Shown piece after piece: positions 1-64,000 of a stretch of 64,000 nucleotides of DNA. The notes under the pieces were generated by a model that was not told the DNA's origin, did not search any database, and saw nothing but the letters and a program-made list of their open reading frames with translations. Position 1 is the stretch's first letter. Every line of letters starts with the position of its first letter. Position numbers and translations under genes: made by a program. This DNA is from Malania oleifera (Eukaryota > Streptophyta > Magnoliopsida > Santalales > Ximeniaceae). Location: positions 92,363,191-92,427,190 of the forward strand of contig NC_080423.1 of the NCBI RefSeq assembly GCF_029873635.1, given 5' to 3'.

Positions 1-660
1 GTTCACATAATCCCCAAGAAAGCTTCAAAAGATATTTCAATAAATATTTAACCCTTGAAGTACTTACATTGGTTTTCCTAAAAATCTTATTTGCTAATCT
101 TTGAGATCTTCCACTTCCTTTTTTGCTTTCGAAGTCCTTTGGATGTTTGCATGAGCTTGTTTTAGCTTCCCTTGCTTTGGTCAATATTAAGCTATATTAA
201 GCTTCTTGTTGACTCTTCTTGAAGGTCATCTAACTTGATGGTCCACAATAATCTTTGTTTTCCTAAAACATCATAACTTAACTTTTTCAAGTTAAAATGT
301 CCTTTGTTTGTTATCACCAAAACTGATTGCAAAAGCCTAGTTAGGCCAACAATACTGATGAATCGTTATTGTATAATTAATTTAATGATAACGGAATTTG
401 AAAGTATGACATCCTTTTGAAACTCTCAAGGTGAGAGTAGTCACTGCAGTAGCGGGATTGTTCAATATTAAAAGGTTGGTAAACTAAATCAACATGGAAG
501 AGTTAGTTAAGTTCAAAAGGATAATCAAAGGCTAATGATATACCATCAATTGATTGGGCGTATAAGAGGCGTTGATACCTTGACAATGATACCTTACTTT
601 TGCATAATCGCACTCTTGAATTCTATTTTGATTACGTTAAGTAGGATTATTAATTCAGGA
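1..660. other. Unassigned AT-rich flank
   Basis: No convincing coding exon, RNA gene or transposon end was recognised here. The last five bases (656-660, CAGGA) are the left target-site duplication of the Copia element that follows. Confidence 0.5.
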
Positions 661-662
661 AC

Positions 663-1007
663 TTTTGACTTATGACTCTTATTTAGAGGGGTTATCCACT
701 TGAAGTTTGTTACAAGTGGGAAGTTTTGTGTTGAGGGCTCACGGTGTAATTTAATTGTATTATCATGTAAGTGTATATTGGGGTTTCCATATTGGGGTTA
801 TATATACATATTATAGCCAAGGGTTAAAACTCTAAGGCAATTTTCATTTGATGATAGTGGAAATTGCGTATGGGTTCTGTGGACATAGGCAAATTATCGA
901 ACCACGTAAATTCATTATTTTTCTTATCTCTTTTTGAGATTTATTTGTTTTTCGTATTTGGTGTGTGTGCGCGCGTGTGCATAACCTTAGGGCGTGATTT
1001 CACAACA
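663..1007 (+). repeat. 5' LTR of the Copia fossil
   Basis: It aligns along its whole length with 5092-5436 and ends in ACAACA just before the primer-binding site. A TATA-like stretch lies near 798-812. The left boundary is uncertain by about two bases. Confidence 0.88.
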
Positions 1008-4000
1008 ATTGGTATCAAAGCACCAGGTTCATGCTAGTTTTTTCTAGGGTTTGCTTCTGGATTGTACCAAGGATGAGCGAGATGAAAACTAGATTCGAAA
1101 AGTTCAATGGTAGAGGGAACGTTAGCTTGTGGCAGATGCGAGTGATTGATTTGTTGGTTGAACAAAAGGTTTATAGGCTTTGACAAGAAAGAAATTAGAG
1201 AATATTGATGAAGATGATCGGATGGAACTAGAATTGATCGCTTTCTGTACTATCTGATCTTGTTTGGCAGATTCTATAATATTCTATGTGACAGAGGGGA
1301 AAATTGTCAAGGGTTTATGGATGAGTTGGAAATCCCGTATATGTTGAAGAGAATACTAACAAATTGCTCTTGAAAAATTCATTTTTGATTTCTTCATATG
1401 CTTGAGGATGAAGATCTAAATCAACATATGAATCAATCCAATCAGATTATCAATGGTTTGCTCAAAGTGGATGTGAGGATTGGCGATGGAGATAAAATTT
1501 TGATGTCGTTATCAACCCTTCCTTCTTCTTCTGAACATCTGGTTATGAAACTACTCTTGGGAAATCCATTTTAAGTTATGAAGAGGTTTTTGGGGTTCTT
1601 AGGTCAAATGAGACTAGAAGAAAACTCAACAAAGAGGATAATGAATTAGGGGGCTTGGTTGCCAAGGCCGAACATAGGAGAGGGAGATCCTAGGAGAAGT
1701 ATACCCAGAGGTGCAAATCGAAGTCTAGATCAAAGGCCAAGAAGTTAAGGGGTGTCATTAGCAGGATTGTCCTTTTTGGAAGAAAGAGGAAGACAAGAAA
1801 TACCGCCCTTCAAGCTTTGTAAGTGTGGTTACAGATAGTTCAGACAACGAAGAGCTCTTGCTTGTTGCTTTAGGTAACAATTTTTTTTAGGATACTTAGA
1901 CTATGGATTCTGGTTGTTCCTTTCATTATTTGCCCATATAGGGTGTGGTTTGATACTTACTGGGAATGTGATGATGGATCAGTAGGGTGATCATCCTTGT
2001 CTTGTAATTGGAGTTGGTACTGTGAAAGTTAGCATGTTTGATGACATTGTTAGAACATTATAAAATGTTAGACATGTTTTGAAATTGAAGAATCTGCTTT
2101 CCTTAGGTTACTTAGAAAATACTTTGCATGGGCTTTTAGTAATTTCGAAAGTGGAATCCTAATGGTTTTAAAAGGGTTCTATGATTGTTATGAAGAGTAA
2201 ACGAGTTGATAACAATTTGTATTAGTTAATAGGTAGTACAATTGTGGATAGTGCAACAACTGCTTCATTGGATACTGACACAGTTGACGCTACGCTCTAA
2301 CATATGTGCTTGGGACATATGAGTGAGTAGGGTATGATGGAACTCTATAAGAGAAAATTGTTGAAAGGATTGAAGGAGTGCAAAGTTAGTTTTTGCAGTG
2401 TTGTGTTTTGAGTAAACAATGCAAAGTGAAATTCAAGCTATCTTTCGAAAGAGCAAAGATATTATAAATTATGTTTACAGTGTTGTTTGGGGGCTTATAA
2501 GGGTGCCAACTAAGAATGAAGCTCAGTATTTTGTTAGCTTCATTCATGATTACTCTAGAAAGCTTTGGATTTATTTCATGAAGGAAAAGTCAGAGGTATT
2601 CTCCAAATTCAAGTAGTGGAAGACAGTGGTTGAGAAACAAATGGGAAAGTTAGTAAAGTGTCTTAAATCAAATAATGGGTTAGAGTACAAGTCTGATGAG
2701 TTTTTGAACTTTTGCAGGTCTGAGGGAATTGTCAGACATTTTACAGTTTGTCACACTGCACAATAGAATGAGGTGGCTAAAAAGATGAATATGACTTTAC
2801 TTGAGAAAGTTAGGAGTTGAGACTACATGCAGAATTGCCCAAAAATTTATGGGAAGATGCAGTTAGCACAACTTGTTATATTATTAACAGGGCACCTTCT
2901 GCAAAGATGGATGGTAAAGTGGATGAGGAAGTTTGAACTGGTCAAGAGGTTGACTACTCTAAATTGAGGATCTTCAGTTGTCTAGCATACGCTCACATTC
3001 ATAGTGAGCTTTGATCCAAACTAGACTCTAAATCCAAGAGGTGCATTTTTATTAGCTATGAAAACGGGATTAAAGGCTTCAAGTTATGAGATCCAAAAGA
3101 TAAGAAGGTATTTATGAGTGGAGATGTGGTGTTTGATGAGACATCAATGCTAAGTTACAAAGAAGATGGACAAGGTAGTAAAGTTGACAAGAAGTAGCCA
3201 AAGGTGCAGGTGGAACTTGGTAAAGTATAGGACCAGCAACCAAAGGTGCCCTTTGTTAAGCAACATGATTAGCGAGAACCAAATTACCATGGTGTAGCTA
3301 TAGACAGACCAAAATGCATTATCTATATATTGCGGAGATATAGTTTTTGAGGATATGATCTCCTTTGCTCTTGTTAGTGGAAGTGGAGATCCATACTCTT
3401 TTAGGATGCAATTTTTGGCCCAGAGAAACATAGGTAGATGGAAGCTATGATGTTAAAGGTGAAGTCTTTGCATAAAAGTCTGACTTGGGAGTTGGTGAAA
3501 CTTCCGAAGGGAAGGAAAGCAGTGGGATACAATCATACAAATGGGAGTTTAGGAATAAAGATGATATTTCAAAAAGAGGCGGTAAGCGATCCAAGGCCAG
3601 ACTAGTGGTAAATGGGTATTCTCAAATGATATTTCAGAAAGAGGTGGTAAGCGATCCAAGGCCAGACTAGTGTTAAATGGGTATTCTCATGGGGAAGGGA
3701 TACTATGATTAGGTATTTTATCCGGTTGCCCCATATATCTCCATTTGGCTTTTGTTGGCCATGGCAGCTCAATTTGGTTTGGAGTTAAGAGTAGCTAGAT
3801 GGTAAAACAACATTTCTTGATGATGACTTAAAAGAGCAAATTTATATGGAGCAACTAGAAAGTTTCATAGAACTTGAGAAGGAGAATTATGCTCATATAT
3901 TGAAGAAATCATTTTATGGTTTGAAGCAATCGTCAAGGTAGTGGTACAAGTGCTTTGATTCGTACATGATGAGTATCGAATATACCCACCGTGAGTATGA

Positions 4001-5091
4001 TTGTTTTGTTTATTTTAGAAGTCTATTTGATGGTTCATTTATCTTTCTACTGCTATTTGTTGATAATATGTTGATTACTATAAAGAATATTTGTGATGTC
4101 AATGGTTTAAAATCCTTATTAAGGAACTTGAGATGAAGGGTCTTGGGGTTGTAAATAAGATCCTTGGGATGGAAATACCGAGAGATTGGAATGATTAGAA
4201 GCTTTGGGTCTCTCAAAAGGCTTACATAGGGTGGGTGTTGGAGAGATTTAGCATGAGCCATTCTAAGCCAATGTCTACACCATTAGCAAATCATTTCAAG
4301 CTATCTTCAACACAATGTCCACAATTAGAGGAGGATGTGGAGGAGATGTCAAGGGTATCATACGCCAACGTAGTGGGTTGCTTGATGTATGCCATGGTTT
4401 GTACTTGTTCACATCTTCTACATGCAATTAGTATAGTGACTAAGTTTATGACAAATTTGGGCAAGGAGCATTGGAGTGCTTTGAAGTGGGTCCTTAGGTA
4501 CTTGAAAGGCACTACAAATTCTAGAATTGTATAGGATAGGATTCAACTTTAATATAGGGATTTGATGATGCAGATTATGCAGGAGAATTGGATGACAGGA
4601 GGTCCACAACAGGTTATGTATTCACTATGGCAGGTGGACCTATTTGTTGGAAATCCATCTTAGGGTTAGTTTTTGCATTATTTACCACTAGGCTGAGTAC
4701 ATGACAGTGATAGAGGCTGCAAATGAGGCTATGTCGTTGAAAGGATTGGTAACTGGACTTGGCATAAAGCAACAAACTATTTATTTGCGTTGTGATAATT
4801 AGAGTGCTATTTACTTATTAATGAATCAAGTTTGTCATGTCAGAACAAAGTGCATTGTAGTTAGATATCACAAAATGAGAGAGTTGATTAGTACAAATGA
4901 AATTCAGTTGGTTAAGGTGACTACACAAGAAAATGCATCTGACATGTTGATGAAGGTTGTTACTAAGGAGAATTTTTGGCATTGTTTGAACTTACTCCTT
5001 ATTGCTAGTTGCTGAATTTGTAATATGCAGTTTTAGGTAGAGGCATGGGTCTCAAAGCTCCCGAGGGGTGAATATTCATCAAGATGGAGAT

Positions 5092-5436
5092 TGTTGAGTT
5101 ATGACTCATATTCAGAGGGGTTATCCACTTAAATATTGTTACAAGTGGGAGGTTTCACACGGAGGACTCAGGGTGTAATGTAATTGTATTATTATATGAG
5201 GGTATTTTAGGGTTTTCATATAGGACTATGTATATATTGTAGCTAATGGTTGAAACTTTAAGAAAATTTTTGTTTGATAATAGTGGAAATTGTGCAGGGG
5301 CTCCATAGACATAGGCACATAGTTGAATCACGTAAAATCATTGTTCTTCTTCTCCTTTTTGATTTTTCCTTGTTTTTTGTATTTGCTTTGTGTGTGTGCG
5401 CGAGCGCGCATATCCTTGGGGCATGATTTAACTACA
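5092..5436 (+). repeat. 3' LTR of the Copia fossil
   Basis: It begins TGTTGAG after a purine-rich tract and ends in ACTACA, immediately followed by the CAGGA target duplication. Confidence 0.9.
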
Positions 5437-6040
5437 CAGGAAAATAACAGTTAGTGATGTCTCCATTGAATATGTTACCTATAATCTCACACATTGCTCT
5501 CACTTGCTCAATTGCCCATCTAGGTTGGGGCAGTCCTCCTCTAGGACGCATTGACATGAGAAAAATGCCCATTTATTAAAATTGTTTATTTAATGATTTT
5601 GTGACCCATACAACTTTTTTTCTTACTAAAAAATATACATAATAAATAAATATTTAATTTTTTTCAATTGCTTATGATTTTCCAAAATTTCACTCCTCCA
5701 TCTCCAACACTAATGCAAAACTGCCACCATTCTTTCACCCTCTTATCTCTTCTTTAACCCTTGCACTTCACCCCCACCCACATACATCCTTTGTAACATC
5801 TTCCTTCTTGCAAACCCCTCCTGAATCCTTCTTGTCGTAAGTCCTAGCAACATAAAAAAATCCACCCTCCTTTACATCTTAGTTGCCAAATCTCCCCCAC
5901 CAACTAGTGGCAAATAACCTATAATAGGTGGGGGCTAAAGCTCATGCAAAAATACTTTTATTTATTTATTTTTATTTTTTAAGATTATTATTATTATTAT
6001 TTTGGCCCTTAATCTAATAGAGGAAAATGCTCTTGATCAG

Positions 6041-6105
6041 GTGAATTGGTGGAAAAGATTCATGTAGCCGACCCCACCTAGCGGGACTTGAGGCTTGTTG
6101 TTGTA
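6041..6105 (+). repeat. Probable 3' tail of an RTE-type LINE or related SINE
   Basis: The block reads CATGTAGCCGACCCCACC, then GGGACTTGAGGC, then a TTG-rich end. A second, diverged copy in the same orientation lies in the TFIIS intron (10822-10882). Tails ending in TTG repeats are known from plant RTE-type LINEs and the SINEs that borrow them. The family assignment is from memory. Confidence 0.5.
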
Positions 6106-6972
6106 AGATTATGTTTTTATAATTATTTGTTTATAATCTTAAATTGTTATGATATCAATTTAAACATAACATTAGAGTTCTAATCAATATTAAAAATTCA
6201 AACTTTCACTACATTGGGTTTCATCCTTATTTGCATTTCTTTCTCTATTTTTTTACTTTAATTTTAAAATCCTAAATTTTATATATTAGAACTTAAACCT
6301 TCTACAAAAGCAAGTTAAGTGGGTGCAATCCTAAAAAGACTCGCAACTTCAAACCTCTCACATATATAATATGGGAATATTTTTGTCAATTGAGTGAGGG
6401 GCTAAGCCCACACTGGGCTCATTGCAGATCTGCTCATGCCATTTATGGATCCCTCTCTGCCAATCCTTTTATTGCAAGCTTTCTGCCTATGGCATCTAAC
6501 ATGACTCATGCCTTCCCCTCCTCACCGTCGTGAAAGTTAGAAGGTTTGGGCCTCTTAACCAAGGAAGACCATTTCATCCATATAATGCCTTTCCTATGGA
6601 AGAAAACCAAAGCACCTCGAATTTCTCATCTTGTTGCCAATCTCCATTCGCCAAAGTGAGGTAGATCATTGCTCGTTGAAACTAGCTTACGCACTTCCCT
6701 CACTAATCTCTTTTTCAAGAACCAAGATTGCCTTAAAAAATCATCCAAGAAAAAGAAAACAAGCTGTCCTCTTAAGATTTCTGGACCAGATTTGAATTCG
6801 ACCAATAAAACTTCCTCTTGAGATTGTGTTGTTTTATAGGTCGTTTAAATCATGACAACCATATGCCAAAATGGCCAAAATGGTGATGGCAACTTTGTAG
6901 AAGATGCGAGTGAGGCTAATTGTTTAATGGGTGCTAAAAAAAGTCGATGATAATAAGGGTTTAGTTTGGAGT

Positions 6973-7013
6973 GGTTTTTTTTTTTTTGTTTTTGTTTTTG
7001 TTTTTGTTTTTTT
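6973..7013. repeat. T-rich (TTTTTG)n simple repeat
   Basis: A long T run followed by about four TTTTTG units. Confidence 0.85.
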
Positions 7014-7639
7014 GATAGTATTTAAAATTTTATATAGTTGGTCCTAGCCTAGGGATGAAGAAGCTTGTGGTGGGATTGGATCACAATGATTGACTTTCAT
7101 GCTATTATTTCTAAAGTATGTTGGGAAACATGTGTTTTGTCTCTTTGAGATTGTGTTTTGTGGCGTAAAAAAGATTTAACTCTTTGATTCAAACAGTTTT
7201 GGTCTTAGTTCAGCAAAGATGTTTGAGAGTGTCCAAGAAGATAGATTTCAAAATAATTAAAGATTTTTTTAGAGAGTGGGTCGCTATGAGATTGGGAGTT
7301 TTCAAAGATGGAGAACTAGCGACCAAAAGAGGATGGCTTACAGGAGGCGTGTGTAGAAGAGGAATTTTTGTGAATTGTAACTTCGTAAGGAGTGAAGAAA
7401 AAAAAAGAGAAAAAATTGTTAATTTTATACTATAAATAATTTTCTTTAAAAGAAAAAAAAATTGAAATGAGCTGATTTTGAAATTATTATGTAACCATTT
7501 TTAATGAAAGGGTATTTTTCCTAAATAGAAAACGAGAAATTATTCTCATTTTATTGTAAAAATTAAAAGTTTAATAACAAGGACAAATTTAGTCCATAAT
7601 TTACCAACTGATGAGGCCATTATTTTACCCCAGAACTTA

Positions 7640-8129
7640 CAACTTACTTATTACAACTTACTAATAATAAAAATAACACGATCAGAAGCCGTCCACTGTC
7701 TTGAGCCTTCTCTGATTAAGGCAATAATAACCATCTGCCCCTAACCATCCTGCACCCTATCCCCTTCCCCTCTTTGAAAAAATAAATTAGGGCAACATTG
7801 CCAGTCAAAACCAATCCAAAGCTTTCCTCTTCAAAGCTTCTACAATCCTGCACCGATCTGTTTTGCCTCATGTAATATGAAACCTAATCTGCACTTTTTC
7901 TGTAGATCTCTTCAGAAATCCTCGTTGAATGTTCGTATTTGTACCTATTTCATCACGTTTTTGTTTTGTTTGCATGCTTATTAGGGTTCAATTCATTCTG
8001 AGGCACCTATTACTGTCATTGTTTTTAATATTGGGGATGTATATTCTGATTCATTATTATTATCATTATTATTTTTTTTTTCAGTTCGGTTTCATGCCCG
8101 GAAGGTTTTGATAAAAGATCTGGAGATCA
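7640..8129 (+). promoter_or_regulatory. TFIIS upstream region and 5' leader
   Basis: DNA directly upstream of the TFIIS start codon. A T-run followed by CAG (8081-8084) is a good splice acceptor, so the leader is probably spliced. Exonic leader sequence would run from about 8085 to the ATG at 8130. The transcription start cannot be placed from the sequence alone. Confidence 0.4.
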
Positions 8130-8611
8130 ATGGAGAGAGAGCTAGTGGAGCTGTTTGAATCGGCAAAGAAGGCTGCGGACGCAGCGGCAGGTGAAGGGGT
8201 TTCCTCGAGTGGTCCTGAGGTGTCGCGATGCATCGATGTGTTGAAACAGCTTAAGAATTCTCCTGTGTCGTATGATGTTCTCGTTTCAACGCAGGTATGA
8301 GGCTTGACTGAGGCCCTAGACTTCAGATTTATTGTTTCCTTGGTGCTGTTTCTTTTTTTTTGTTTTGAAAACCACTGAATGTTGTTAGGAACTGACTGAA
8401 TTTGATGTTCTGTTTTTCTTTGATCAGTAAAACAAGGATTTTGCTAAAACCAAAAAAAAATTAAAAATCACACGGGGTAGACAGAAGAGTAAGATACAGG
8501 AGAATCAAACAAGTTGATTTTTGTGGTTGTTATATATTTAGGTCTTAAATATGTTTGAACAAATTTTGCTGCTGCTGCTGCTGTTGTTGCAGTTTTTTTG
8601 GGGTGTTCTCA

Positions 8612-8677
<66 letters not shown>

Positions 8678-11600
8678 GTGTGTATACACAGAGAGGGATG
8701 GAGAGAGAGATGGGGGAATGCTTTTGACTATTCGGAAACTTTGTTTAAAGGTAAGGAATGGAGTGTTTTTGCCACTTTGAAGTAGCAAACGAAAGTGCTT
8801 TTTATGCTGTACCTCCAGTTGGAGGCAGGAATCTTGTCTCTGTATTTTTTTCTTTTTGTTTTAGGGCAAGGTGAAAGCATAAAATCCTAGAAAAATACAG
8901 GGCCAGTACATAGTTTCTTTAACTTTATATTTTGTGTTGCAACCATGAGCAATGCCATGCCTCCTGCCATTGGTTTAATTATATTGAGTTTCTAATAACT
9001 TTCCTTGTAGAGAGAGGATCATCTCCTCATTCATGTGAGTTCTTTATCTCCTCCCCCAAACTTTAAGCACCTAGCTATGGAAATATCAAGTGCCATTGGG
9101 TACATCAGAATACTTGTATACTCATATTTTATGGTTAAGATAGCAATCTTTTGCTTGTATTATTTGACAATGCATATTGTGGGCAGTCAACCTAAATTCT
9201 GAGTTCATTTGGTGGTGATTAATTTTAAGTAAATATATTGTACACAAAAGTTGGTCAATTGATATATCTAGAATACCAATGTTGAAATTTTGACCGACAT
9301 ACATGTAGAATTCCAACAAAAAGTTGAATTCATTTACATGGCAAATAACTGTCACATGATAAGTCCTTGATATTAGTTACAGAAATGATACATATTAGGC
9401 TTTTTGGGCAAATATCCATTTTGTTATAAAAAAGTTGTAAAACTATACTAAACTGCATAATTTTGACTGGAAGAGTAGCTCATCCAATGCACGTGAGAGA
9501 AAATTGATAGCAACATAACTAATAAAATAGTTGTCAAATTGAGATATGAATTGTGAGTCGAAATTCCAGTTTTGGGAATCGAGAATCAAATCATAAGATT
9601 TGGTACTAATTTCCAAAATCAATTCTAAATGATGTGCATATATTGATATACAAACTACAAGCAAAACAGTAGAATACATTTAAATTTTGACAATAAAAAA
9701 TCAAATTTCATGTGTATGCTTTCCCTAAACAATTGAAAAGTAAGAGAATAAATTGGAAATATTAATAAATAATGAACTTTATGTTGTTTAAAGGAAGGAA
9801 TCAAGAAAAAAGAGTAAAAAGTTGAACTTTGGTGTTTATCAACAATTAAAAAAACAATAATATTTCATTCATATTCTTTCTCGGATTAAGAAGAAAAAAA
9901 TAAACCTTAAAAATGATAATAATTGAACAAACTACTAAAAAATCAACTTCTAAACCTTAACAATATAACGAGACAAGGGTAGCACCTTAGCTGGTGAGTG
10001 TTTCGTTGCTTCTTCTCAATGGCAGGACACTATACTCTTGCTCCTAGAGTGAAGAAGATTTTGTGAAGACAACATCAGACCTAAAGTTCTATTTTCTCCT
10101 TTTTTTTCAGCACAAAACTGATATAGACCATGAATGGAAGGTAATCGTGTAAAAATAAAAGCAATAAAAAAAGAAAGGAATGTTGTTTTTTGGGGTTTCA
10201 AACTAGTTGGGTTTGTCAGGATATGATAGGCCCAGAATTGTGTTAATCTATAGATTTGGTTCGAATCATTAGATTCATGATGGTGAGTCAATAGGTTCAT
10301 AATGATTCAGTTGTTTTTGGATTTGTTAATGTGGTTCAGATCGATTTAATGTAGAAGTGGTATGAATCTTACAAATCGAATTGTGAATGATAAGATCCTA
10401 ACAACTATGCTCTAATATAGAAGGGAAGGACTGAACACATTTGGGTTTTCCCTCTTTGTTCTGGCTTGAGAGATTCTCATGATTTCCTTCTTTTTTTACC
10501 TGCTTCTGTGTGTGTTGATATATTATATTAGTTGTGCTGGTATAATGTGTGTAGTTATTGCACATACAGGTAATATGACATACATGTACTTTTACAAAAT
10601 CTACCTTAATTTGCATTCCATGTATCCTTTGTTTTTAAAAGAACATTATTTCAAGCAAAAAAAAAAATGAATTATGTTACTTCGATGTGTTTATATGATG
10701 CAGACCAGATAGCACACCAGTGAGCAGTAATTCAATTGACATTTACTTGAGTTGGGATTGTAAGACATGGTTTAATGGCTCTCAACTTTTTGTGAATGTT
10801 GTCCTAGATTAAGTAGAGTCTGGGAAAGAACTTATGTAGCCAACACCCCCCAGTGGGACTTGAGGCTCTGTTATTGTTGTTACTTTGCATGTCTTTATTA
10901 CTGGTTATGGTTTTGCACTTGATGAGATGCATATTATGCAATTCAATAAACAAGCAATGTGAGATTGATATGTAACTAACTAATCCCATCTCATTTGAAG
11001 ATAATTATAGAGTAACTACATTCTAACCTCAATGTATGTATTTCCTGCATGATTGAGCAAATATATATATATATATATTTTGGTAGGGGGTGTTGCTTTT
11101 CATTTTACTTTTAAATTTTTACCCGTAAGATATTTAAAAAGAACTTGTTGAATGTTTGTTCATGCTAGTGATAATTTCCATTATCAAAATTTAATTTTGT
11201 CATCTAATGTATTATGTGACATTAATTTCAGGTTGGAAAACGGCTTCGTCATCTCACAAAACATCCAAGGGAGAAAATCCAGGTTGTGGCTTCTGACTTG
11301 CTTGATAAGTGGAAAAAGATAGTCATTGATGAAACGACCAGAAATAAGAAAAATGGTAGCTTAGAAAATAAATGTTCAACCAAGATGGAGGTTGCAAAAG
11401 CAGAGACTGCCAGAGTTGAGAAGGTTCAGAAGTCAGTAGCAGTAAAGGTTGAGAAAGTGGAGAAATCTGAGACAGTCAAGGTTGAGAAAATTGATATAAG
11501 CAATTTAATGAAACCTGGGAGTACTTCAACCTCAGAAACTATCAAGGTTGAGAAAAACAATGGGGTTTCTGTTAAGGTTGAAAAGATCTCCAGGGAAGAG

Positions 11601-12194
11601 AAACCAACTTCCAGCATCAAGAAACCATTGCAAGCTGCCAATGGCCCTCCTAAGCTGACTTCAATGATCAAGTGCAATGATGCTTTGCGCGACAAAATTC
11701 GTGAGCTCCTTTTAGAGGCCCTGTCCAGAGTTGCTGGTGAGGCTGATGAGGGCATTAAGGATGAAGTGGATGCCTGTGATCCAATACGGGTGGCAGTCTC
11801 AGTGGAATCTGTAATGTTTGAGAAAATGGGCCGATCTAATGGGAGCCAAAAGGTTAAATACAGGTCTATAATGTTCAACCTCAAGGACTCAAACAACCCG
11901 GATTTAAGGAGAAAAGTTCTTCTTGGCCAGGTTAAGCCCGAGATGCTTATGACAATGACTCCGGAAGAAATGGCAAGTAATCAAAGGCAACGCGAGAATA
12001 AACAAATAAAAGAGAAAGCCCTGTTTGATTGTCAGCGCGGTGGCGCACCAAAAGCCACTACTGATCAGTTCAAGTGTGGCCGTTGTGGGCAGCGCAAGTG
12101 TACTTACTATCAACTGCAGACCAGGAGTGCAGATGAACCCATGACGACGTTTGTGACTTGTGTAAACTGCAACAACCATTGGAAGTTCTGTTAG
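8130..12194 (+). CDS. TFIIS: Transcription elongation factor TFIIS
   Basis: Two coding exons, 8130-8294 and 11232-12194, with a GT-AG phase-0 intron of 2937 bp, give 375 residues. Plant TFIIS is usually about 380. The product rescues backtracked RNA polymerase II in the nucleus by stimulating transcript cleavage. Domains seen: the TFIIS N-terminal (LW) helical domain at residues 1-95 (SSGPEVSRCIDVLKQL), a charged Lys/Glu-rich linker at 100-195, the central Pol II-binding domain at about 201-323 (MIKCNDALRDKIRELLLEAL), and the C-terminal zinc ribbon at 335-375. The ribbon has Cys 337, 340, 365 and 368 and the acidic Asp-Glu pair at 356-357 that reaches the polymerase active site. The linker carries at least six KVEK-like repeats. 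The start is chosen because exon 1 is in frame and gives the family's usual N-terminus. The intron holds a CT/TA microsatellite and a TTG-type retroposon tail. The gene looks intact. Confidence 0.96.
8610..8668. repeat. (CT)n(TA)n microsatellite in the TFIIS intron
   Basis: A pure CT run passes directly into a TA run inside the intron. Short ORFs across it are simple-repeat translations. Confidence 0.95.
10822..10882 (+). repeat. Second TTG-type retroposon tail
   Basis: It shares ATGTAGCC, AGTGGGACTTGAGGC and a TTG-rich end with 6041-6105, with moderate divergence. It lies in the TFIIS intron, in the sense direction. Confidence 0.5.
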
Positions 12195-13804
12195 GGCATA
12201 TTTTCTGTTGCAGTGACAATTGGGCGGTCACAGATGGACAGCTGATTAGCTGTGAAGTTCCATCATTCCTTATAATGGATCAAAGCTTATGCTTTGGTCT
12301 TTGTCTCTTTCAGACAAATCTTTTCTGCCATAATTAATTGCTATAGGGATAATTTGTTTTTCAAGTTTTATCCAAGTGAGTTATTTAGACTTAGAATGTA
12401 TGGATTAGTTGTAGGATCTGTGCCAAACCCTAAGAAAGGTGCATTTTATTGAGTCAAAAGTTTTCTTCTCTAAGCTTATTTGGCTCCTTGATCATGTTAG
12501 TTGGTACTGTAAGGCATTGCTTATTCTATTCGAGAGTTTTCATTTATCAAGTCAATGGCGAGACTTTGTATAAAGTGATTTGCGTTTGGTAAACTGCAAC
12601 AGCATAACAACAGCAGACAGCAAAAACATGCTACCGTGAAAACCATGCCAAACAACCTTTCTGGGCTTTCACAACGCTTTTGCACAGGCAGTCGAAGCTC
12701 CCCATCCTGGGCTTTTTATGTTTTGTTTTATTCTGTTTTATTTTTGTTTTTTGTTTCTATTTTTTTTAATGTGCTCACTGCCTTATGCTTGTAGTTGAAT
12801 GTACTTGAGTAAATTAACAAAATCTACAATTATATGCCTGTCTTTCCAGTGTAGACATGTTAATTATGTATCATCAGTATTCATTTATTATGTTTTGGTT
12901 ACTTTTAAAAAGTGAGGTATGGAAGTAGTTTCTAGCACACTTGGCATGTGACCGTGAGTACAAAACACGGGACCTTAAGGTGTAGAAAGGTATAGACTTG
13001 GAAGGAATATCCTATGTTTGGATAGGTCTTAAATTTGATGTTATATTGAATTTGAATGAAATATTATATAAAATTATGTTAAAATTTATCCAAATGCAGA
13101 TATGCTTTCAAAAATACAATGATTCAATCTACTTACAAATTTGGCATGGAGGAATTCCTATCCCTACTAGTCTTTCTCCACCAGCACTTCCTTGAGAGGA
13201 AGTTAAATCTTTGAATAGTCGAGCTCGAGCTCGAATCCTATTGAGTATTAGGAGAAAATATTGCACGTACCTGATGTATTGATGAAGATGTTAATTAATA
13301 CATCTAGTGTATTGGTTAGTTTGTTGATTGGTACAGGATCAATCAATATTATTTCAACATTATTTCCATAGTATGCCTGCAGGACCCATTAGAGTGTAAG
13401 CATATAAATTATGTCTTGTGATGATTATTTTAGGCTCGCAATCAGTTAATTTAGTAGAGTGTAAGTAGGAGTATAAGAGTGCAAAACTTGGATCTCTACA
13501 AGAAAGATTCGGAAGGAAGAATTCTCCCTCCTGAGATTTGAAATTCATTTTTAGGCATGGAGGGATTTCCTCGAAGCCTTTTTTCCTTGAGCAGTCCCAT
13601 GAGATGTTTGACCCATCGTGTCCAATGAAAGGGAAAATGTAGGGTAAAAGAAAGAAGAAATCCTAGGGATTTGCCAAAGAAGAGGGTCTAAATATTTCAG
13701 TTTGTGAAAAAAAACAATGAGATATTATATTGATTGAACACCACCGCCATAAAAGTACAGAAGCAGAATGAAAAATCAAACTAATGGAATGAGAATATCC
13801 ATCG
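12195..13804. other. TFIIS 3' UTR and convergent intergenic region
   Basis: The TFIIS 3' UTR starts at 12195 and the coiled-coil gene on the other strand ends at 13805, so the two genes converge. Coding potential is low and no RNA gene was seen. Confidence 0.55.
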
Positions 13805-14656
13805 TCATTTCTGTGCCATAACTTCCGAACATTCTGAATTCGAGTTCTGCAATGAGTTCTCATCCACAGATTCCTCTTCACATTCGCAGTCCCCTCTTAC
13901 CTCCTGAATCAAAATTTTAAAAAATTAATTGAAAAAACTATCTCCTTCAATCATTTGCGAGCGTTTAAATTTCAACATCGGAAATTTGGTAGGGGAACAG
14001 GGGAAGTGAGTGAAGAAATGAATATAAAAGATGTGCACTTGCCTGCGATCGTGCTTCCTCAGTCTTCTTTTCCCCTTGCTTTTCTCTCAACGATCGAATC
14101 GGAGAGATCTCCTTCAGAAATGCAAGAGAAAAAAAAAAAAACGAAGTGAAAAAAAAAAATCAATCAATCAACTAGACAAATAAAAATTTTAATCAGTTGA
14201 TATATCCCTCGTATCTCTCTCGCGCATTACCATGGGGGAAGATTTGAGCTGCTTCAATCTGTACAATCGATCGACCTCCATCTCAAGCTCCTTCTGCATT
14301 TCCCCTCTCCTTTCGAGCTCCCTGATCTGCATCTCCAACACCAGATCCCTCTCTCTCAGCACCTTCTCCGTCCTCTCCCAGTCCAATCTCAACAGTTCGA
14401 TCTTCTTCCGCATCGCGCTCAGCTCCTCCGCCAGCGACGGTTCGAAAGCTTCAATCTTCACTGGAGTTCCGACGATCGGTCGATTCTCCTTGTTCGAGTC
14501 CCCGACCGTCACCGTCTCCGCCCATTCCGGCTTCCGCTTGGCCTTCCCGGCATCTACCGTCTGATTGACTGGGATGTTCTTAGGTTGCAATGGTTTCCGG
14601 CCGGACTTTGGCCTGAGCTTGACATCGCCGGCGATCGGAGACTGAGCTGCTGGCAT
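13805..14656 (-). CDS. Plant coiled-coil protein of unknown function
   Basis: Three exons read on the minus strand: 14656-14231 (142 codons), 14111-14043 (23 codons) and 13903-13805 (32 codons plus TGA), giving 197 residues. The first intron is GT-AG. The second starts CAG|GCAAGT, so it is a GC-AG intron with the strong flanking consensus typical of that class. Residues 1-72 are basic and proline-rich (KPLQPKN at 21-27, KENRP at 56-60). Residues 74-137 form a long Glu/Arg/Leu coiled coil (SLAEELSAMRKKIELL onward). A conserved-looking EISPIRSLREK follows, and the tail (Gly/Glu/Ser/Asn) is acidic. All three exons join in phase, which supports the model. The architecture resembles small plant-specific coiled-coil proteins I remember but cannot name. 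No catalytic motif, signal peptide or membrane segment is seen. Confidence 0.82.
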
Positions 14657-16469
14657 TCCTAGGGTTTTGTGCTGTGGATGGTTTTGAAATTGAATTGGGG
14701 AGGAGCGGCAACGGCTACAATTTATGGAAGCGGGCTTAGATCTTAGCTGCTTCCCAGTAATCTCATTATTATTATTTCATCTTAAATGTTTAATAAATAA
14801 ATGAAACTGAAAGCAATTAATTTTATTGTTGATGAAAGCAGTTTAATTTATTGTACAAATTATTTGGCTTAATGTGAAAAAGAAAATAAAAAAATCAATA
14901 TTTGGTAAAAAAAATTATTAGAATAAATTTATCATTATAAAGAATGTAAAATGTGTGGGTAAAGTTGTAAATTTTGAAATAAAAAATAATGATATAAAAA
15001 GTTTTGCTTTTAAAAGTTTTTAAAGAAAGTTAGGAGGTAGGTTCTTCAAAGTGAAAAAATTCTTTACTTAATTTGTTATATTTAATTTTTAGGTTTTTAA
15101 AAGGAATATTCATAAAAAAAAAGGGGGGACTGAACTCACCTTTAAGTATATTTTAACATCTTTTTAAATATCTCTAATACTATAAAGAGAATTCTCCCTT
15201 TGGTGCCATCTTTTAAAAATACCAAATTTATCTTTATAACTGCTCATAATTATTTCAAAATACTCGTACAATTATGTACAATTATTTCAAAATGTCTTTA
15301 TAATATTTAATTTTTATAATTTTTAAATTTTTTTTAAAAAATATAAAGTCGTGAGCGCGTACATAGTGCGTGCCCATGACTAGTATTATTGATAAAATGT
15401 CTTTTATAACTAGAAAACATTAGATATTTTTGTTAAAAATATTATAAAATATAGTAAGGTTGGGGCATAAGAAAATCAACTAGAACCCAAGAAGGAAAAA
15501 AAAAGAAAAAAAACCCAAACCTTGAACTAATCAATTTTTTAAGTGATTCGTTCAATTTGATTTTTGAAATTATAAAATTGAAAACATTTGATTCAGTTTT
15601 TGACTTCGAGTTATAAGGAGTTGTGAGAACTAAATCAAACCAAGTATATAAAACTATTTAAAGGTGTAAAAGGTAAAAATCTTAAAAATTGACCAGCTCC
15701 TTAAAAAAAGGTTCTTCTACAAGCATTAAATTAATACAAAAAATACATATATTATTTGAATTTTTGGAATTTTATTAATGGCCTTCATAGGAACCACCAC
15801 AAATAAATTACCCTTACTAAACTCACCGGATGAATTAAATCCCGATCTTTTAGATGATAAATCCAACACGAAATATATTATTTGTTGTTTAAAAAATTAG
15901 TAGAGAGAATACCTCATCATTCATTTAATTCTTATAGGATTTTGAATTCATTTAAGTCTTTATAAATATAGAATTATATTAAATTTATTTTTCATTAATA
16001 GTGGTTGGAATTATGTCACTAATCATGAGTCTGAAAGAAAAAAAGAATTTACATGTCTTGCTAATATTAAATATGTTTTATATTCATAATAATTTATTTT
16101 TAATAAGTATAGAATTTAGAAAATAAAGAGTGGAGGGAGAGACTTCCGGTATAGATTTAATTTTTTATGAAATGAGTACACCTAGGCATGAGGTGCTGAT
16201 GTGGATTCATCTGAGCTGCGGAAATAAATTGGGGCCCATACAATAAATAAAACATTGAACGCATCTGCATTCCAGCGGAAAGTGGGTGCCATCTGGCATT
16301 GCCATTAATCGTTTTCTGGGGAGCGTTTTGCTTCGCACGTGGTTCTGAGCCTTTCATACGCAAAAGTCAAAAACCAATCACATCTGACGCGTCTCAACAG
16401 GTTGGTCTCGCTCCTTTGGAGTCTCGGATCTTAACTTTATAAACTTAAAACAGAATAACACTTCAGCGT
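14657..16469. other. AT-rich intergenic region
   Basis: The first ~100 bp are GC-richer and probably hold the promoter and leader of the minus-strand coiled-coil gene. The rest is AT-rich with homopolymer runs. I found no exon or transposon terminus. The short ORF at 16157-16363 (minus) has no family resemblance. Confidence 0.5.
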
Positions 16470-16543
16470 GGCCTATTAGCTCAGTTGGTTAGAGCGTCGT
16501 GCTAATAACGCGAAGGTCGCAGGTTCGAGACCTGCATGGGCCA
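16470..16543 (+). tRNA. tRNA-Ile (anticodon AAU)
   Basis: 74 nt fold as a full cloverleaf. The acceptor stem GGCCTAT pairs with ATGGGCC, with discriminator A at 16543. The D stem is GCTC/GAGC. The anticodon stem TCGTG/CGCGA encloses the loop CTAATAA with anticodon AAT at 16504-16506. The T arm contains GGTTCGAGACC. Internal A and B boxes are intact and there is no intron. The CCA is added after transcription. Confidence 0.97.
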
Positions 16544-16556
16544 AATCATCAATATA

Positions 16557-16561
16557 TTTTT
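16557..16561 (+). terminator. Pol III T-run terminator of tRNA-Ile
   Basis: Five T residues, 13 bases after the tRNA 3' end, in the usual position for RNA polymerase III termination. Confidence 0.75.
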
Positions 16562-17222
16562 GTGCGTATTTTTCAGTTTGTTGTGCAAACAGATTTATGA
16601 GAGATAAAACGGTCGCCTTCCTGGAGAGGGAAGACTATATTCTCACTTTCTTCAACAAAATATTTTTTTTTGTGGAATAATATTTTTAATAAATTTATTT
16701 TTAGAATGAGCATACATGTTTGATAGGAATATTTTTGTTCCATTTACAGTATATACATCTATACATCATGTTTAGTAGGGTAAAAATGAAATAAAAATTG
16801 AGAGCATGACAAAATCAAATTAAAAATTCAATTCCACTCTACTCGAATTTATTCCTTTCTTTTGTATCAAACCTCTAGTAAAATCATTAGCAACATACAC
16901 ACGATTCATATGTCAGTATTTAATTAAACATAACAGTACGAACAAATATTTTAATAAGTATATTCATACGAAAAATAATTATATTTTCAATTATTAAAAA
17001 AGAAACAAAGGAGACAATTTTTTTTTTTTTTGATAACTTGGTAACTTTAGCCACTGTTGTGCTATTTTAGATACTATGGTGAGACAGCAAACCCAAGAGA
17101 TGAAAGGCGTACACTCATTGATATATATATATCTGATAGTTCTATAGTGTAATATTTTAAGGGAAAATCAAACTCATGACGTAGGGATTACAAAAGTTAC
17201 AAATCCTACTTACCACTTAAGC
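16562..17222. other. Intergenic DNA, no gene recognised
   Basis: AT-rich, with an interrupted T-run near 17020 and a short TA run near 17121. The last nine bases (17214-17222, CACTTAAGC) are the probable left target duplication of the Mutator-like element. Confidence 0.45.
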
Positions 17223-17668
17223 GAGAAATTAGAAAAAGAACCGGCCCATCCACATTGTAGCTGTGCCTAGCCTTTCAATTTTTGACACGTGGTATGTGGG
17301 GCCCACGTCTCCTGCTGGAAACATTAATGTTCTTGGTACGTTAACGCTGGTTGTTGCTGCTCTGCCTCTATTCTTCGCTTGAGATCTAGAACATGTGCTG
17401 CAATATCCCGCCACCCGTCCCGCCGCCGACCACCAAGGTCGAGAAGTACGGGGCGATCTCCTTCCTCACATCTTCATGTGAAATCGTTGCTTCACCCACC
17501 GCCAGTGCAAGCAAGGACCACGATGCCGGCGAATCTGTGAAAAATGAAAATGGTAACTTTTTGTTTGAAAAATGAAAATGGAAATGAAAAAAAATTAAGA
17601 AGATGGAGGGGTTGCAGTCCTAGGTCTCACAGGCTCACAGCACAAGGTCACCAGCATTGGTGAGTACG
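17223..17668 (+). repeat. Left terminal inverted repeat of the Mutator-like element
   Basis: It starts GAGAAATTAG and pairs with 18351-18788. Short ORFs in it (17229-17414, 17393-17575) are not kept open in the partner arm and are not treated as genes. Confidence 0.75.
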
Positions 17669-17861
17669 TAGCCTCAGGCTTATTCATGCCAGGATGCATG
17701 CACAGGCATTGATGCTGGCGGTGCTCTTGGGGGCCGCCGCCTACGATTACTACGATCAGCGTGCCGGCGGTGATAAGACTGACGCTAACGTTATTTCTCC
17801 ATTGCCTGCTCATCATATCATCTTTTGTTGGGTTGTTCCATATATGTTGGGAAAGGGACAT

Positions 17862-18330
17862 GATGGTCAGTTATTAAGTGTGAGGGAAAGTCTTTCAATT
17901 TGTACAAACCTAAAGAAGGTTGTATATTCAAGAGGTATATCCATGTAGACTTCCTTTTCTAGATCGTCATGAAGAAATGCTTTCTTTACATTCAATTGAT
18001 GTAAAGGCTGGTCAAGTTAGCAACAAGAGATAGTAGAACCCTAACTGTATTCAATTTTGCTACATGTGAAAATGTTTCTCAATAATCTATTCCATACGTT
18101 TGGGTGTATCCCTTTGCCATTAATCTCGCCTTGTATCTCTCTATAGATCCATATATCTTGTATTTTACAGAGAACACCCACCTGCATCCAACGGTTCTCT
18201 TTCCCATGTTTGATTCTTTAACATGTTTATTTTGTTGAATGCATCGGCGATTAGACGAATTCAAGACAAAATTCAATCGAAGCAACACATACACATTAAT
18301 TGAGACGACTTCCATGTTAAACAGAAGTAA
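17862..18330 (-). mobile_element. Copia reverse transcriptase fragment (fossil)
   Basis: The minus strand encodes the start of a Copia reverse transcriptase (CRWVFSVKYK ... RLMAKGYTQ), enclosed between the inverted arms. It is a broken fragment without LTRs, either captured by or inserted into the Mutator-like element. Confidence 0.75.
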
Positions 18331-18350
18331 TTAATTGAAATGCAGGACTG

Positions 18351-18788
18351 CGTCCTCACCATTGCTGGTGAGCTTGTGCTATGAAACCAAGGACTGCAAC
18401 CCCTCCATCTTCTTAATTTCTTTTTCATTTCCATTCTCATTTTTCAAACGAAAAGTTATCATTTCCATTTTTCACAGATTCGCCGGCATCGTGGTCCTTA
18501 CTTGCATTGGTGGTGGGTGAAGCAACAATTTCACACGACGATGTGAGGAAGGAGATCTTCCCGTGCTTCTCTACCTCGATGGTTGGCGGCGGGACGGGTG
18601 GTGGGACATTGCATCACATGTTCTGGATCTCAGGCGAAGAACAGAGGAAGAGCAGTAGGAACCAGCGTTAACGTACCAACAACGTTAACGTTTCCAGTAG
18701 GAGACCTGGGCTCCACATGCCACGTGTCAAAAATTGAAAGGCTAGGCTCAGCTACAACATGGAGGGCCAATTCCTCTTATAATTTCAC
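18351..18788 (-). repeat. Right terminal inverted repeat of the Mutator-like element
   Basis: The reverse complement starts GTGAAATTAT and follows the left arm almost to its inner end, with a short indel around the CTCACAG tract. Confidence 0.75.
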
Positions 18789-18860
18789 CACTTAGACAAC
18801 AAACGCGACCACGTTACAAATTTATGACCACTACAAATGTATTTACATGCAAGTAGCAAG

Positions 18861-19934
18861 TGTAACGTCCCAAAAAATAATACGCATAAAAGTATAAAAT
18901 ATTAATAATAATAATATTATTAGTATTATTATTATATTAATAATTAATTAATTAATTATTGTAGGTGATTAATTAAATAAGCTAATAAAATAAATAGTAT
19001 ATCCATGAGATGATAGGATATATATATAACAAAAACATGAAAGTATGATATTTATAAAATAATGTTATAATATTAGATATTTATGTTGAATCTTCCAGTT
19101 CAAGGCCCCCTCTCTGTCTCACGTCCTCTCTCAATTCTCTCTCTCTCTCTAACCCTCACTCTCTCTTTCTTCAATTTTTTTCCATCCATAAGCCGAATTG
19201 AAAAACGAACACCACTATGGGGTCTTAGCGACAATCCTTAACAAGTTAATCGGAGTGAATCGTCATTTGGGGATCTTAGACATCACTCTAAGGTTAAAGT
19301 AAGAGGAGTATATTATGTCAATTTTTTTATTTTTTATTTTGAACCAATTAAACTCAAATATATTATACGTATACACTGTATTTGAATTTCTGTATGATTT
19401 GGGCGTATGAAATGGTAGTTTTGAGTGTTATGCGTATTTGAGAATAACTAGGTAGAGTGGTTTGAGTGCCTCCATTTTAAGGAAATTGCATGTTTAAATT
19501 AAATAGAATTTAGGAAATGATCGGACTAGATTTTAGAAATACGCACCTTTTTCCCAACGAATTATTTAGTGAAAATTTAATGTATAACCGTGTGGTATGA
19601 GATTAATTAACAATTAATTATAAATGAATTCATGGAATTGTTATGGCATGATATTGCGAGTATGTGTCGTAATATTAATTTGTGGATATGATGTGATACT
19701 GTGAAATTATGAAACAACGGGTTGGGTATGATTACGTGGATATGATAGTTTATTTATGTCAAATACGAAATGATATATTGTTATATTGAGTTGAGAATTT
19801 TTGAGGAATTATGAAGTGATTAATGATGTAAATGGAAGGAGAAGGCATGTGTGGCATATATACTAGCCTGTATAACATTTAACTAGCATGTGTGGTATAT
19901 ATCTAGCCCGTGTGGCATATTACTAGCCTGTGTG
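18861..19934 (+). mobile_element. Partial solo-LTR-like element (TGTAACG family)
   Basis: It begins TGTAACGTCCC and shares the layout of the elements at 22114, 24307 and 52777: an AT-rich head, a TCTCTC tract, and a block reading GAATTGAAAAACGAACACCA. It ends in a short tandem array of a ~22-bp unit containing TGTGTGGCATAT (about 19846-19934). It is incomplete. The family is probably a long-LTR Ty3/gypsy chromovirus (Tekay/Del-like) or a derivative, but no coding region is present to prove that. Confidence 0.6.
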
Positions 19935-22199
19935 GCAATCAACATGTCATCCACATATAGCATAAGGATCACATATACACCACTGTAACCTGGCTTTCAA
20001 CACATTCAACTTATCAGTACTATTAGAAGCAATCAACATGTCATCCACATATAGCATAAAGATCACATATACACCACTGTTAAGCAATCTGAAGTAAACA
20101 CAATTGTCATAACTGCTTATAACATACCCAATCCTCAACATATAAGAATCAAACCTCTTATACCATTGCCTAGGGGATTGCTTTAAACCATAAAGAGACC
20201 TATTCAACTTACATACCAGGTGTTCTTTACCTGGTCCCACAAACCCCTCTGATTGCTCCATAAAGATATCTTTCTCCAACTCACCACGAAGGAAAGCTGT
20301 CTTTACATCCATCTGTCCCAGATTTAAATCATGCATAGCAACCAATGCTAACAAGGATCTAGTAGAAGCATGCTTAACAATAGGAGAAAAGATTTCATTA
20401 TAATCTATACCTTCTTCCTGTTTGTATCCTTTTATTACTAACCTGGCCTTATATTTTATCCCTTCTGATTTTGAAGTAGGTTATTTCTTTCTGAAAACCC
20501 ACTTATAACCAATCAACTTCCTGTCCTTGGGCTTCTGAATCAACACCCAAGTGTTATTCTTATGAAGAGACTCTATCTCCTCAACTATGGCTCCAAGCCA
20601 ACTATCTCGTTCAGAACTCTGAACTGCTTCCTAAAAATCAGAAGGATCTACACTACTAGTAATCAGAGAAAATGCAACTAAGTCCTCAAACCCATACCTA
20701 ACCGAAGCCTTAACATTCCTCCTTTCTTTGTCGGTGGTTAGCCCTATAGGCTCATGTTTATCACTTGTCTGAGAAATTTCCTGAGGAATTGTAGCATGTC
20801 TCACTATATCTTGTGCAACAGAATCAACAACAGTAGTATGAGTATTACCCATACTTGATTTCTGGATACTGTTTAGCTCTATCGGAATAGGTACTCCCGC
20901 TGAATCAGACTCCACATTCTTATCAGCATTCTCCTTTAACATGACTTCCTCAAGAAGACCACATCCCTGCTAATGACCACCTTCCGTGCCATAGGGTCCC
21001 ACAACCGGTATCCCTTCACTCCTTCTCGGAAACCAAGAAATACGCACTGTTTGGACTTAGAGTCCAACTTTGATCTTTTCTGTTCCTGCACATGCACATA
21101 CGATGGACAACCAAATATTCTCAACACAGAGTAATCTACTAGCTTACTTGTCCATACCTCCTCATGAATCTTTACGTCAATAGCTGCAGAAGGAGACCTG
21201 TTTACCAGGTAGCATGCCATACTCATTACTTTTGCCCAGAATGACTTAGGCAGATTAGCCTGAATCCTCATACATCTTGCCCTCTCTAGTAATGTTATGT
21301 TCATCCTTTCAGCCACCCCATTCTGTTGTGGCCCATATGGAACTATATGATGCCTAGTGATCCCCTCTTTCTTACAGAAGTCAATTAACTGACTGTTTTT
21401 GTATTCCAATCCATTGTCAGATCTCAGAAACTTCACCTGTTTCCCTGTTTGTTTCTCTACCTAAGTTTTCCATTTCCTGAACTTACTAAATACCTCACTC
21501 CTGTGCTTCATAAAATACACCTAGACTTTCCTAGAAAAGTCATCAATAAATGAGACAAAATAAATAGCACCACTGTGAGACTGTACCTATACTAGACCCT
21601 ATACATCTGAATGAATGTACTCCAGCACCTCCTTGCTCATACATTTTCCTATTCTAAAACTCACCCTGTGCTATTTACCAAACAAGCAGTATTTACAGAA
21701 CTTAAGCTTATAACAAGAATTACCTCCCAGTAAGTTCCACCTGTGTAGCTTCTGCAAACCACGCTCACTCATGCGACCCATCCTCATATGCCATAGAGTA
21801 GTATCATCTATATTTGTATCTGAAGAGGTTCTAGCTGTAGCTCCACCTGTCACTGTGCTACCCGCCAGAGTGTACAAATTGTTCCTCAAATGACCATTCA
21901 TTACTACCAATGAACCTCTAGCCACTTTCAACACACCATCCTTAACTGAAAAAGAGAAACCATTACTATCCAAAGAGCCTAAAGAAATCAGATTCTTTTT
22001 TAGATTTGGAACTTGCCTCACATCCCTGATGGTTCTAACCACACCATCAACATCCTGATTCTGACCGTTCCAATACCAAGAATACCACAGGAAGCATTAT
22101 TACCCATCAACACTGTAATGACTCGAAGAATAATAGTATTTAAATAATGATTAAGAAGGTGGAAAATGGAAACAAGAAGAGAAGGAGGCAGTAGGCCAC

Positions 22200-22333
22200 G
22201 TCGACGAGGTAATGCCGAGAGAGGTTCTGGGCAGTCTGAATTTCATCGACGAGAGTGGGTTTTGTCGACGAAATTATTAAAGGACTCGTCGACAAGATGA
22301 CGTGGCTCGTCGACGAATCCAGCCCTATAAATA
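22200..22333 (+). promoter_or_regulatory. GTCGACGA repeats and TATA box in the nested LTR
   Basis: Five copies of GTCGACGA or close variants (22200, 22245, 22264, 22288, 22309) end ten bases before TATAAATA (22326-22333). The layout is that of repeated promoter elements in an LTR U3 region; binding by any factor is inference. Confidence 0.5.
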
Positions 22334-22924
22334 GTGAAAAACTCGAATTTTTTTATGGAAATTCACGTAGATTCCTCTTTTTTTCTCTCCTATTCGGTTC
22401 CCTCTCCTTCTCTCTTTGATTTCAGGCTGAATTTTCACTAGTTCAACGATCTGAAGCCACCACAACGCTCCTGGGAAAGTTCTCTACAAATCTGCCGGAG
22501 CGGATCGTTGGTGGGGCTGAGTTGGAAACCATCCCAAATCCAGGGTAAGACTTTCTACTCAGTATTTGGTTATTTGGCAGTTGTAGAAAATGTTATACGC
22601 GTAGAAATACTGAACTTTAGTTATGGGGAATATTATTTTTAGGGTGTTGAGTAGGGAACCCTACGGGTGCAGGACAGATTTTCTTAGGGGCTTTTCAAGA
22701 ATCAGGTAAGGGGATGAACTAAGCTAGTATTTTATGAAAAATATGTATATTGTTATAGCATTTGATTTCAAGAAAATAAATATATTTATATATTATTTAT
22801 ATTTGGGAAAATGCTGTTGAAAGTGATGATATGTTAAATATACGAAAAACCTGTTTAGTGTGGCATGAGTAGAAATTAATATGAAATACTGTTTCTGGGG
22901 ATGTGTTAATGATACGAATTTTTA

Positions 22925-23155
22925 TAATGGAAAACCGGCGTACGGGCCGAGATTTTGATATGATTTGCGGGTGTATGGGCCAAGCTATGTATATGATTTG
23001 CCGGCGTACGGGCCAAGCTATGGAAATGATTTGCCAACGTATGGGCTGAGCTATATATATGATTTTCCAGCATACGGGCCGAGTTATGGATGTGATTTGC
23101 CAGCGTACGGGCTGAGCTATGAATATGATTTGCCAGCGTACGGGCCGATGATTTT
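22925..23155. repeat. ~40-bp minisatellite in the nested LTR
   Basis: About six units with the core GGCGTACGGGCCGAGCTATG followed by an ATGATTTGCC spacer. ORFs on both strands here are repeat translations. Confidence 0.9.
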
Positions 23156-24306
23156 CATGATATACGTATATATGCAAAATGATATGATTGATTTGAAAAT
23201 TAATTATATGAAATATCCATGTATCACGGTTTCAATATATGTTATATGGTATCAGAACTAGGTTGGCTTGGTCTAGGCTAGCACTTACACGGTACCATTG
23301 CTATGTGTCCATGGTCATCATGATCAAGATATTTGTGTTAACGCCGCTGTACGGAATGGTGTGAGATTGGATGGTCGATGTGGTTTTTAAGAAGTGTGTG
23401 AGCACCCCTGGTGTACGGACCAGGTCAGGCAAACGCATCAGACTTATAAATTATACTTTTGACTTGGGAGTGATCGGCTAACCATTGTCAGATCCCGCCT
23501 TTGGGCCACACAACCCAGTCATGTGAGGGTAATACATGACAACAACTAGCTAACCTACCAGGAATGTTTTATTATTATTATTATATGAGATGAAATATGT
23601 TTATGAAAATGCAGTATGTTCTGCCATGTTTTGATGATATATATATGTTTTCCCAAATTTGACATAACAGTTATTGAATATGTTCCATATGATATATGTA
23701 TAACATGGAATACTCAAGTTGCCACACACTGGTATTAGTTTATTTCCCTTACTGAGAGGTGTCTCACCCCAAAATTTTATAAACTTTTCAGGAGCCCTAG
23801 ATAAGAGAGCGGGAAAAGCCCCGCTGATCTAGTGCTGTTTGTCTGCCCTCTTTGAAGGGTAAATTTTAGTAGGGATAGTTGGATTTTGTGGGAAGTGTCC
23901 CTAGACCTTGTTTTTGGGATGTATATACTGAAATACAGTGATTGTAGTACCTCTGGTATTGTGATGTATGGTATAATGAGATGTATATGATTGTATGTTT
24001 CCTGCTGCTTAGGCTTCTGCTATATGTTCTGATATATCCTTGGTACCCACGAGTCCAGGTGGGCTATGATCTACCGAGCTTTGTGATATTGTATTTATTG
24101 TATTAAAAAAATGTGAAAATTAAGCAGGTCGTCAAAAACACCGTCCCTCCAAAGATTTGTTCATAGGAGTCAAACCAGTCCCTGTATGGACACATATGAT
24201 ATGAGCACGCCGAATCCAAAGTCCAGGTATCAGCTAAGTAACTAGAACCTGTATTAACAACCAAAATATTCCCATCAAAAACTAATGAACTACTCTCCAC
24301 CACAGT

Positions 24307-24484
24307 TGTAAAAACCCCAAAAATAGAGATATAAAAAAATTAGTGAATTGATTTCCAAAAAATAAAAAAAAAAATTAATTAATTAATTAATCGGATTTAA
24401 AAGAAAAAAAAAATAAAAAAATTAATTAAAATTTATTTTTATTTTTTTAATAAAATATATTATTATTAATATTAATTAAATATA

Positions 24485-24519
<35 letters not shown>

Positions 24520-26738
24520 ATTATTACATCCTGAAGCTTCCAGCTTCAGGATTTCTTTTTCTTCTTCTTCTTCTTCTTTCTTTTCTTCTTCTTTTATTTC
24601 CTTTTTCCTGCAACAGCGCAGGTCTTCTCTCTCTCCTCACGTTCTCTCTCCCTCTCTCTTCGATTTCGTGATGGATTTTCGCCCAATCGAAAATCCGAAA
24701 ATACCACTAGACTCCATTCGTTGTTGCCGTCATTTCTACTGGAGCGGATCGGTGGTAGGAGCGGCGTAGGCATATTCCCTGGGGTAAGCCATTTCCCCAT
24801 TTTTCTTTAATTTCTTGCAAAATATAAGCCCAATTGACGAACGGACACCACCACGAGAATCTAGGGATGATTCTCTACAAGTCTAGTGGGACGGAATTCT
24901 CGTGGGGGTGTCGGGCCAAAACTCCAAATTTGGGGTGCGGCGATTATTAAGGGGCTTATTTTTAATTAATTAGCATTAATTTAGAAATGCTTAAATATTA
25001 AGCATCTGCGACTGAAATAGGATTTCTGAAATTTAGGGCTCGGGTAAGCGCCGCAAGTGTAATTTTGGGACCCGCAGGCAAAATTTGAAAAAATTAAGTA
25101 GGGATATTAAATAATAGTTTAAATATTAATTTGAGGTATATGGAGCCTAAGGAAGGCTAGATGAGTATTATTTTGGAGAAATAGATTAATAAATCTGGGG
25201 AAAAATGTAAATTGCAGGAATTAGATTTCGGGCGCCAAGGGCGTGAAATTTTGGGTCCTAAGGAATTTCTCAATAGTCAAGTAAGGGAATAAACTAAAGC
25301 AGTAATTTTCCATACAAATTATTATTGATTATGAGTAAATTTATTTTCAGAAAAACATATGTTATATTGTGTATTTCGAATGAAATGTACGATTGAGAAA
25401 ATACTGCTATGATGATTAAAATGTATATGTATGTATGAGATGTAAGAAATTCACGATTTTAGAATATGAAGTATGACTTTTAACAGCATATGTGTGACAT
25501 GAATATTATTTTATGTGAAATGTATTATGATGTGAAAGATTTTACGAACCAAGCATTTATGAAAATATGAGTTATGTTGTGATAAATGATGTATTTTCAG
25601 TATATATATACCTGAAACAATTTTGGCGCGAGGCCATATATTTATGTTATCGGCACGAGGCCGTATTTATGTTATTGGCGTGATGCCATGTATTTATGTT
25701 ATCGGCACGAGGCCGATTCTATGCTATCGGCACGAGGCCGTATTTATATTATTGGCGCGAGGCCATATTTACTATGATTTTGGCGCGAGGCCATATGTAT
25801 GATTTCGGCGCGAGGCCGTATCTATGTTTTCGGCACGTGGCCGTAATGATGTTACGTATGATCATGTATTATATGTTTTCACAACCAGGATTTTAGTTTA
25901 ATTCAGACCAGGAGCTCGGTACCGTAGCTATGAGTTCATTTTGGCACGAGGCCTTATTAGTGCTACCGTCCCACGAGGGGATGGGAGATGGATAGTCGAT
26001 GTGGCTTTCAGTAGAGTGTGGACGTCCACCTGGCAGTCCGGACCAGGGTGTGGCGGGCTCATCGTACTTACAGACATATTTGATTCGGCAGTGGTCGGCC
26101 AGCCATTGTGGGGTCTCGCCTTCGGGCTGCACAACCCGTCATGGGGGGTAATACATGACACCAGCTAGCTATTCATCCTGTGTTTATTTTCAGTACTACA
26201 GTTATAACAAATGATTTTATGTATGATATGAATTATTAACAGATGTGAAAATATATGTTTACCCAGTACGATATGATGATGTTTATGGAATTATGAAATG
26301 TACTATATACGTATAAATGCATTAAATATTCATGTTGCCACACAGCTGTATTTAGTTTATTTTCCCTTACTGAGAAGTGTCTCACCCCCAATATTATTAC
26401 ATTTTTCAGGAGTCCCTGAGAGACCGGCGGGTCAAGGCCGCCGTTGAGATTAGTGAGATTACCCCGTGAGGAGGGTAAAATTTTGTACTAGGGTTAGAAT
26501 TATTTTGTGTTTGACCCTAGAGATATTTTGATGTATATGAGGATGTATAGTAGTACAGTATCATAATGTTATAGAAAGCTCTGGTATTATGTTTTATGAT
26601 TGGATGTTTGAGATTTTTATGTTTACTACTGCTAGGTTTTCCGCTGTGTTTGACAGGTGTCCCCGCTACCCACGGGTTCGGGTTGACCATTTTATTTATT
26701 ATGTGATATTTTATGTTAAGAAATTGAGGGACGTTACA
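24307..26738 (+). mobile_element. Solo-LTR-like element nested in Copia (2)
   Basis: 2432 bp from TGTAAAAACCCC to GGGACGTTACA, with an exact ACAGT target duplication at 24302-24306 and 26739-26743. Order inside: AT-rich head, TCTTCTTC and TCTCTC tracts, CCCAATTGACGAACGGACAC, GGTAAGCGCCGCA, a minisatellite (25620-25850), GGTCGGCCAGCC, CTTACTGAGAAGTGTCTCACC and CCCACGGGTTCGGGTT. No coding region is seen. Confidence 0.85.
25620..25850. repeat. ~27-bp minisatellite in the nested LTR
   Basis: About eight units with the core CGGCACGAGGCCGTATTTATG. It sits in the same relative part of the element as the different array at 22925-23155. Confidence 0.9.
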
Positions 26739-28137
26739 ACAGTAGCCTGCTCAGTCTTCTTCTTGTTCTTTTCCTCTAAATCTTTTTTCCTCCTTAGATA
26801 GTCCTTCTTCATATGCCCTTTTTTCCCACAATAAAAACAACCACTCCTTCAGTTCCCATTTTTATCCCTGAACTTGGATCGAGATTTCCCTTGATTCCAA
26901 TTACCCTTGCTAGAACTCCTGCCCCGCTGTTGGCTAGACTCACCCTTAGCCACCAACCCTTCTCCATGTCCTAGATAATCTGGTTTGTGAAAATTCTCAC
27001 TCTCCAAAATGGTAGTAGTCACCTTATTAACTGTAAGAGTCTCCTTACCTAGCAGTAGTGTGATTTTCAAAGTATCAAGTGAAATGAGAAGCGAATACAA
27101 CAAAATTAGAGCTTTATCTTCCTCCTCAATTTTTACCTCAATACTCAACTTTTGCGTGATTATTTTATTGAAATAATTAAGGTGGTCTTTGACTTTTGTG
27201 CCCTTAGTCATCCTCAATTGATGCATTTGTTTCTTCAAATACAGTCTATTAATTAAGGACTTGGACATATAAATATTCTCCAATTTGTTTCCAAAGCTTA
27301 GCTGGTGATGTTTCATTCAACACACTGTATTTAATTTCTGGAGCTAAACTTAAGCGAATGGTACTTACGCCTTTCATTTATAGCTCCTCCCACTGATCAT
27401 CTGACATGGTCTCTGCCTTCTTGTCTTTCCTATACAGTGCCTTAATTAGTCCTTGTTGGACCAACACATCCTTCACATTGCTCTGCCACAAACTAAAATT
27501 ATTTTTTCCATTAAAGGGCTCCACATCGAACTTGGTCGTCGAAGTACTCGACATTAAAATTTTTTTTTCTTTCTCTTTTTTTTTTCTCTCATCTGACGTT
27601 AGCACTTGTCAGGATGATGTCAACGTGACGTCAACGCTCCATGGGGAGGATCCGCACCTCAACCCGACCCGTTCCGCTCGACTCGGATCCCTGATCCACT
27701 GCATGTGCGACCCGCACGTGTTTTAGCAGACCTGGATGCTGACTTGCGCCTTGACTCCGAGGGTTCCGCTTGGATCCAACTCGCAACCCAGCCTCTTGAC
27801 CCGCGTGTCAGACCGTTGCGTTCCGTACTCGACCCAATTCTGAATCCGAGTCTGTCACCCAATTTTGGCACTATTCATCATGTTCTTCATCCGCGAAAAA
27901 AAATTTTTCTTTCTGAATTTTTTTTTCACACCTTCAATTGGAAAATGATCCTCCTTCAATTGAAAAAATTGCAAAATAATTTTTCGGCACCTGATTTGAA
28001 TCCGCATACCTCAATTCGATTTAAATGAACTGCTCTGATCTTGAGCACTCCCGCAGAAAAACTATCCAAAAAATTTCTTTCAATCTGATTTGATCTATGA
28101 GATCTGCATTCAATCGAAACCGTGCTTTGATACCACT

Positions 28138-28560
28138 TGTTGACGCGCAACAATTTTAATCTTCCAATCAACAAAATAAATAGTACAAAGAACATTCACA
28201 GAAAAAATGTAGACGAGAGATTTTACGTGGTTCAGTAAGATTGCCTACGTCCACAGAGTGTGCACCTGGAGAAAAATTCACTATGAAACGATGGCAGTAC
28301 AAGATCTGATCAGACTCTCCCTGATCCCAGATCCCCTGTACACTCCTTTACCTATCAAACTAGTGAAGAAAAATCGTACTAGGGAGAAAGCCCCCTCTAG
28401 TTGTCCTTACACAAAATGACAAACAATACACTCTTTTTTCCATGACTTACGAACATATATATAACACCACACAACCATTGAATTTAGAGACGATCTAATG
28501 GCTGTGATAAAAGCTACAATAAATAAATAAATAAATAAATAACTAAATATTTTTTTAACA
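28138..28560 (-). repeat. 5' LTR of the minus-strand Copia fossil
   Basis: On the plus strand it runs from TGTTGACGCG to TTTAACA, so the minus-strand LTR begins TGTT and ends CAACA. It contains the GATTTTACGTGGTT block common in Copia LTRs and a TATA-like run near 28455. Confidence 0.75.
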
Positions 28561-29210
28561 AGTACATCCCAAGAATAATGAAAATGTTGGTTCAAAATTG
28601 ACTAAACTTCTCTTAGTTAATATTATGTATCTATGTATCTATGTGTGTGTGTAGTAGAGATCCGGGCAAATCTTTTTTGCTCTTATATTATCAATGTTTC
28701 TTCTTAGAGAGATGGCAAAGCAGCAAAGGAGGTAGGTTAAAGGACAGATTATAGGAGGGATAGACGGTGAAAGAGGGAAAAGAAATTAAAATAAATTTAT
28801 GCTATGTTTAGGAGATGAATTTTGAACTTTTCATTTGAATTTAGGTAAATTTGGACAAATTTTAATACAATTTTATATTATATCTTATCCAAATTCAAAG
28901 ACTTTACAAACATGGGATTAGAGTTTGATTTTTAAATCATTTTTTTTAAGAAATAATATCTTTTATGTGCATTATTAATTTTGATATGGGGACAATACAA
29001 TTAATAAAATTATTTTCAAATTAATATTTAGGAAAAAAATCTTGAGAAAGAATGAACATGGAGAGTTTGTGTTTTTAGGAAATAACTTTTATTAAATTAT
29101 TTTGGAGTTAAATATTTTAAGGAAAATATTATTTTTTAAAAGAGCTTGATCATTTTTTAAAACTAGCTCTATGAGTAATATATTAAATATGTCCGAGAAA
29201 CATGCCGACA
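28561..29210. other. AT-rich spacer, nothing assigned
   Basis: It contains a short (TATC/TATG) run near 28625 and otherwise no recognisable feature. Confidence 0.45.
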
Positions 29211-29800
29211 TGTAACGGTCTTGGGTCTAACTCTGATGAGATATTATCCGCTTTGGCCCACTGGCTTCACGGATTTGTCCTATAAAAGACATCTCACTTA
29301 GTTGGAGCCCAAACCCTCCTTATAAGTTCAAGATCTTCCTAATGCATATACAATGTGGGACTATGACAGGCTCTCTCATTCAATCTCTGGCGTCCTCGTC
29401 AGCATGATTTCCCTAGTATACATTTGATGTAAGTTTGTGACAGGCTCTCTTGTCCAATTTCTGACATCCTTGTCAGCGTGATTGCCTAAGTACACATCCG
29501 ATGTGAGATCGCGACAAAGCCTTTCGTTCGATCTCTAACATCCCCATCAAAGTGATTTATACCTTTGTGTAAGATCCACTCATATGATAGTACCCTGAGG
29601 GCATATCAACTCACATGATAGTATCCCCAAGGAGGCTTTGATACCAAATGTAACGGTCCTGGACCCAATTCCGGTTAAGTATTGTCCGCTTTGACCCATT
29701 GACCTCATGAGTTTGTCCTATAAAATGTGTCTCACTTAATTAGAGTTGAAACCATTCTTACAAACCTAATATCATACACAACCAAAGTGGGACCGTGACA
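29211..29800 (-). mobile_element. TRIM retrotransposon, minus strand
   Basis: A miniature LTR element of 590 bp. LTR-like blocks 29211-29368 and 29649-29800 both start TGTAACGGTC and end GTGACA or ATGACA. Next to the right LTR on the minus strand is a Met-tRNA-type primer site (TGGTATCAAAGC, about 29646-29635). The interior carries about three tandem units of ~90 bp. Flanks CGACA and CCACA match at four of five bases. It has no coding capacity, as expected for TRIMs. Confidence 0.8.
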
Positions 29801-30699
29801 CCACACAATGAGTAAATTAATATACAATATATCTATCCCTATTTTTTTTTTTCTAAGAATGTGATGAATACAAACACATCTTATATTATTTTTTTTTACT
29901 TTACTTTAAACCTATTCAATTTTATTGTTTACAACTTTTGAAGGAACTATAAAGAGAATAAAAAAATTTATCCTTGCTTCTAACTTACAAATGAAGGTAG
30001 CTTGGAATATCATTTACGACTTTCCTAAATTTGTGAAGGTTTAGAAATTACAAAAGCAAGCCACCCCTTTATAAGGATAAGAATTCCTTGGATAGTCTCT
30101 AATCTCATCATTATCTATTTTAACCATTAGTAGTTATCTTTAAAATAAGTCAATCCTCAACCCTTATCCCTTCAAAACTCTACTCATCTATATTACAACT
30201 AATCTCATCTTTTTCTTTGAATAACCTTTTCAATTAACAATTTAAATATTACACCCTATCCTATAATTTTTAAGATGCTATTATTCTTTCGATCTCGATT
30301 AATTAACTATTTGACAATAATATCTTGTTTGATAAGAGAAAATTAATTGGGCATAATGTAAACAAACCTTTTAAGTTCAAAAATTTCCTAATTCACAATC
30401 AATGTGAAACCGTGAATCATTGTTTAAGCAATATTTCTATTTAATCTTAAACATTGAGCAATCGATTCCCTCTTCCATCTACTTCAACCACACATAAATA
30501 ACAAATTTTATATGAGTGGAGACTGCCTTCACTTCCATCAAAGAATATAAATACGAATAAAATTGTAATTTCTGAGTAACCCATAACTAAATAGTCTAAA
30601 TTAGTCATATTTTCATAGCCATTACATTAAATATATATATATATATATATAATATTATCTAATTTTTAAATTTTATATTTCGTATGGACCCGGGAGATC
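29801..30699. other. Intergenic DNA and S6K upstream region
   Basis: AT-rich, with a TA run at about 30630-30650 just upstream of the probable S6K transcription start. No exon is recognised. Confidence 0.45.
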
Positions 30700-30995
30700 A
30701 ATAATTTCGGTACGAAGCATATGCCGTGATTCGTTGCGTGGCTTCTCCGAGTTGGGACGAGGCGCCAGCCCAAATTGAAAATCCTAATCGGAAACTCAAA
30801 TAGCAAGAAGAGGACTCCTTCGACCGCTACGATCGTGCCACGTGTTACGCGTAGTAAGGAGCATCAGCTTCGTGCGCATGAAATTCGCTCACCCGCCGGG
30901 TATATATTCGGAAGTGGCGACCCGAAACGTTCGTCAGAGGAATCGTTAGAAGGCTTTCTGAGTCCTCCGCCCGGCGTACCCCCCAAACTCCCCAG
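30700..30995 (+). other. Probable 5' non-coding exon of the S6 kinase gene
   Basis: A GC-richer block ends in CCCCAG followed by GTACCT, a good splice donor at 30995/30996, and is followed by a T-rich intron-like sequence. Its start is approximate. A G-box-like CCACGTGT lies at about 30838. The match to an acceptor at 33546/33547 is inference from splice signals. Confidence 0.45.
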
Positions 30996-32082
30996 GTACC
31001 TTTCCGATTCTCCTTCCTTCATCATTTTTAAGATTTTAGCTTCTTGTTTGATCGTTTGATTGCTTGTTTGTTTGAAGAGATCTGAGTCTATGTTAGGAAT
31101 CAATTGTTTTTGGTTTTGGTTTTTGTTTTGGTTTTGGTTTTGGTTTTGATTTCTTATTGATCGAAGCTTTGTCACTGTATGTGTACGCGACGCTGTTGGA
31201 TCTGGTTAGGGTTTTTGTTTTTGTTTTTTCAAAATATTTTTTGGACGCTTGATTATTTATCGAACAATTAAGTTGCTCATTCGGACTTGTATTTGTATAT
31301 ATGCTTGCTTGTTTAGCCTGGAAAAAGTATCTTGGGAATTTTTTCATGGATTGGAAACGTTGACTCGGAACTATGAGATTTGTTTCAATGCATAACCAAG
31401 AAATTTTCCTTCTCCTGACAAGAACTTATTTTTATTTTGTTCTCTATATGTGATGAGTGTTTTATAAGATTTGCGTAATTTGTTTATTTATTGTGGACCT
31501 TTCCTGTGGGGACCCAGGAAAAAATATGCTTTAGGATTTTCCCTTTCTTTGTAGAAAATCACTGAAAGAATTTTGGATGAAAAATATTTTTGGAGTCTTT
31601 CCTTTTATGCAAAAATATGGTTTGCAAAATTAAATCATCTTTTGTTATCACTGTTAAAAATGTGAAAGTAAAACCAAGAAAGTAAGGGAAATAAAAACTT
31701 AAAAAAATTGAAATTGACAACCTGTTTGGTTTGATTCCAAAAATAGAAAAAAGTTAAAAATCTAATCAAACGTGTGTTTATTTTGGTAAAATAAAAATAA
31801 AAATATATAATTAGAATAATGGAAAATGCTAGAGTGCAAGTTAAAGTATATTATAATGAAAATAAGAATTACTCTAATTATTCTGATAATAATTATATAC
31901 TTGACGTACTATAACAATCCTATTATATATGAAGGTTGAAAAACGGTGAAATTATTTTTCGATGATTTTTCTTATTTTTAGAAATTTTATTGATGTTCTT
32001 ATTTGAATTTTATTTTAAAGTGTCATGGAAATTTATTCACAATTGTTTAATTCAAATATGAATTCATGATATTAAAAGTGTA

Positions 32083-32460
32083 TTAATGGGTTGCTGCAAC
32101 AAGTGAAAACCAAACTCTCTTTGCATAACAGCTTAATATAGACAACAGAATGGAAAACTTGCAAAGTAGATAAATGCGTTGTCCTCGCCTGCTTCTTTGC
32201 TGTCCCTGAACAAGCACATCAAAAGAAAACAAAAATAATAACAAACATTTCATAAGGTCTCTTAAATCTACCAAAGTATTTTTGAAAATAAATGGTTGTT
32301 CATTACCTCTACGTTGTGGAGGCCAAGTGATAAAAATCCTAGCAAAGGGCTGCCACTTCCAGCCATCATACCTAAAATGGTAGGAATTCCTGTTGATTTT
32401 ATGAAATATTTTCCTGAAATTTGTGAGCCAAGTGATAAGAACACTAATCATCATCACCAA
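32083..32460 (-). pseudogene. Exon-like block of an unknown gene, antisense in the S6K leader intron
   Basis: On the minus strand, a stretch encoding MMAGSGSPLLGFLSLGLHN is followed by GTAATG, a plausible donor. Further down, TTGTTCAG precedes a stretch that can read EAGEDNAFIYFASF. These look like two short exons around an intron, but I could not find one consistent phase or identify a family. It may be a gene fragment or chance. Confidence 0.2.
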
Positions 32461-33546
32461 CCTACATAATCGTAGATGATAGAAATATTTACTGATTGAT
32501 CAAAGTCAGTTTTTATTATGTGCAAGGAATTACAAGAGAGAGAATATTTTTAACTCCAATACTGTAAAGACATGGGTTTTTAAAGAATATTAGGGTGCAA
32601 ATAAGTTATAGATTGGAAGATCAGTGAACCTAAGAGCTCATTAAGCATCCCAACTTTGCTTGCATTCTTCCTACTGTAAAATTTATATCATCTCAATGCA
32701 GTGCAGAAAATGGCAGATCAAATCAAGTTGAAAATTAAACCAAACATCAAGTTTCATTCTGAATTCTATTCCACTCAAATTAAATTTAGAATCAAATCCA
32801 AGCATAATATTTATTTCAAACCATAGGTGTAAATCACCCAATTCCTTGAATTTAAACAAGCATTTAGATAACAAAGTTCCTGGCCCCAAGTTGTTTAAAA
32901 TAGACCAATAAATAGAATTTTGCTTCTTTCACGAAGTGTTCCAGTTTGAACCATGATTTGCCTCAACCTATTTGGAAAGCTTACACTGAGTAAATTCTGA
33001 AAATTCTCAGTTCATTTCAAAATAGCTGAAATAAGGCTCAAATTGTTTACCTATTCCATGTTGAATAGGGGATCAAACATGCAATGTTTCATAGTTCCTG
33101 TAAAAGAAGTATCACCAATTTATTGCAATAAAACATATACTTGGTTTGCAAATGCAAGAGGTGTGTGTGTGTGTGTGTTTAGGGGGGGTGCGGGGGAGGG
33201 AGCAACCTCCTCCCCATCTATTTTTAATCTATGATATCTGTAAGGAATTTCCTAGGATTGTCTAGAATATGAACAGACATCATGCCTTTCCAGTAACAAG
33301 TAAATGATAGATATTCATGATTGAGGAAGTTAACCAAAAATACGGAAGATTATAATGCTTGGACATAGTACATCTGAACAAGGTAACTTAGACCTATATA
33401 AGCTTCATGAAAAGGAAATTAAATGAAAATTGTATAATTCAGACCATTGCTACCTCTCCATTCAAACCCTAATACTCTTGTTGTTAACTTATTTGGCTTT
33501 GTATTGCTAACTTGTTCCTTTATTCCATATTTGCCATGAACTACAG

Positions 33547-33815
33547 GTTTGACGACTTAATCTTCATGAATTCAAGAACTACTGAAGCATCCATCGTTTC
33601 CTGTAAATCGGGAAACAAGAACAACTTCTTCTTCTGGATTTTGTTTTGCTTATTGCCAAAGTTCTTTGGGAACCCGATTGCATACGTGAACTTCTTGCTG
33701 ATTAAGGCTATTGCTAGGAAATCTTCAGGAGGCCACTTCTCTGAATATTGTGAGGTTCATCCATAGTGATTAATTTGGTCATCTGCTGTACACATCCCTC
33801 TCTACTTTCTGCAAC
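33547..33815 (+). promoter_or_regulatory. S6 kinase 5' leader with a single upstream ORF
   Basis: The acceptor GAACTACAG ends at 33546. The only ATG in the leader after it is at 33566, which opens the 66-codon upstream ORF. The main ATG (33816) has A at -3 and G at +4, a better context than the upstream one. Confidence 0.5.
33566..33766 (+). CDS. Upstream ORF in the S6 kinase leader
   Basis: 66 codons, starting MNSRTTEASIVSCKSGNKNN, with a strongly hydrophobic aromatic middle (FFFWILFCLLPKFFGNPIAY) and a polar end (SSGGHFSEYCEVHP). The stop is 49 nt before the kinase start codon, in a different frame. Its length and clear amino acid structure make it a candidate translational control element. 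Ribosomes would have to leak past it or reinitiate. I do not know it as a described conserved-peptide uORF. No signal for a secreted or enzymatic role is seen. Confidence 0.4.
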   Translation: MNSRTTEASIVSCKSGNKNNFFFWILFCLLPKFFGNPIAYVNFLLIKAIARKSSGGHFSEYCEVHP

Positions 33816-35021
33816 ATGGTTTCTTCTCAGCTAACTGGCTTGGCAAAGACTCATCTAGGCAAACCATTCCAGAGACAGTTACTTTTTCCTCTGAACCCCC
33901 CTGAAGTTGTCCCCTCAGATCATGATGATTTTGATTTTTCTGATGTATTTGGCCCAGTTCAGGCTTCGGTAGAAGCAAAATTTGGGGATTCGGTGAACTC
34001 GTTGTCTGTACCTGAAGAGACTAAGCTTATTTATGATGATCCAGTTGCAATTTACAGCCAAACACATTCTTTGGTTGGCCCTTTTACTTGTGTTAATCAA
34101 TCATTGGACCTCAGCAACCTTACTATACATGAGATGGATGATTCAGTGGAACTGGCCAAGTGTCTCAATGGAGAGAGCATTGAAAAACTTCAGGGAACTT
34201 CGGCGGAGGATGGTGTTGTTGAGGAACATCTTGACAATGTTGATAATACTTTCATGAAGGTCCAAAGTGTAGGTCTTGAAGATTTTGAGGTTATGAAGGT
34301 TGTTGGGAAGGGTGCTTTTGGAAAAGTGTTTCAGGTGAGGAAGAGGGGTTCATTGGAAATATATGCAATGAAGGTCATTCGGAAGGATAAGATTGTGGAG
34401 AAAAATCATGCTGAATACATGAAAGCAGAGAGGGATATTTTAACAAAAATAGATCACCCGTTCATTGTCCAGCTCAGATATTCATTCCAAGTAATTACTT
34501 CCCCATTCTGAAATAATTTTTTTGAACTTCATATATATTACACATGCATGCATACTCTTCTCTTTTTCTTTTATTGTTTGTTGAAGCTTCTAATTGAACT
34601 TTGGAACTTACAAGCATATACAGGAAATCTAGTCTTGCATATAGTCTACATGGAAGAGTTGAAAATAAATTGATGGATTTTCTTACTATATGATGTGTGT
34701 TCTTAAGCTTGAGTGGTTCCTGAAATGCAGACCAAATATAGGTTATACCTTGTGCTGGATTTCATAAATGGGGGTCACCTATTTTTTCAGCTCTATCACC
34801 ATGGCCTTTTCAGGTATTCTTTAATCAGCACTTTTTTCATGTAATTTTGAATTTTCCCTCAATGCAGAGTCATCACATATATCCTTGTTTGCTTCAGAGA
34901 GGATCTGGCACGTATATATGCTGCTGAGATTGTTTCTGCTGTCTCTCATCTTCATGCAAATGGTGTAATGCATAGGGATCTTAAGCCTGAAAATATCCTG
35001 CTGGATGCAGATGGCCATGTA

Positions 35022-35068
<47 letters not shown>

Positions 35069-36688
35069 CACACTTGCCTCTGTTCTGGTGTTATGTGGTG
35101 TATTTAGTTGACCTCATATACACATTCCTTCATGCAGGCTATGCTGACTGATTTTGGACTGGCAAAGCAATTTGATGAGAATACAAGGTCAAATTCCATG
35201 TGTGGTACAGTAGAATATATGTCACCTGAAATTGTTCTTGGAAAGGGCCACAATAAGGCCGCAGACTGGTGGAGTGTGGGCATCCTATTATTCGAGATGC
35301 TCACTGGGAAGGTAAGCATTTTTTAATGAATTATCTTCTGCAAGTGTGCCATGTGGTGGTTAGATAATCTTTATTGGGGCAGTACTCATACGCATATTTA
35401 ATGTTTTTTGCTAGTTTTTTTTTTGATAATTTCCTTTTCTTTGAAAAGTTTTGGTATGTTTTCTTGATGCTTGACTTTATCCACGCAATTATTCCCTTAT
35501 AATTATCTCAACTTTTTTTCTTGAATAATTCTTTGTTTAATTGAGGAAAAAATTGATGCTAGGCTCACTGGAACCAACTTATTCAGGTTCCAGATGTGTC
35601 GCACAATGTCAAACTTTTATTAGCATCTATTTGACAATGAATTTCTGAATAGTTGGAAATCAATTGACAGTTTTTTAAATATACATTTAGTGATTATATT
35701 AAATTAGATGAAGTATCTTAGAATTATTCCAGATTATGTTTTAACATCCATTTGTGACCTTTGAGGTCCTGAAAGCAAATTTAATTTGTTTGGAAGTTCC
35801 TACACATCAAGTCAACATTTGTGGTGCCTTACTACTTTTTTGTTTTCCTTCTGCAGCCTCCCTTCATTGGTGGGAACCGGGAAAAGATGCAGCAGAAGAT
35901 AATTAAAGATAAGATTAAGTTACCATCATTTTTGTCGAGTGAAGCGCATTCTCTTTTGAAAGGGGTAATCCACATGCCCTTAAATTTATTTGTCATTCTT
36001 AAAGCTGTGAGCTGCTTATGTCATTTTGTGTGTGAACGTTTATTTTGACTCTGTATTTCTGTATTTAAATTTGCTGCCTTAGATGTGCCGGCATCTGTCC
36101 TTAGGATGCCTGGTCATCTGCTGGAGTGATTTACATGGATCTTGAAGGATTGATGAGTGAGTTTAGATATCTAAATGACGAGGTTATTGGGATTGAAATT
36201 ATACACCTGCACCTGCACCTCCTCACACATCCCACTGATGCCAGCCCACGAAAGAGCATCTATGTTACAGTTATAGGCAAGTGTTTTTTTCAGTGTTTTG
36301 AAAGGCGTTTTTGAGGCGCGCCTTAAGGCGTGTCTCGGTGCATTTTAGGACACATACGCCTCAAGGCATATGTGTAAAGGCGTAAATCCAATAAAGCGTA
36401 CGTCTCAGCCAAAAAACCACGCTTTTTAACGCCTCATATGCAAGGCATATGCCTTTCGGTCCAGAACCCAAAACATACTGAAACCCTATCCTCCCTCTCT
36501 CTCCCGCGAAGCTTCTTCTCCTCTGCTCTGTCGCCAAAGCCTGACGAAGCCTTCGCTCTCTCTTCGAAGCCTGGACGAAGCCTCTGCTCTCTCTCAAAGC
36601 CTCTGCTCTGTCTTTGGACGACTCGATGAAGCTCGGCGAAGCCTCTGCTCTCTCTTTCGAAGCCTGGACGAGGCGTGACGAAGCCTTT

Positions 36689-36722
<34 letters not shown>

Positions 36723-38623
36723 GCCTCGACAAAGCCTCTGCTCGATGCTCGAAGCTCGAATCCTCTGCTCTCTCTCGACGAAGCTTCTGCTCGAAGCTCG
36801 AAGCCTCTGCTCTCTCTGTCTCTGTCCGACGGATCTGACCATATTATTTTTACAATCAACCAGAGTTGACTAAATGAATATTAAAAATTATTCTCATTTT
36901 CTCATGAAAGTTTCCCAAACAGACCCTTAACAGGCTGGAGAAATTTGTAATTTGGTTTTTTTCTCCTGTTTGAAAACTTATGGCTTATTTTTAATACTTA
37001 AGAATTATATTTTTGTTTTTTTCTCCATTATTCTAATATTTTTCTCCCTTTTATACTATATATAATTTTTATTTATTTATTACATTTTTTTTTAAAAAAA
37101 ACAATCCCTAAATGCTTACGCCTTGAGGCTTATGCCTCGCCTCGCGGAGGGTAAAATGCCTCGCCTTCCGCCTTCGCCTTTTAAAACACTGGTTTTTTCA
37201 TTTTTGTGAAACATCCACACTATCCCTAATCGAAATTTCAGTGACATCCAATTGGGGAAAGAGGGAAGTAGGGGAAAATTGTTGTCATTGCTGTTACCAG
37301 TTTGCCACTGTTCCCTGATAGGAGTTATTACCATCTTTTCCAGCGGCCTTGACCAAATCACATTTGGCCCTTGCTGTCGTCTTCATCCTATAATTAGAAC
37401 CTGACTTGTCTTCTCCATGGCTAACCACCAGTCGAAACTAGCATCATGGCTTCCCATTCTAGCTGTGCACACAAGCTCCATAGGCAACCATCAGATCCAA
37501 CCAATTTGCCACTGTTGTCTCCAAGGCCAGTGACCAGATTGCTAGCCATTGTTATTTCCTCCATGCCTACTGACCAGACATTAGTGTAGCTCCAACCATA
37601 AGCAGCATCTTTATTGCTGACACCAGACTGAGAAGTCCTGCAAATGTTAACCACTCTGACTACCATGAGCAATATGCTAAACAGAAATTGCAAAAAGACT
37701 ATACTTGTTCATCGGGCATAAAGTCTTTTGTCGTCACACTAATGAAAGCCCTGCAAGTTTAGTTGTAGGACTAATACTTGTTCATTGGACATTAAGTCTT
37801 TGTCATCACACTAATGAAAGCCCTGCAAGTTTAGTTGTAGGACCATACTTGTTCATTGGGCATAAAGTCTTTGTCATCACACTAATGAAAGCCCTGCAAT
37901 TTTAGCATTAGAAATTTTGTTGTTGCATTGTACAGTGCAATTTAAGCCGCCATGAGTTGTGTTTGGGACTGGATGTCAATCAAGCATTTCTGTGCACACC
38001 CATACATATATACTGTAGGATCAAAAATAGAGGGTGAGGAGCACAGCTACCTTGGGAAGGAATTTGGTGCTTGAGGATGTTTGATTCTTGGTTTGTTCCA
38101 ACTTCCTAGCCTTAGTCATATTTCATTGTTCACATGTGAAGAGTTCCTCATCATTTAATATAAAGGTCATTTTTTGTATGATAAAAGGCCTCCAGCAAGT
38201 TGTCAATGATAATTTTCAGTAATTTTTATTTTGCATTTGTTAATAATAAATCTTATCCCTTTCTAATTTATTGATGAGGAAATTTATAAAAATTGTTGCT
38301 TATTGGTATAGTTGCTACAAAAGGATGCAAGCAAGCGGCTGGGAAGTGGGCCTGCAGGGGGCGAGGAGATCAAGCGCCACAAGTGGTTCAAGCCTATAAA
38401 CTGGAGGAAACTAGAGGCGCGGGAAATTGAACCAAGTTTTCGTCCAGAAGTTGCTGGAAAACACTGCATTGCCAACTTTGAGAAGCACTGGACTGACATG
38501 CCACTGTTGGACTCTCCAGCCTCCAGCCCCGACGTCAAAGGGAACATATTTAAGGACTTCACTTACGTGAAGCCTGCAGCCCCCTTTCTCCAGAGGTGCA
38601 GCCCCCTCTCCGCAGAGAAATAG
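33816..38623 (+). CDS. S6K: Ribosomal protein S6 kinase, AGC family
   Basis: Six coding exons: 33816-34490, 34731-34813, 34898-35018, 35138-35311, 35857-35964 and 38312-38623. All are GT-AG and phase-consistent, giving 490 residues (Arabidopsis S6K1/S6K2 are about 465-471). The kinase phosphorylates ribosomal protein S6 downstream of TOR and PDK1 in cytosol and nucleus. Seen: the N-terminal [10 protein letters not shown] motif (38-47), Gly loop GKGAFGKV (164-171), Lys 186, Glu 205, HRDLKPEN (278-285, catalytic Asp 280), DFG (298-300), the activation-loop Ser 313 in SNSMCGT, SPE in place of APE (322-324), and the AGC C-terminal tail. The hydrophobic motif FKDFTYV has Thr 471, the site matching the TOR target. 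The last intron (2347 bp) carries a hAT-like element and a minisatellite where a segmental duplication begins. The gene looks intact. Confidence 0.96.
35030..35059. repeat. (CT)n microsatellite in an S6K intron
   Basis: A CT run of about 15 units shortly after the donor of exon 3. Confidence 0.9.
36291..37191. mobile_element. Non-autonomous hAT-like DNA transposon in the last S6K intron
   Basis: 901 bp with terminal inverted repeats CAGTGTTTTGAAAGGCG and CGCCTTTTAAAACACTG (two mismatches), and an 8-bp target duplication GTTTTTTT / GTTTTTTC, as for hAT elements. Subterminal parts are rich in GGCG/CGCC words. No transposase is present. The middle is a minisatellite with a CGAAGCCTCTGCTCT core, and the ORFs across it on both strands are repeat translations. 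Confidence 0.85.
36505..36830. repeat. CGAAGCCTCTGCTCT minisatellite and CT run inside the hAT-like element
   Basis: Repeated units of about 30-36 bp built from CGAAGC, CTCTGCTCTCTCT and GGACGAAGC, with a pure CT run near 36690-36718. Confidence 0.85.
37698..37911. repeat. ~72-bp minisatellite, unit 1 (about 3 copies)
   Basis: Units contain TTGTTCATTGGGCATAAAG, CACACTAATGAAAGCCCTGC and AAGTTTAGTTGTAGG. It lies in the last S6K intron. Confidence 0.92.
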
Positions 38624-40427
38624 CTCTGTCCTACTAGAATGGTTTGCCCTCTGGAAGCAACCTCATCTCTCTCCCTCTCTCTGGAGGATGTGTGTTCTTT
38701 CAAATGGTTGGGGTTAACTTTGATAGATGCTCTCTAAATATAGCAGTTTCTTTTAATGTACTTTCAGTCTGAACAAACAACATCAAATTCAGGATTTTTT
38801 TTTTTGGCTAATTGGATGATGTAATAAGCTGTGTCCACTTTTTTCATCAGTGCATTGACCCTTTGGATGGAGTTTTTCTCACAAAAAAAATGTTAATCCC
38901 ATCTTTAGAGAGCATTTGGATTTGAATTTTTATTGAATTTGAATAAATGTCTTATGTCATGTTCCTAATGGAAAGATAAGTGATGCCATTAACTCTTATT
39001 TCTCATTTGGGACGGTTTTTAAATAGTGAATGTGGTAATAATGACATTAGGGGTGTTTTTTATTTTTCTGTCTTTTTTCTTTTTGGTGAGACCCAAACAG
39101 TTAATGCGCCAATGGGGATGGTCCATGTCCATTGAGACATCCCCAATTTGTTGCTCATGTGAAACAAATTAGTTTTCTGACTTTGCTTTCATACCCTATT
39201 TATAAACAAGTCCAAAATACAAGAGAGCTACAAATATACTCCTCAAACACGTTAAAATTTAAAAGCAAACTTCAAAAATTAAAATGTCCACAATTCTAGT
39301 GAAAATTAATTATTAATTAATTACTTTTAACTTAGTTGAAGAAAATGTCTGGGAATTGATTGAAAAAAAGATTCATATGGTGGACCTCACATAATAGGAT
39401 TTAAAATTTGCTATTACTGTTATTGTATGCAAAATTACTAATTAATTAAATGTACGTTTGGTACATAAGAATGAAAAATGGAATAAATAATAATGAACTA
39501 GATTTTATTATATTCTCCATTTATAATTTCATTCCATTTCTTTTCTATCCATTCCATTCTGCAAATCGACCATCCTTGTATAAGCATGCAAAATGGGTCA
39601 ACGTAAATCTATTGAAACATGATTAGGGGAAGTGATCCACCCCAACTCAACTCCAGCAATACAGTCATCTATGAGTGGGAAATATGATCTTACCCCAACT
39701 CAAAGTTGGTTATGTATGGCAGTGTATTTGGGTGTAGGAGGATTTTGATTTTTATTTATTTTATTTCTATGCAATCAACCAAATATTTGAATTTTTATTT
39801 TTGGTTTGTTTGTGTTAAAAGTTTTATTCAAATTGACAACTATGAGTTGAAAATTACAAAAATATAAGGATTAAACTGATATGATTAGATAAACTAATAA
39901 TTTTTCAATACTGCATACCCTCTATATATACACATTTACGTAAATGCAAATATTCAAACATACGATTTGTAATATATATATAAGTGCGCACACATAAATT
40001 GGGCAAGTAAAAAGTACATGACTATTAGGGTGAACCAAGATAAGTGATTTACTCACTGTTAGCAAATGCTATGTAGAAAATGCTCGACTACTCGGTAAAA
40101 ATGCTTTTGAGTTTTCCTGAAAAACAGACGCTTGACTATTTGAGCATAGAAATAACTAAAATTATTGTGATTCTGATTTCTTGCCAAAAACTAATAAATT
40201 GTTTGGATCTTCAATGTATTGCTAGAAAATGATCTAATATGAATGATTGAAACGTCACACTTTTTCTTACCCAGTCCATCAAAATTGTTTCCAAAGATAA
40301 TGTATTCATATATTTTAACACTTCACTATAATTAATTTTTTGAATATAAAAATACATAGTAATAAAGTAAAAACTATGAATATTATGGATGCATAATAAC
40401 ACACCTTGAAATTATATACAAGAATTA
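38624..40427. other. S6K 3' UTR and downstream DNA
   Basis: The S6K stop codon ends at 38623 and the 3' UTR follows. From about 38990 the DNA has a close copy at 48550-50240. No further gene is seen. Confidence 0.5.
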
Positions 40428-40586
40428 TTAAACTCTTTCAGTGTACTCCATTAAGTTGCCACAAACAGAGGCCTTGTTCTTCATACCCTGCAGGCAAAAC
40501 TCCTTTCGCTTGAAGTCTTTGAACAGTAGCGAACCATTCACCATCGTAATCAAGAACTTCAAGGTTGCAGTCAGACTCATTTCCAT
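40428..40586 (-). CDS. Candidate 52-codon small protein, copy in unit 1
   Basis: The minus-strand ORF starts MEMSLTATLKFLITMVNGSL, is Lys/Phe-rich in the middle (FKDFKRKEF), and ends NLMEYTERV then TAA. A TATAAAT box lies 95 bp upstream (40681-40687, minus). The copy at 50242-50400 keeps the same start, frame, length and stop. Over the ~150-bp core the two differ at one base, which is silent in this frame, while their flanks differ at several percent. The plus-strand ORF over the same bases lacks an ATG start, and a third frame (LEVLDYDGEWF) is stopped in one copy. No family is recognised. It could instead be a conserved regulatory block or the result of gene conversion. Confidence 0.4.
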   Translation of the reverse strand: MEMSLTATLKFLITMVNGSLLFKDFKRKEFCLQGMKNKASVCGNLMEYTERV

Positions 40587-40680
40587 CTTCTTCACCTTAC
40601 TTCTTGCTTCTTACTTCTTACTTCTTACACACACACACACAACTGGTTTATGTTTCAACCAAAGGTGTGCTAGTACCTTA

Positions 40681-40687
40681 ATTTATA
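40681..40687 (-). promoter_or_regulatory. TATA-like box of the unit-1 small ORF
   Basis: The minus strand reads TATAAAT, about 95 bp before the ATG, which would give a leader of roughly 65 nt. Confidence 0.35.
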
Positions 40688-42607
40688 GGCTTGGTGTGCT
40701 TGAGAGGCTTTGAAATTTGAATGTTGGCATATTTATTGCTAATATTTGAAAAAATATATGCCTTTTATTACCTACATTCCATATATAAATAGCTATATTC
40801 CTCTTTCTCTCTAGTTGCAACTTGCACGTTTATCAATTTTATACCATCAAATTTCTTATTTTGAACCCATTTAATCACATGAACACTTTAACACGCCTAT
40901 GCTATTAATTAAAAATTTTTCATATTAGTGAAGATTTTACACAACACCTTCTAAATTTAATCAATACATTAAAAGTATGCACTATGTTGCTTCAATTTTT
41001 TTTTATGTTAACCAAATGTGCATGGCAAGAAAGAACCCAACTTAGGAGTCATCAAATTTTCTTGTTACACTAGTGAGTGTCTTGAGGGAATTTTTCAAAA
41101 AGAAATTTAATAATTTTTTGCTTCAAAATTTTTGAAAAAAAGTTTCTCTATTTTTCAAATTGCATTCTTTGAAAATCTTAAGATGCCAATGGGCACAATA
41201 AGAGGTCTTGAATTCAATTTTTCACAAATAGTAATTCTTGATTTATCACGAGGAAAGTCACGTCCTCTCTTGATTTGATCTCACCTAGTGTAATGTACTT
41301 TTTTCTTTTAGTCCATTGAGAGCCAACAAGGTCTGGACCATACAAGGTAAGTCATTTACTATCTCATCCTCTCAAGGTTCAAACCCGAGACCTCTAATAT
41401 GTAATTTCAAATTATGGCCATTGAAATGTATCCTTGGACTTGCAGGACAATATGCCTATTAATTTCTTAACTTAGAGAGGATTTTTGTTCTTGAATAATC
41501 ATTATTAGATAATATATTTGTGAAGAAACTTTCCATAATGATAATTAGTATATAAATATTTCAGTTGCATTAGATTTCCTTATATTTTGCGAATACATTT
41601 GCCAAGTAAATTCCTAAATAAGATTTTGTTGGAACTTTTGAAGTTATTAATTGGGATTTTTGAAAACTTTTTCAAATAACTTTCTAATTAATTAAGACAT
41701 AAAGGAAAACTTGTAGGGTTAAAGGGAGGAGTGTTATTTATTTTTATTTTTTGATTACATAGAAACTCCAGCCATCAACGAGCACTTCAGACCCCATGGT
41801 GTGGCAGAAAAACTTGAAAGGTTAAAGGGAGGAGTATTATTCCAAGCATTGTAGTGGAGTTCAAAATATAAAAGACTGCCTTGGGTGTCCAGCACATGTT
41901 TGTGAGATTAGGAAATGTGTCTTGATGAAAGGAGCGAACAAGAAGGGAAATGATTCATTTGAGATCATTTAAAATCACTTATAGAAACATACTATTAGTT
42001 AGGATTGAGTAGTGTACGGTGAAAACGGATTTCACAGATCAAATTAAAGAAGTTCAGTTAAATCAGTTCAGTTAATATTTTAATTTCGATTGGTTTGGTT
42101 TGATTTTTTAAAAAATTCTATGTTTTGTGATTGGTTCATTTGGTTTAAGAGAATTTTTTTTCGATTAATCAAATTTATCGATCAAATGTATAAACATTAA
42201 TATATAAAAATTATATATATATATATATATATATGTAAATAAATACATATTATAAATATTTACATACTTATATTGTATAAAAATATTATATATAAAATAA
42301 TATGTAAATTAGAAATGCATCATAATTTCAATTAACCAAGTCAACTGAACTAAAATTCAATTGGGTGAAGGTTGGGGTATACCCTAAACCGAAATTTTTC
42401 TATGAATTTGGTTAATTCACGGAATTCACTATAGTGACTGATTGTGCAACCTTACTATTAGCAAACATACCTATCTAAAAGTAGTTTGCGATTATTTATT
42501 ATAATTACTTTTTCAAATTATTGAGTTTTACAAAAAATACTTCTTCAGAAAATAACTAGTTCCCAAAATAAGTTGTTTGGAAAAATATTTTTTTTATGTC
42601 AGTACTT

Positions 42608-43988
42608 TTTTTTGGTAAAAGAGGGCGGTACCTCCATTTATTTATTAATAAACCTTCACTTTTGGTAGAGGAATACCGCGATTACAAGTTAACACCAACC
42701 AACCAAATTAGGACAAACAAAATTAAACATAACTAACAAAGGAGAAAAAAACATAAAAACAACAAAAAACAAAACGAAACTCTGGAAATAAACTAATGAC
42801 AAAAGGAAACAAGACCCCACCTATCCATCCGAAGGATACCTTTCAGATAACGTGGTAGAATGTGTTGTTTTTCGTAACTTACATTGTTTCCCCTTTCTCA
42901 TTCTTTAGCAAAAAAATCAGCAGCACTATTGCCTTCTCTATATTGATGCATCACCATGACATTCACTCCTTCTAACTCTGCTACAAGCTCCTCCCAAAAT
43001 TCCCAAAGATACCACAAAGTACATCTACATTTCCAAAGCCAATCAACTACAATTAGCGAGTCACTTTCAATAATCACATTAACATAATGCAAACATTTAT
43101 ATAAACGAATTTCTTCCCTGATTGCTTTTAATTCCACACTATTATTCGTACCATTGTCAAAATAACTTGAAAAAGCCACTTTTACCATGCCATGACAATC
43201 CCGAATAATTCCTCCACCTCCTGAAGTACCCAGATTGCCCCTACAACTCCCATTACAATTAAGTTTTATCCATCCTACTGGAGGTTTAACCCATGAATAA
43301 TTTTTCCAGGCCTATTGCAAACTCCCTGATGCTTAATTTGAAACTTATTCAAAATCTTAATGCCCGACTTCTTCAATTTTTGAAAAGAAATGGTGCTCTC
43401 AGCAATAAAACAAACACAGAATCGAACACTTCTCCATATCTGATCTGCACTTTGATAAACTCTTTCCATTCTCGTTTTACATCTTCGATTCCAGAGGCAC
43501 CACGTAATCAAACATGGAATCAGCTCGATTAAAAAACCTTTAATAGATGATTTTTTGCATAGTGGAATCAATTTGCCATTTTATTTTTCCAAGGAAGAGA
43601 TCGTTGGAAAGGAATCCCCAAAGCCACACTAGCCCGATGCCAAACCTCTAAAACCACCTCTCCTAAAGAAAAAATATGATCAATGTTTTCTTGACTTCTC
43701 TGAAAGTAGCAATCACAAGCCAAAGTCATCGATATTCTTGTGATCTGAATTCTATAATTTACAGCCAAGCATCTAAACCAGGCTCTCCATAAACACATTG
43801 AGATTCTTCTAGGTAATACAGAATGCTAAAACCAGTCATTCCACAAAAAATTATCACTCTGCTCCTCACTGCCTCCCAAGCCGTCTTTGTAGAAAAATTA
43901 TTGTTCGGGGCAGGCTTCCAGACAAAAATATCCTGCCCACTTTTACTCACTGGCACCTGTTGCAAAAAAACTTGGAAAGAGTAGTGCC
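42608..43988 (-). mobile_element. 5'-truncated L1-type LINE with RNase H domain
   Basis: Present in unit 1 only; unit 2 has a short unrelated stretch at the matching place (about 52236-52284). Minus-strand pieces encode, in order, a zf-RVT-like region (about 44046-43570), a linker (WCLWNRRCKTRMERVYQSAD, about 43500) and an RVT_3-type RNase H domain (43188-42898). The RNase H shows the acidic residues in YFDNG, ELKAI and ESDS and the REGNSAAD motif. The low-coordinate end has a short T run, that is, a short A tail on the minus strand. The coding pieces lie in different frames, so it is inactive. The high-coordinate boundary is approximate, and the open frame near it runs slightly into flanking DNA. 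Plant L1 elements with an RNase H domain are a known group. Confidence 0.75.
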
Positions 43989-44700
43989 CTAAAAAAGAGG
44001 ACTTGTGAAGACTTAGGTGGATGTATGATTTTAGAATAGCTTTCATATTTTCTCTTTAGAATCAAATACTATAAGAAATAAAAATTAATTCTATATGACT
44101 AAAAATTATGAAAACCAATTATTAATGACATAAAAATTAAAACTTTGTTTATTGATTTATTTAGTAAACTCATTTTATATTCTTCTTGCTTTACTTATAA
44201 CCAAACTTAACAAAGTATATTTTTTCATATTTTTTCTTTCTATTTTCTTGTTGTCTTCTAAATTCCAAATAAGCTACTCTTTTGGATTAAAAAAAAAACA
44301 ATTTAATCGAGACAAGCAAATTTACATAGTCTTACAATTATATTCTATGAAACAAAAGTTGCATTCCCAAACTATTTTTTAACTCTCTTGGTTGTGGTAC
44401 CCAAAAAATTTTTTATAAAAAAAGAAAGAAAAAGAAGTCATCTACTTTCTTATGGTCTAACTTCATGTTACAATTTCAAGTCTTAGATCTCATTTCATAA
44501 TTTTCATCATCTCCTTAGGGGTGTATTTGAGTTGTGATGAGTTAATATAGTGGGATATGTTTATTAGACATAACTAAAAAATGTTAAGCTCGAAATTCGA
44601 TTCGAACTCAATCAATCTCAAAATTGTTGAACTTGAACTCAATTTGATTGCAAGTTCTTCAAACTCGAGCTCAACTTGATTAGTCTTAATTGAATTGTAT

Positions 44701-45294
44701 TGTTAAGAATTCCACTTGTGAGTTTGTCTCACATTGGAAAATTAGAGTAGATGATGGGTACTTATATATATGATTGGGCCCAAGACCCAATAGGCTTAAA
44801 CTTTTAGGTCAAGTTAGTATTCACCCATGTATATCAAGCTCACCCATGAGCTCCTCCTATCCTAACAAGTGGTATCAGAGCAACGGTTCATAACTTTGGA
44901 TGAGCGACATCGTAAAAAGTCAAGATGTGAAGCTAATTCTCCTAACGTGCTAATAGTTGGAGGACCAAGTGTGTGATTGAGGCCAATAAGGATCATTTAG
45001 GCTATAGATGGATCTGAATAGGGTCAAGACCCACTTGAGCAATTGTTGGGAAATTGAGCTTGTTCCTATAAGGGAGACGGTTTCCGTTCATGGGGGAGTA
45101 GTTGGAACTCACAAGTGAGGGGGAGATTGTTGAGAATTCCACTTGTGAGTTTGTCCCACATTGAAAAATTAGAGTGGATGATGGGTACTTATATACATGG
45201 TTGGGCTCAAGACCCAATATACTTAAGCTTTTGGGTCAAGTTGGTGTTCACCCATGTATATCAAGCCCACCCATGAGTTCCTCTGGTCCTAACA
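44701..45294 (+). mobile_element. TRIM retrotransposon in unit 1
   Basis: 594 bp. LTRs 44701-44869 and 45128-45294 both run from TGTT(A/G)AGAATTCCACTT to CCTAACA. A Met-tRNA-type primer site (TGGTATCAGAGC, 44872-44883) follows the left LTR, and GTGAGGGGGAGA precedes the right one. TGTAT is duplicated exactly outside (44696-44700 and 45295-45299). By eye about a tenth of LTR positions differ. It has no coding capacity, typical of TRIMs. Confidence 0.92.
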
Positions 45295-46220
45295 TGTATT
45301 TAATATTAAATATATAAAAATTATATTTAAAAACTTTAAAAGAGTATATTTTTCTTTCTTTTACTGATTTTTTTTTCAAATTCCGAATAAGTTACCTTCT
45401 TGGATAATAAGAAATTACATGAGACAAGCAAATTACATATTCTTACAATTAAATTGCAAGAAAGAGAAACCATACTACCAATTTTAGCAAACCATTTCAC
45501 ATTTGTTTTTTTCAAAACTTTTTTGGCTCTCTTACCCAAAAATATAGAAGGAACAGAGTGATATACTTTTATCTATACATGAGGAGATTTTTCATTCATT
45601 GATAATTGTAACTATTTTAGTCTTGAGTCATATTTCTAATTAACTTCATATTTTCTTCATTAAAGACTCATTGTTTGATGTCTATGACTTAACTTCCCAA
45701 GTATGCAAGTTTCAAAGTCATGTTTTGACTTTGGGAACAACTGTCTAGATAGTTGTAGCGTTATTATGTTTGGAGAGCTTTGACATTATATCCATAAGGT
45801 TTAAGTTTACCTTAAATTCTTCCTATTACATAAATTTCTTTTCTTGAGTGGAAAGAATCGTGGAATTTTCACAATTGTTGAGAAAAGAGTAGTATTCTCT
45901 TGTTATATTTTCTCTATACTTTGATAATAAACTTATTAGATTGCTAATAGATGTAAGCCTAGTGCTGAAACATTCTCTGGCGTATCGGAGCATTCTCGAT
46001 CAATTTTGACCGTCCTAGGTAATCCGAGGTGGTCCAAGATGGTTAGGATGTGTCTAGTGATGTCTCGAGTTTCATGCACAAAAATCAAGACTTTGTCGGA
46101 GGTATTTTGACGAAAGGCCCAAAGCAGAGATAAGAAAGTCTTCCTACTTTTATTTATTTATTTATTTTTACCTTTCTATAACTTTGTGTTTTAGGCTTTT
46201 CAAGTTTTTTAAAGTTGGAA

Positions 46221-46480
46221 AAGTCTTTTGTCGTCACACTAATGAAAGCCCCGCAAGTTTATTTGTAGGACTATACTTGTTCATTGGACATGAAGTCTTT
46301 GTCATCACACTAATGAAAGCCCGCAAGTTTAGTTGCAAGACTATACTTGTTCATTGGGCATAAATTCTTTGTAATCACACTAATGAAAGCCCTGCAAGTT
46401 TAGTTGTAGGACTATACTTGTTCATTGGGCATAAAGTCTTTGTCATCACACTAATGAAAGCCCTGCAATTTTAGGGTTAG
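46221..46480. repeat. ~72-bp minisatellite, unit 2 (nearly 4 copies)
   Basis: Same repeat as 37698-37911, with one more copy. It starts exactly at the unit 1/unit 2 junction. Confidence 0.92.
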
Positions 46481-47509
46481 AAATTTTGTTGTTGCATTGT
46501 ACAATGTAATTTAAGCCGCCATGAGTTGTGTTTGGGACTGGATGTCAATCAAGCATTTCTGTGCACACCCATACAAATATACTGTAGGATAAAAAATAGA
46601 GGGTAAGGAGCACAACTACCTTGGGAAGGAATTTGGTGCTTGAGGGTGTTTGATTCTTGGTTTGTTCCAATTTCCTAGCCTTAGTCATATTTCATTGTTC
46701 ATATGTGAAGAGTTCATCGTCATTTAATATAAAGGTCATTTTTCATATAATAAAAGGAGTCCGGCAAGTTGTCAATGATAATTTCAGTAATTTTTTTTTT
46801 TTTTTGCATTTGTTAATAATAAATCTTATCCCTTTCTAATTTATTGACGAGTGTTGCGGGATAAAAATGGCAATGACCTGCAAGACTGCTCCCCGACTTC
46901 TGATGACCTGAAAAGGGTGAAAGAAAAACAGGTTTGGAGGACCCGGGGTGTACTCCGGGGGATCACTCCGGTGCCTAAGTAAGAGGAATGCTTCAAAGAG
47001 ATTGAATGCAACAATAAATGTGAGTTAAGAATGAGATACCTTCGCTTGTTTGCGTCCCCCTCTTTATAGTGGTGAGGGTTAACCCTTGAGGTGATTCTTC
47101 ATTATGACGTGAGGGCGTGGATCGCTCCTAGGTCATAAAGCACTAGCATGTATCACTCCAAGAGTTTAAGGCGCTAGCGTGGATCTCTCCCCTCTTTATC
47201 GAGTTGAAGCTGATTGCTTTCGCCAGAAGGTTTGACTTAGGGAGTGATGGTTAAGTGTTGACTTCCTGATATGGGCATATCAGTCGTCCCCCCCCCCCCA
47301 CTTTAGCTCTGCCGAGCTGATTCGTGTGCCGAGCTTGCCTTCTGCCAAGCTGATGCCTGGGGGTTCGACTAGTCTGAGTCGGTTGGGCTCTTATTCGGCT
47401 TTGCCAAACTGGTTCGCATGCCGAGCTATTTTTTTGCCAGGCTGATGATGCATGGGTTTGGTTGGTCTGCGCCGATGCTTACTGAGTGGATGTCCTAAGG
47501 GTTTGGGCT

Positions 47510-48190
47510 GAGGCGTTCTTGTCGAGTTGTTTCTGCCGAGCTGCTCTTTGTGGCATTTCCTGCTGAACTGCTCTTCATGGCATTTCTTGCCCAACTGTTT
47601 CTGTTGAACTGCTATTCGCCGCATGTCTTGCAGGGCTGTTTGTGTCGAGCTGCTCCCTATAGCATTTCTTGCCGAGCTGTTTATGCCGAACTACCCTTTG
47701 TGGTATTTTTTACTGAGCTATTTTTGTCGAGTTATTTTCGTGGCATTTCTTGACAAGCTGTTTCTGCCGAGCTGCTTTTTGTGGAATTTCTTCCCGAATT
47801 ATTTCTGTTGAACTGCCCTTCGTGGAATTTTTTGTCGAGCTGTTTCTGCCAAGCTGCTCTTCGTGACATTTCTTGCCGAGCTATTTCTATCGAGTTGCTT
47901 TTCGTAGCATTTCTTGTTGAGCTGTTTCTGCCAAACTGCTTTTTGTGGCATTTTTTGCTGAGCTATTTCTGCTAAGTTGCATTTCATGGGATTTGTTGTC
48001 GAGCTGTTTCTGCCGAGCTTCTTTTTGTGACATTTTTTTTCCAAGCTATTTTGCTGAGTTGCCCTTCATGGCATTTGTTGTCGAGCTGTTTCTGCCGAGC
48101 TGCTCTTGTGACATTTTTTGTTGAGCTGTGTTTGCCGAGCTGCTATTAGTGGCATTTCTTGTTAAGTTGTGTTCGCTAAGCTGTTCTTTG
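47510..48190. repeat. ~41-bp minisatellite (GCCGAGCTG units)
   Basis: Around 16 degenerate units with TTTCTGCCGAGCTGCT and GTGGCATTTCTTGCCGAGC. Period about 40-42 bp. Long ORFs on both strands here are repeat translations. Confidence 0.9.
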
Positions 48191-48199
48191 TGGCATTTT

Positions 48200-48505
48200 G
48201 TTGATGTACTTTGTGGCCTCACAAGCTATCCTTATCAGTCGAGTCTTCCCTGCCTACCTGAGTGGTGTTCATTTGTATTTACATTCTTCTGGCCTCACAA
48301 GCGTTGCTTTATCAGTTGGACACAATTTGCCTAATGAGTTGCGCTCATTTATTGGGCTTTTGTGTGACCTCACGAGCTGTGCTCATTAGTTGGACATTGT
48401 TTTGCCTAATGAGATGTGCTCACTAAGCTGTTGTGTGGCCTCACGAGTTGTGCTCATCAATTGGGTCTTATTTGCCTAACGAGTTGTGCTCATTATTGGG
48501 CCTTG
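48200..48505. repeat. ~70-bp degenerate repeat (CCTCACGAGCTGTGCTCAT units)
   Basis: About four units with GGCCTCACAAG or GACCTCACGAG, GTGCTCATTAGTTGG and TTTGCCTAATGAG. Confidence 0.8.
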
Positions 48506-48545
48506 TTTGTGTAAATTTATTCAAATTTAAATTCAAGGTTAAAAA

Positions 48546-49458
48546 TTCATGTTGTTGCCATTAACTCTTATTTCTCATTTGGGACAGCTTTTAAATAGTA
48601 AATGTGGTAATAATGACATCGGGGTGCTTTTTATTTATCTTTTTATCTTTTTTCTTTTTGATGAGAAGGCTCTCACCCGATTAGTTAATGCACCAATGGG
48701 GATGGTCCATGTTCATGGAGACATCCCCAATTTGTTGCTCATGTGTACAAATTAGTTTTTTGACTTGGCTTTCATACCCTATTTGTAAACAAGTCCAAAA
48801 TACAAGAGAGTTACAAATAAACTTCACAAAGACACATTAAAATTTAAAAGCAAACTTTAAAAATTAAAATATCTGTAATTCTAGTGAAAATTAAACTACA
48901 CACGTATAATTATTAATTAATTGCTTTTAACTTAGTTGAAGAAAATGTCTCGAATCACGGGAATTGATTGAAAAAAAGATTCATATAGTGGACCTCACAT
49001 AATAGGATTTAAGATTTGTTATTGTTGTTATTGTATGCATAATTACTAATTAATTAAATGTATGTTTGGTACATAAGAATGAAATGGAATAGATAATAAT
49101 ATAATTAAATTTCATACTAAATTTTATCATATTCTCCATTTATAATTTCATTCCATTTCTTTTCTATGATTATGGGAAGTGATCCACCCCAACTCGACTC
49201 CACCTATACAGTTATCAATGAGTGGGAAATATGATCTCACCCCAACTCAAAGTTGGTTATGTGTATTTGGGTGTGGGAGGACTTTGATTTTTATTTATTT
49301 TATTTCTATGCAATCAACCAAATATTTGAATTTTTATTTTTGGTTTGTTTGTGTTAAAAGTTTTATTCAAATTGAAAACTATGAGTTGAAAATTACCAAA
49401 ATATATGGATTTAACTGATATGATTAGATAAACTAATAATTTTTCAATACTGCATACC

Positions 49459-49512
<54 letters not shown>

Positions 49513-50241
49513 TTATGTAAATGCATATATTCAAACATACGATTTGTAATATATATGTATATATATAAGTGCGTACATATAAATTGGGCAAGTAAAAAGT
49601 ACATGACTATTAGGGTGAACCATGATAAGTGATTTACTCACTGTTAGCAAATGCTATGTAGAAAATACTTGACTACTCGGCAAAAATGTTTTTGAGTTTT
49701 ACTGAAAAGCAAACGCTTGACTATTTGAGCATAGAAATAGCTAAAATTATTGTGATTCTTGTTTCTTTCCAAAAATTAATAAATTGCTTGGATTTTCCAT
49801 GTATTGCTAGAAAGTGATCTAATGTGAATGGTTGAAACTTCACACTTTTTTTTATCTGGTCCATCAAATTTGTTTCCAAAGATAATATATTCCTATATTT
49901 TAACACTTCGCTATAATTAATTTCCTGAAAAGAAAAATACATAGTAACAATGTAAAAACTATGAATATTATGGATGCAATTTGTTGTGGCAGCTACAATT
50001 ACTAAGGCGGAGACCCTGCCAAGAAAAAACCTAATATTGACTCATGCTGCCTACAACCACGCAAGAATAGCACTCAACAATAGGGAAAGTATAAGCAAGC
50101 AAAGAAGAGAAACAGGGCAAAACAGAACATGGAGAAAGTTATTATCTCCTCTCCCATAGTCCCATACCCATTTTCCCAGAAGCGAAATTAAGCTATCACT
50201 TACATAAACCAAATACAGCTTGAAATTACATATAATAATAG
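48546..50241. other. Unit-2 copy of the DNA downstream of S6K
   Basis: Collinear with about 38990-40427. It differs mainly by a much longer TA run (49459-49506) and by about 190 bp next to the small ORF. No gene is seen. Confidence 0.6.
49459..49506. repeat. (TA)n microsatellite, expanded in unit 2
   Basis: A TA run of over 20 units. The corresponding place in unit 1 (about 39920) has only CTATATATAC. Confidence 0.9.
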
Positions 50242-50400
50242 TTAAACTAGATCTGTGTACTCCATTAAGTTGCCACAAACAGAGGCCTTATTCTTCATAC
50301 CCTGCAGGCAAAACTCCTTTCGCTTGAAGTCTTTGAACAGTAGCGAACCATTCACCATCGTAATCAAGAACTTCAAGGTTGCAGTCAGACTCATTTCCAT
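50242..50400 (-). CDS. Candidate 52-codon small protein, copy in unit 2
   Basis: Same ORF as at 40428-40586, ending NLMEYTDLV then TAA. Only the last codons and one silent base differ. A TATAAAT box lies at 50486-50492 (minus). A plus-strand ORF across it also lacks an ATG at its start. The two copies keep frame and length despite divergence around them, which supports coding function, but the sample is only two sequences. Confidence 0.4.
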   Translation of the reverse strand: MEMSLTATLKFLITMVNGSLLFKDFKRKEFCLQGMKNKASVCGNLMEYTDLV

Positions 50401-50600
50401 CTTCTTCACCTTACTTCTTACTTCTTACTTCTTACACACACACACAACTGGTTTATGTTTCAACCAAAGGTGTGTCAGTACCTTAATTTATAGGCTTGGA
50501 GTGTTCGAGAGGCTTTGAAATTTAAATGTTGGCATATTTATTACTAATATTTGAAAAAATATATGCCTTTCATTACCTACATTCCATATATAAATAGCTA

Positions 50601-50636
<36 letters not shown>

Positions 50637-52776
50637 GTTGCAACTTGCACTTTTATCAATTTATTACCATCAAATTTCTTATTTTGAACCCATATAATGA
50701 CATGACCACTTTAACAGGCCTATGCTATTAATTAAAAAATTTTCATATTAGGGAAGATTTTACACAACACCTTCTAAATTTAATCAATACATTAAAATTA
50801 TGCATTATGTTGCTTCAATTTTTTTTTTTTTATGTTAACCAAACGTGCATGGCAAGAAAGAACCCAACTTAGAAGTTTTCAAATTTTCTTGTTACACTAG
50901 TGAGTGCCTTGAGGGAATTTTCAAAAAGAAATTTAATAATTTTTTGCTTCAAAATTTTTGAAAAAATGTTTCTCAATTTTTCAAATTGCGTTATTTGAAA
51001 ATCTTAAGGCGCCAATGGGCACAATAAGAGGTCTTGAATTCAATTTTTCACAAATAGTAATTCTTGATTTATCACGAGGGTACTTCCCTCCTCTTTTGAT
51101 TTGATCTCGCCTAATTTAATGTACTTCTTTTTTAGTCCATTGAGAGCCAACAAGGCCCGGACCATACAAGGTAACTCATTTACCATCTCATCCTCTCAAG
51201 GTTCAAACCTGACACCTCTAATATGTAATTTCAAATTATGGCCATTGAAATGTATCCTTAGACATAGAGGATAATGTGCCTATTAATTTCTTAACTTAGA
51301 GAGGATTCTTGTTCTTGAATAATCATTATTAGATAATATATTTGCGAAGAAACTTTCCTTAATGATAATCGGCATTTAAATATTTCAGCTGTCTTAGATT
51401 TCCTTATATTTTGCGAATATTGGAATACATTTGCCAAGTAAATTCCTAAATAAGAATTTTGTTGGAACTTTTGAAGTTACTAATTGGGATTTTTGGAAAA
51501 TTTTTTTAAATAATTTTCTAATTAATTAAGACATAAAGGAAAACTTCAAGTGTTAAAGGGAGGAGTATTATTCCAACCATTGTAGAGGAGTTCAAAATGT
51601 AAAAGACTACCTTGGGTGTCCATGTTTGTGAGATTAGGAAATGTATCTTGATAAAAGGAGCGAACAAGAAGGGAAATGATTTATTTGAGATAATTTGAAA
51701 TCACTTATAGAAAAATACTATTAGTTAGGATTGAGCAATGTACGGTGAAAATGGATTTCATAGACCAAATTAAAGAAGTTCAATTAAATCGGTTCAGTTA
51801 AGATTTTAATTTCGATTGGTTTGGTTTGATTTTAAAAAAAATTCTATGTTTTGTGCTTGGTTCATTTGGTTTAAGAGAACTTTTTTTTCGATTAATCAAA
51901 TTTATCGATTAAATGTATAGACATTAATATATAAAAATTATAAATATATATATATGTAAATATATTTATATTATATATAAATATAAATATGCAAATAAGA
52001 AATGCTTCATAATTTTAATTAACCAAGTCAACTGAACTAAAATTCAATTGGGTAAAGGTTAGGGTATACCCTAAACCAAAATTTTTCTATGAATTTGATT
52101 AATTCACTGAATTCACTATACTGACACCTTACTATCGACAAACATACCTATCTAAAAGTAGTTTGCGATTATTTATTATAATTACTTTTTCAAATTAGTG
52201 AGTTTTATTAAAATAAGTTGTTTGGAAAAATATTTTTTTAAGTACTTATTTAAACATTCATAAATAAAGCAAGTAAAAAAACAACTAAAAAAGAGGACTT
52301 GTGAAAACTTAGTTAGGTGGATGTATGATTTTAGAATAGCTTTCATATTTTCTCTTTAGAATCAAATACTATTAGAAATAAAAATTAATTCTATATGACT
52401 AAAAATTATGAAAACCAATTATTAATGACATAAAAATCAAAACTTTGTTTATTGATTTATTTAGTAAACTCATTTTATTTTCTTCTTGCTTTACTTACAA
52501 CCCAACTTAACAAAGTATATTTTTTCATATATTTTTTTTTCTATTTTCTTGTCGTCTTCTAAATTCCAAATAAGCTACTCTTTTGGATTATAAAAAAAAA
52601 AAAAAAAACCAATTTAATCGAATCAAGCAAATTTACATATTCTTACAATTATATTCTATGAAACAAAAGTTGCATTCCCAAATTATTTTTTAACTCTCTT
52701 GGTTGTGGTACCCAAAAAAAATTTTATAAAAAAAAAAGGAAAAAGAAGTCATCTACTTTCGTATGGTCTAACTTCA

Positions 52777-53001
52777 TGTAAAACCCGGAAATTTAAAAGG
52801 ATTAAAATAATTTAGAAAAAAAATAATAAATAAAATAACAAATAAATAAATAAAAGAAATGACGTGGGAAAAAGAAAAAAAAATTAAATTAAAAAAAATA
52901 AAAATTAAAGAAATTAAATTAAATTAAGATAAATTAAATAATTAAATAACTAGTTGTTAGATTAAATATTATTGCATTGGATTTAAAAAAATAATAATTA
53001 A

Positions 53002-53064
<63 letters not shown>

Positions 53065-55590
53065 AAAGAGGATAAGAAGAAGAAAAAGAGGTTTGTAGAA
53101 CAGGCACGCCCCCCCCTCTCTCTGAAATTTTATTTGCGCAGTGCCAGCCACTCCGTCTTCGTCTCTCTCATTCTTTCAATTTCTTGGTGAATTTGCAGCG
53201 GATCGGGAAATGTAAGGTCCCGTTGGATTTCTGGTTCTATTGCCGACATTTCTACTAGAGCAGATTAGTCATGGGAATGACTTAGGCACTGCTCCCGGAG
53301 AAAGGTAAATTTTCTCCATTTTCTCAATTTTGTTTTAAATCTACTGTTAAATCGGCAAACGGGTACCACCATGTGATCCTAGTCGTCGTCGTCGTCATTT
53401 TGATGTAAGTAATTTTTCAATTGGAATTTTCTAAACCCTACTCCAAAGCGAGAGTGGGATTTGAGAAATTTGACAAATTAGTTAAATTTGCGAGTATAAT
53501 TGTAAATTGAAAATTATGACCCTAAAAAATATTTAAATAGTATGTTATTTAAGAATAATTTAAATAGAATTAGAGTTTCTGATTCAAGACTCGGGTAAGC
53601 GCCGCAGGTGTAATTTTGGACCCCGCAGGCATAATTTAGAAAATTAAGTGGGACTGTTAAATATTAGTTTAAATATTAATTTGAGGTGTGTGGAGTCTAA
53701 GGAAGGCTAGATGGGTAGTATTTTGGGGAAATGAATTAATTAATTTAGGAAATTTGGTAATTTAGCTATATTTAAGGGTATATTTATTTATTTATTTAGA
53801 ATTTATGGAAAAATATTAAAATAATATTTTATTCAGGATTAATTACATGGAACTAGAATTTTTGATTCAGGATCCGGGTGAGCGCCGCAGGTATTTTTCC
53901 GGAGTCCCTGTCGGTGTAGTTCGAGAATTCAGGTAAGGGAAAAATTTATATTTTAAATCAGGTTTTTCATGAATTAAAAATGATTATGTGTTATTTATGT
54001 GTATATGTTTTTATATGGGTTTAAAATGCCAGCCATGAAATTTATGTTTTCTGAGCCTAGGATTGTCGATATAGTTATGTATGTGTGAAAGTAAACGAAC
54101 GAAAGTGAAAAGAATTTTCTAAGGAATTATGTAAGAAATGAAGTGTATTTTGAGCATGTAAATGTTACATGTGGGTTAACTTATTTTATGAGAAATATGT
54201 ATGAATTTTATTGCTAAATTGTTTGGCATGAGAATCTATACAAATTATATGTTAAATGTATGTGATGCAAGCTAAATAAGTAATGCAATGAGAATAAAAT
54301 ATGATATGGACAATGTTGCCAGTGTATGTAAATGCAATCATGTAAAGGTACGACAGCTGAAAGCCGGGTTAGCAGATCTAGCTCATTTTTATGTGAACTA
54401 ACTGATGACAGTTAAAATGAGCTGTGTTAGATTCTAGCGCATTTCTATGTGGACTAACAAATGACGGCTAAAGAGCGGCTGTAGTACAAAGGAATGAAAT
54501 GAAAATGTTATAAAAGGAAATGACCAGGAATGACAATGCAATGAAATGAAATGTGAAATGTAAATGATACAAATGAGAAAGAGTCACTTAAAGTGAAACA
54601 CAAGGAAATGTTAAGTTATGAACATGAAAGAATGTGAATGATTGAATAATGATGGAAATAATGATGTATTATGATATTAGAAATATTTATGTATGTAGAA
54701 CATGTTACGTTTGGGCGGGGCGCACTCTTCGCCTGAGGGCTTGCTGAGTAAGGCGAATGCACTAGTAGTTTCAGATGTGGCACTAGCTATATAACGCACT
54801 AGTGCAGAGGGAACCTACTTGTATGAGCGAGTAAAATTCCCTATCCTTAGGGCGTTTGCCGGTAAACTATTGTTAAACTGTGTGAATACGAGATTAATCT
54901 ACCACTTGAGGGCTTACTGAGTAAGGTGAGTGCTCTAATATGTTTTAATTGTAACCTTAGGGTTACCTAGGTATCAGAGTAGAGGGGTGCTAGTTGTATG
55001 AGCGGGTAATCACCCCTATCCTCGGGTAATCTCGTGAGTTAAACATTTGCATGTGATTGTTTAGGTTCAGAAAACGATTTCAATGTTATATGATGATTTG
55101 CAAATGAAATAAAAATGATATCTATTTATCTCATGTTGGCCACATGCTGTTTTAATATGTATGTTTATTCCCTTATTGAGATGTGTCTCACCCGAATATG
55201 ATTATTTCTTTTCAGGACATCCTCGAGGTCGGGCTTAAAGAGCTCAAGGGTTGTTAGCCTTCTGAGGATTGTATAAAGAGAAAGGGTATATTTTTATATA
55301 CTTTAGGGGAATGTAAATATTTATGTTTTAAGTTTTTATGTTTTAAGCCTGTTGAGAACAGAATGGTTGTGAAAATACTAAAATGCTTTTGGAGATGTAT
55401 GTATATATGGAAATGCAGGTGTTGGATGGATACTTTGGATTATAGATAGAAATTAGTAAACTCTAGTATTATATTATATTATGGAGATTTTGTTTATATT
55501 TTCCGCTGTATATGATATGGATTACGGATTATCAAGGATTTTAGCAGGTATAACGCGTCGGACCTGGGTTTAAGGGTTCGGGTCGTTACA
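52777..55590 (+). mobile_element. Solo-LTR-like element in unit 2
   Basis: 2814 bp from TGTAAAACCCGG to GGGTCGTTACA, flanked by CTTCA on both sides (52772-52776 and 55591-55595). Unit 1 has the unoccupied site (near 44470). Inside are a TA run, TCTCTC, GGTAAGCGCCGCAGGTGTAA, duplicated GAGGGCTTACTGAGTAAGG blocks (54735 and 54907) and GAGATGTGTCTCACCCGA. No coding region is seen. Confidence 0.9.
53008..53060. repeat. (TA)n microsatellite
   Basis: A pure TA run inside the AT-rich head of the solo-LTR-like element. Confidence 0.95.
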
Positions 55591-56442
55591 CTTCATGTTA
55601 CTATTTCAAGTCTTAGATCTCATTTCATAATTTTCATCATCTCCTTAGGGGTGTATTTGAGTTGTGATGAGTTAATATAGTGGGATATGTTTATTAGACT
55701 TAACTAAAAAATGTTAAGCTCGAAATTCGATTCGAGCTCAATCAATCTCAAAATTGTTGAAATTGAACTCAATTTGATTGCAAGTTCTTCAAACTCGAGC
55801 ACAACTTGATTTGTTTTAATTGAATTGTATTGTTAAGAATTCCACTTGTGAGCTTGTCCCACATTGAAAAATTAGAGTGGATGATGGGTACTTGTATACA
55901 TGGTTGGACCCAAGACCCAATAGGCTTAAGTTTTTGGGTCAAGTTGGTGTTCACCCACATATATCAAGCTCACCCATGAGCTCCTCCGGTCCCAACAAGT
56001 GGTATTAAAGCCGACGATTCATAACTCTGGATGAGCGACATCGTAAAAAGTCAAGATGTAAAACTAATTCTCCTAACGTGTTAACAGTTGGAGAACCAAG
56101 TGTGTGACTGAAGCCAATAAGGATCATCTAGACTGCGGATGGATCCGAGTAGGGTCAAGACCCACTTGAGCAACTGTTGAGGAATTGGGCTTGTTCCCAT
56201 AAGGGAGACGGTTTCCGTTCAATGGGGAGTAATTGGAACCAACAAGTGAGGGGGAGATTGTTGACAATTCCACTTGTGAGCTTGTCTCACATTGAAAAAT
56301 TAGAGTGGATGATGTGTAATGACCTAAAAAAAAAATTATTATTATTAATTAATTAATTATTATTAAGAAAATTAATTAAATTAGGAAATTTGAGGATTTT
56401 GGATATGTATATATGTATACTTAATTACATATAAGGATAAAT

Positions 56443-56487
<45 letters not shown>

Positions 56488-58204
56488 GTGTATGTATATA
56501 AAAGTATATATAAAGTTATTAAATAATAAAGTAAAGTAAGAGACAAAGGAAAGAAAGAAAGAAGAAAAAAAAGAAATTAAAATGCTAAGCTTCTTGAAGA
56601 AAACAGGAAGTGGAAAGAGAAAAAAAAAACTATTCACGCGGCAGAACAAAGGAAGGAAAAGGAAAAAAAAAAAAAAAACTCTCTCAACTCACGCTCTCTA
56701 CTCCTCATCTCTCTACAATTTCGCGTAGGATTCTCGCCCAATTGAAAATCCGAAATTACCACTAGACTCCATTCTTGGCCACCAACATATCTACCGAAGT
56801 GGATTTGTCACAGGAGCAACATGGGCATATCTCCTGAGATAAAGCAAATTCTCATTCTTATCTTAATTTTTCTTAAATTTTAAGCCAAATGGGTGATCGG
56901 ACACTACCACGAGAATCTAGGGATGATTCTCTACAAATCTAGCGGAGCGGATTTCTCGTAGGATTGATGTGGGAATAGCCCCAAAACTAGGATAAATGAC
57001 TTATTTAGAAATTAATTATTATTTAATTATTGTAAATTAGGAAATGTTAAAATAATATTTTATTGAGGCTGATTTGATTGAATCAGGGTTCCGGTGAGCG
57101 CTGCAGGTATAATTTTGGGAGCCCTACAGGCGTGATTCAGGGAAATAGGTAAGGGGGAATAAAATTATATCAGTTTTTTATTAAGATGAACTTGTTATTT
57201 ACAAGCATATGAAATTTATTATTTATCTATATGATTTTTAGAACCGTCTGAGTACTAGAAAATGAATGATATTGTTCAATGTGACGCCCCGAACCCGCCA
57301 AGTGGGCCCCGGGTGCCACGTGTTCCAATTACCTGTATCTGATACCATAATTAACATGTACACAGCGAAATATAAATAAATATCCTCAAGTAAATACCAG
57401 AGTTCTATATAGAAACCCAAAAACAAATACTACAACATCCAGATATCTATATCCACAACTAGTATTTAAAACATAATCCCATACAAATATATCTATACAT
57501 ATATCAGTATCTCACATTACCCCAAAAAGAAACTAGCAAAAACAGTCCCAACCTAGGCCTTCAAACCCGATCTCCAGAAGAACCTGAAAAGTTGTTAATC
57601 CACTAGGGTGAGACATTTCTCAGTAAGGGTGAAATAAATTATAATAGTGTGTGACAAATGAGTTTTAATATTTACATATCAAAATAAACTGTTTCTCACA
57701 TAATATCAATAACAACTGAGAAAATGTACTATTAATAACATCTCCGACATCTAATATCATACACACATCCAATATGCACAAGTACATAATTTTTATGCAA
57801 GTGAAAGTCCTCGAGGATAGAGAAGATTACCCGCCCAAACAAGTAGCTTCCCTCTGCTCTGGTACTAAAAATACAACCTACCAGAGCACTCACCTTACTC
57901 AGTAAGCCCTTAGGTGAAGTATTACTTTGCCGCCAGTACACACATCTTTATTATTTTAAATACGAAAGTTTCCGAGGATCGGGATGTCTACCCGCTCATA
58001 TAAGTAGTATCCCTTTGCACTGATACCAAGAAACTACCTAGCAGAGTACTTGCCTTTCTCAGCAAGCCCCTGATGGTATGTTTACCTCGCCGCATGCACA
58101 CACATGCATTCATAATATGTTATACCATTATTTTTATGCTATAATTAAATTCACATGCGCACAACACATCCACACAGGAATCATGCATCTCATACTTCAT
58201 CTTT

Positions 58205-58480
58205 TAATATCATCAGTACGTGGCCCACACAGAGCAACTACGTACATGTCAGTACGTGGCCCACACAGACACCTATGTACTTCTTATCTACACGTGGCCC
58301 ACACAGATACCACTACCCACACAGGGTACATAACATGGCTCACATAGGTGCCACCATCCACACATGATACATAACATGGCCCACACAGACGCCATTATCC
58401 ACATAGGATATATAACATGGCCCACACAGGCACAATTATCCACACAGAATATAACGTGGTCCACACAAGCACCACTATTC
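58205..58480. repeat. ~40-bp minisatellite in the composite element
   Basis: About seven units with GGCCCACACAGACACCA and TATCCACACAGGATA. ORFs on both strands here are repeat translations. Confidence 0.9.
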
Positions 58481-59698
58481 ACCAGTATCCAATCTCCATG
58501 ACCTACCCGTCGTATATCAGTAGAACAAGCTCCTCGACCTGCCAATGTCCTACCCCATATAAATGACAGTATGACGAGCTCCTCAACCTGCCAATGTCAT
58601 ATCATGATTTATATCTAGGCAATATAACAACCTCTTCATGCCAACATTATATTGAGATGCATACGAATAACCACACCAGTTAGTTCACAAAGACGCATCA
58701 ATGCATTACCACACAAGTATCTAACATATCCACATTCCCACACAGTACTCCAACAGATCAATACATTTCCACACATGAGTCAAACATAGCAAATTTTTAT
58801 CATGTCATAATCATTACAAATATCCCCACATGCAAACCCAAATACCACAGTAATTCATATTTAATTTATTAGGAAAAATTGTTCCCTTGTCACACGAATT
58901 TAATATCATATGCAATTATCCCAAATATAAACTTTAAACAAAATCATCATTTTATAATACTCAGACGGTTCTAAAAATCATATAGATAAATAATAAAATT
59001 TATACGCTCATAAATAACAAGTTCACCTTAATAAAAAACTGATATAATTTTATTCCCCCTTACCTGTTTCCTTGAATCACGCCTGTCGAGCTTTCAAAAT
59101 TATACCCGCAGCGCTCACCTGAACCCTGATTTAATCAAATTAATCCCAATAAAATATTATTTTAACCTTTCCTAATTTACAATAATTAAATAACAATTAA
59201 TTTCTAAATAACCCATTTATCTTAGTTTTGGGGCTATTCCCACAACAATCCCATGAGAAATCCGCTCTGCTAGATTTGTAGATAATCATCCCTAGATTCT
59301 CGTGGTGGTGTCCGATTGCCCATTTGGCTTAAAATTTAAGAAAAATTGAGGTAAGAATGAGAATTTGCCTCACCCCCAGGAGATATGCCCACATTGCTCC
59401 TATAACAAATTTACTTCGGTAGATATGTCGGTGGCGGAGAATGAAGTCTAGTGGTATTTTTAGATTTTCAATTAGGCGAGAATCCGCCGCGAAATCGTAA
59501 AGAGAGGAGTGGAGAGCGTGAGTCAAGAGAGTTTTTTTTTTTTTCCTTTTCCTTCCTTTGTTCTACTGCGTGAATAGTTTTTTTTTTTTTCTCTTTCTCC
59601 TTCCTGTTTTCTCCAGGAAGCTTAGCATTTAAGTTTTTTTTTTTCTTTTCCTTTATCTCATACTTAACTTTATTATATAATAACTTTATATATACTTT

Positions 59699-59702
<4 letters not shown>

Positions 59703-59758
<56 letters not shown>
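59703..59758. repeat. (CA)n(TA)n microsatellite
   Basis: A CA run passing into TA. The mirrored arm near 56445-56480 has a shorter TA-only version. Confidence 0.92.
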
Positions 59759-60862
59759 CCCAAAATCCTCAAATTTCCTAATTTTATTAATAATAATTAA
59801 TTAATTAATAATAATAATTTTTAAAATTAGTTAATTATTATTATTATTTTTGGGTCGTTACATGATGGGTACTTATATATAAGGTTGGGCCCAAAACCCA
59901 ATAGGCTTAAGCTTTTGGATCAAGTTGGTATTCACCCATGTATATCAAGCCCATCCATGAGTTTCTCCGGTCCTAACATGTATTTAATATTAAATATATA
60001 AAAAGTATATTTAAAAACTTTAAAAGAGTATATTTTTCTTTCTTTTACTAATTGTTTTTTTTTTTCAAGTTCCGAATAAGTTACCTTCTTGGATAAAAAG
60101 AAATTACACGAGATAAGCAAATTTACATACAATTAAATTGCATGAAAGAGAAACCGTACTACCAATTTTAGCAAACCATTTTACATTTGTTTTTTTCAAA
60201 ACTTTTTTGGCACTCTTATCCAAAAATATAGAAGGAACAGAGTGATCTACTTTTATCTATACATGAGGAGATATTTCATTAATTGATAATTGTAACTATT
60301 TTAGTCTTGAGTCATATTTCATAATTTTTGATTCTCACATTAGGCTAAGTATAGTTGAGTTATATGGAAGGATACTCAAACTCAACCCAAATTTCAAATG
60401 TTGAACTCAAAAATCAACTCGTATTCGATCGATATCAAAATTGCTAAACTTGAATTTGATTCAATTGCAAGTTCTTCAAACTCGAACTCGAATTAATTTA
60501 GCTTAATTTACCTAAACTTAAATACATGTATAAAATATATAGAACATTATGTTGACAACAGATTTTGTCCAAGAGTCAATTCACCAAGAACATAGGGCAC
60601 ATCCTAAGCTCCCTCCCTTCCTTAATTTATCTCTGGCATGTCAGAGCATTCTCAATCAATTTTGACCGTCCAAGGTAATCCGAAGTGGTCCAAGATGGTT
60701 AGGATGTGTCTAGTGATGTCTCGAGTTTCATGCACAAAAATCGAGACTTTGTCGGTGGCATTTTGACGAAAGGCCCAAAGCAAGATAAGAAAGTCTTCCT
60801 ACTTTATTTTTACCTTTTTATAACTTTGTGTTTTAGCCTTTTCAACTTTTTTAAAGTTGGGA

Positions 60863-61121
60863 AAGTCTTTTGTCGTCACACTAATGAAAGCCCCGCAAGT
60901 TTATTTGTAGGACAATATTTGTTCATTGGACATTAAGTCTTTGTCATCACACTAATGAAAGCCTTGCAAGTTTAGTTGTAGGATTATACTTGTTCATTGG
61001 GCATAAAGTCTTTGTAATCACACTAATGAAAGCCCTGCAAGTTTAGTTGTAGGACTATACTTGTTCATTGGGCATAAAGTCTTTGTCATCACACTAATGA
61101 AAGCCCTGCAATTTTAGCGTT
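60863..61121. repeat. ~72-bp minisatellite, unit 3 (nearly 4 copies)
   Basis: Same repeat, starting at the unit 2/unit 3 junction. Confidence 0.92.
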
Positions 61122-61971
61122 AGAAATTTTGTTGTTGCATTGTACGGTGCAATTTAAGCCACCATGAGTTGTGTTGATTAAGGTGTAATCCCAAGAAGGG
61201 GGGGGGGGGTGGTCAATTGGATATTAAACAAAACAATCCACTTAATTTCCTTTTACACACTTCTTATAAATTTACCAACTACTTCTTGTTGCTCAATTAT
61301 GTATGTGTGTGGCAATCCTATCTATGCATGCAATATACTCAATTTAAATACAATGCGGAAAATAAAGAGTAGAGGGAAGAGAGAAGACAAATGCGATTTT
61401 ACAAGGTTCAACCAACTTAGCCTACGTCCTCGCCTTGAGCAACCACTCAAGGATTCACTAAAAACCCTACTCCTTAAAGTGGGACGGAGCTTCCCTTACA
61501 AACTGCTGCTTACAAGAGGTACAACTCCCTCCTTGTTCGTTGCTCACAAGAGGTACAACTTCCTCCTCACACCCGGTTCACAACCCGAACCGTATTTTCA
61601 ATGAAATCTGAAAATAACACTCAAAACAATGCTTCTAACAAAAGCTTGTGAGTACAATTCAATTTCCTAACACATTAACATATGATATAACTTGAAGGTC
61701 AAGAATGTATGAAAACCAATACAATCGTTTGATGTAAGATATGTGTCAACACACAAATTCGTATTTAATCAAAACTTCCAAGTAAAATATATTTGAAATG
61801 CCTTGGAGTTAACTAGGGTTCTTGGTTTGCTTTATAAGAATGCACAAGTATATTTGAAGTGAACTAGTTAACAAAATCTTTGTCTTGAATACAAACTCAA
61901 TCAAAATCACAAAGCTTCTTTCAAGTTCCAATATTTTAATCAAAGTAGGTTTTTCAATAAGAAGCCCTATG

Positions 61972-61975
<4 letters not shown>

Positions 61976-62031
<56 letters not shown>
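61976..62031. repeat. (TA)n(TG)n microsatellite
   Basis: A compound dinucleotide repeat inside the solo-LTR-like element. Confidence 0.95.
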
Positions 62032-62035
<4 letters not shown>

Positions 62036-62489
62036 ATATACGTATTGAATCACAAATCAATTAACCAAGCTAACAAGTTTTTCTCAAGACACGATCTTTC
62101 AAAAATCAGTTTTTATATGTGAATACACACTCAAGATCAAAACCTCTTTCTAATGATAAACACGTAAAGAGATGAGAGGTTCTTGAAAAGTAATAACTTG
62201 AAAAATCAAACCTTAATACTGAACTAAAGTTTAGTTGGATGAATGAATGCCCTTTTGATTTCAGTAGAGATTTGCCCAAGGAAGATGGAAGAAGATTGAA
62301 GTGCAGAAAATTAGCTCTAGGGTTCAAGTCTTACAATGAGATGTATATTTTTCTTGTTATGTGTCCTAGCTTGTATTCTAGGGTTTAGATATCATAATAT
62401 ATAGCATATTACCCTTAGAATTAATCTCAGCCGTTGAATCAATAAGATATTTCGTGTGTCTTTTTAATAAAGAACTGATTTTTAGGCTT

Positions 62490-62695
62490 TCCCGCGAGTT
62501 CAGGCAACCAAACTCGTCTTCAGGCTCCTGAAGTGTAAACTTCAGGCGCTTGAGGTTCCAAGGTTAGGCGACCAAAGTGCCTCGGCCAAGTTCTGCCTTC
62601 TCCATTTAATTCTTCAGGCGACTGAACTTAATCTTCAGGCAACCGAAGAAATTCTTCAGGCTACTGAGGTTTGAGTTCAGGCGACCGAAGTTCCC
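62490..62695. repeat. Degenerate TTCAGGCGACCGAA repeats
   Basis: About eight imperfect copies of TTCAGGCGACCGAA or TTCAGGCAACCGAAG, irregularly spaced. Confidence 0.8.
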
Positions 62696-63161
62696 ATTTT
62701 CTCAAATTTTCATATCTAACTAAAAGTCTTCTTGGCTCCTTTTCTTGGGTCTTTCATAAAACATATTTTTCATGATTTTGAAAACATTTCAAGGTCCTTG
62801 AGAGTTTCCTAATGATATACATGAAATGCATGAATCCTAAAACCATTCTAAGTTATAATGAGCCTCAAATTAAATCATATGAAAATGTAAGTACATGAGT
62901 TCTAAATACCCTTTCCCAAGATATTCTTGAACTTTGCTGCTTGCATCTTGATTCCCGTACTCTTTGAGTTCCATGGATCTTGCCAAGATTTGTTGACTTT
63001 CCGTGCATGCTTAGTGTAAGTCCTGTTCACAAACTCAATGCACAGATCAAATATAAAGTGATTTGTCATTATCGAAACAAGATTGGACTCGTAGAGTCAA
63101 CAAGTTGTGTTTGGGACTGTATGTCAATCAAGCATTTCTATGCACACCTATACATATATAC

Positions 63162-63184
63162 TGTAACGACCTCAAATTCTATCC

Positions 63185-63235
<51 letters not shown>

Positions 63236-63683
63236 ATACCTAAGCAGTGAAAACATAAAACATACAACCAATCACATATTTACTATACAATACCAGAATC
63301 CAGTATATACAGACCATATCCATACAAAAATACCCCTCCAGTATCATCTACTCAAAAATATACAACTCTGACAAAAACTTACCTTATAACTAGGGTGATC
63401 TAACCACTTTCTATCCGCGAGCCTGATCTGCTCGCCTAGCTGGTTCACCTGAAAAATGGTAAAGTAATGGGGTGAGTCGACGCTTAGTAAGTGGAAATAT
63501 GCTATTATTAGTGTGTGACAGCTAAGTTAAGAATCCTTAAAAATAGCAACTAAACTGTAATGCAATAAATAATCTTGCAAAACATATCTTTCTTTCTCAA
63601 TTTAAAATATAATGTATCGTCTGTATTTTCTACTCTTCATACTGATAATATCATACTATACTCATCATATACTATAAAACTGT

Positions 63684-63714
<31 letters not shown>

Positions 63715-64000
63715 ACTATACTTATTCCCTAAGACTTTGTACGTCATGATTTGACCCCTCATGACAGGGTTGTGCGGCCCGTAGGCGGGACTCTATCTGG
63801 TCGGCCCTCCAGATAAGTTAATATACTCTACACTACCTCAGCTTGACCAAACTGCATCCTCTCCTAGGCGCGGGACTGACTGCTACCTCGTCTAACTGGC
63901 CCTCTCTACCTAGCGTACTGGGGAGCTACATCCTCTCCGAGCACAGTTAGATGGTACCCACACACTATCTGAGATATGTGGTTGCACTCTATCTGTATAT
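63162..64000 (-). mobile_element. Solo-LTR-family element at the window edge, minus strand
   Basis: It starts TGTAACGACCTC directly after TATAC, where unit 1 continues without it (near 38015). The interior is the reverse complement of the family: GGGTTGTGCGGCCCGTAGGC (63765), a GGTCGGCC-type block and GGGGTGAGTCGACGCTTAGT. The right end is outside the window. Confidence 0.75.
63186..63230. repeat. (TA)n microsatellite
   Basis: A pure TA run near the start of the last element. ORFs across it are spurious. Confidence 0.95.

Follow-up and report, generated by a model that had tools for sequence, protein, structure and literature searches.

The closest described systems each share part of what is found at this locus. 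As set out in PMC4232551, yeast CUP1 arrays began with a first duplication via unequal non-homologous recombination, copy number in the array is changeable by unequal crossing over, each repeat unit includes the CUP1 gene, and strains differ in their arrays. Plant tandem duplications are likewise described for the Arabidopsis copy-number region of MSH2, AT3G18530, and AT3G18535, where, according to PMC5101643, recombination occurs between 99% identical flanks, and for the head-to-tail pair of two genes AtS6K1 and AtS6K2, a tandem duplication at an S6K locus (PMC7988200). Human CNV breakpoints also fall in tandem repeats, for which PMC4090240 reports a statistical enrichment across 140 breakpoints, with no array history.

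The Malania oleifera locus lies at the end of an S6K-like kinase gene in the stretch of 64,000 nucleotides analyzed here (the window). Comparison of the window with itself and with neighboring contig DNA reveals five adjacent, direct, collinear copies of one segment (U1 to U5), arranged head to tail from 37721 to ∼98811 (Table 1; extended coordinates, used beyond the window, are the C7 position minus 92363190). U1 (37697-46532) is collinear with 46220-61175 at 82-93% raw identity per long block, a third start lies at 60862-61175 and resumes at 63103-63165, and a search of the same contig adds two minisatellite starts, at 77007 and 84118 in extended coordinates. Chance is excluded as the source of the repeated units. 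The initial annotation had described a tandem triplication in which minisatellite, small ORF, and TRIM recur in order; the array is real, with repeats starting at 37721, 46220, and 60862, and this order is found in U1 and U2, followed by the third start, but the number of units was underestimated, as the self-comparison it proposed for the window and adjoining DNA recovers the collinear chain plus two further units. We think it probable that this five-unit segmental duplication arose by one illegitimate join followed by unequal crossovers. Events of this class are familiar and the mechanism is ordinary; the record in this array is unusually readable. Unlike CUP1, the units are full of mobile elements, mostly differ by 4-8% outside them, and contain no recognized whole gene beyond U1; unlike the MSH2 region, the first join would have been between unlike sequences; and unlike the AtS6K1/AtS6K2 pair, the array holds only a gene end, whose extra exon copies are lost. 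Every unit has its own insertions and deletions, and U4 lacks the equivalent of U1 39744-42021.

Table 1. Features of the array and its surroundings (window coordinates unless marked as extended)
Feature	Coordinates	Strand	Remarks
S6K-like AGC kinase gene	33774..38623	+	last intron contains minisatellite; last exon 38312-38620 plus stop
Minisatellite of U1	37697..37905	+	71 bp; 3 copies and a partial one; left breakpoint 37720/37721
Unit 1	37721..46219	+	8.5 kb; only unit with S6K last exon
52-aa ORF, U1	40428..40586	-	
LINE-like fragment in U1	42597..43990	-	RNase H / RVT_3 ORF 42898-43311; borders approximate
TRIM-like element of U1	44699..45297	+	terminal direct repeats ∼172 bp
Tail of U1	45974..46219	+	dispersed repeat; at least 28 further places listed in genome outside array
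Junction 1	46205..46235	+	tail with terminal TTTTTT, then 9 putative filler bases, then minisatellite copy 1
Unit 2	46220..60861	+	14.6 kb
Repeat-element fragment in U2	46854..48552	+	LTR-like start TGTTG; internal tandem repeats ∼41 bp
52-aa ORF, U2	50242..50400	-	
U2 insertion, solo-LTR-like	52777..55590	+	TG...CA ends; 5-base target duplication CTTCA
TRIM of U2	55829..59981	+	split by insertion 56315-59862
U2 insertion	56315..59862		inverted arms ∼0.95 kb; 5-base target duplication TGATG
Junction 2	60847..60877	+	like junction 1 except point differences
Unit 3, start	60862..64000	+	continues to ∼77005 (extended)
U3 insertion, solo-LTR-like	61172..63102		TGTTGA...TCAACA ends; 5-base target duplication AGTTG
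Unit 4	77006-84116 (extended)		
Unit 5	84117 to ∼98811 (extended)		

On the left, the break falls within the minisatellite of the S6K intron, as proposed earlier, 24 bp from its left edge, and the 71-bp repeat is present in 3, 4, and 4 copies in U1, U2, and U3, agreeing with the earlier estimate. Across the whole window, AAGTCTTTTGTCGTC has exactly three occurrences, beginning at 37721, 46221, and 60863 (≤1 mismatch; 0.01 expected). Both in-window junctions read AAAGTTGG, then AA or GA, then AAGTCTTTTGTCGTC; their reported identity holds and extends to all four internal junctions, which have one structure apart from point differences, TTTTTT-AAARTTGGR-AAAGTCTTTTGTCGTC, fitting a single join. 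The first minisatellite copy of all four units from U2 to U5 also has in common TTTATTTG, which is absent from U1 and from the other copies. The nine junction bases are found at neither the left edge of U1 nor the right edge of U5, where a different continuation follows TTTTTT, and they may be filler from an illegitimate end join, a reading that applies only if the U5 edge is ancestral. A stretch of the right flank matches the tail weakly (69% over 71 columns), so that some relation of the flank to the array is possible.

The kinase gene has Pkinase matches in three exons, and its first exon matches AGC kinases including S6K beta-1, with STK38 the best match (phmmer, best 60 of 394 matches). 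A motif stretch (14 residues) and FTYV occur in order, and the name S6K draws partly on such motifs. For the last exon, Pfam gave nothing at E 0.001; in a genome search this exon is present at this locus and once on C13 at 60%, and within the five units it is confined to U1. A protein search for an extra copy in 46221-64000 yielded no more than one match at chance level (E 8.8). S6K was therefore not duplicated as a whole; just the gene end was copied, and the extra exon copies were then lost. In U2, the repeat-element fragment stands in for U1 38278-38980, which holds the last exon and 3′ end. The left border of this replacement is common to U2 through U5 (4/4), and the right border is present in U2, U3, and U5 and absent from U4. 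The four units have a single exon replacement in common, and the loss of the exon would predate array expansion.

Two further markers differ among the units. The TRIM, recognizable by its 172-bp terminal repeats and by the target duplication TGTAT on both sides of filled sites, is present in U1, U2, and U4; U3 and U5 have empty sites with a single TGTAT. The U1 copy contains no ATG-initiated ORF of ≥45 aa in the ORF listing. The TRIM terminal repeats differ by K2P 0.12, exceeding the divergence between units; this value agrees with insertion after the first duplication only on the assumption that the element has the higher mutation rate. Two forms of the tail are present, one in U1 and U3 (8/331 sites differing) and the other in U2, U4, and U5. 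All four combinations of TRIM state and tail piece occur among the five units, so that markers of two parental types are combined in single units; this points to recombination between units, as exchange predicts. Three private insertions with target duplications further distinguish the units; the bounds of 52777..55590 and 61172..63102 were read by eye, the longest flank match found by script being 9 bases. The LINE-like fragment has no clear target duplication.

One illegitimate join and two unequal crossovers would explain the large markers. End joining would have linked the segment's right end, in or beside a dispersed repeat, to the S6K-intron minisatellite, leaving ∼9 filler bases. In the second copy, the repeat-element fragment would then have taken the place of the S6K last exon, and the first copy would have gained the TRIM. 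An unequal crossover between U1 and U2 could have produced a middle unit with the left side of the second copy and the right side of the first, followed by a change of tail piece in U1 and a second unequal crossover, with a two-unit shift, taking three units to five.

A different route from the same join, stepwise addition of single units with the TRIM/tail mosaic made by gene conversion between units, is possible but clearly the less probable course. The mosaic markers alone do not tell conversion from crossover, and the patterns of substitutions and small gaps vary from one part of the unit to another, as conversion could leave them. Substitutions are nearly star-like. Where U1 and U5 differ in block 43991-44700, U2 agrees with U1 at 31/46 sites and U4 at 28/45, in line with the crossover model; U3 agrees with U1 at 24/46 and with U5 at 22/46, where the crossover model pairs U3 with U5. 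Also against that model, U3 is closer there to U4 (38/717 sites differ) than to U5 (48/710), a 6-column gap is present in U1, U2, and U5 and missing from U3 and U4, and U4 has 3 minisatellite copies versus 4 in U2. In favor of the crossover model, a 13-column gap in the tail is common to U2 and U4, and U3/U5 is the closest pair among the four units present in block 38981-39590 (33/650). Block 38008-38277 shows no clear grouping. The exon-replacing element pairs U2 with U4 at 60 of 99 two-by-two sites, 41 of the 60 lying in its internal tandem repeats; outside these repeats the pairing holds at 19/39 sites (p 0.03). Block M3 (42377-42590) was left out, since U2 is 14-16% from the others there, in an alignment of doubtful quality. 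A step model for U1-U2 divergence was dropped; the scan showed no clear step, the best change point being equaled or exceeded in 1140/2000 block shuffles. Substitutions lend the crossover history little support, and at some points none. The unequal crossing over proposed in the initial annotation is favored by the marker mosaic, with no clear step in the substitution tests; conversion could also yield the mosaic. What weighs against stepwise addition with conversion is that it requires more events, whereas a two-unit shift alone yields, for the large markers, the resemblances of U2 to U4, of the left of U3 to U5, and of the right of U3 to U1.

Other origins fare worse. Tandem duplication by alternative transposition, described for maize Ac/Ds in PMC3744419, would suit an array rich in mobile elements, but no element end was seen by eye around the junctions, the left edge of U1, or the right edge of U5, making it quite unlikely. 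Independent duplications reusing the same fragile repeats, with identical breakpoints each time, might be imagined from the location of both ends in or beside repeats; the like filler at 4/4 junctions and the exon replacement common to U2-U5 point instead to one join that was copied, and repeated origins are very improbable. Misjoining of haplotypes or repeats in tandem during assembly is hardly credible: the evidence for the junctions is the assembly sequence, but the contig is 112 Mb, the window and the 50 kb added contain no N, one filler recurs at four junctions apart from point differences, and the units differ in sequence and insertions to the extent given above. An illegitimate join followed by unequal crossovers thus remains the favored history.

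The small ORF may also have a history within the array. U1 and U2 versions have one synonymous difference in codons 1-48, and codons 49-51 all differ, two changing the residue. In U3 the ORF is 49 aa, in U4 it is deleted, and in U5 it is broken by loss of the start codon and an in-frame stop. Windows of 144 columns with ≤1 difference between U1 and U2 are found only at 40441-40669; such windows also arise in 734/5000 site shuffles and 1029/5000 block shuffles, and low divergence at the ORF is suggestive only. The peptide has no Pfam or solved-structure match at E up to 1, and a literature text search with three of its stretches returned nothing. We regard as tentative, and rather doubtful, the idea that it is a real, unnamed small-protein gene amplified with the segment; if so, the units would together record, as a small natural series, the birth and decay of a microprotein gene beside S6K.

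S6K retains its own last exon in U1, so the kinase should be unaffected. Copying of part of this conserved kinase gene should likewise be harmless, both for that reason and because the copied exon would have been lost ahead of array expansion. At this compact locus each unit is tagged by insertions and replacements, so that a stepwise history from a single join to five units can be proposed.

The 3' end of the S6K-like AGC kinase gene is the starting point of a tandem array of head-to-tail units (U1 to U5), each laid out from a minisatellite of the gene's last intron through intron DNA, downstream DNA, a small ORF and a TRIM-like retroelement (TRIM) to a tail, with differences among units described below. 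In self-comparison of the window (C7:92363191-92427190 of the 1.49-Gb genome), 37697-46532 is collinear with 46220-61175 and a third copy begins at 60862; a 15-mer diagnostic of unit starts occurs at 37721, 46221, and 60863 (0.01 matches expected in the window). A minisatellite query of the genome gave at least 8 matches, all inside 47 kb of C7 and marking five arrays (genome-search counts here are lower bounds), and U1 was compared against the 114 kb formed by joining the next 50 kb to the window; the array in this assembly therefore has five units. The triplication of the initial annotation thus stands as a set of tandem collinear copies but not in its count, which becomes five once the 50 kb are added. 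U1 and U2 differ by 6.7% (380/5713 sites over eight aligned blocks, with the TRIM block counted and large insertions left out).

Positions of the array units and of the small ORF (extended coordinates continue the window numbering rightward)
Feature	Position	Strand	Length
U1	37721-46219		
U2	46220-60861		
U3	60862-77005 (extended coordinates)		
U4	77006-84116 (extended coordinates)		
U5	84117 to about 98811 (extended coordinates)		
Small ORF, U1	40428-40586	minus	52 codons / 52 aa
Small ORF, U2	50242-50400	minus	52 codons / 52 aa

Two units carry further interruptions. U2 has an insertion at 56315-59862 with two inverted arms of about 0.95 kb (83% alike), ends TGTAAYGACC, a single 5-base target duplication (TGATG), and a right part resembling a minus-strand LTR of about 2.6 kb. 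U3 is broken again from 63162 by a stretch beginning TGTAACGACC that extends past the window end at 64000, and homology to U1 picks up again at 65464 (extended coordinates).

The minisatellite has a 71-bp repeat, in 3, 4, and 4 copies in U1, U2, and U3, as counted previously, and the left breakpoint lies within it, 24 bp in from the edge. The internal junctions, earlier said to be identical, do share one structure at all four sites: the tail closes with TTTTTT and is followed by AAARTTGGR and AAAGTCTTTTGTCGTC, in that order. At the right end of U5 there is no sixth minisatellite, a different sequence follows TTTTTT, and a 136-bp tandem repeat begins about 140 bp beyond. If the right edge of U5 is ancestral, neither side supplies the 9 junction bases, which would then be filler of the end-joining kind. 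As a dispersed repeat, the tail has at least 33 listed genome matches (5 within the array and 28 elsewhere), and part of the right flank is weakly similar to it (69% over 71 columns), so the two may be parts of one old repeat.

Exons of the kinase gene are traceable from 33774, and the last (38312-38620), for which Pfam gives no match at E 0.001, contains FTYV, part of the plant S6K hydrophobic motif; among the genome matches listed for this exon, one is here and one is on C13 at 60% identity. In U2 to U5, homology to U1 stops at 38277 or 38278 and the same repeat-element fragment takes the exon's place; U1 homology returns at 38981, a right border common to U2, U3, and U5, and at 39039 in U4, which lacks that border. 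Because the fragment is the same in all four, exon loss is best read as a single event in their forebear; the kinase still has its own last exon, in U1. Upstream of the kinase gene are a TFIIS-like gene (11226-12194; central domain and zinc ribbon), a tRNA-Ile (AAT) gene (16469-16544), and an inverted repeat (17225-18786) whose arms (about 440 bp) are 87% alike.

Two large markers distinguish the units. TRIM is present in U1, U2, and U4, and its site in U3 and U5 is a single TGTAT, the pre-insertion state; tail piece a (332 bp) is common to U1 and U3 (8/331 sites differ), and the alternative piece b (about 300 bp) to U2, U4, and U5. All four combinations are thus found (TRIM with a in U1, TRIM with b in U2 and U4, empty with a in U3, empty with b in U5), so the units must have exchanged sequence, barring a second occurrence of one marker event at the same place. 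Textbooks already describe tandem duplication that begins with an illegitimate join and proceeds by unequal crossing over, and a simple history of one join and two crossovers fits the large markers. The join would have created U1-Y, followed by exon loss from Y and TRIM insertion into U1; a crossover would then have given U1-X-Y, with X combining the left side of Y and the right side of U1. After a switch of the U1 tail from b to a, a crossover with a two-unit shift, at a point between 44700 and 45642 of U1, would have yielded U1-X-(Y left, U1 right)-X-Y. Gaps setting U1 apart are expected if the left sides of units diverged first: five of at least 3 columns separate it from U2, U3, and U5 in block 38981-39590 (U4, partly without the block, is left out), and one clear gap does so in block 40398-41738.

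The unequal crossing over proposed in the initial annotation agrees with this marker mosaic, but inter-unit distances are almost star-like, and gene conversion between units is still a rival. In block 43991-44700 the crossover history groups U3 with U5, and that grouping has the most informative sites of any (5/12), yet U3 equals U1 at 24/46 sites and U5 at 22/46, is closer to U4 (38/717) than to U5 (48/710), and shares with U4 a filled 6-column gap. A change-point test on U1-U2 divergence detected no step. The exon-replacing element pairs U2 with U4 at 60/99 two-by-two sites, 41 of the 60 inside its internal tandem repeats; outside them the support is 19/39. The TRIM terminal repeats are K2P 0.12 apart (transitions, 16/19), and from unit to unit the TRIM copies are 9-10% divergent, roughly double the 4% that the same units show in the neighboring block, which suggests that faster mutation in silenced elements accounts for the high terminal-repeat divergence.

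Between U1 and U2 the small ORF has one synonymous difference in codons 1-48, and codons 49-51 all differ, two with an altered residue; three surrounding blocks differ at 228/3057 sites (40428-40730 excluded), and the low divergence of the ORF is not significant once the whole alignment is scanned. TATAAAT lies 101 bases upstream of its ATG in U1. In U3 the peptide is 49 aa long and three of its residues are altered, in U5 the ORF is broken (ATG gone, in-frame stop), and U4 lacks the region; searches of Pfam and of solved structures turned up no relative. The ORF may be a gene decaying in some copies, or chance.

Yeast CUP1 arrays (PMC4232551) are a close parallel to the present array, and tandem copy-number regions are already known in plant genomes (PMC5101643). 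The array's class of event is already known; its markers are unusually good.
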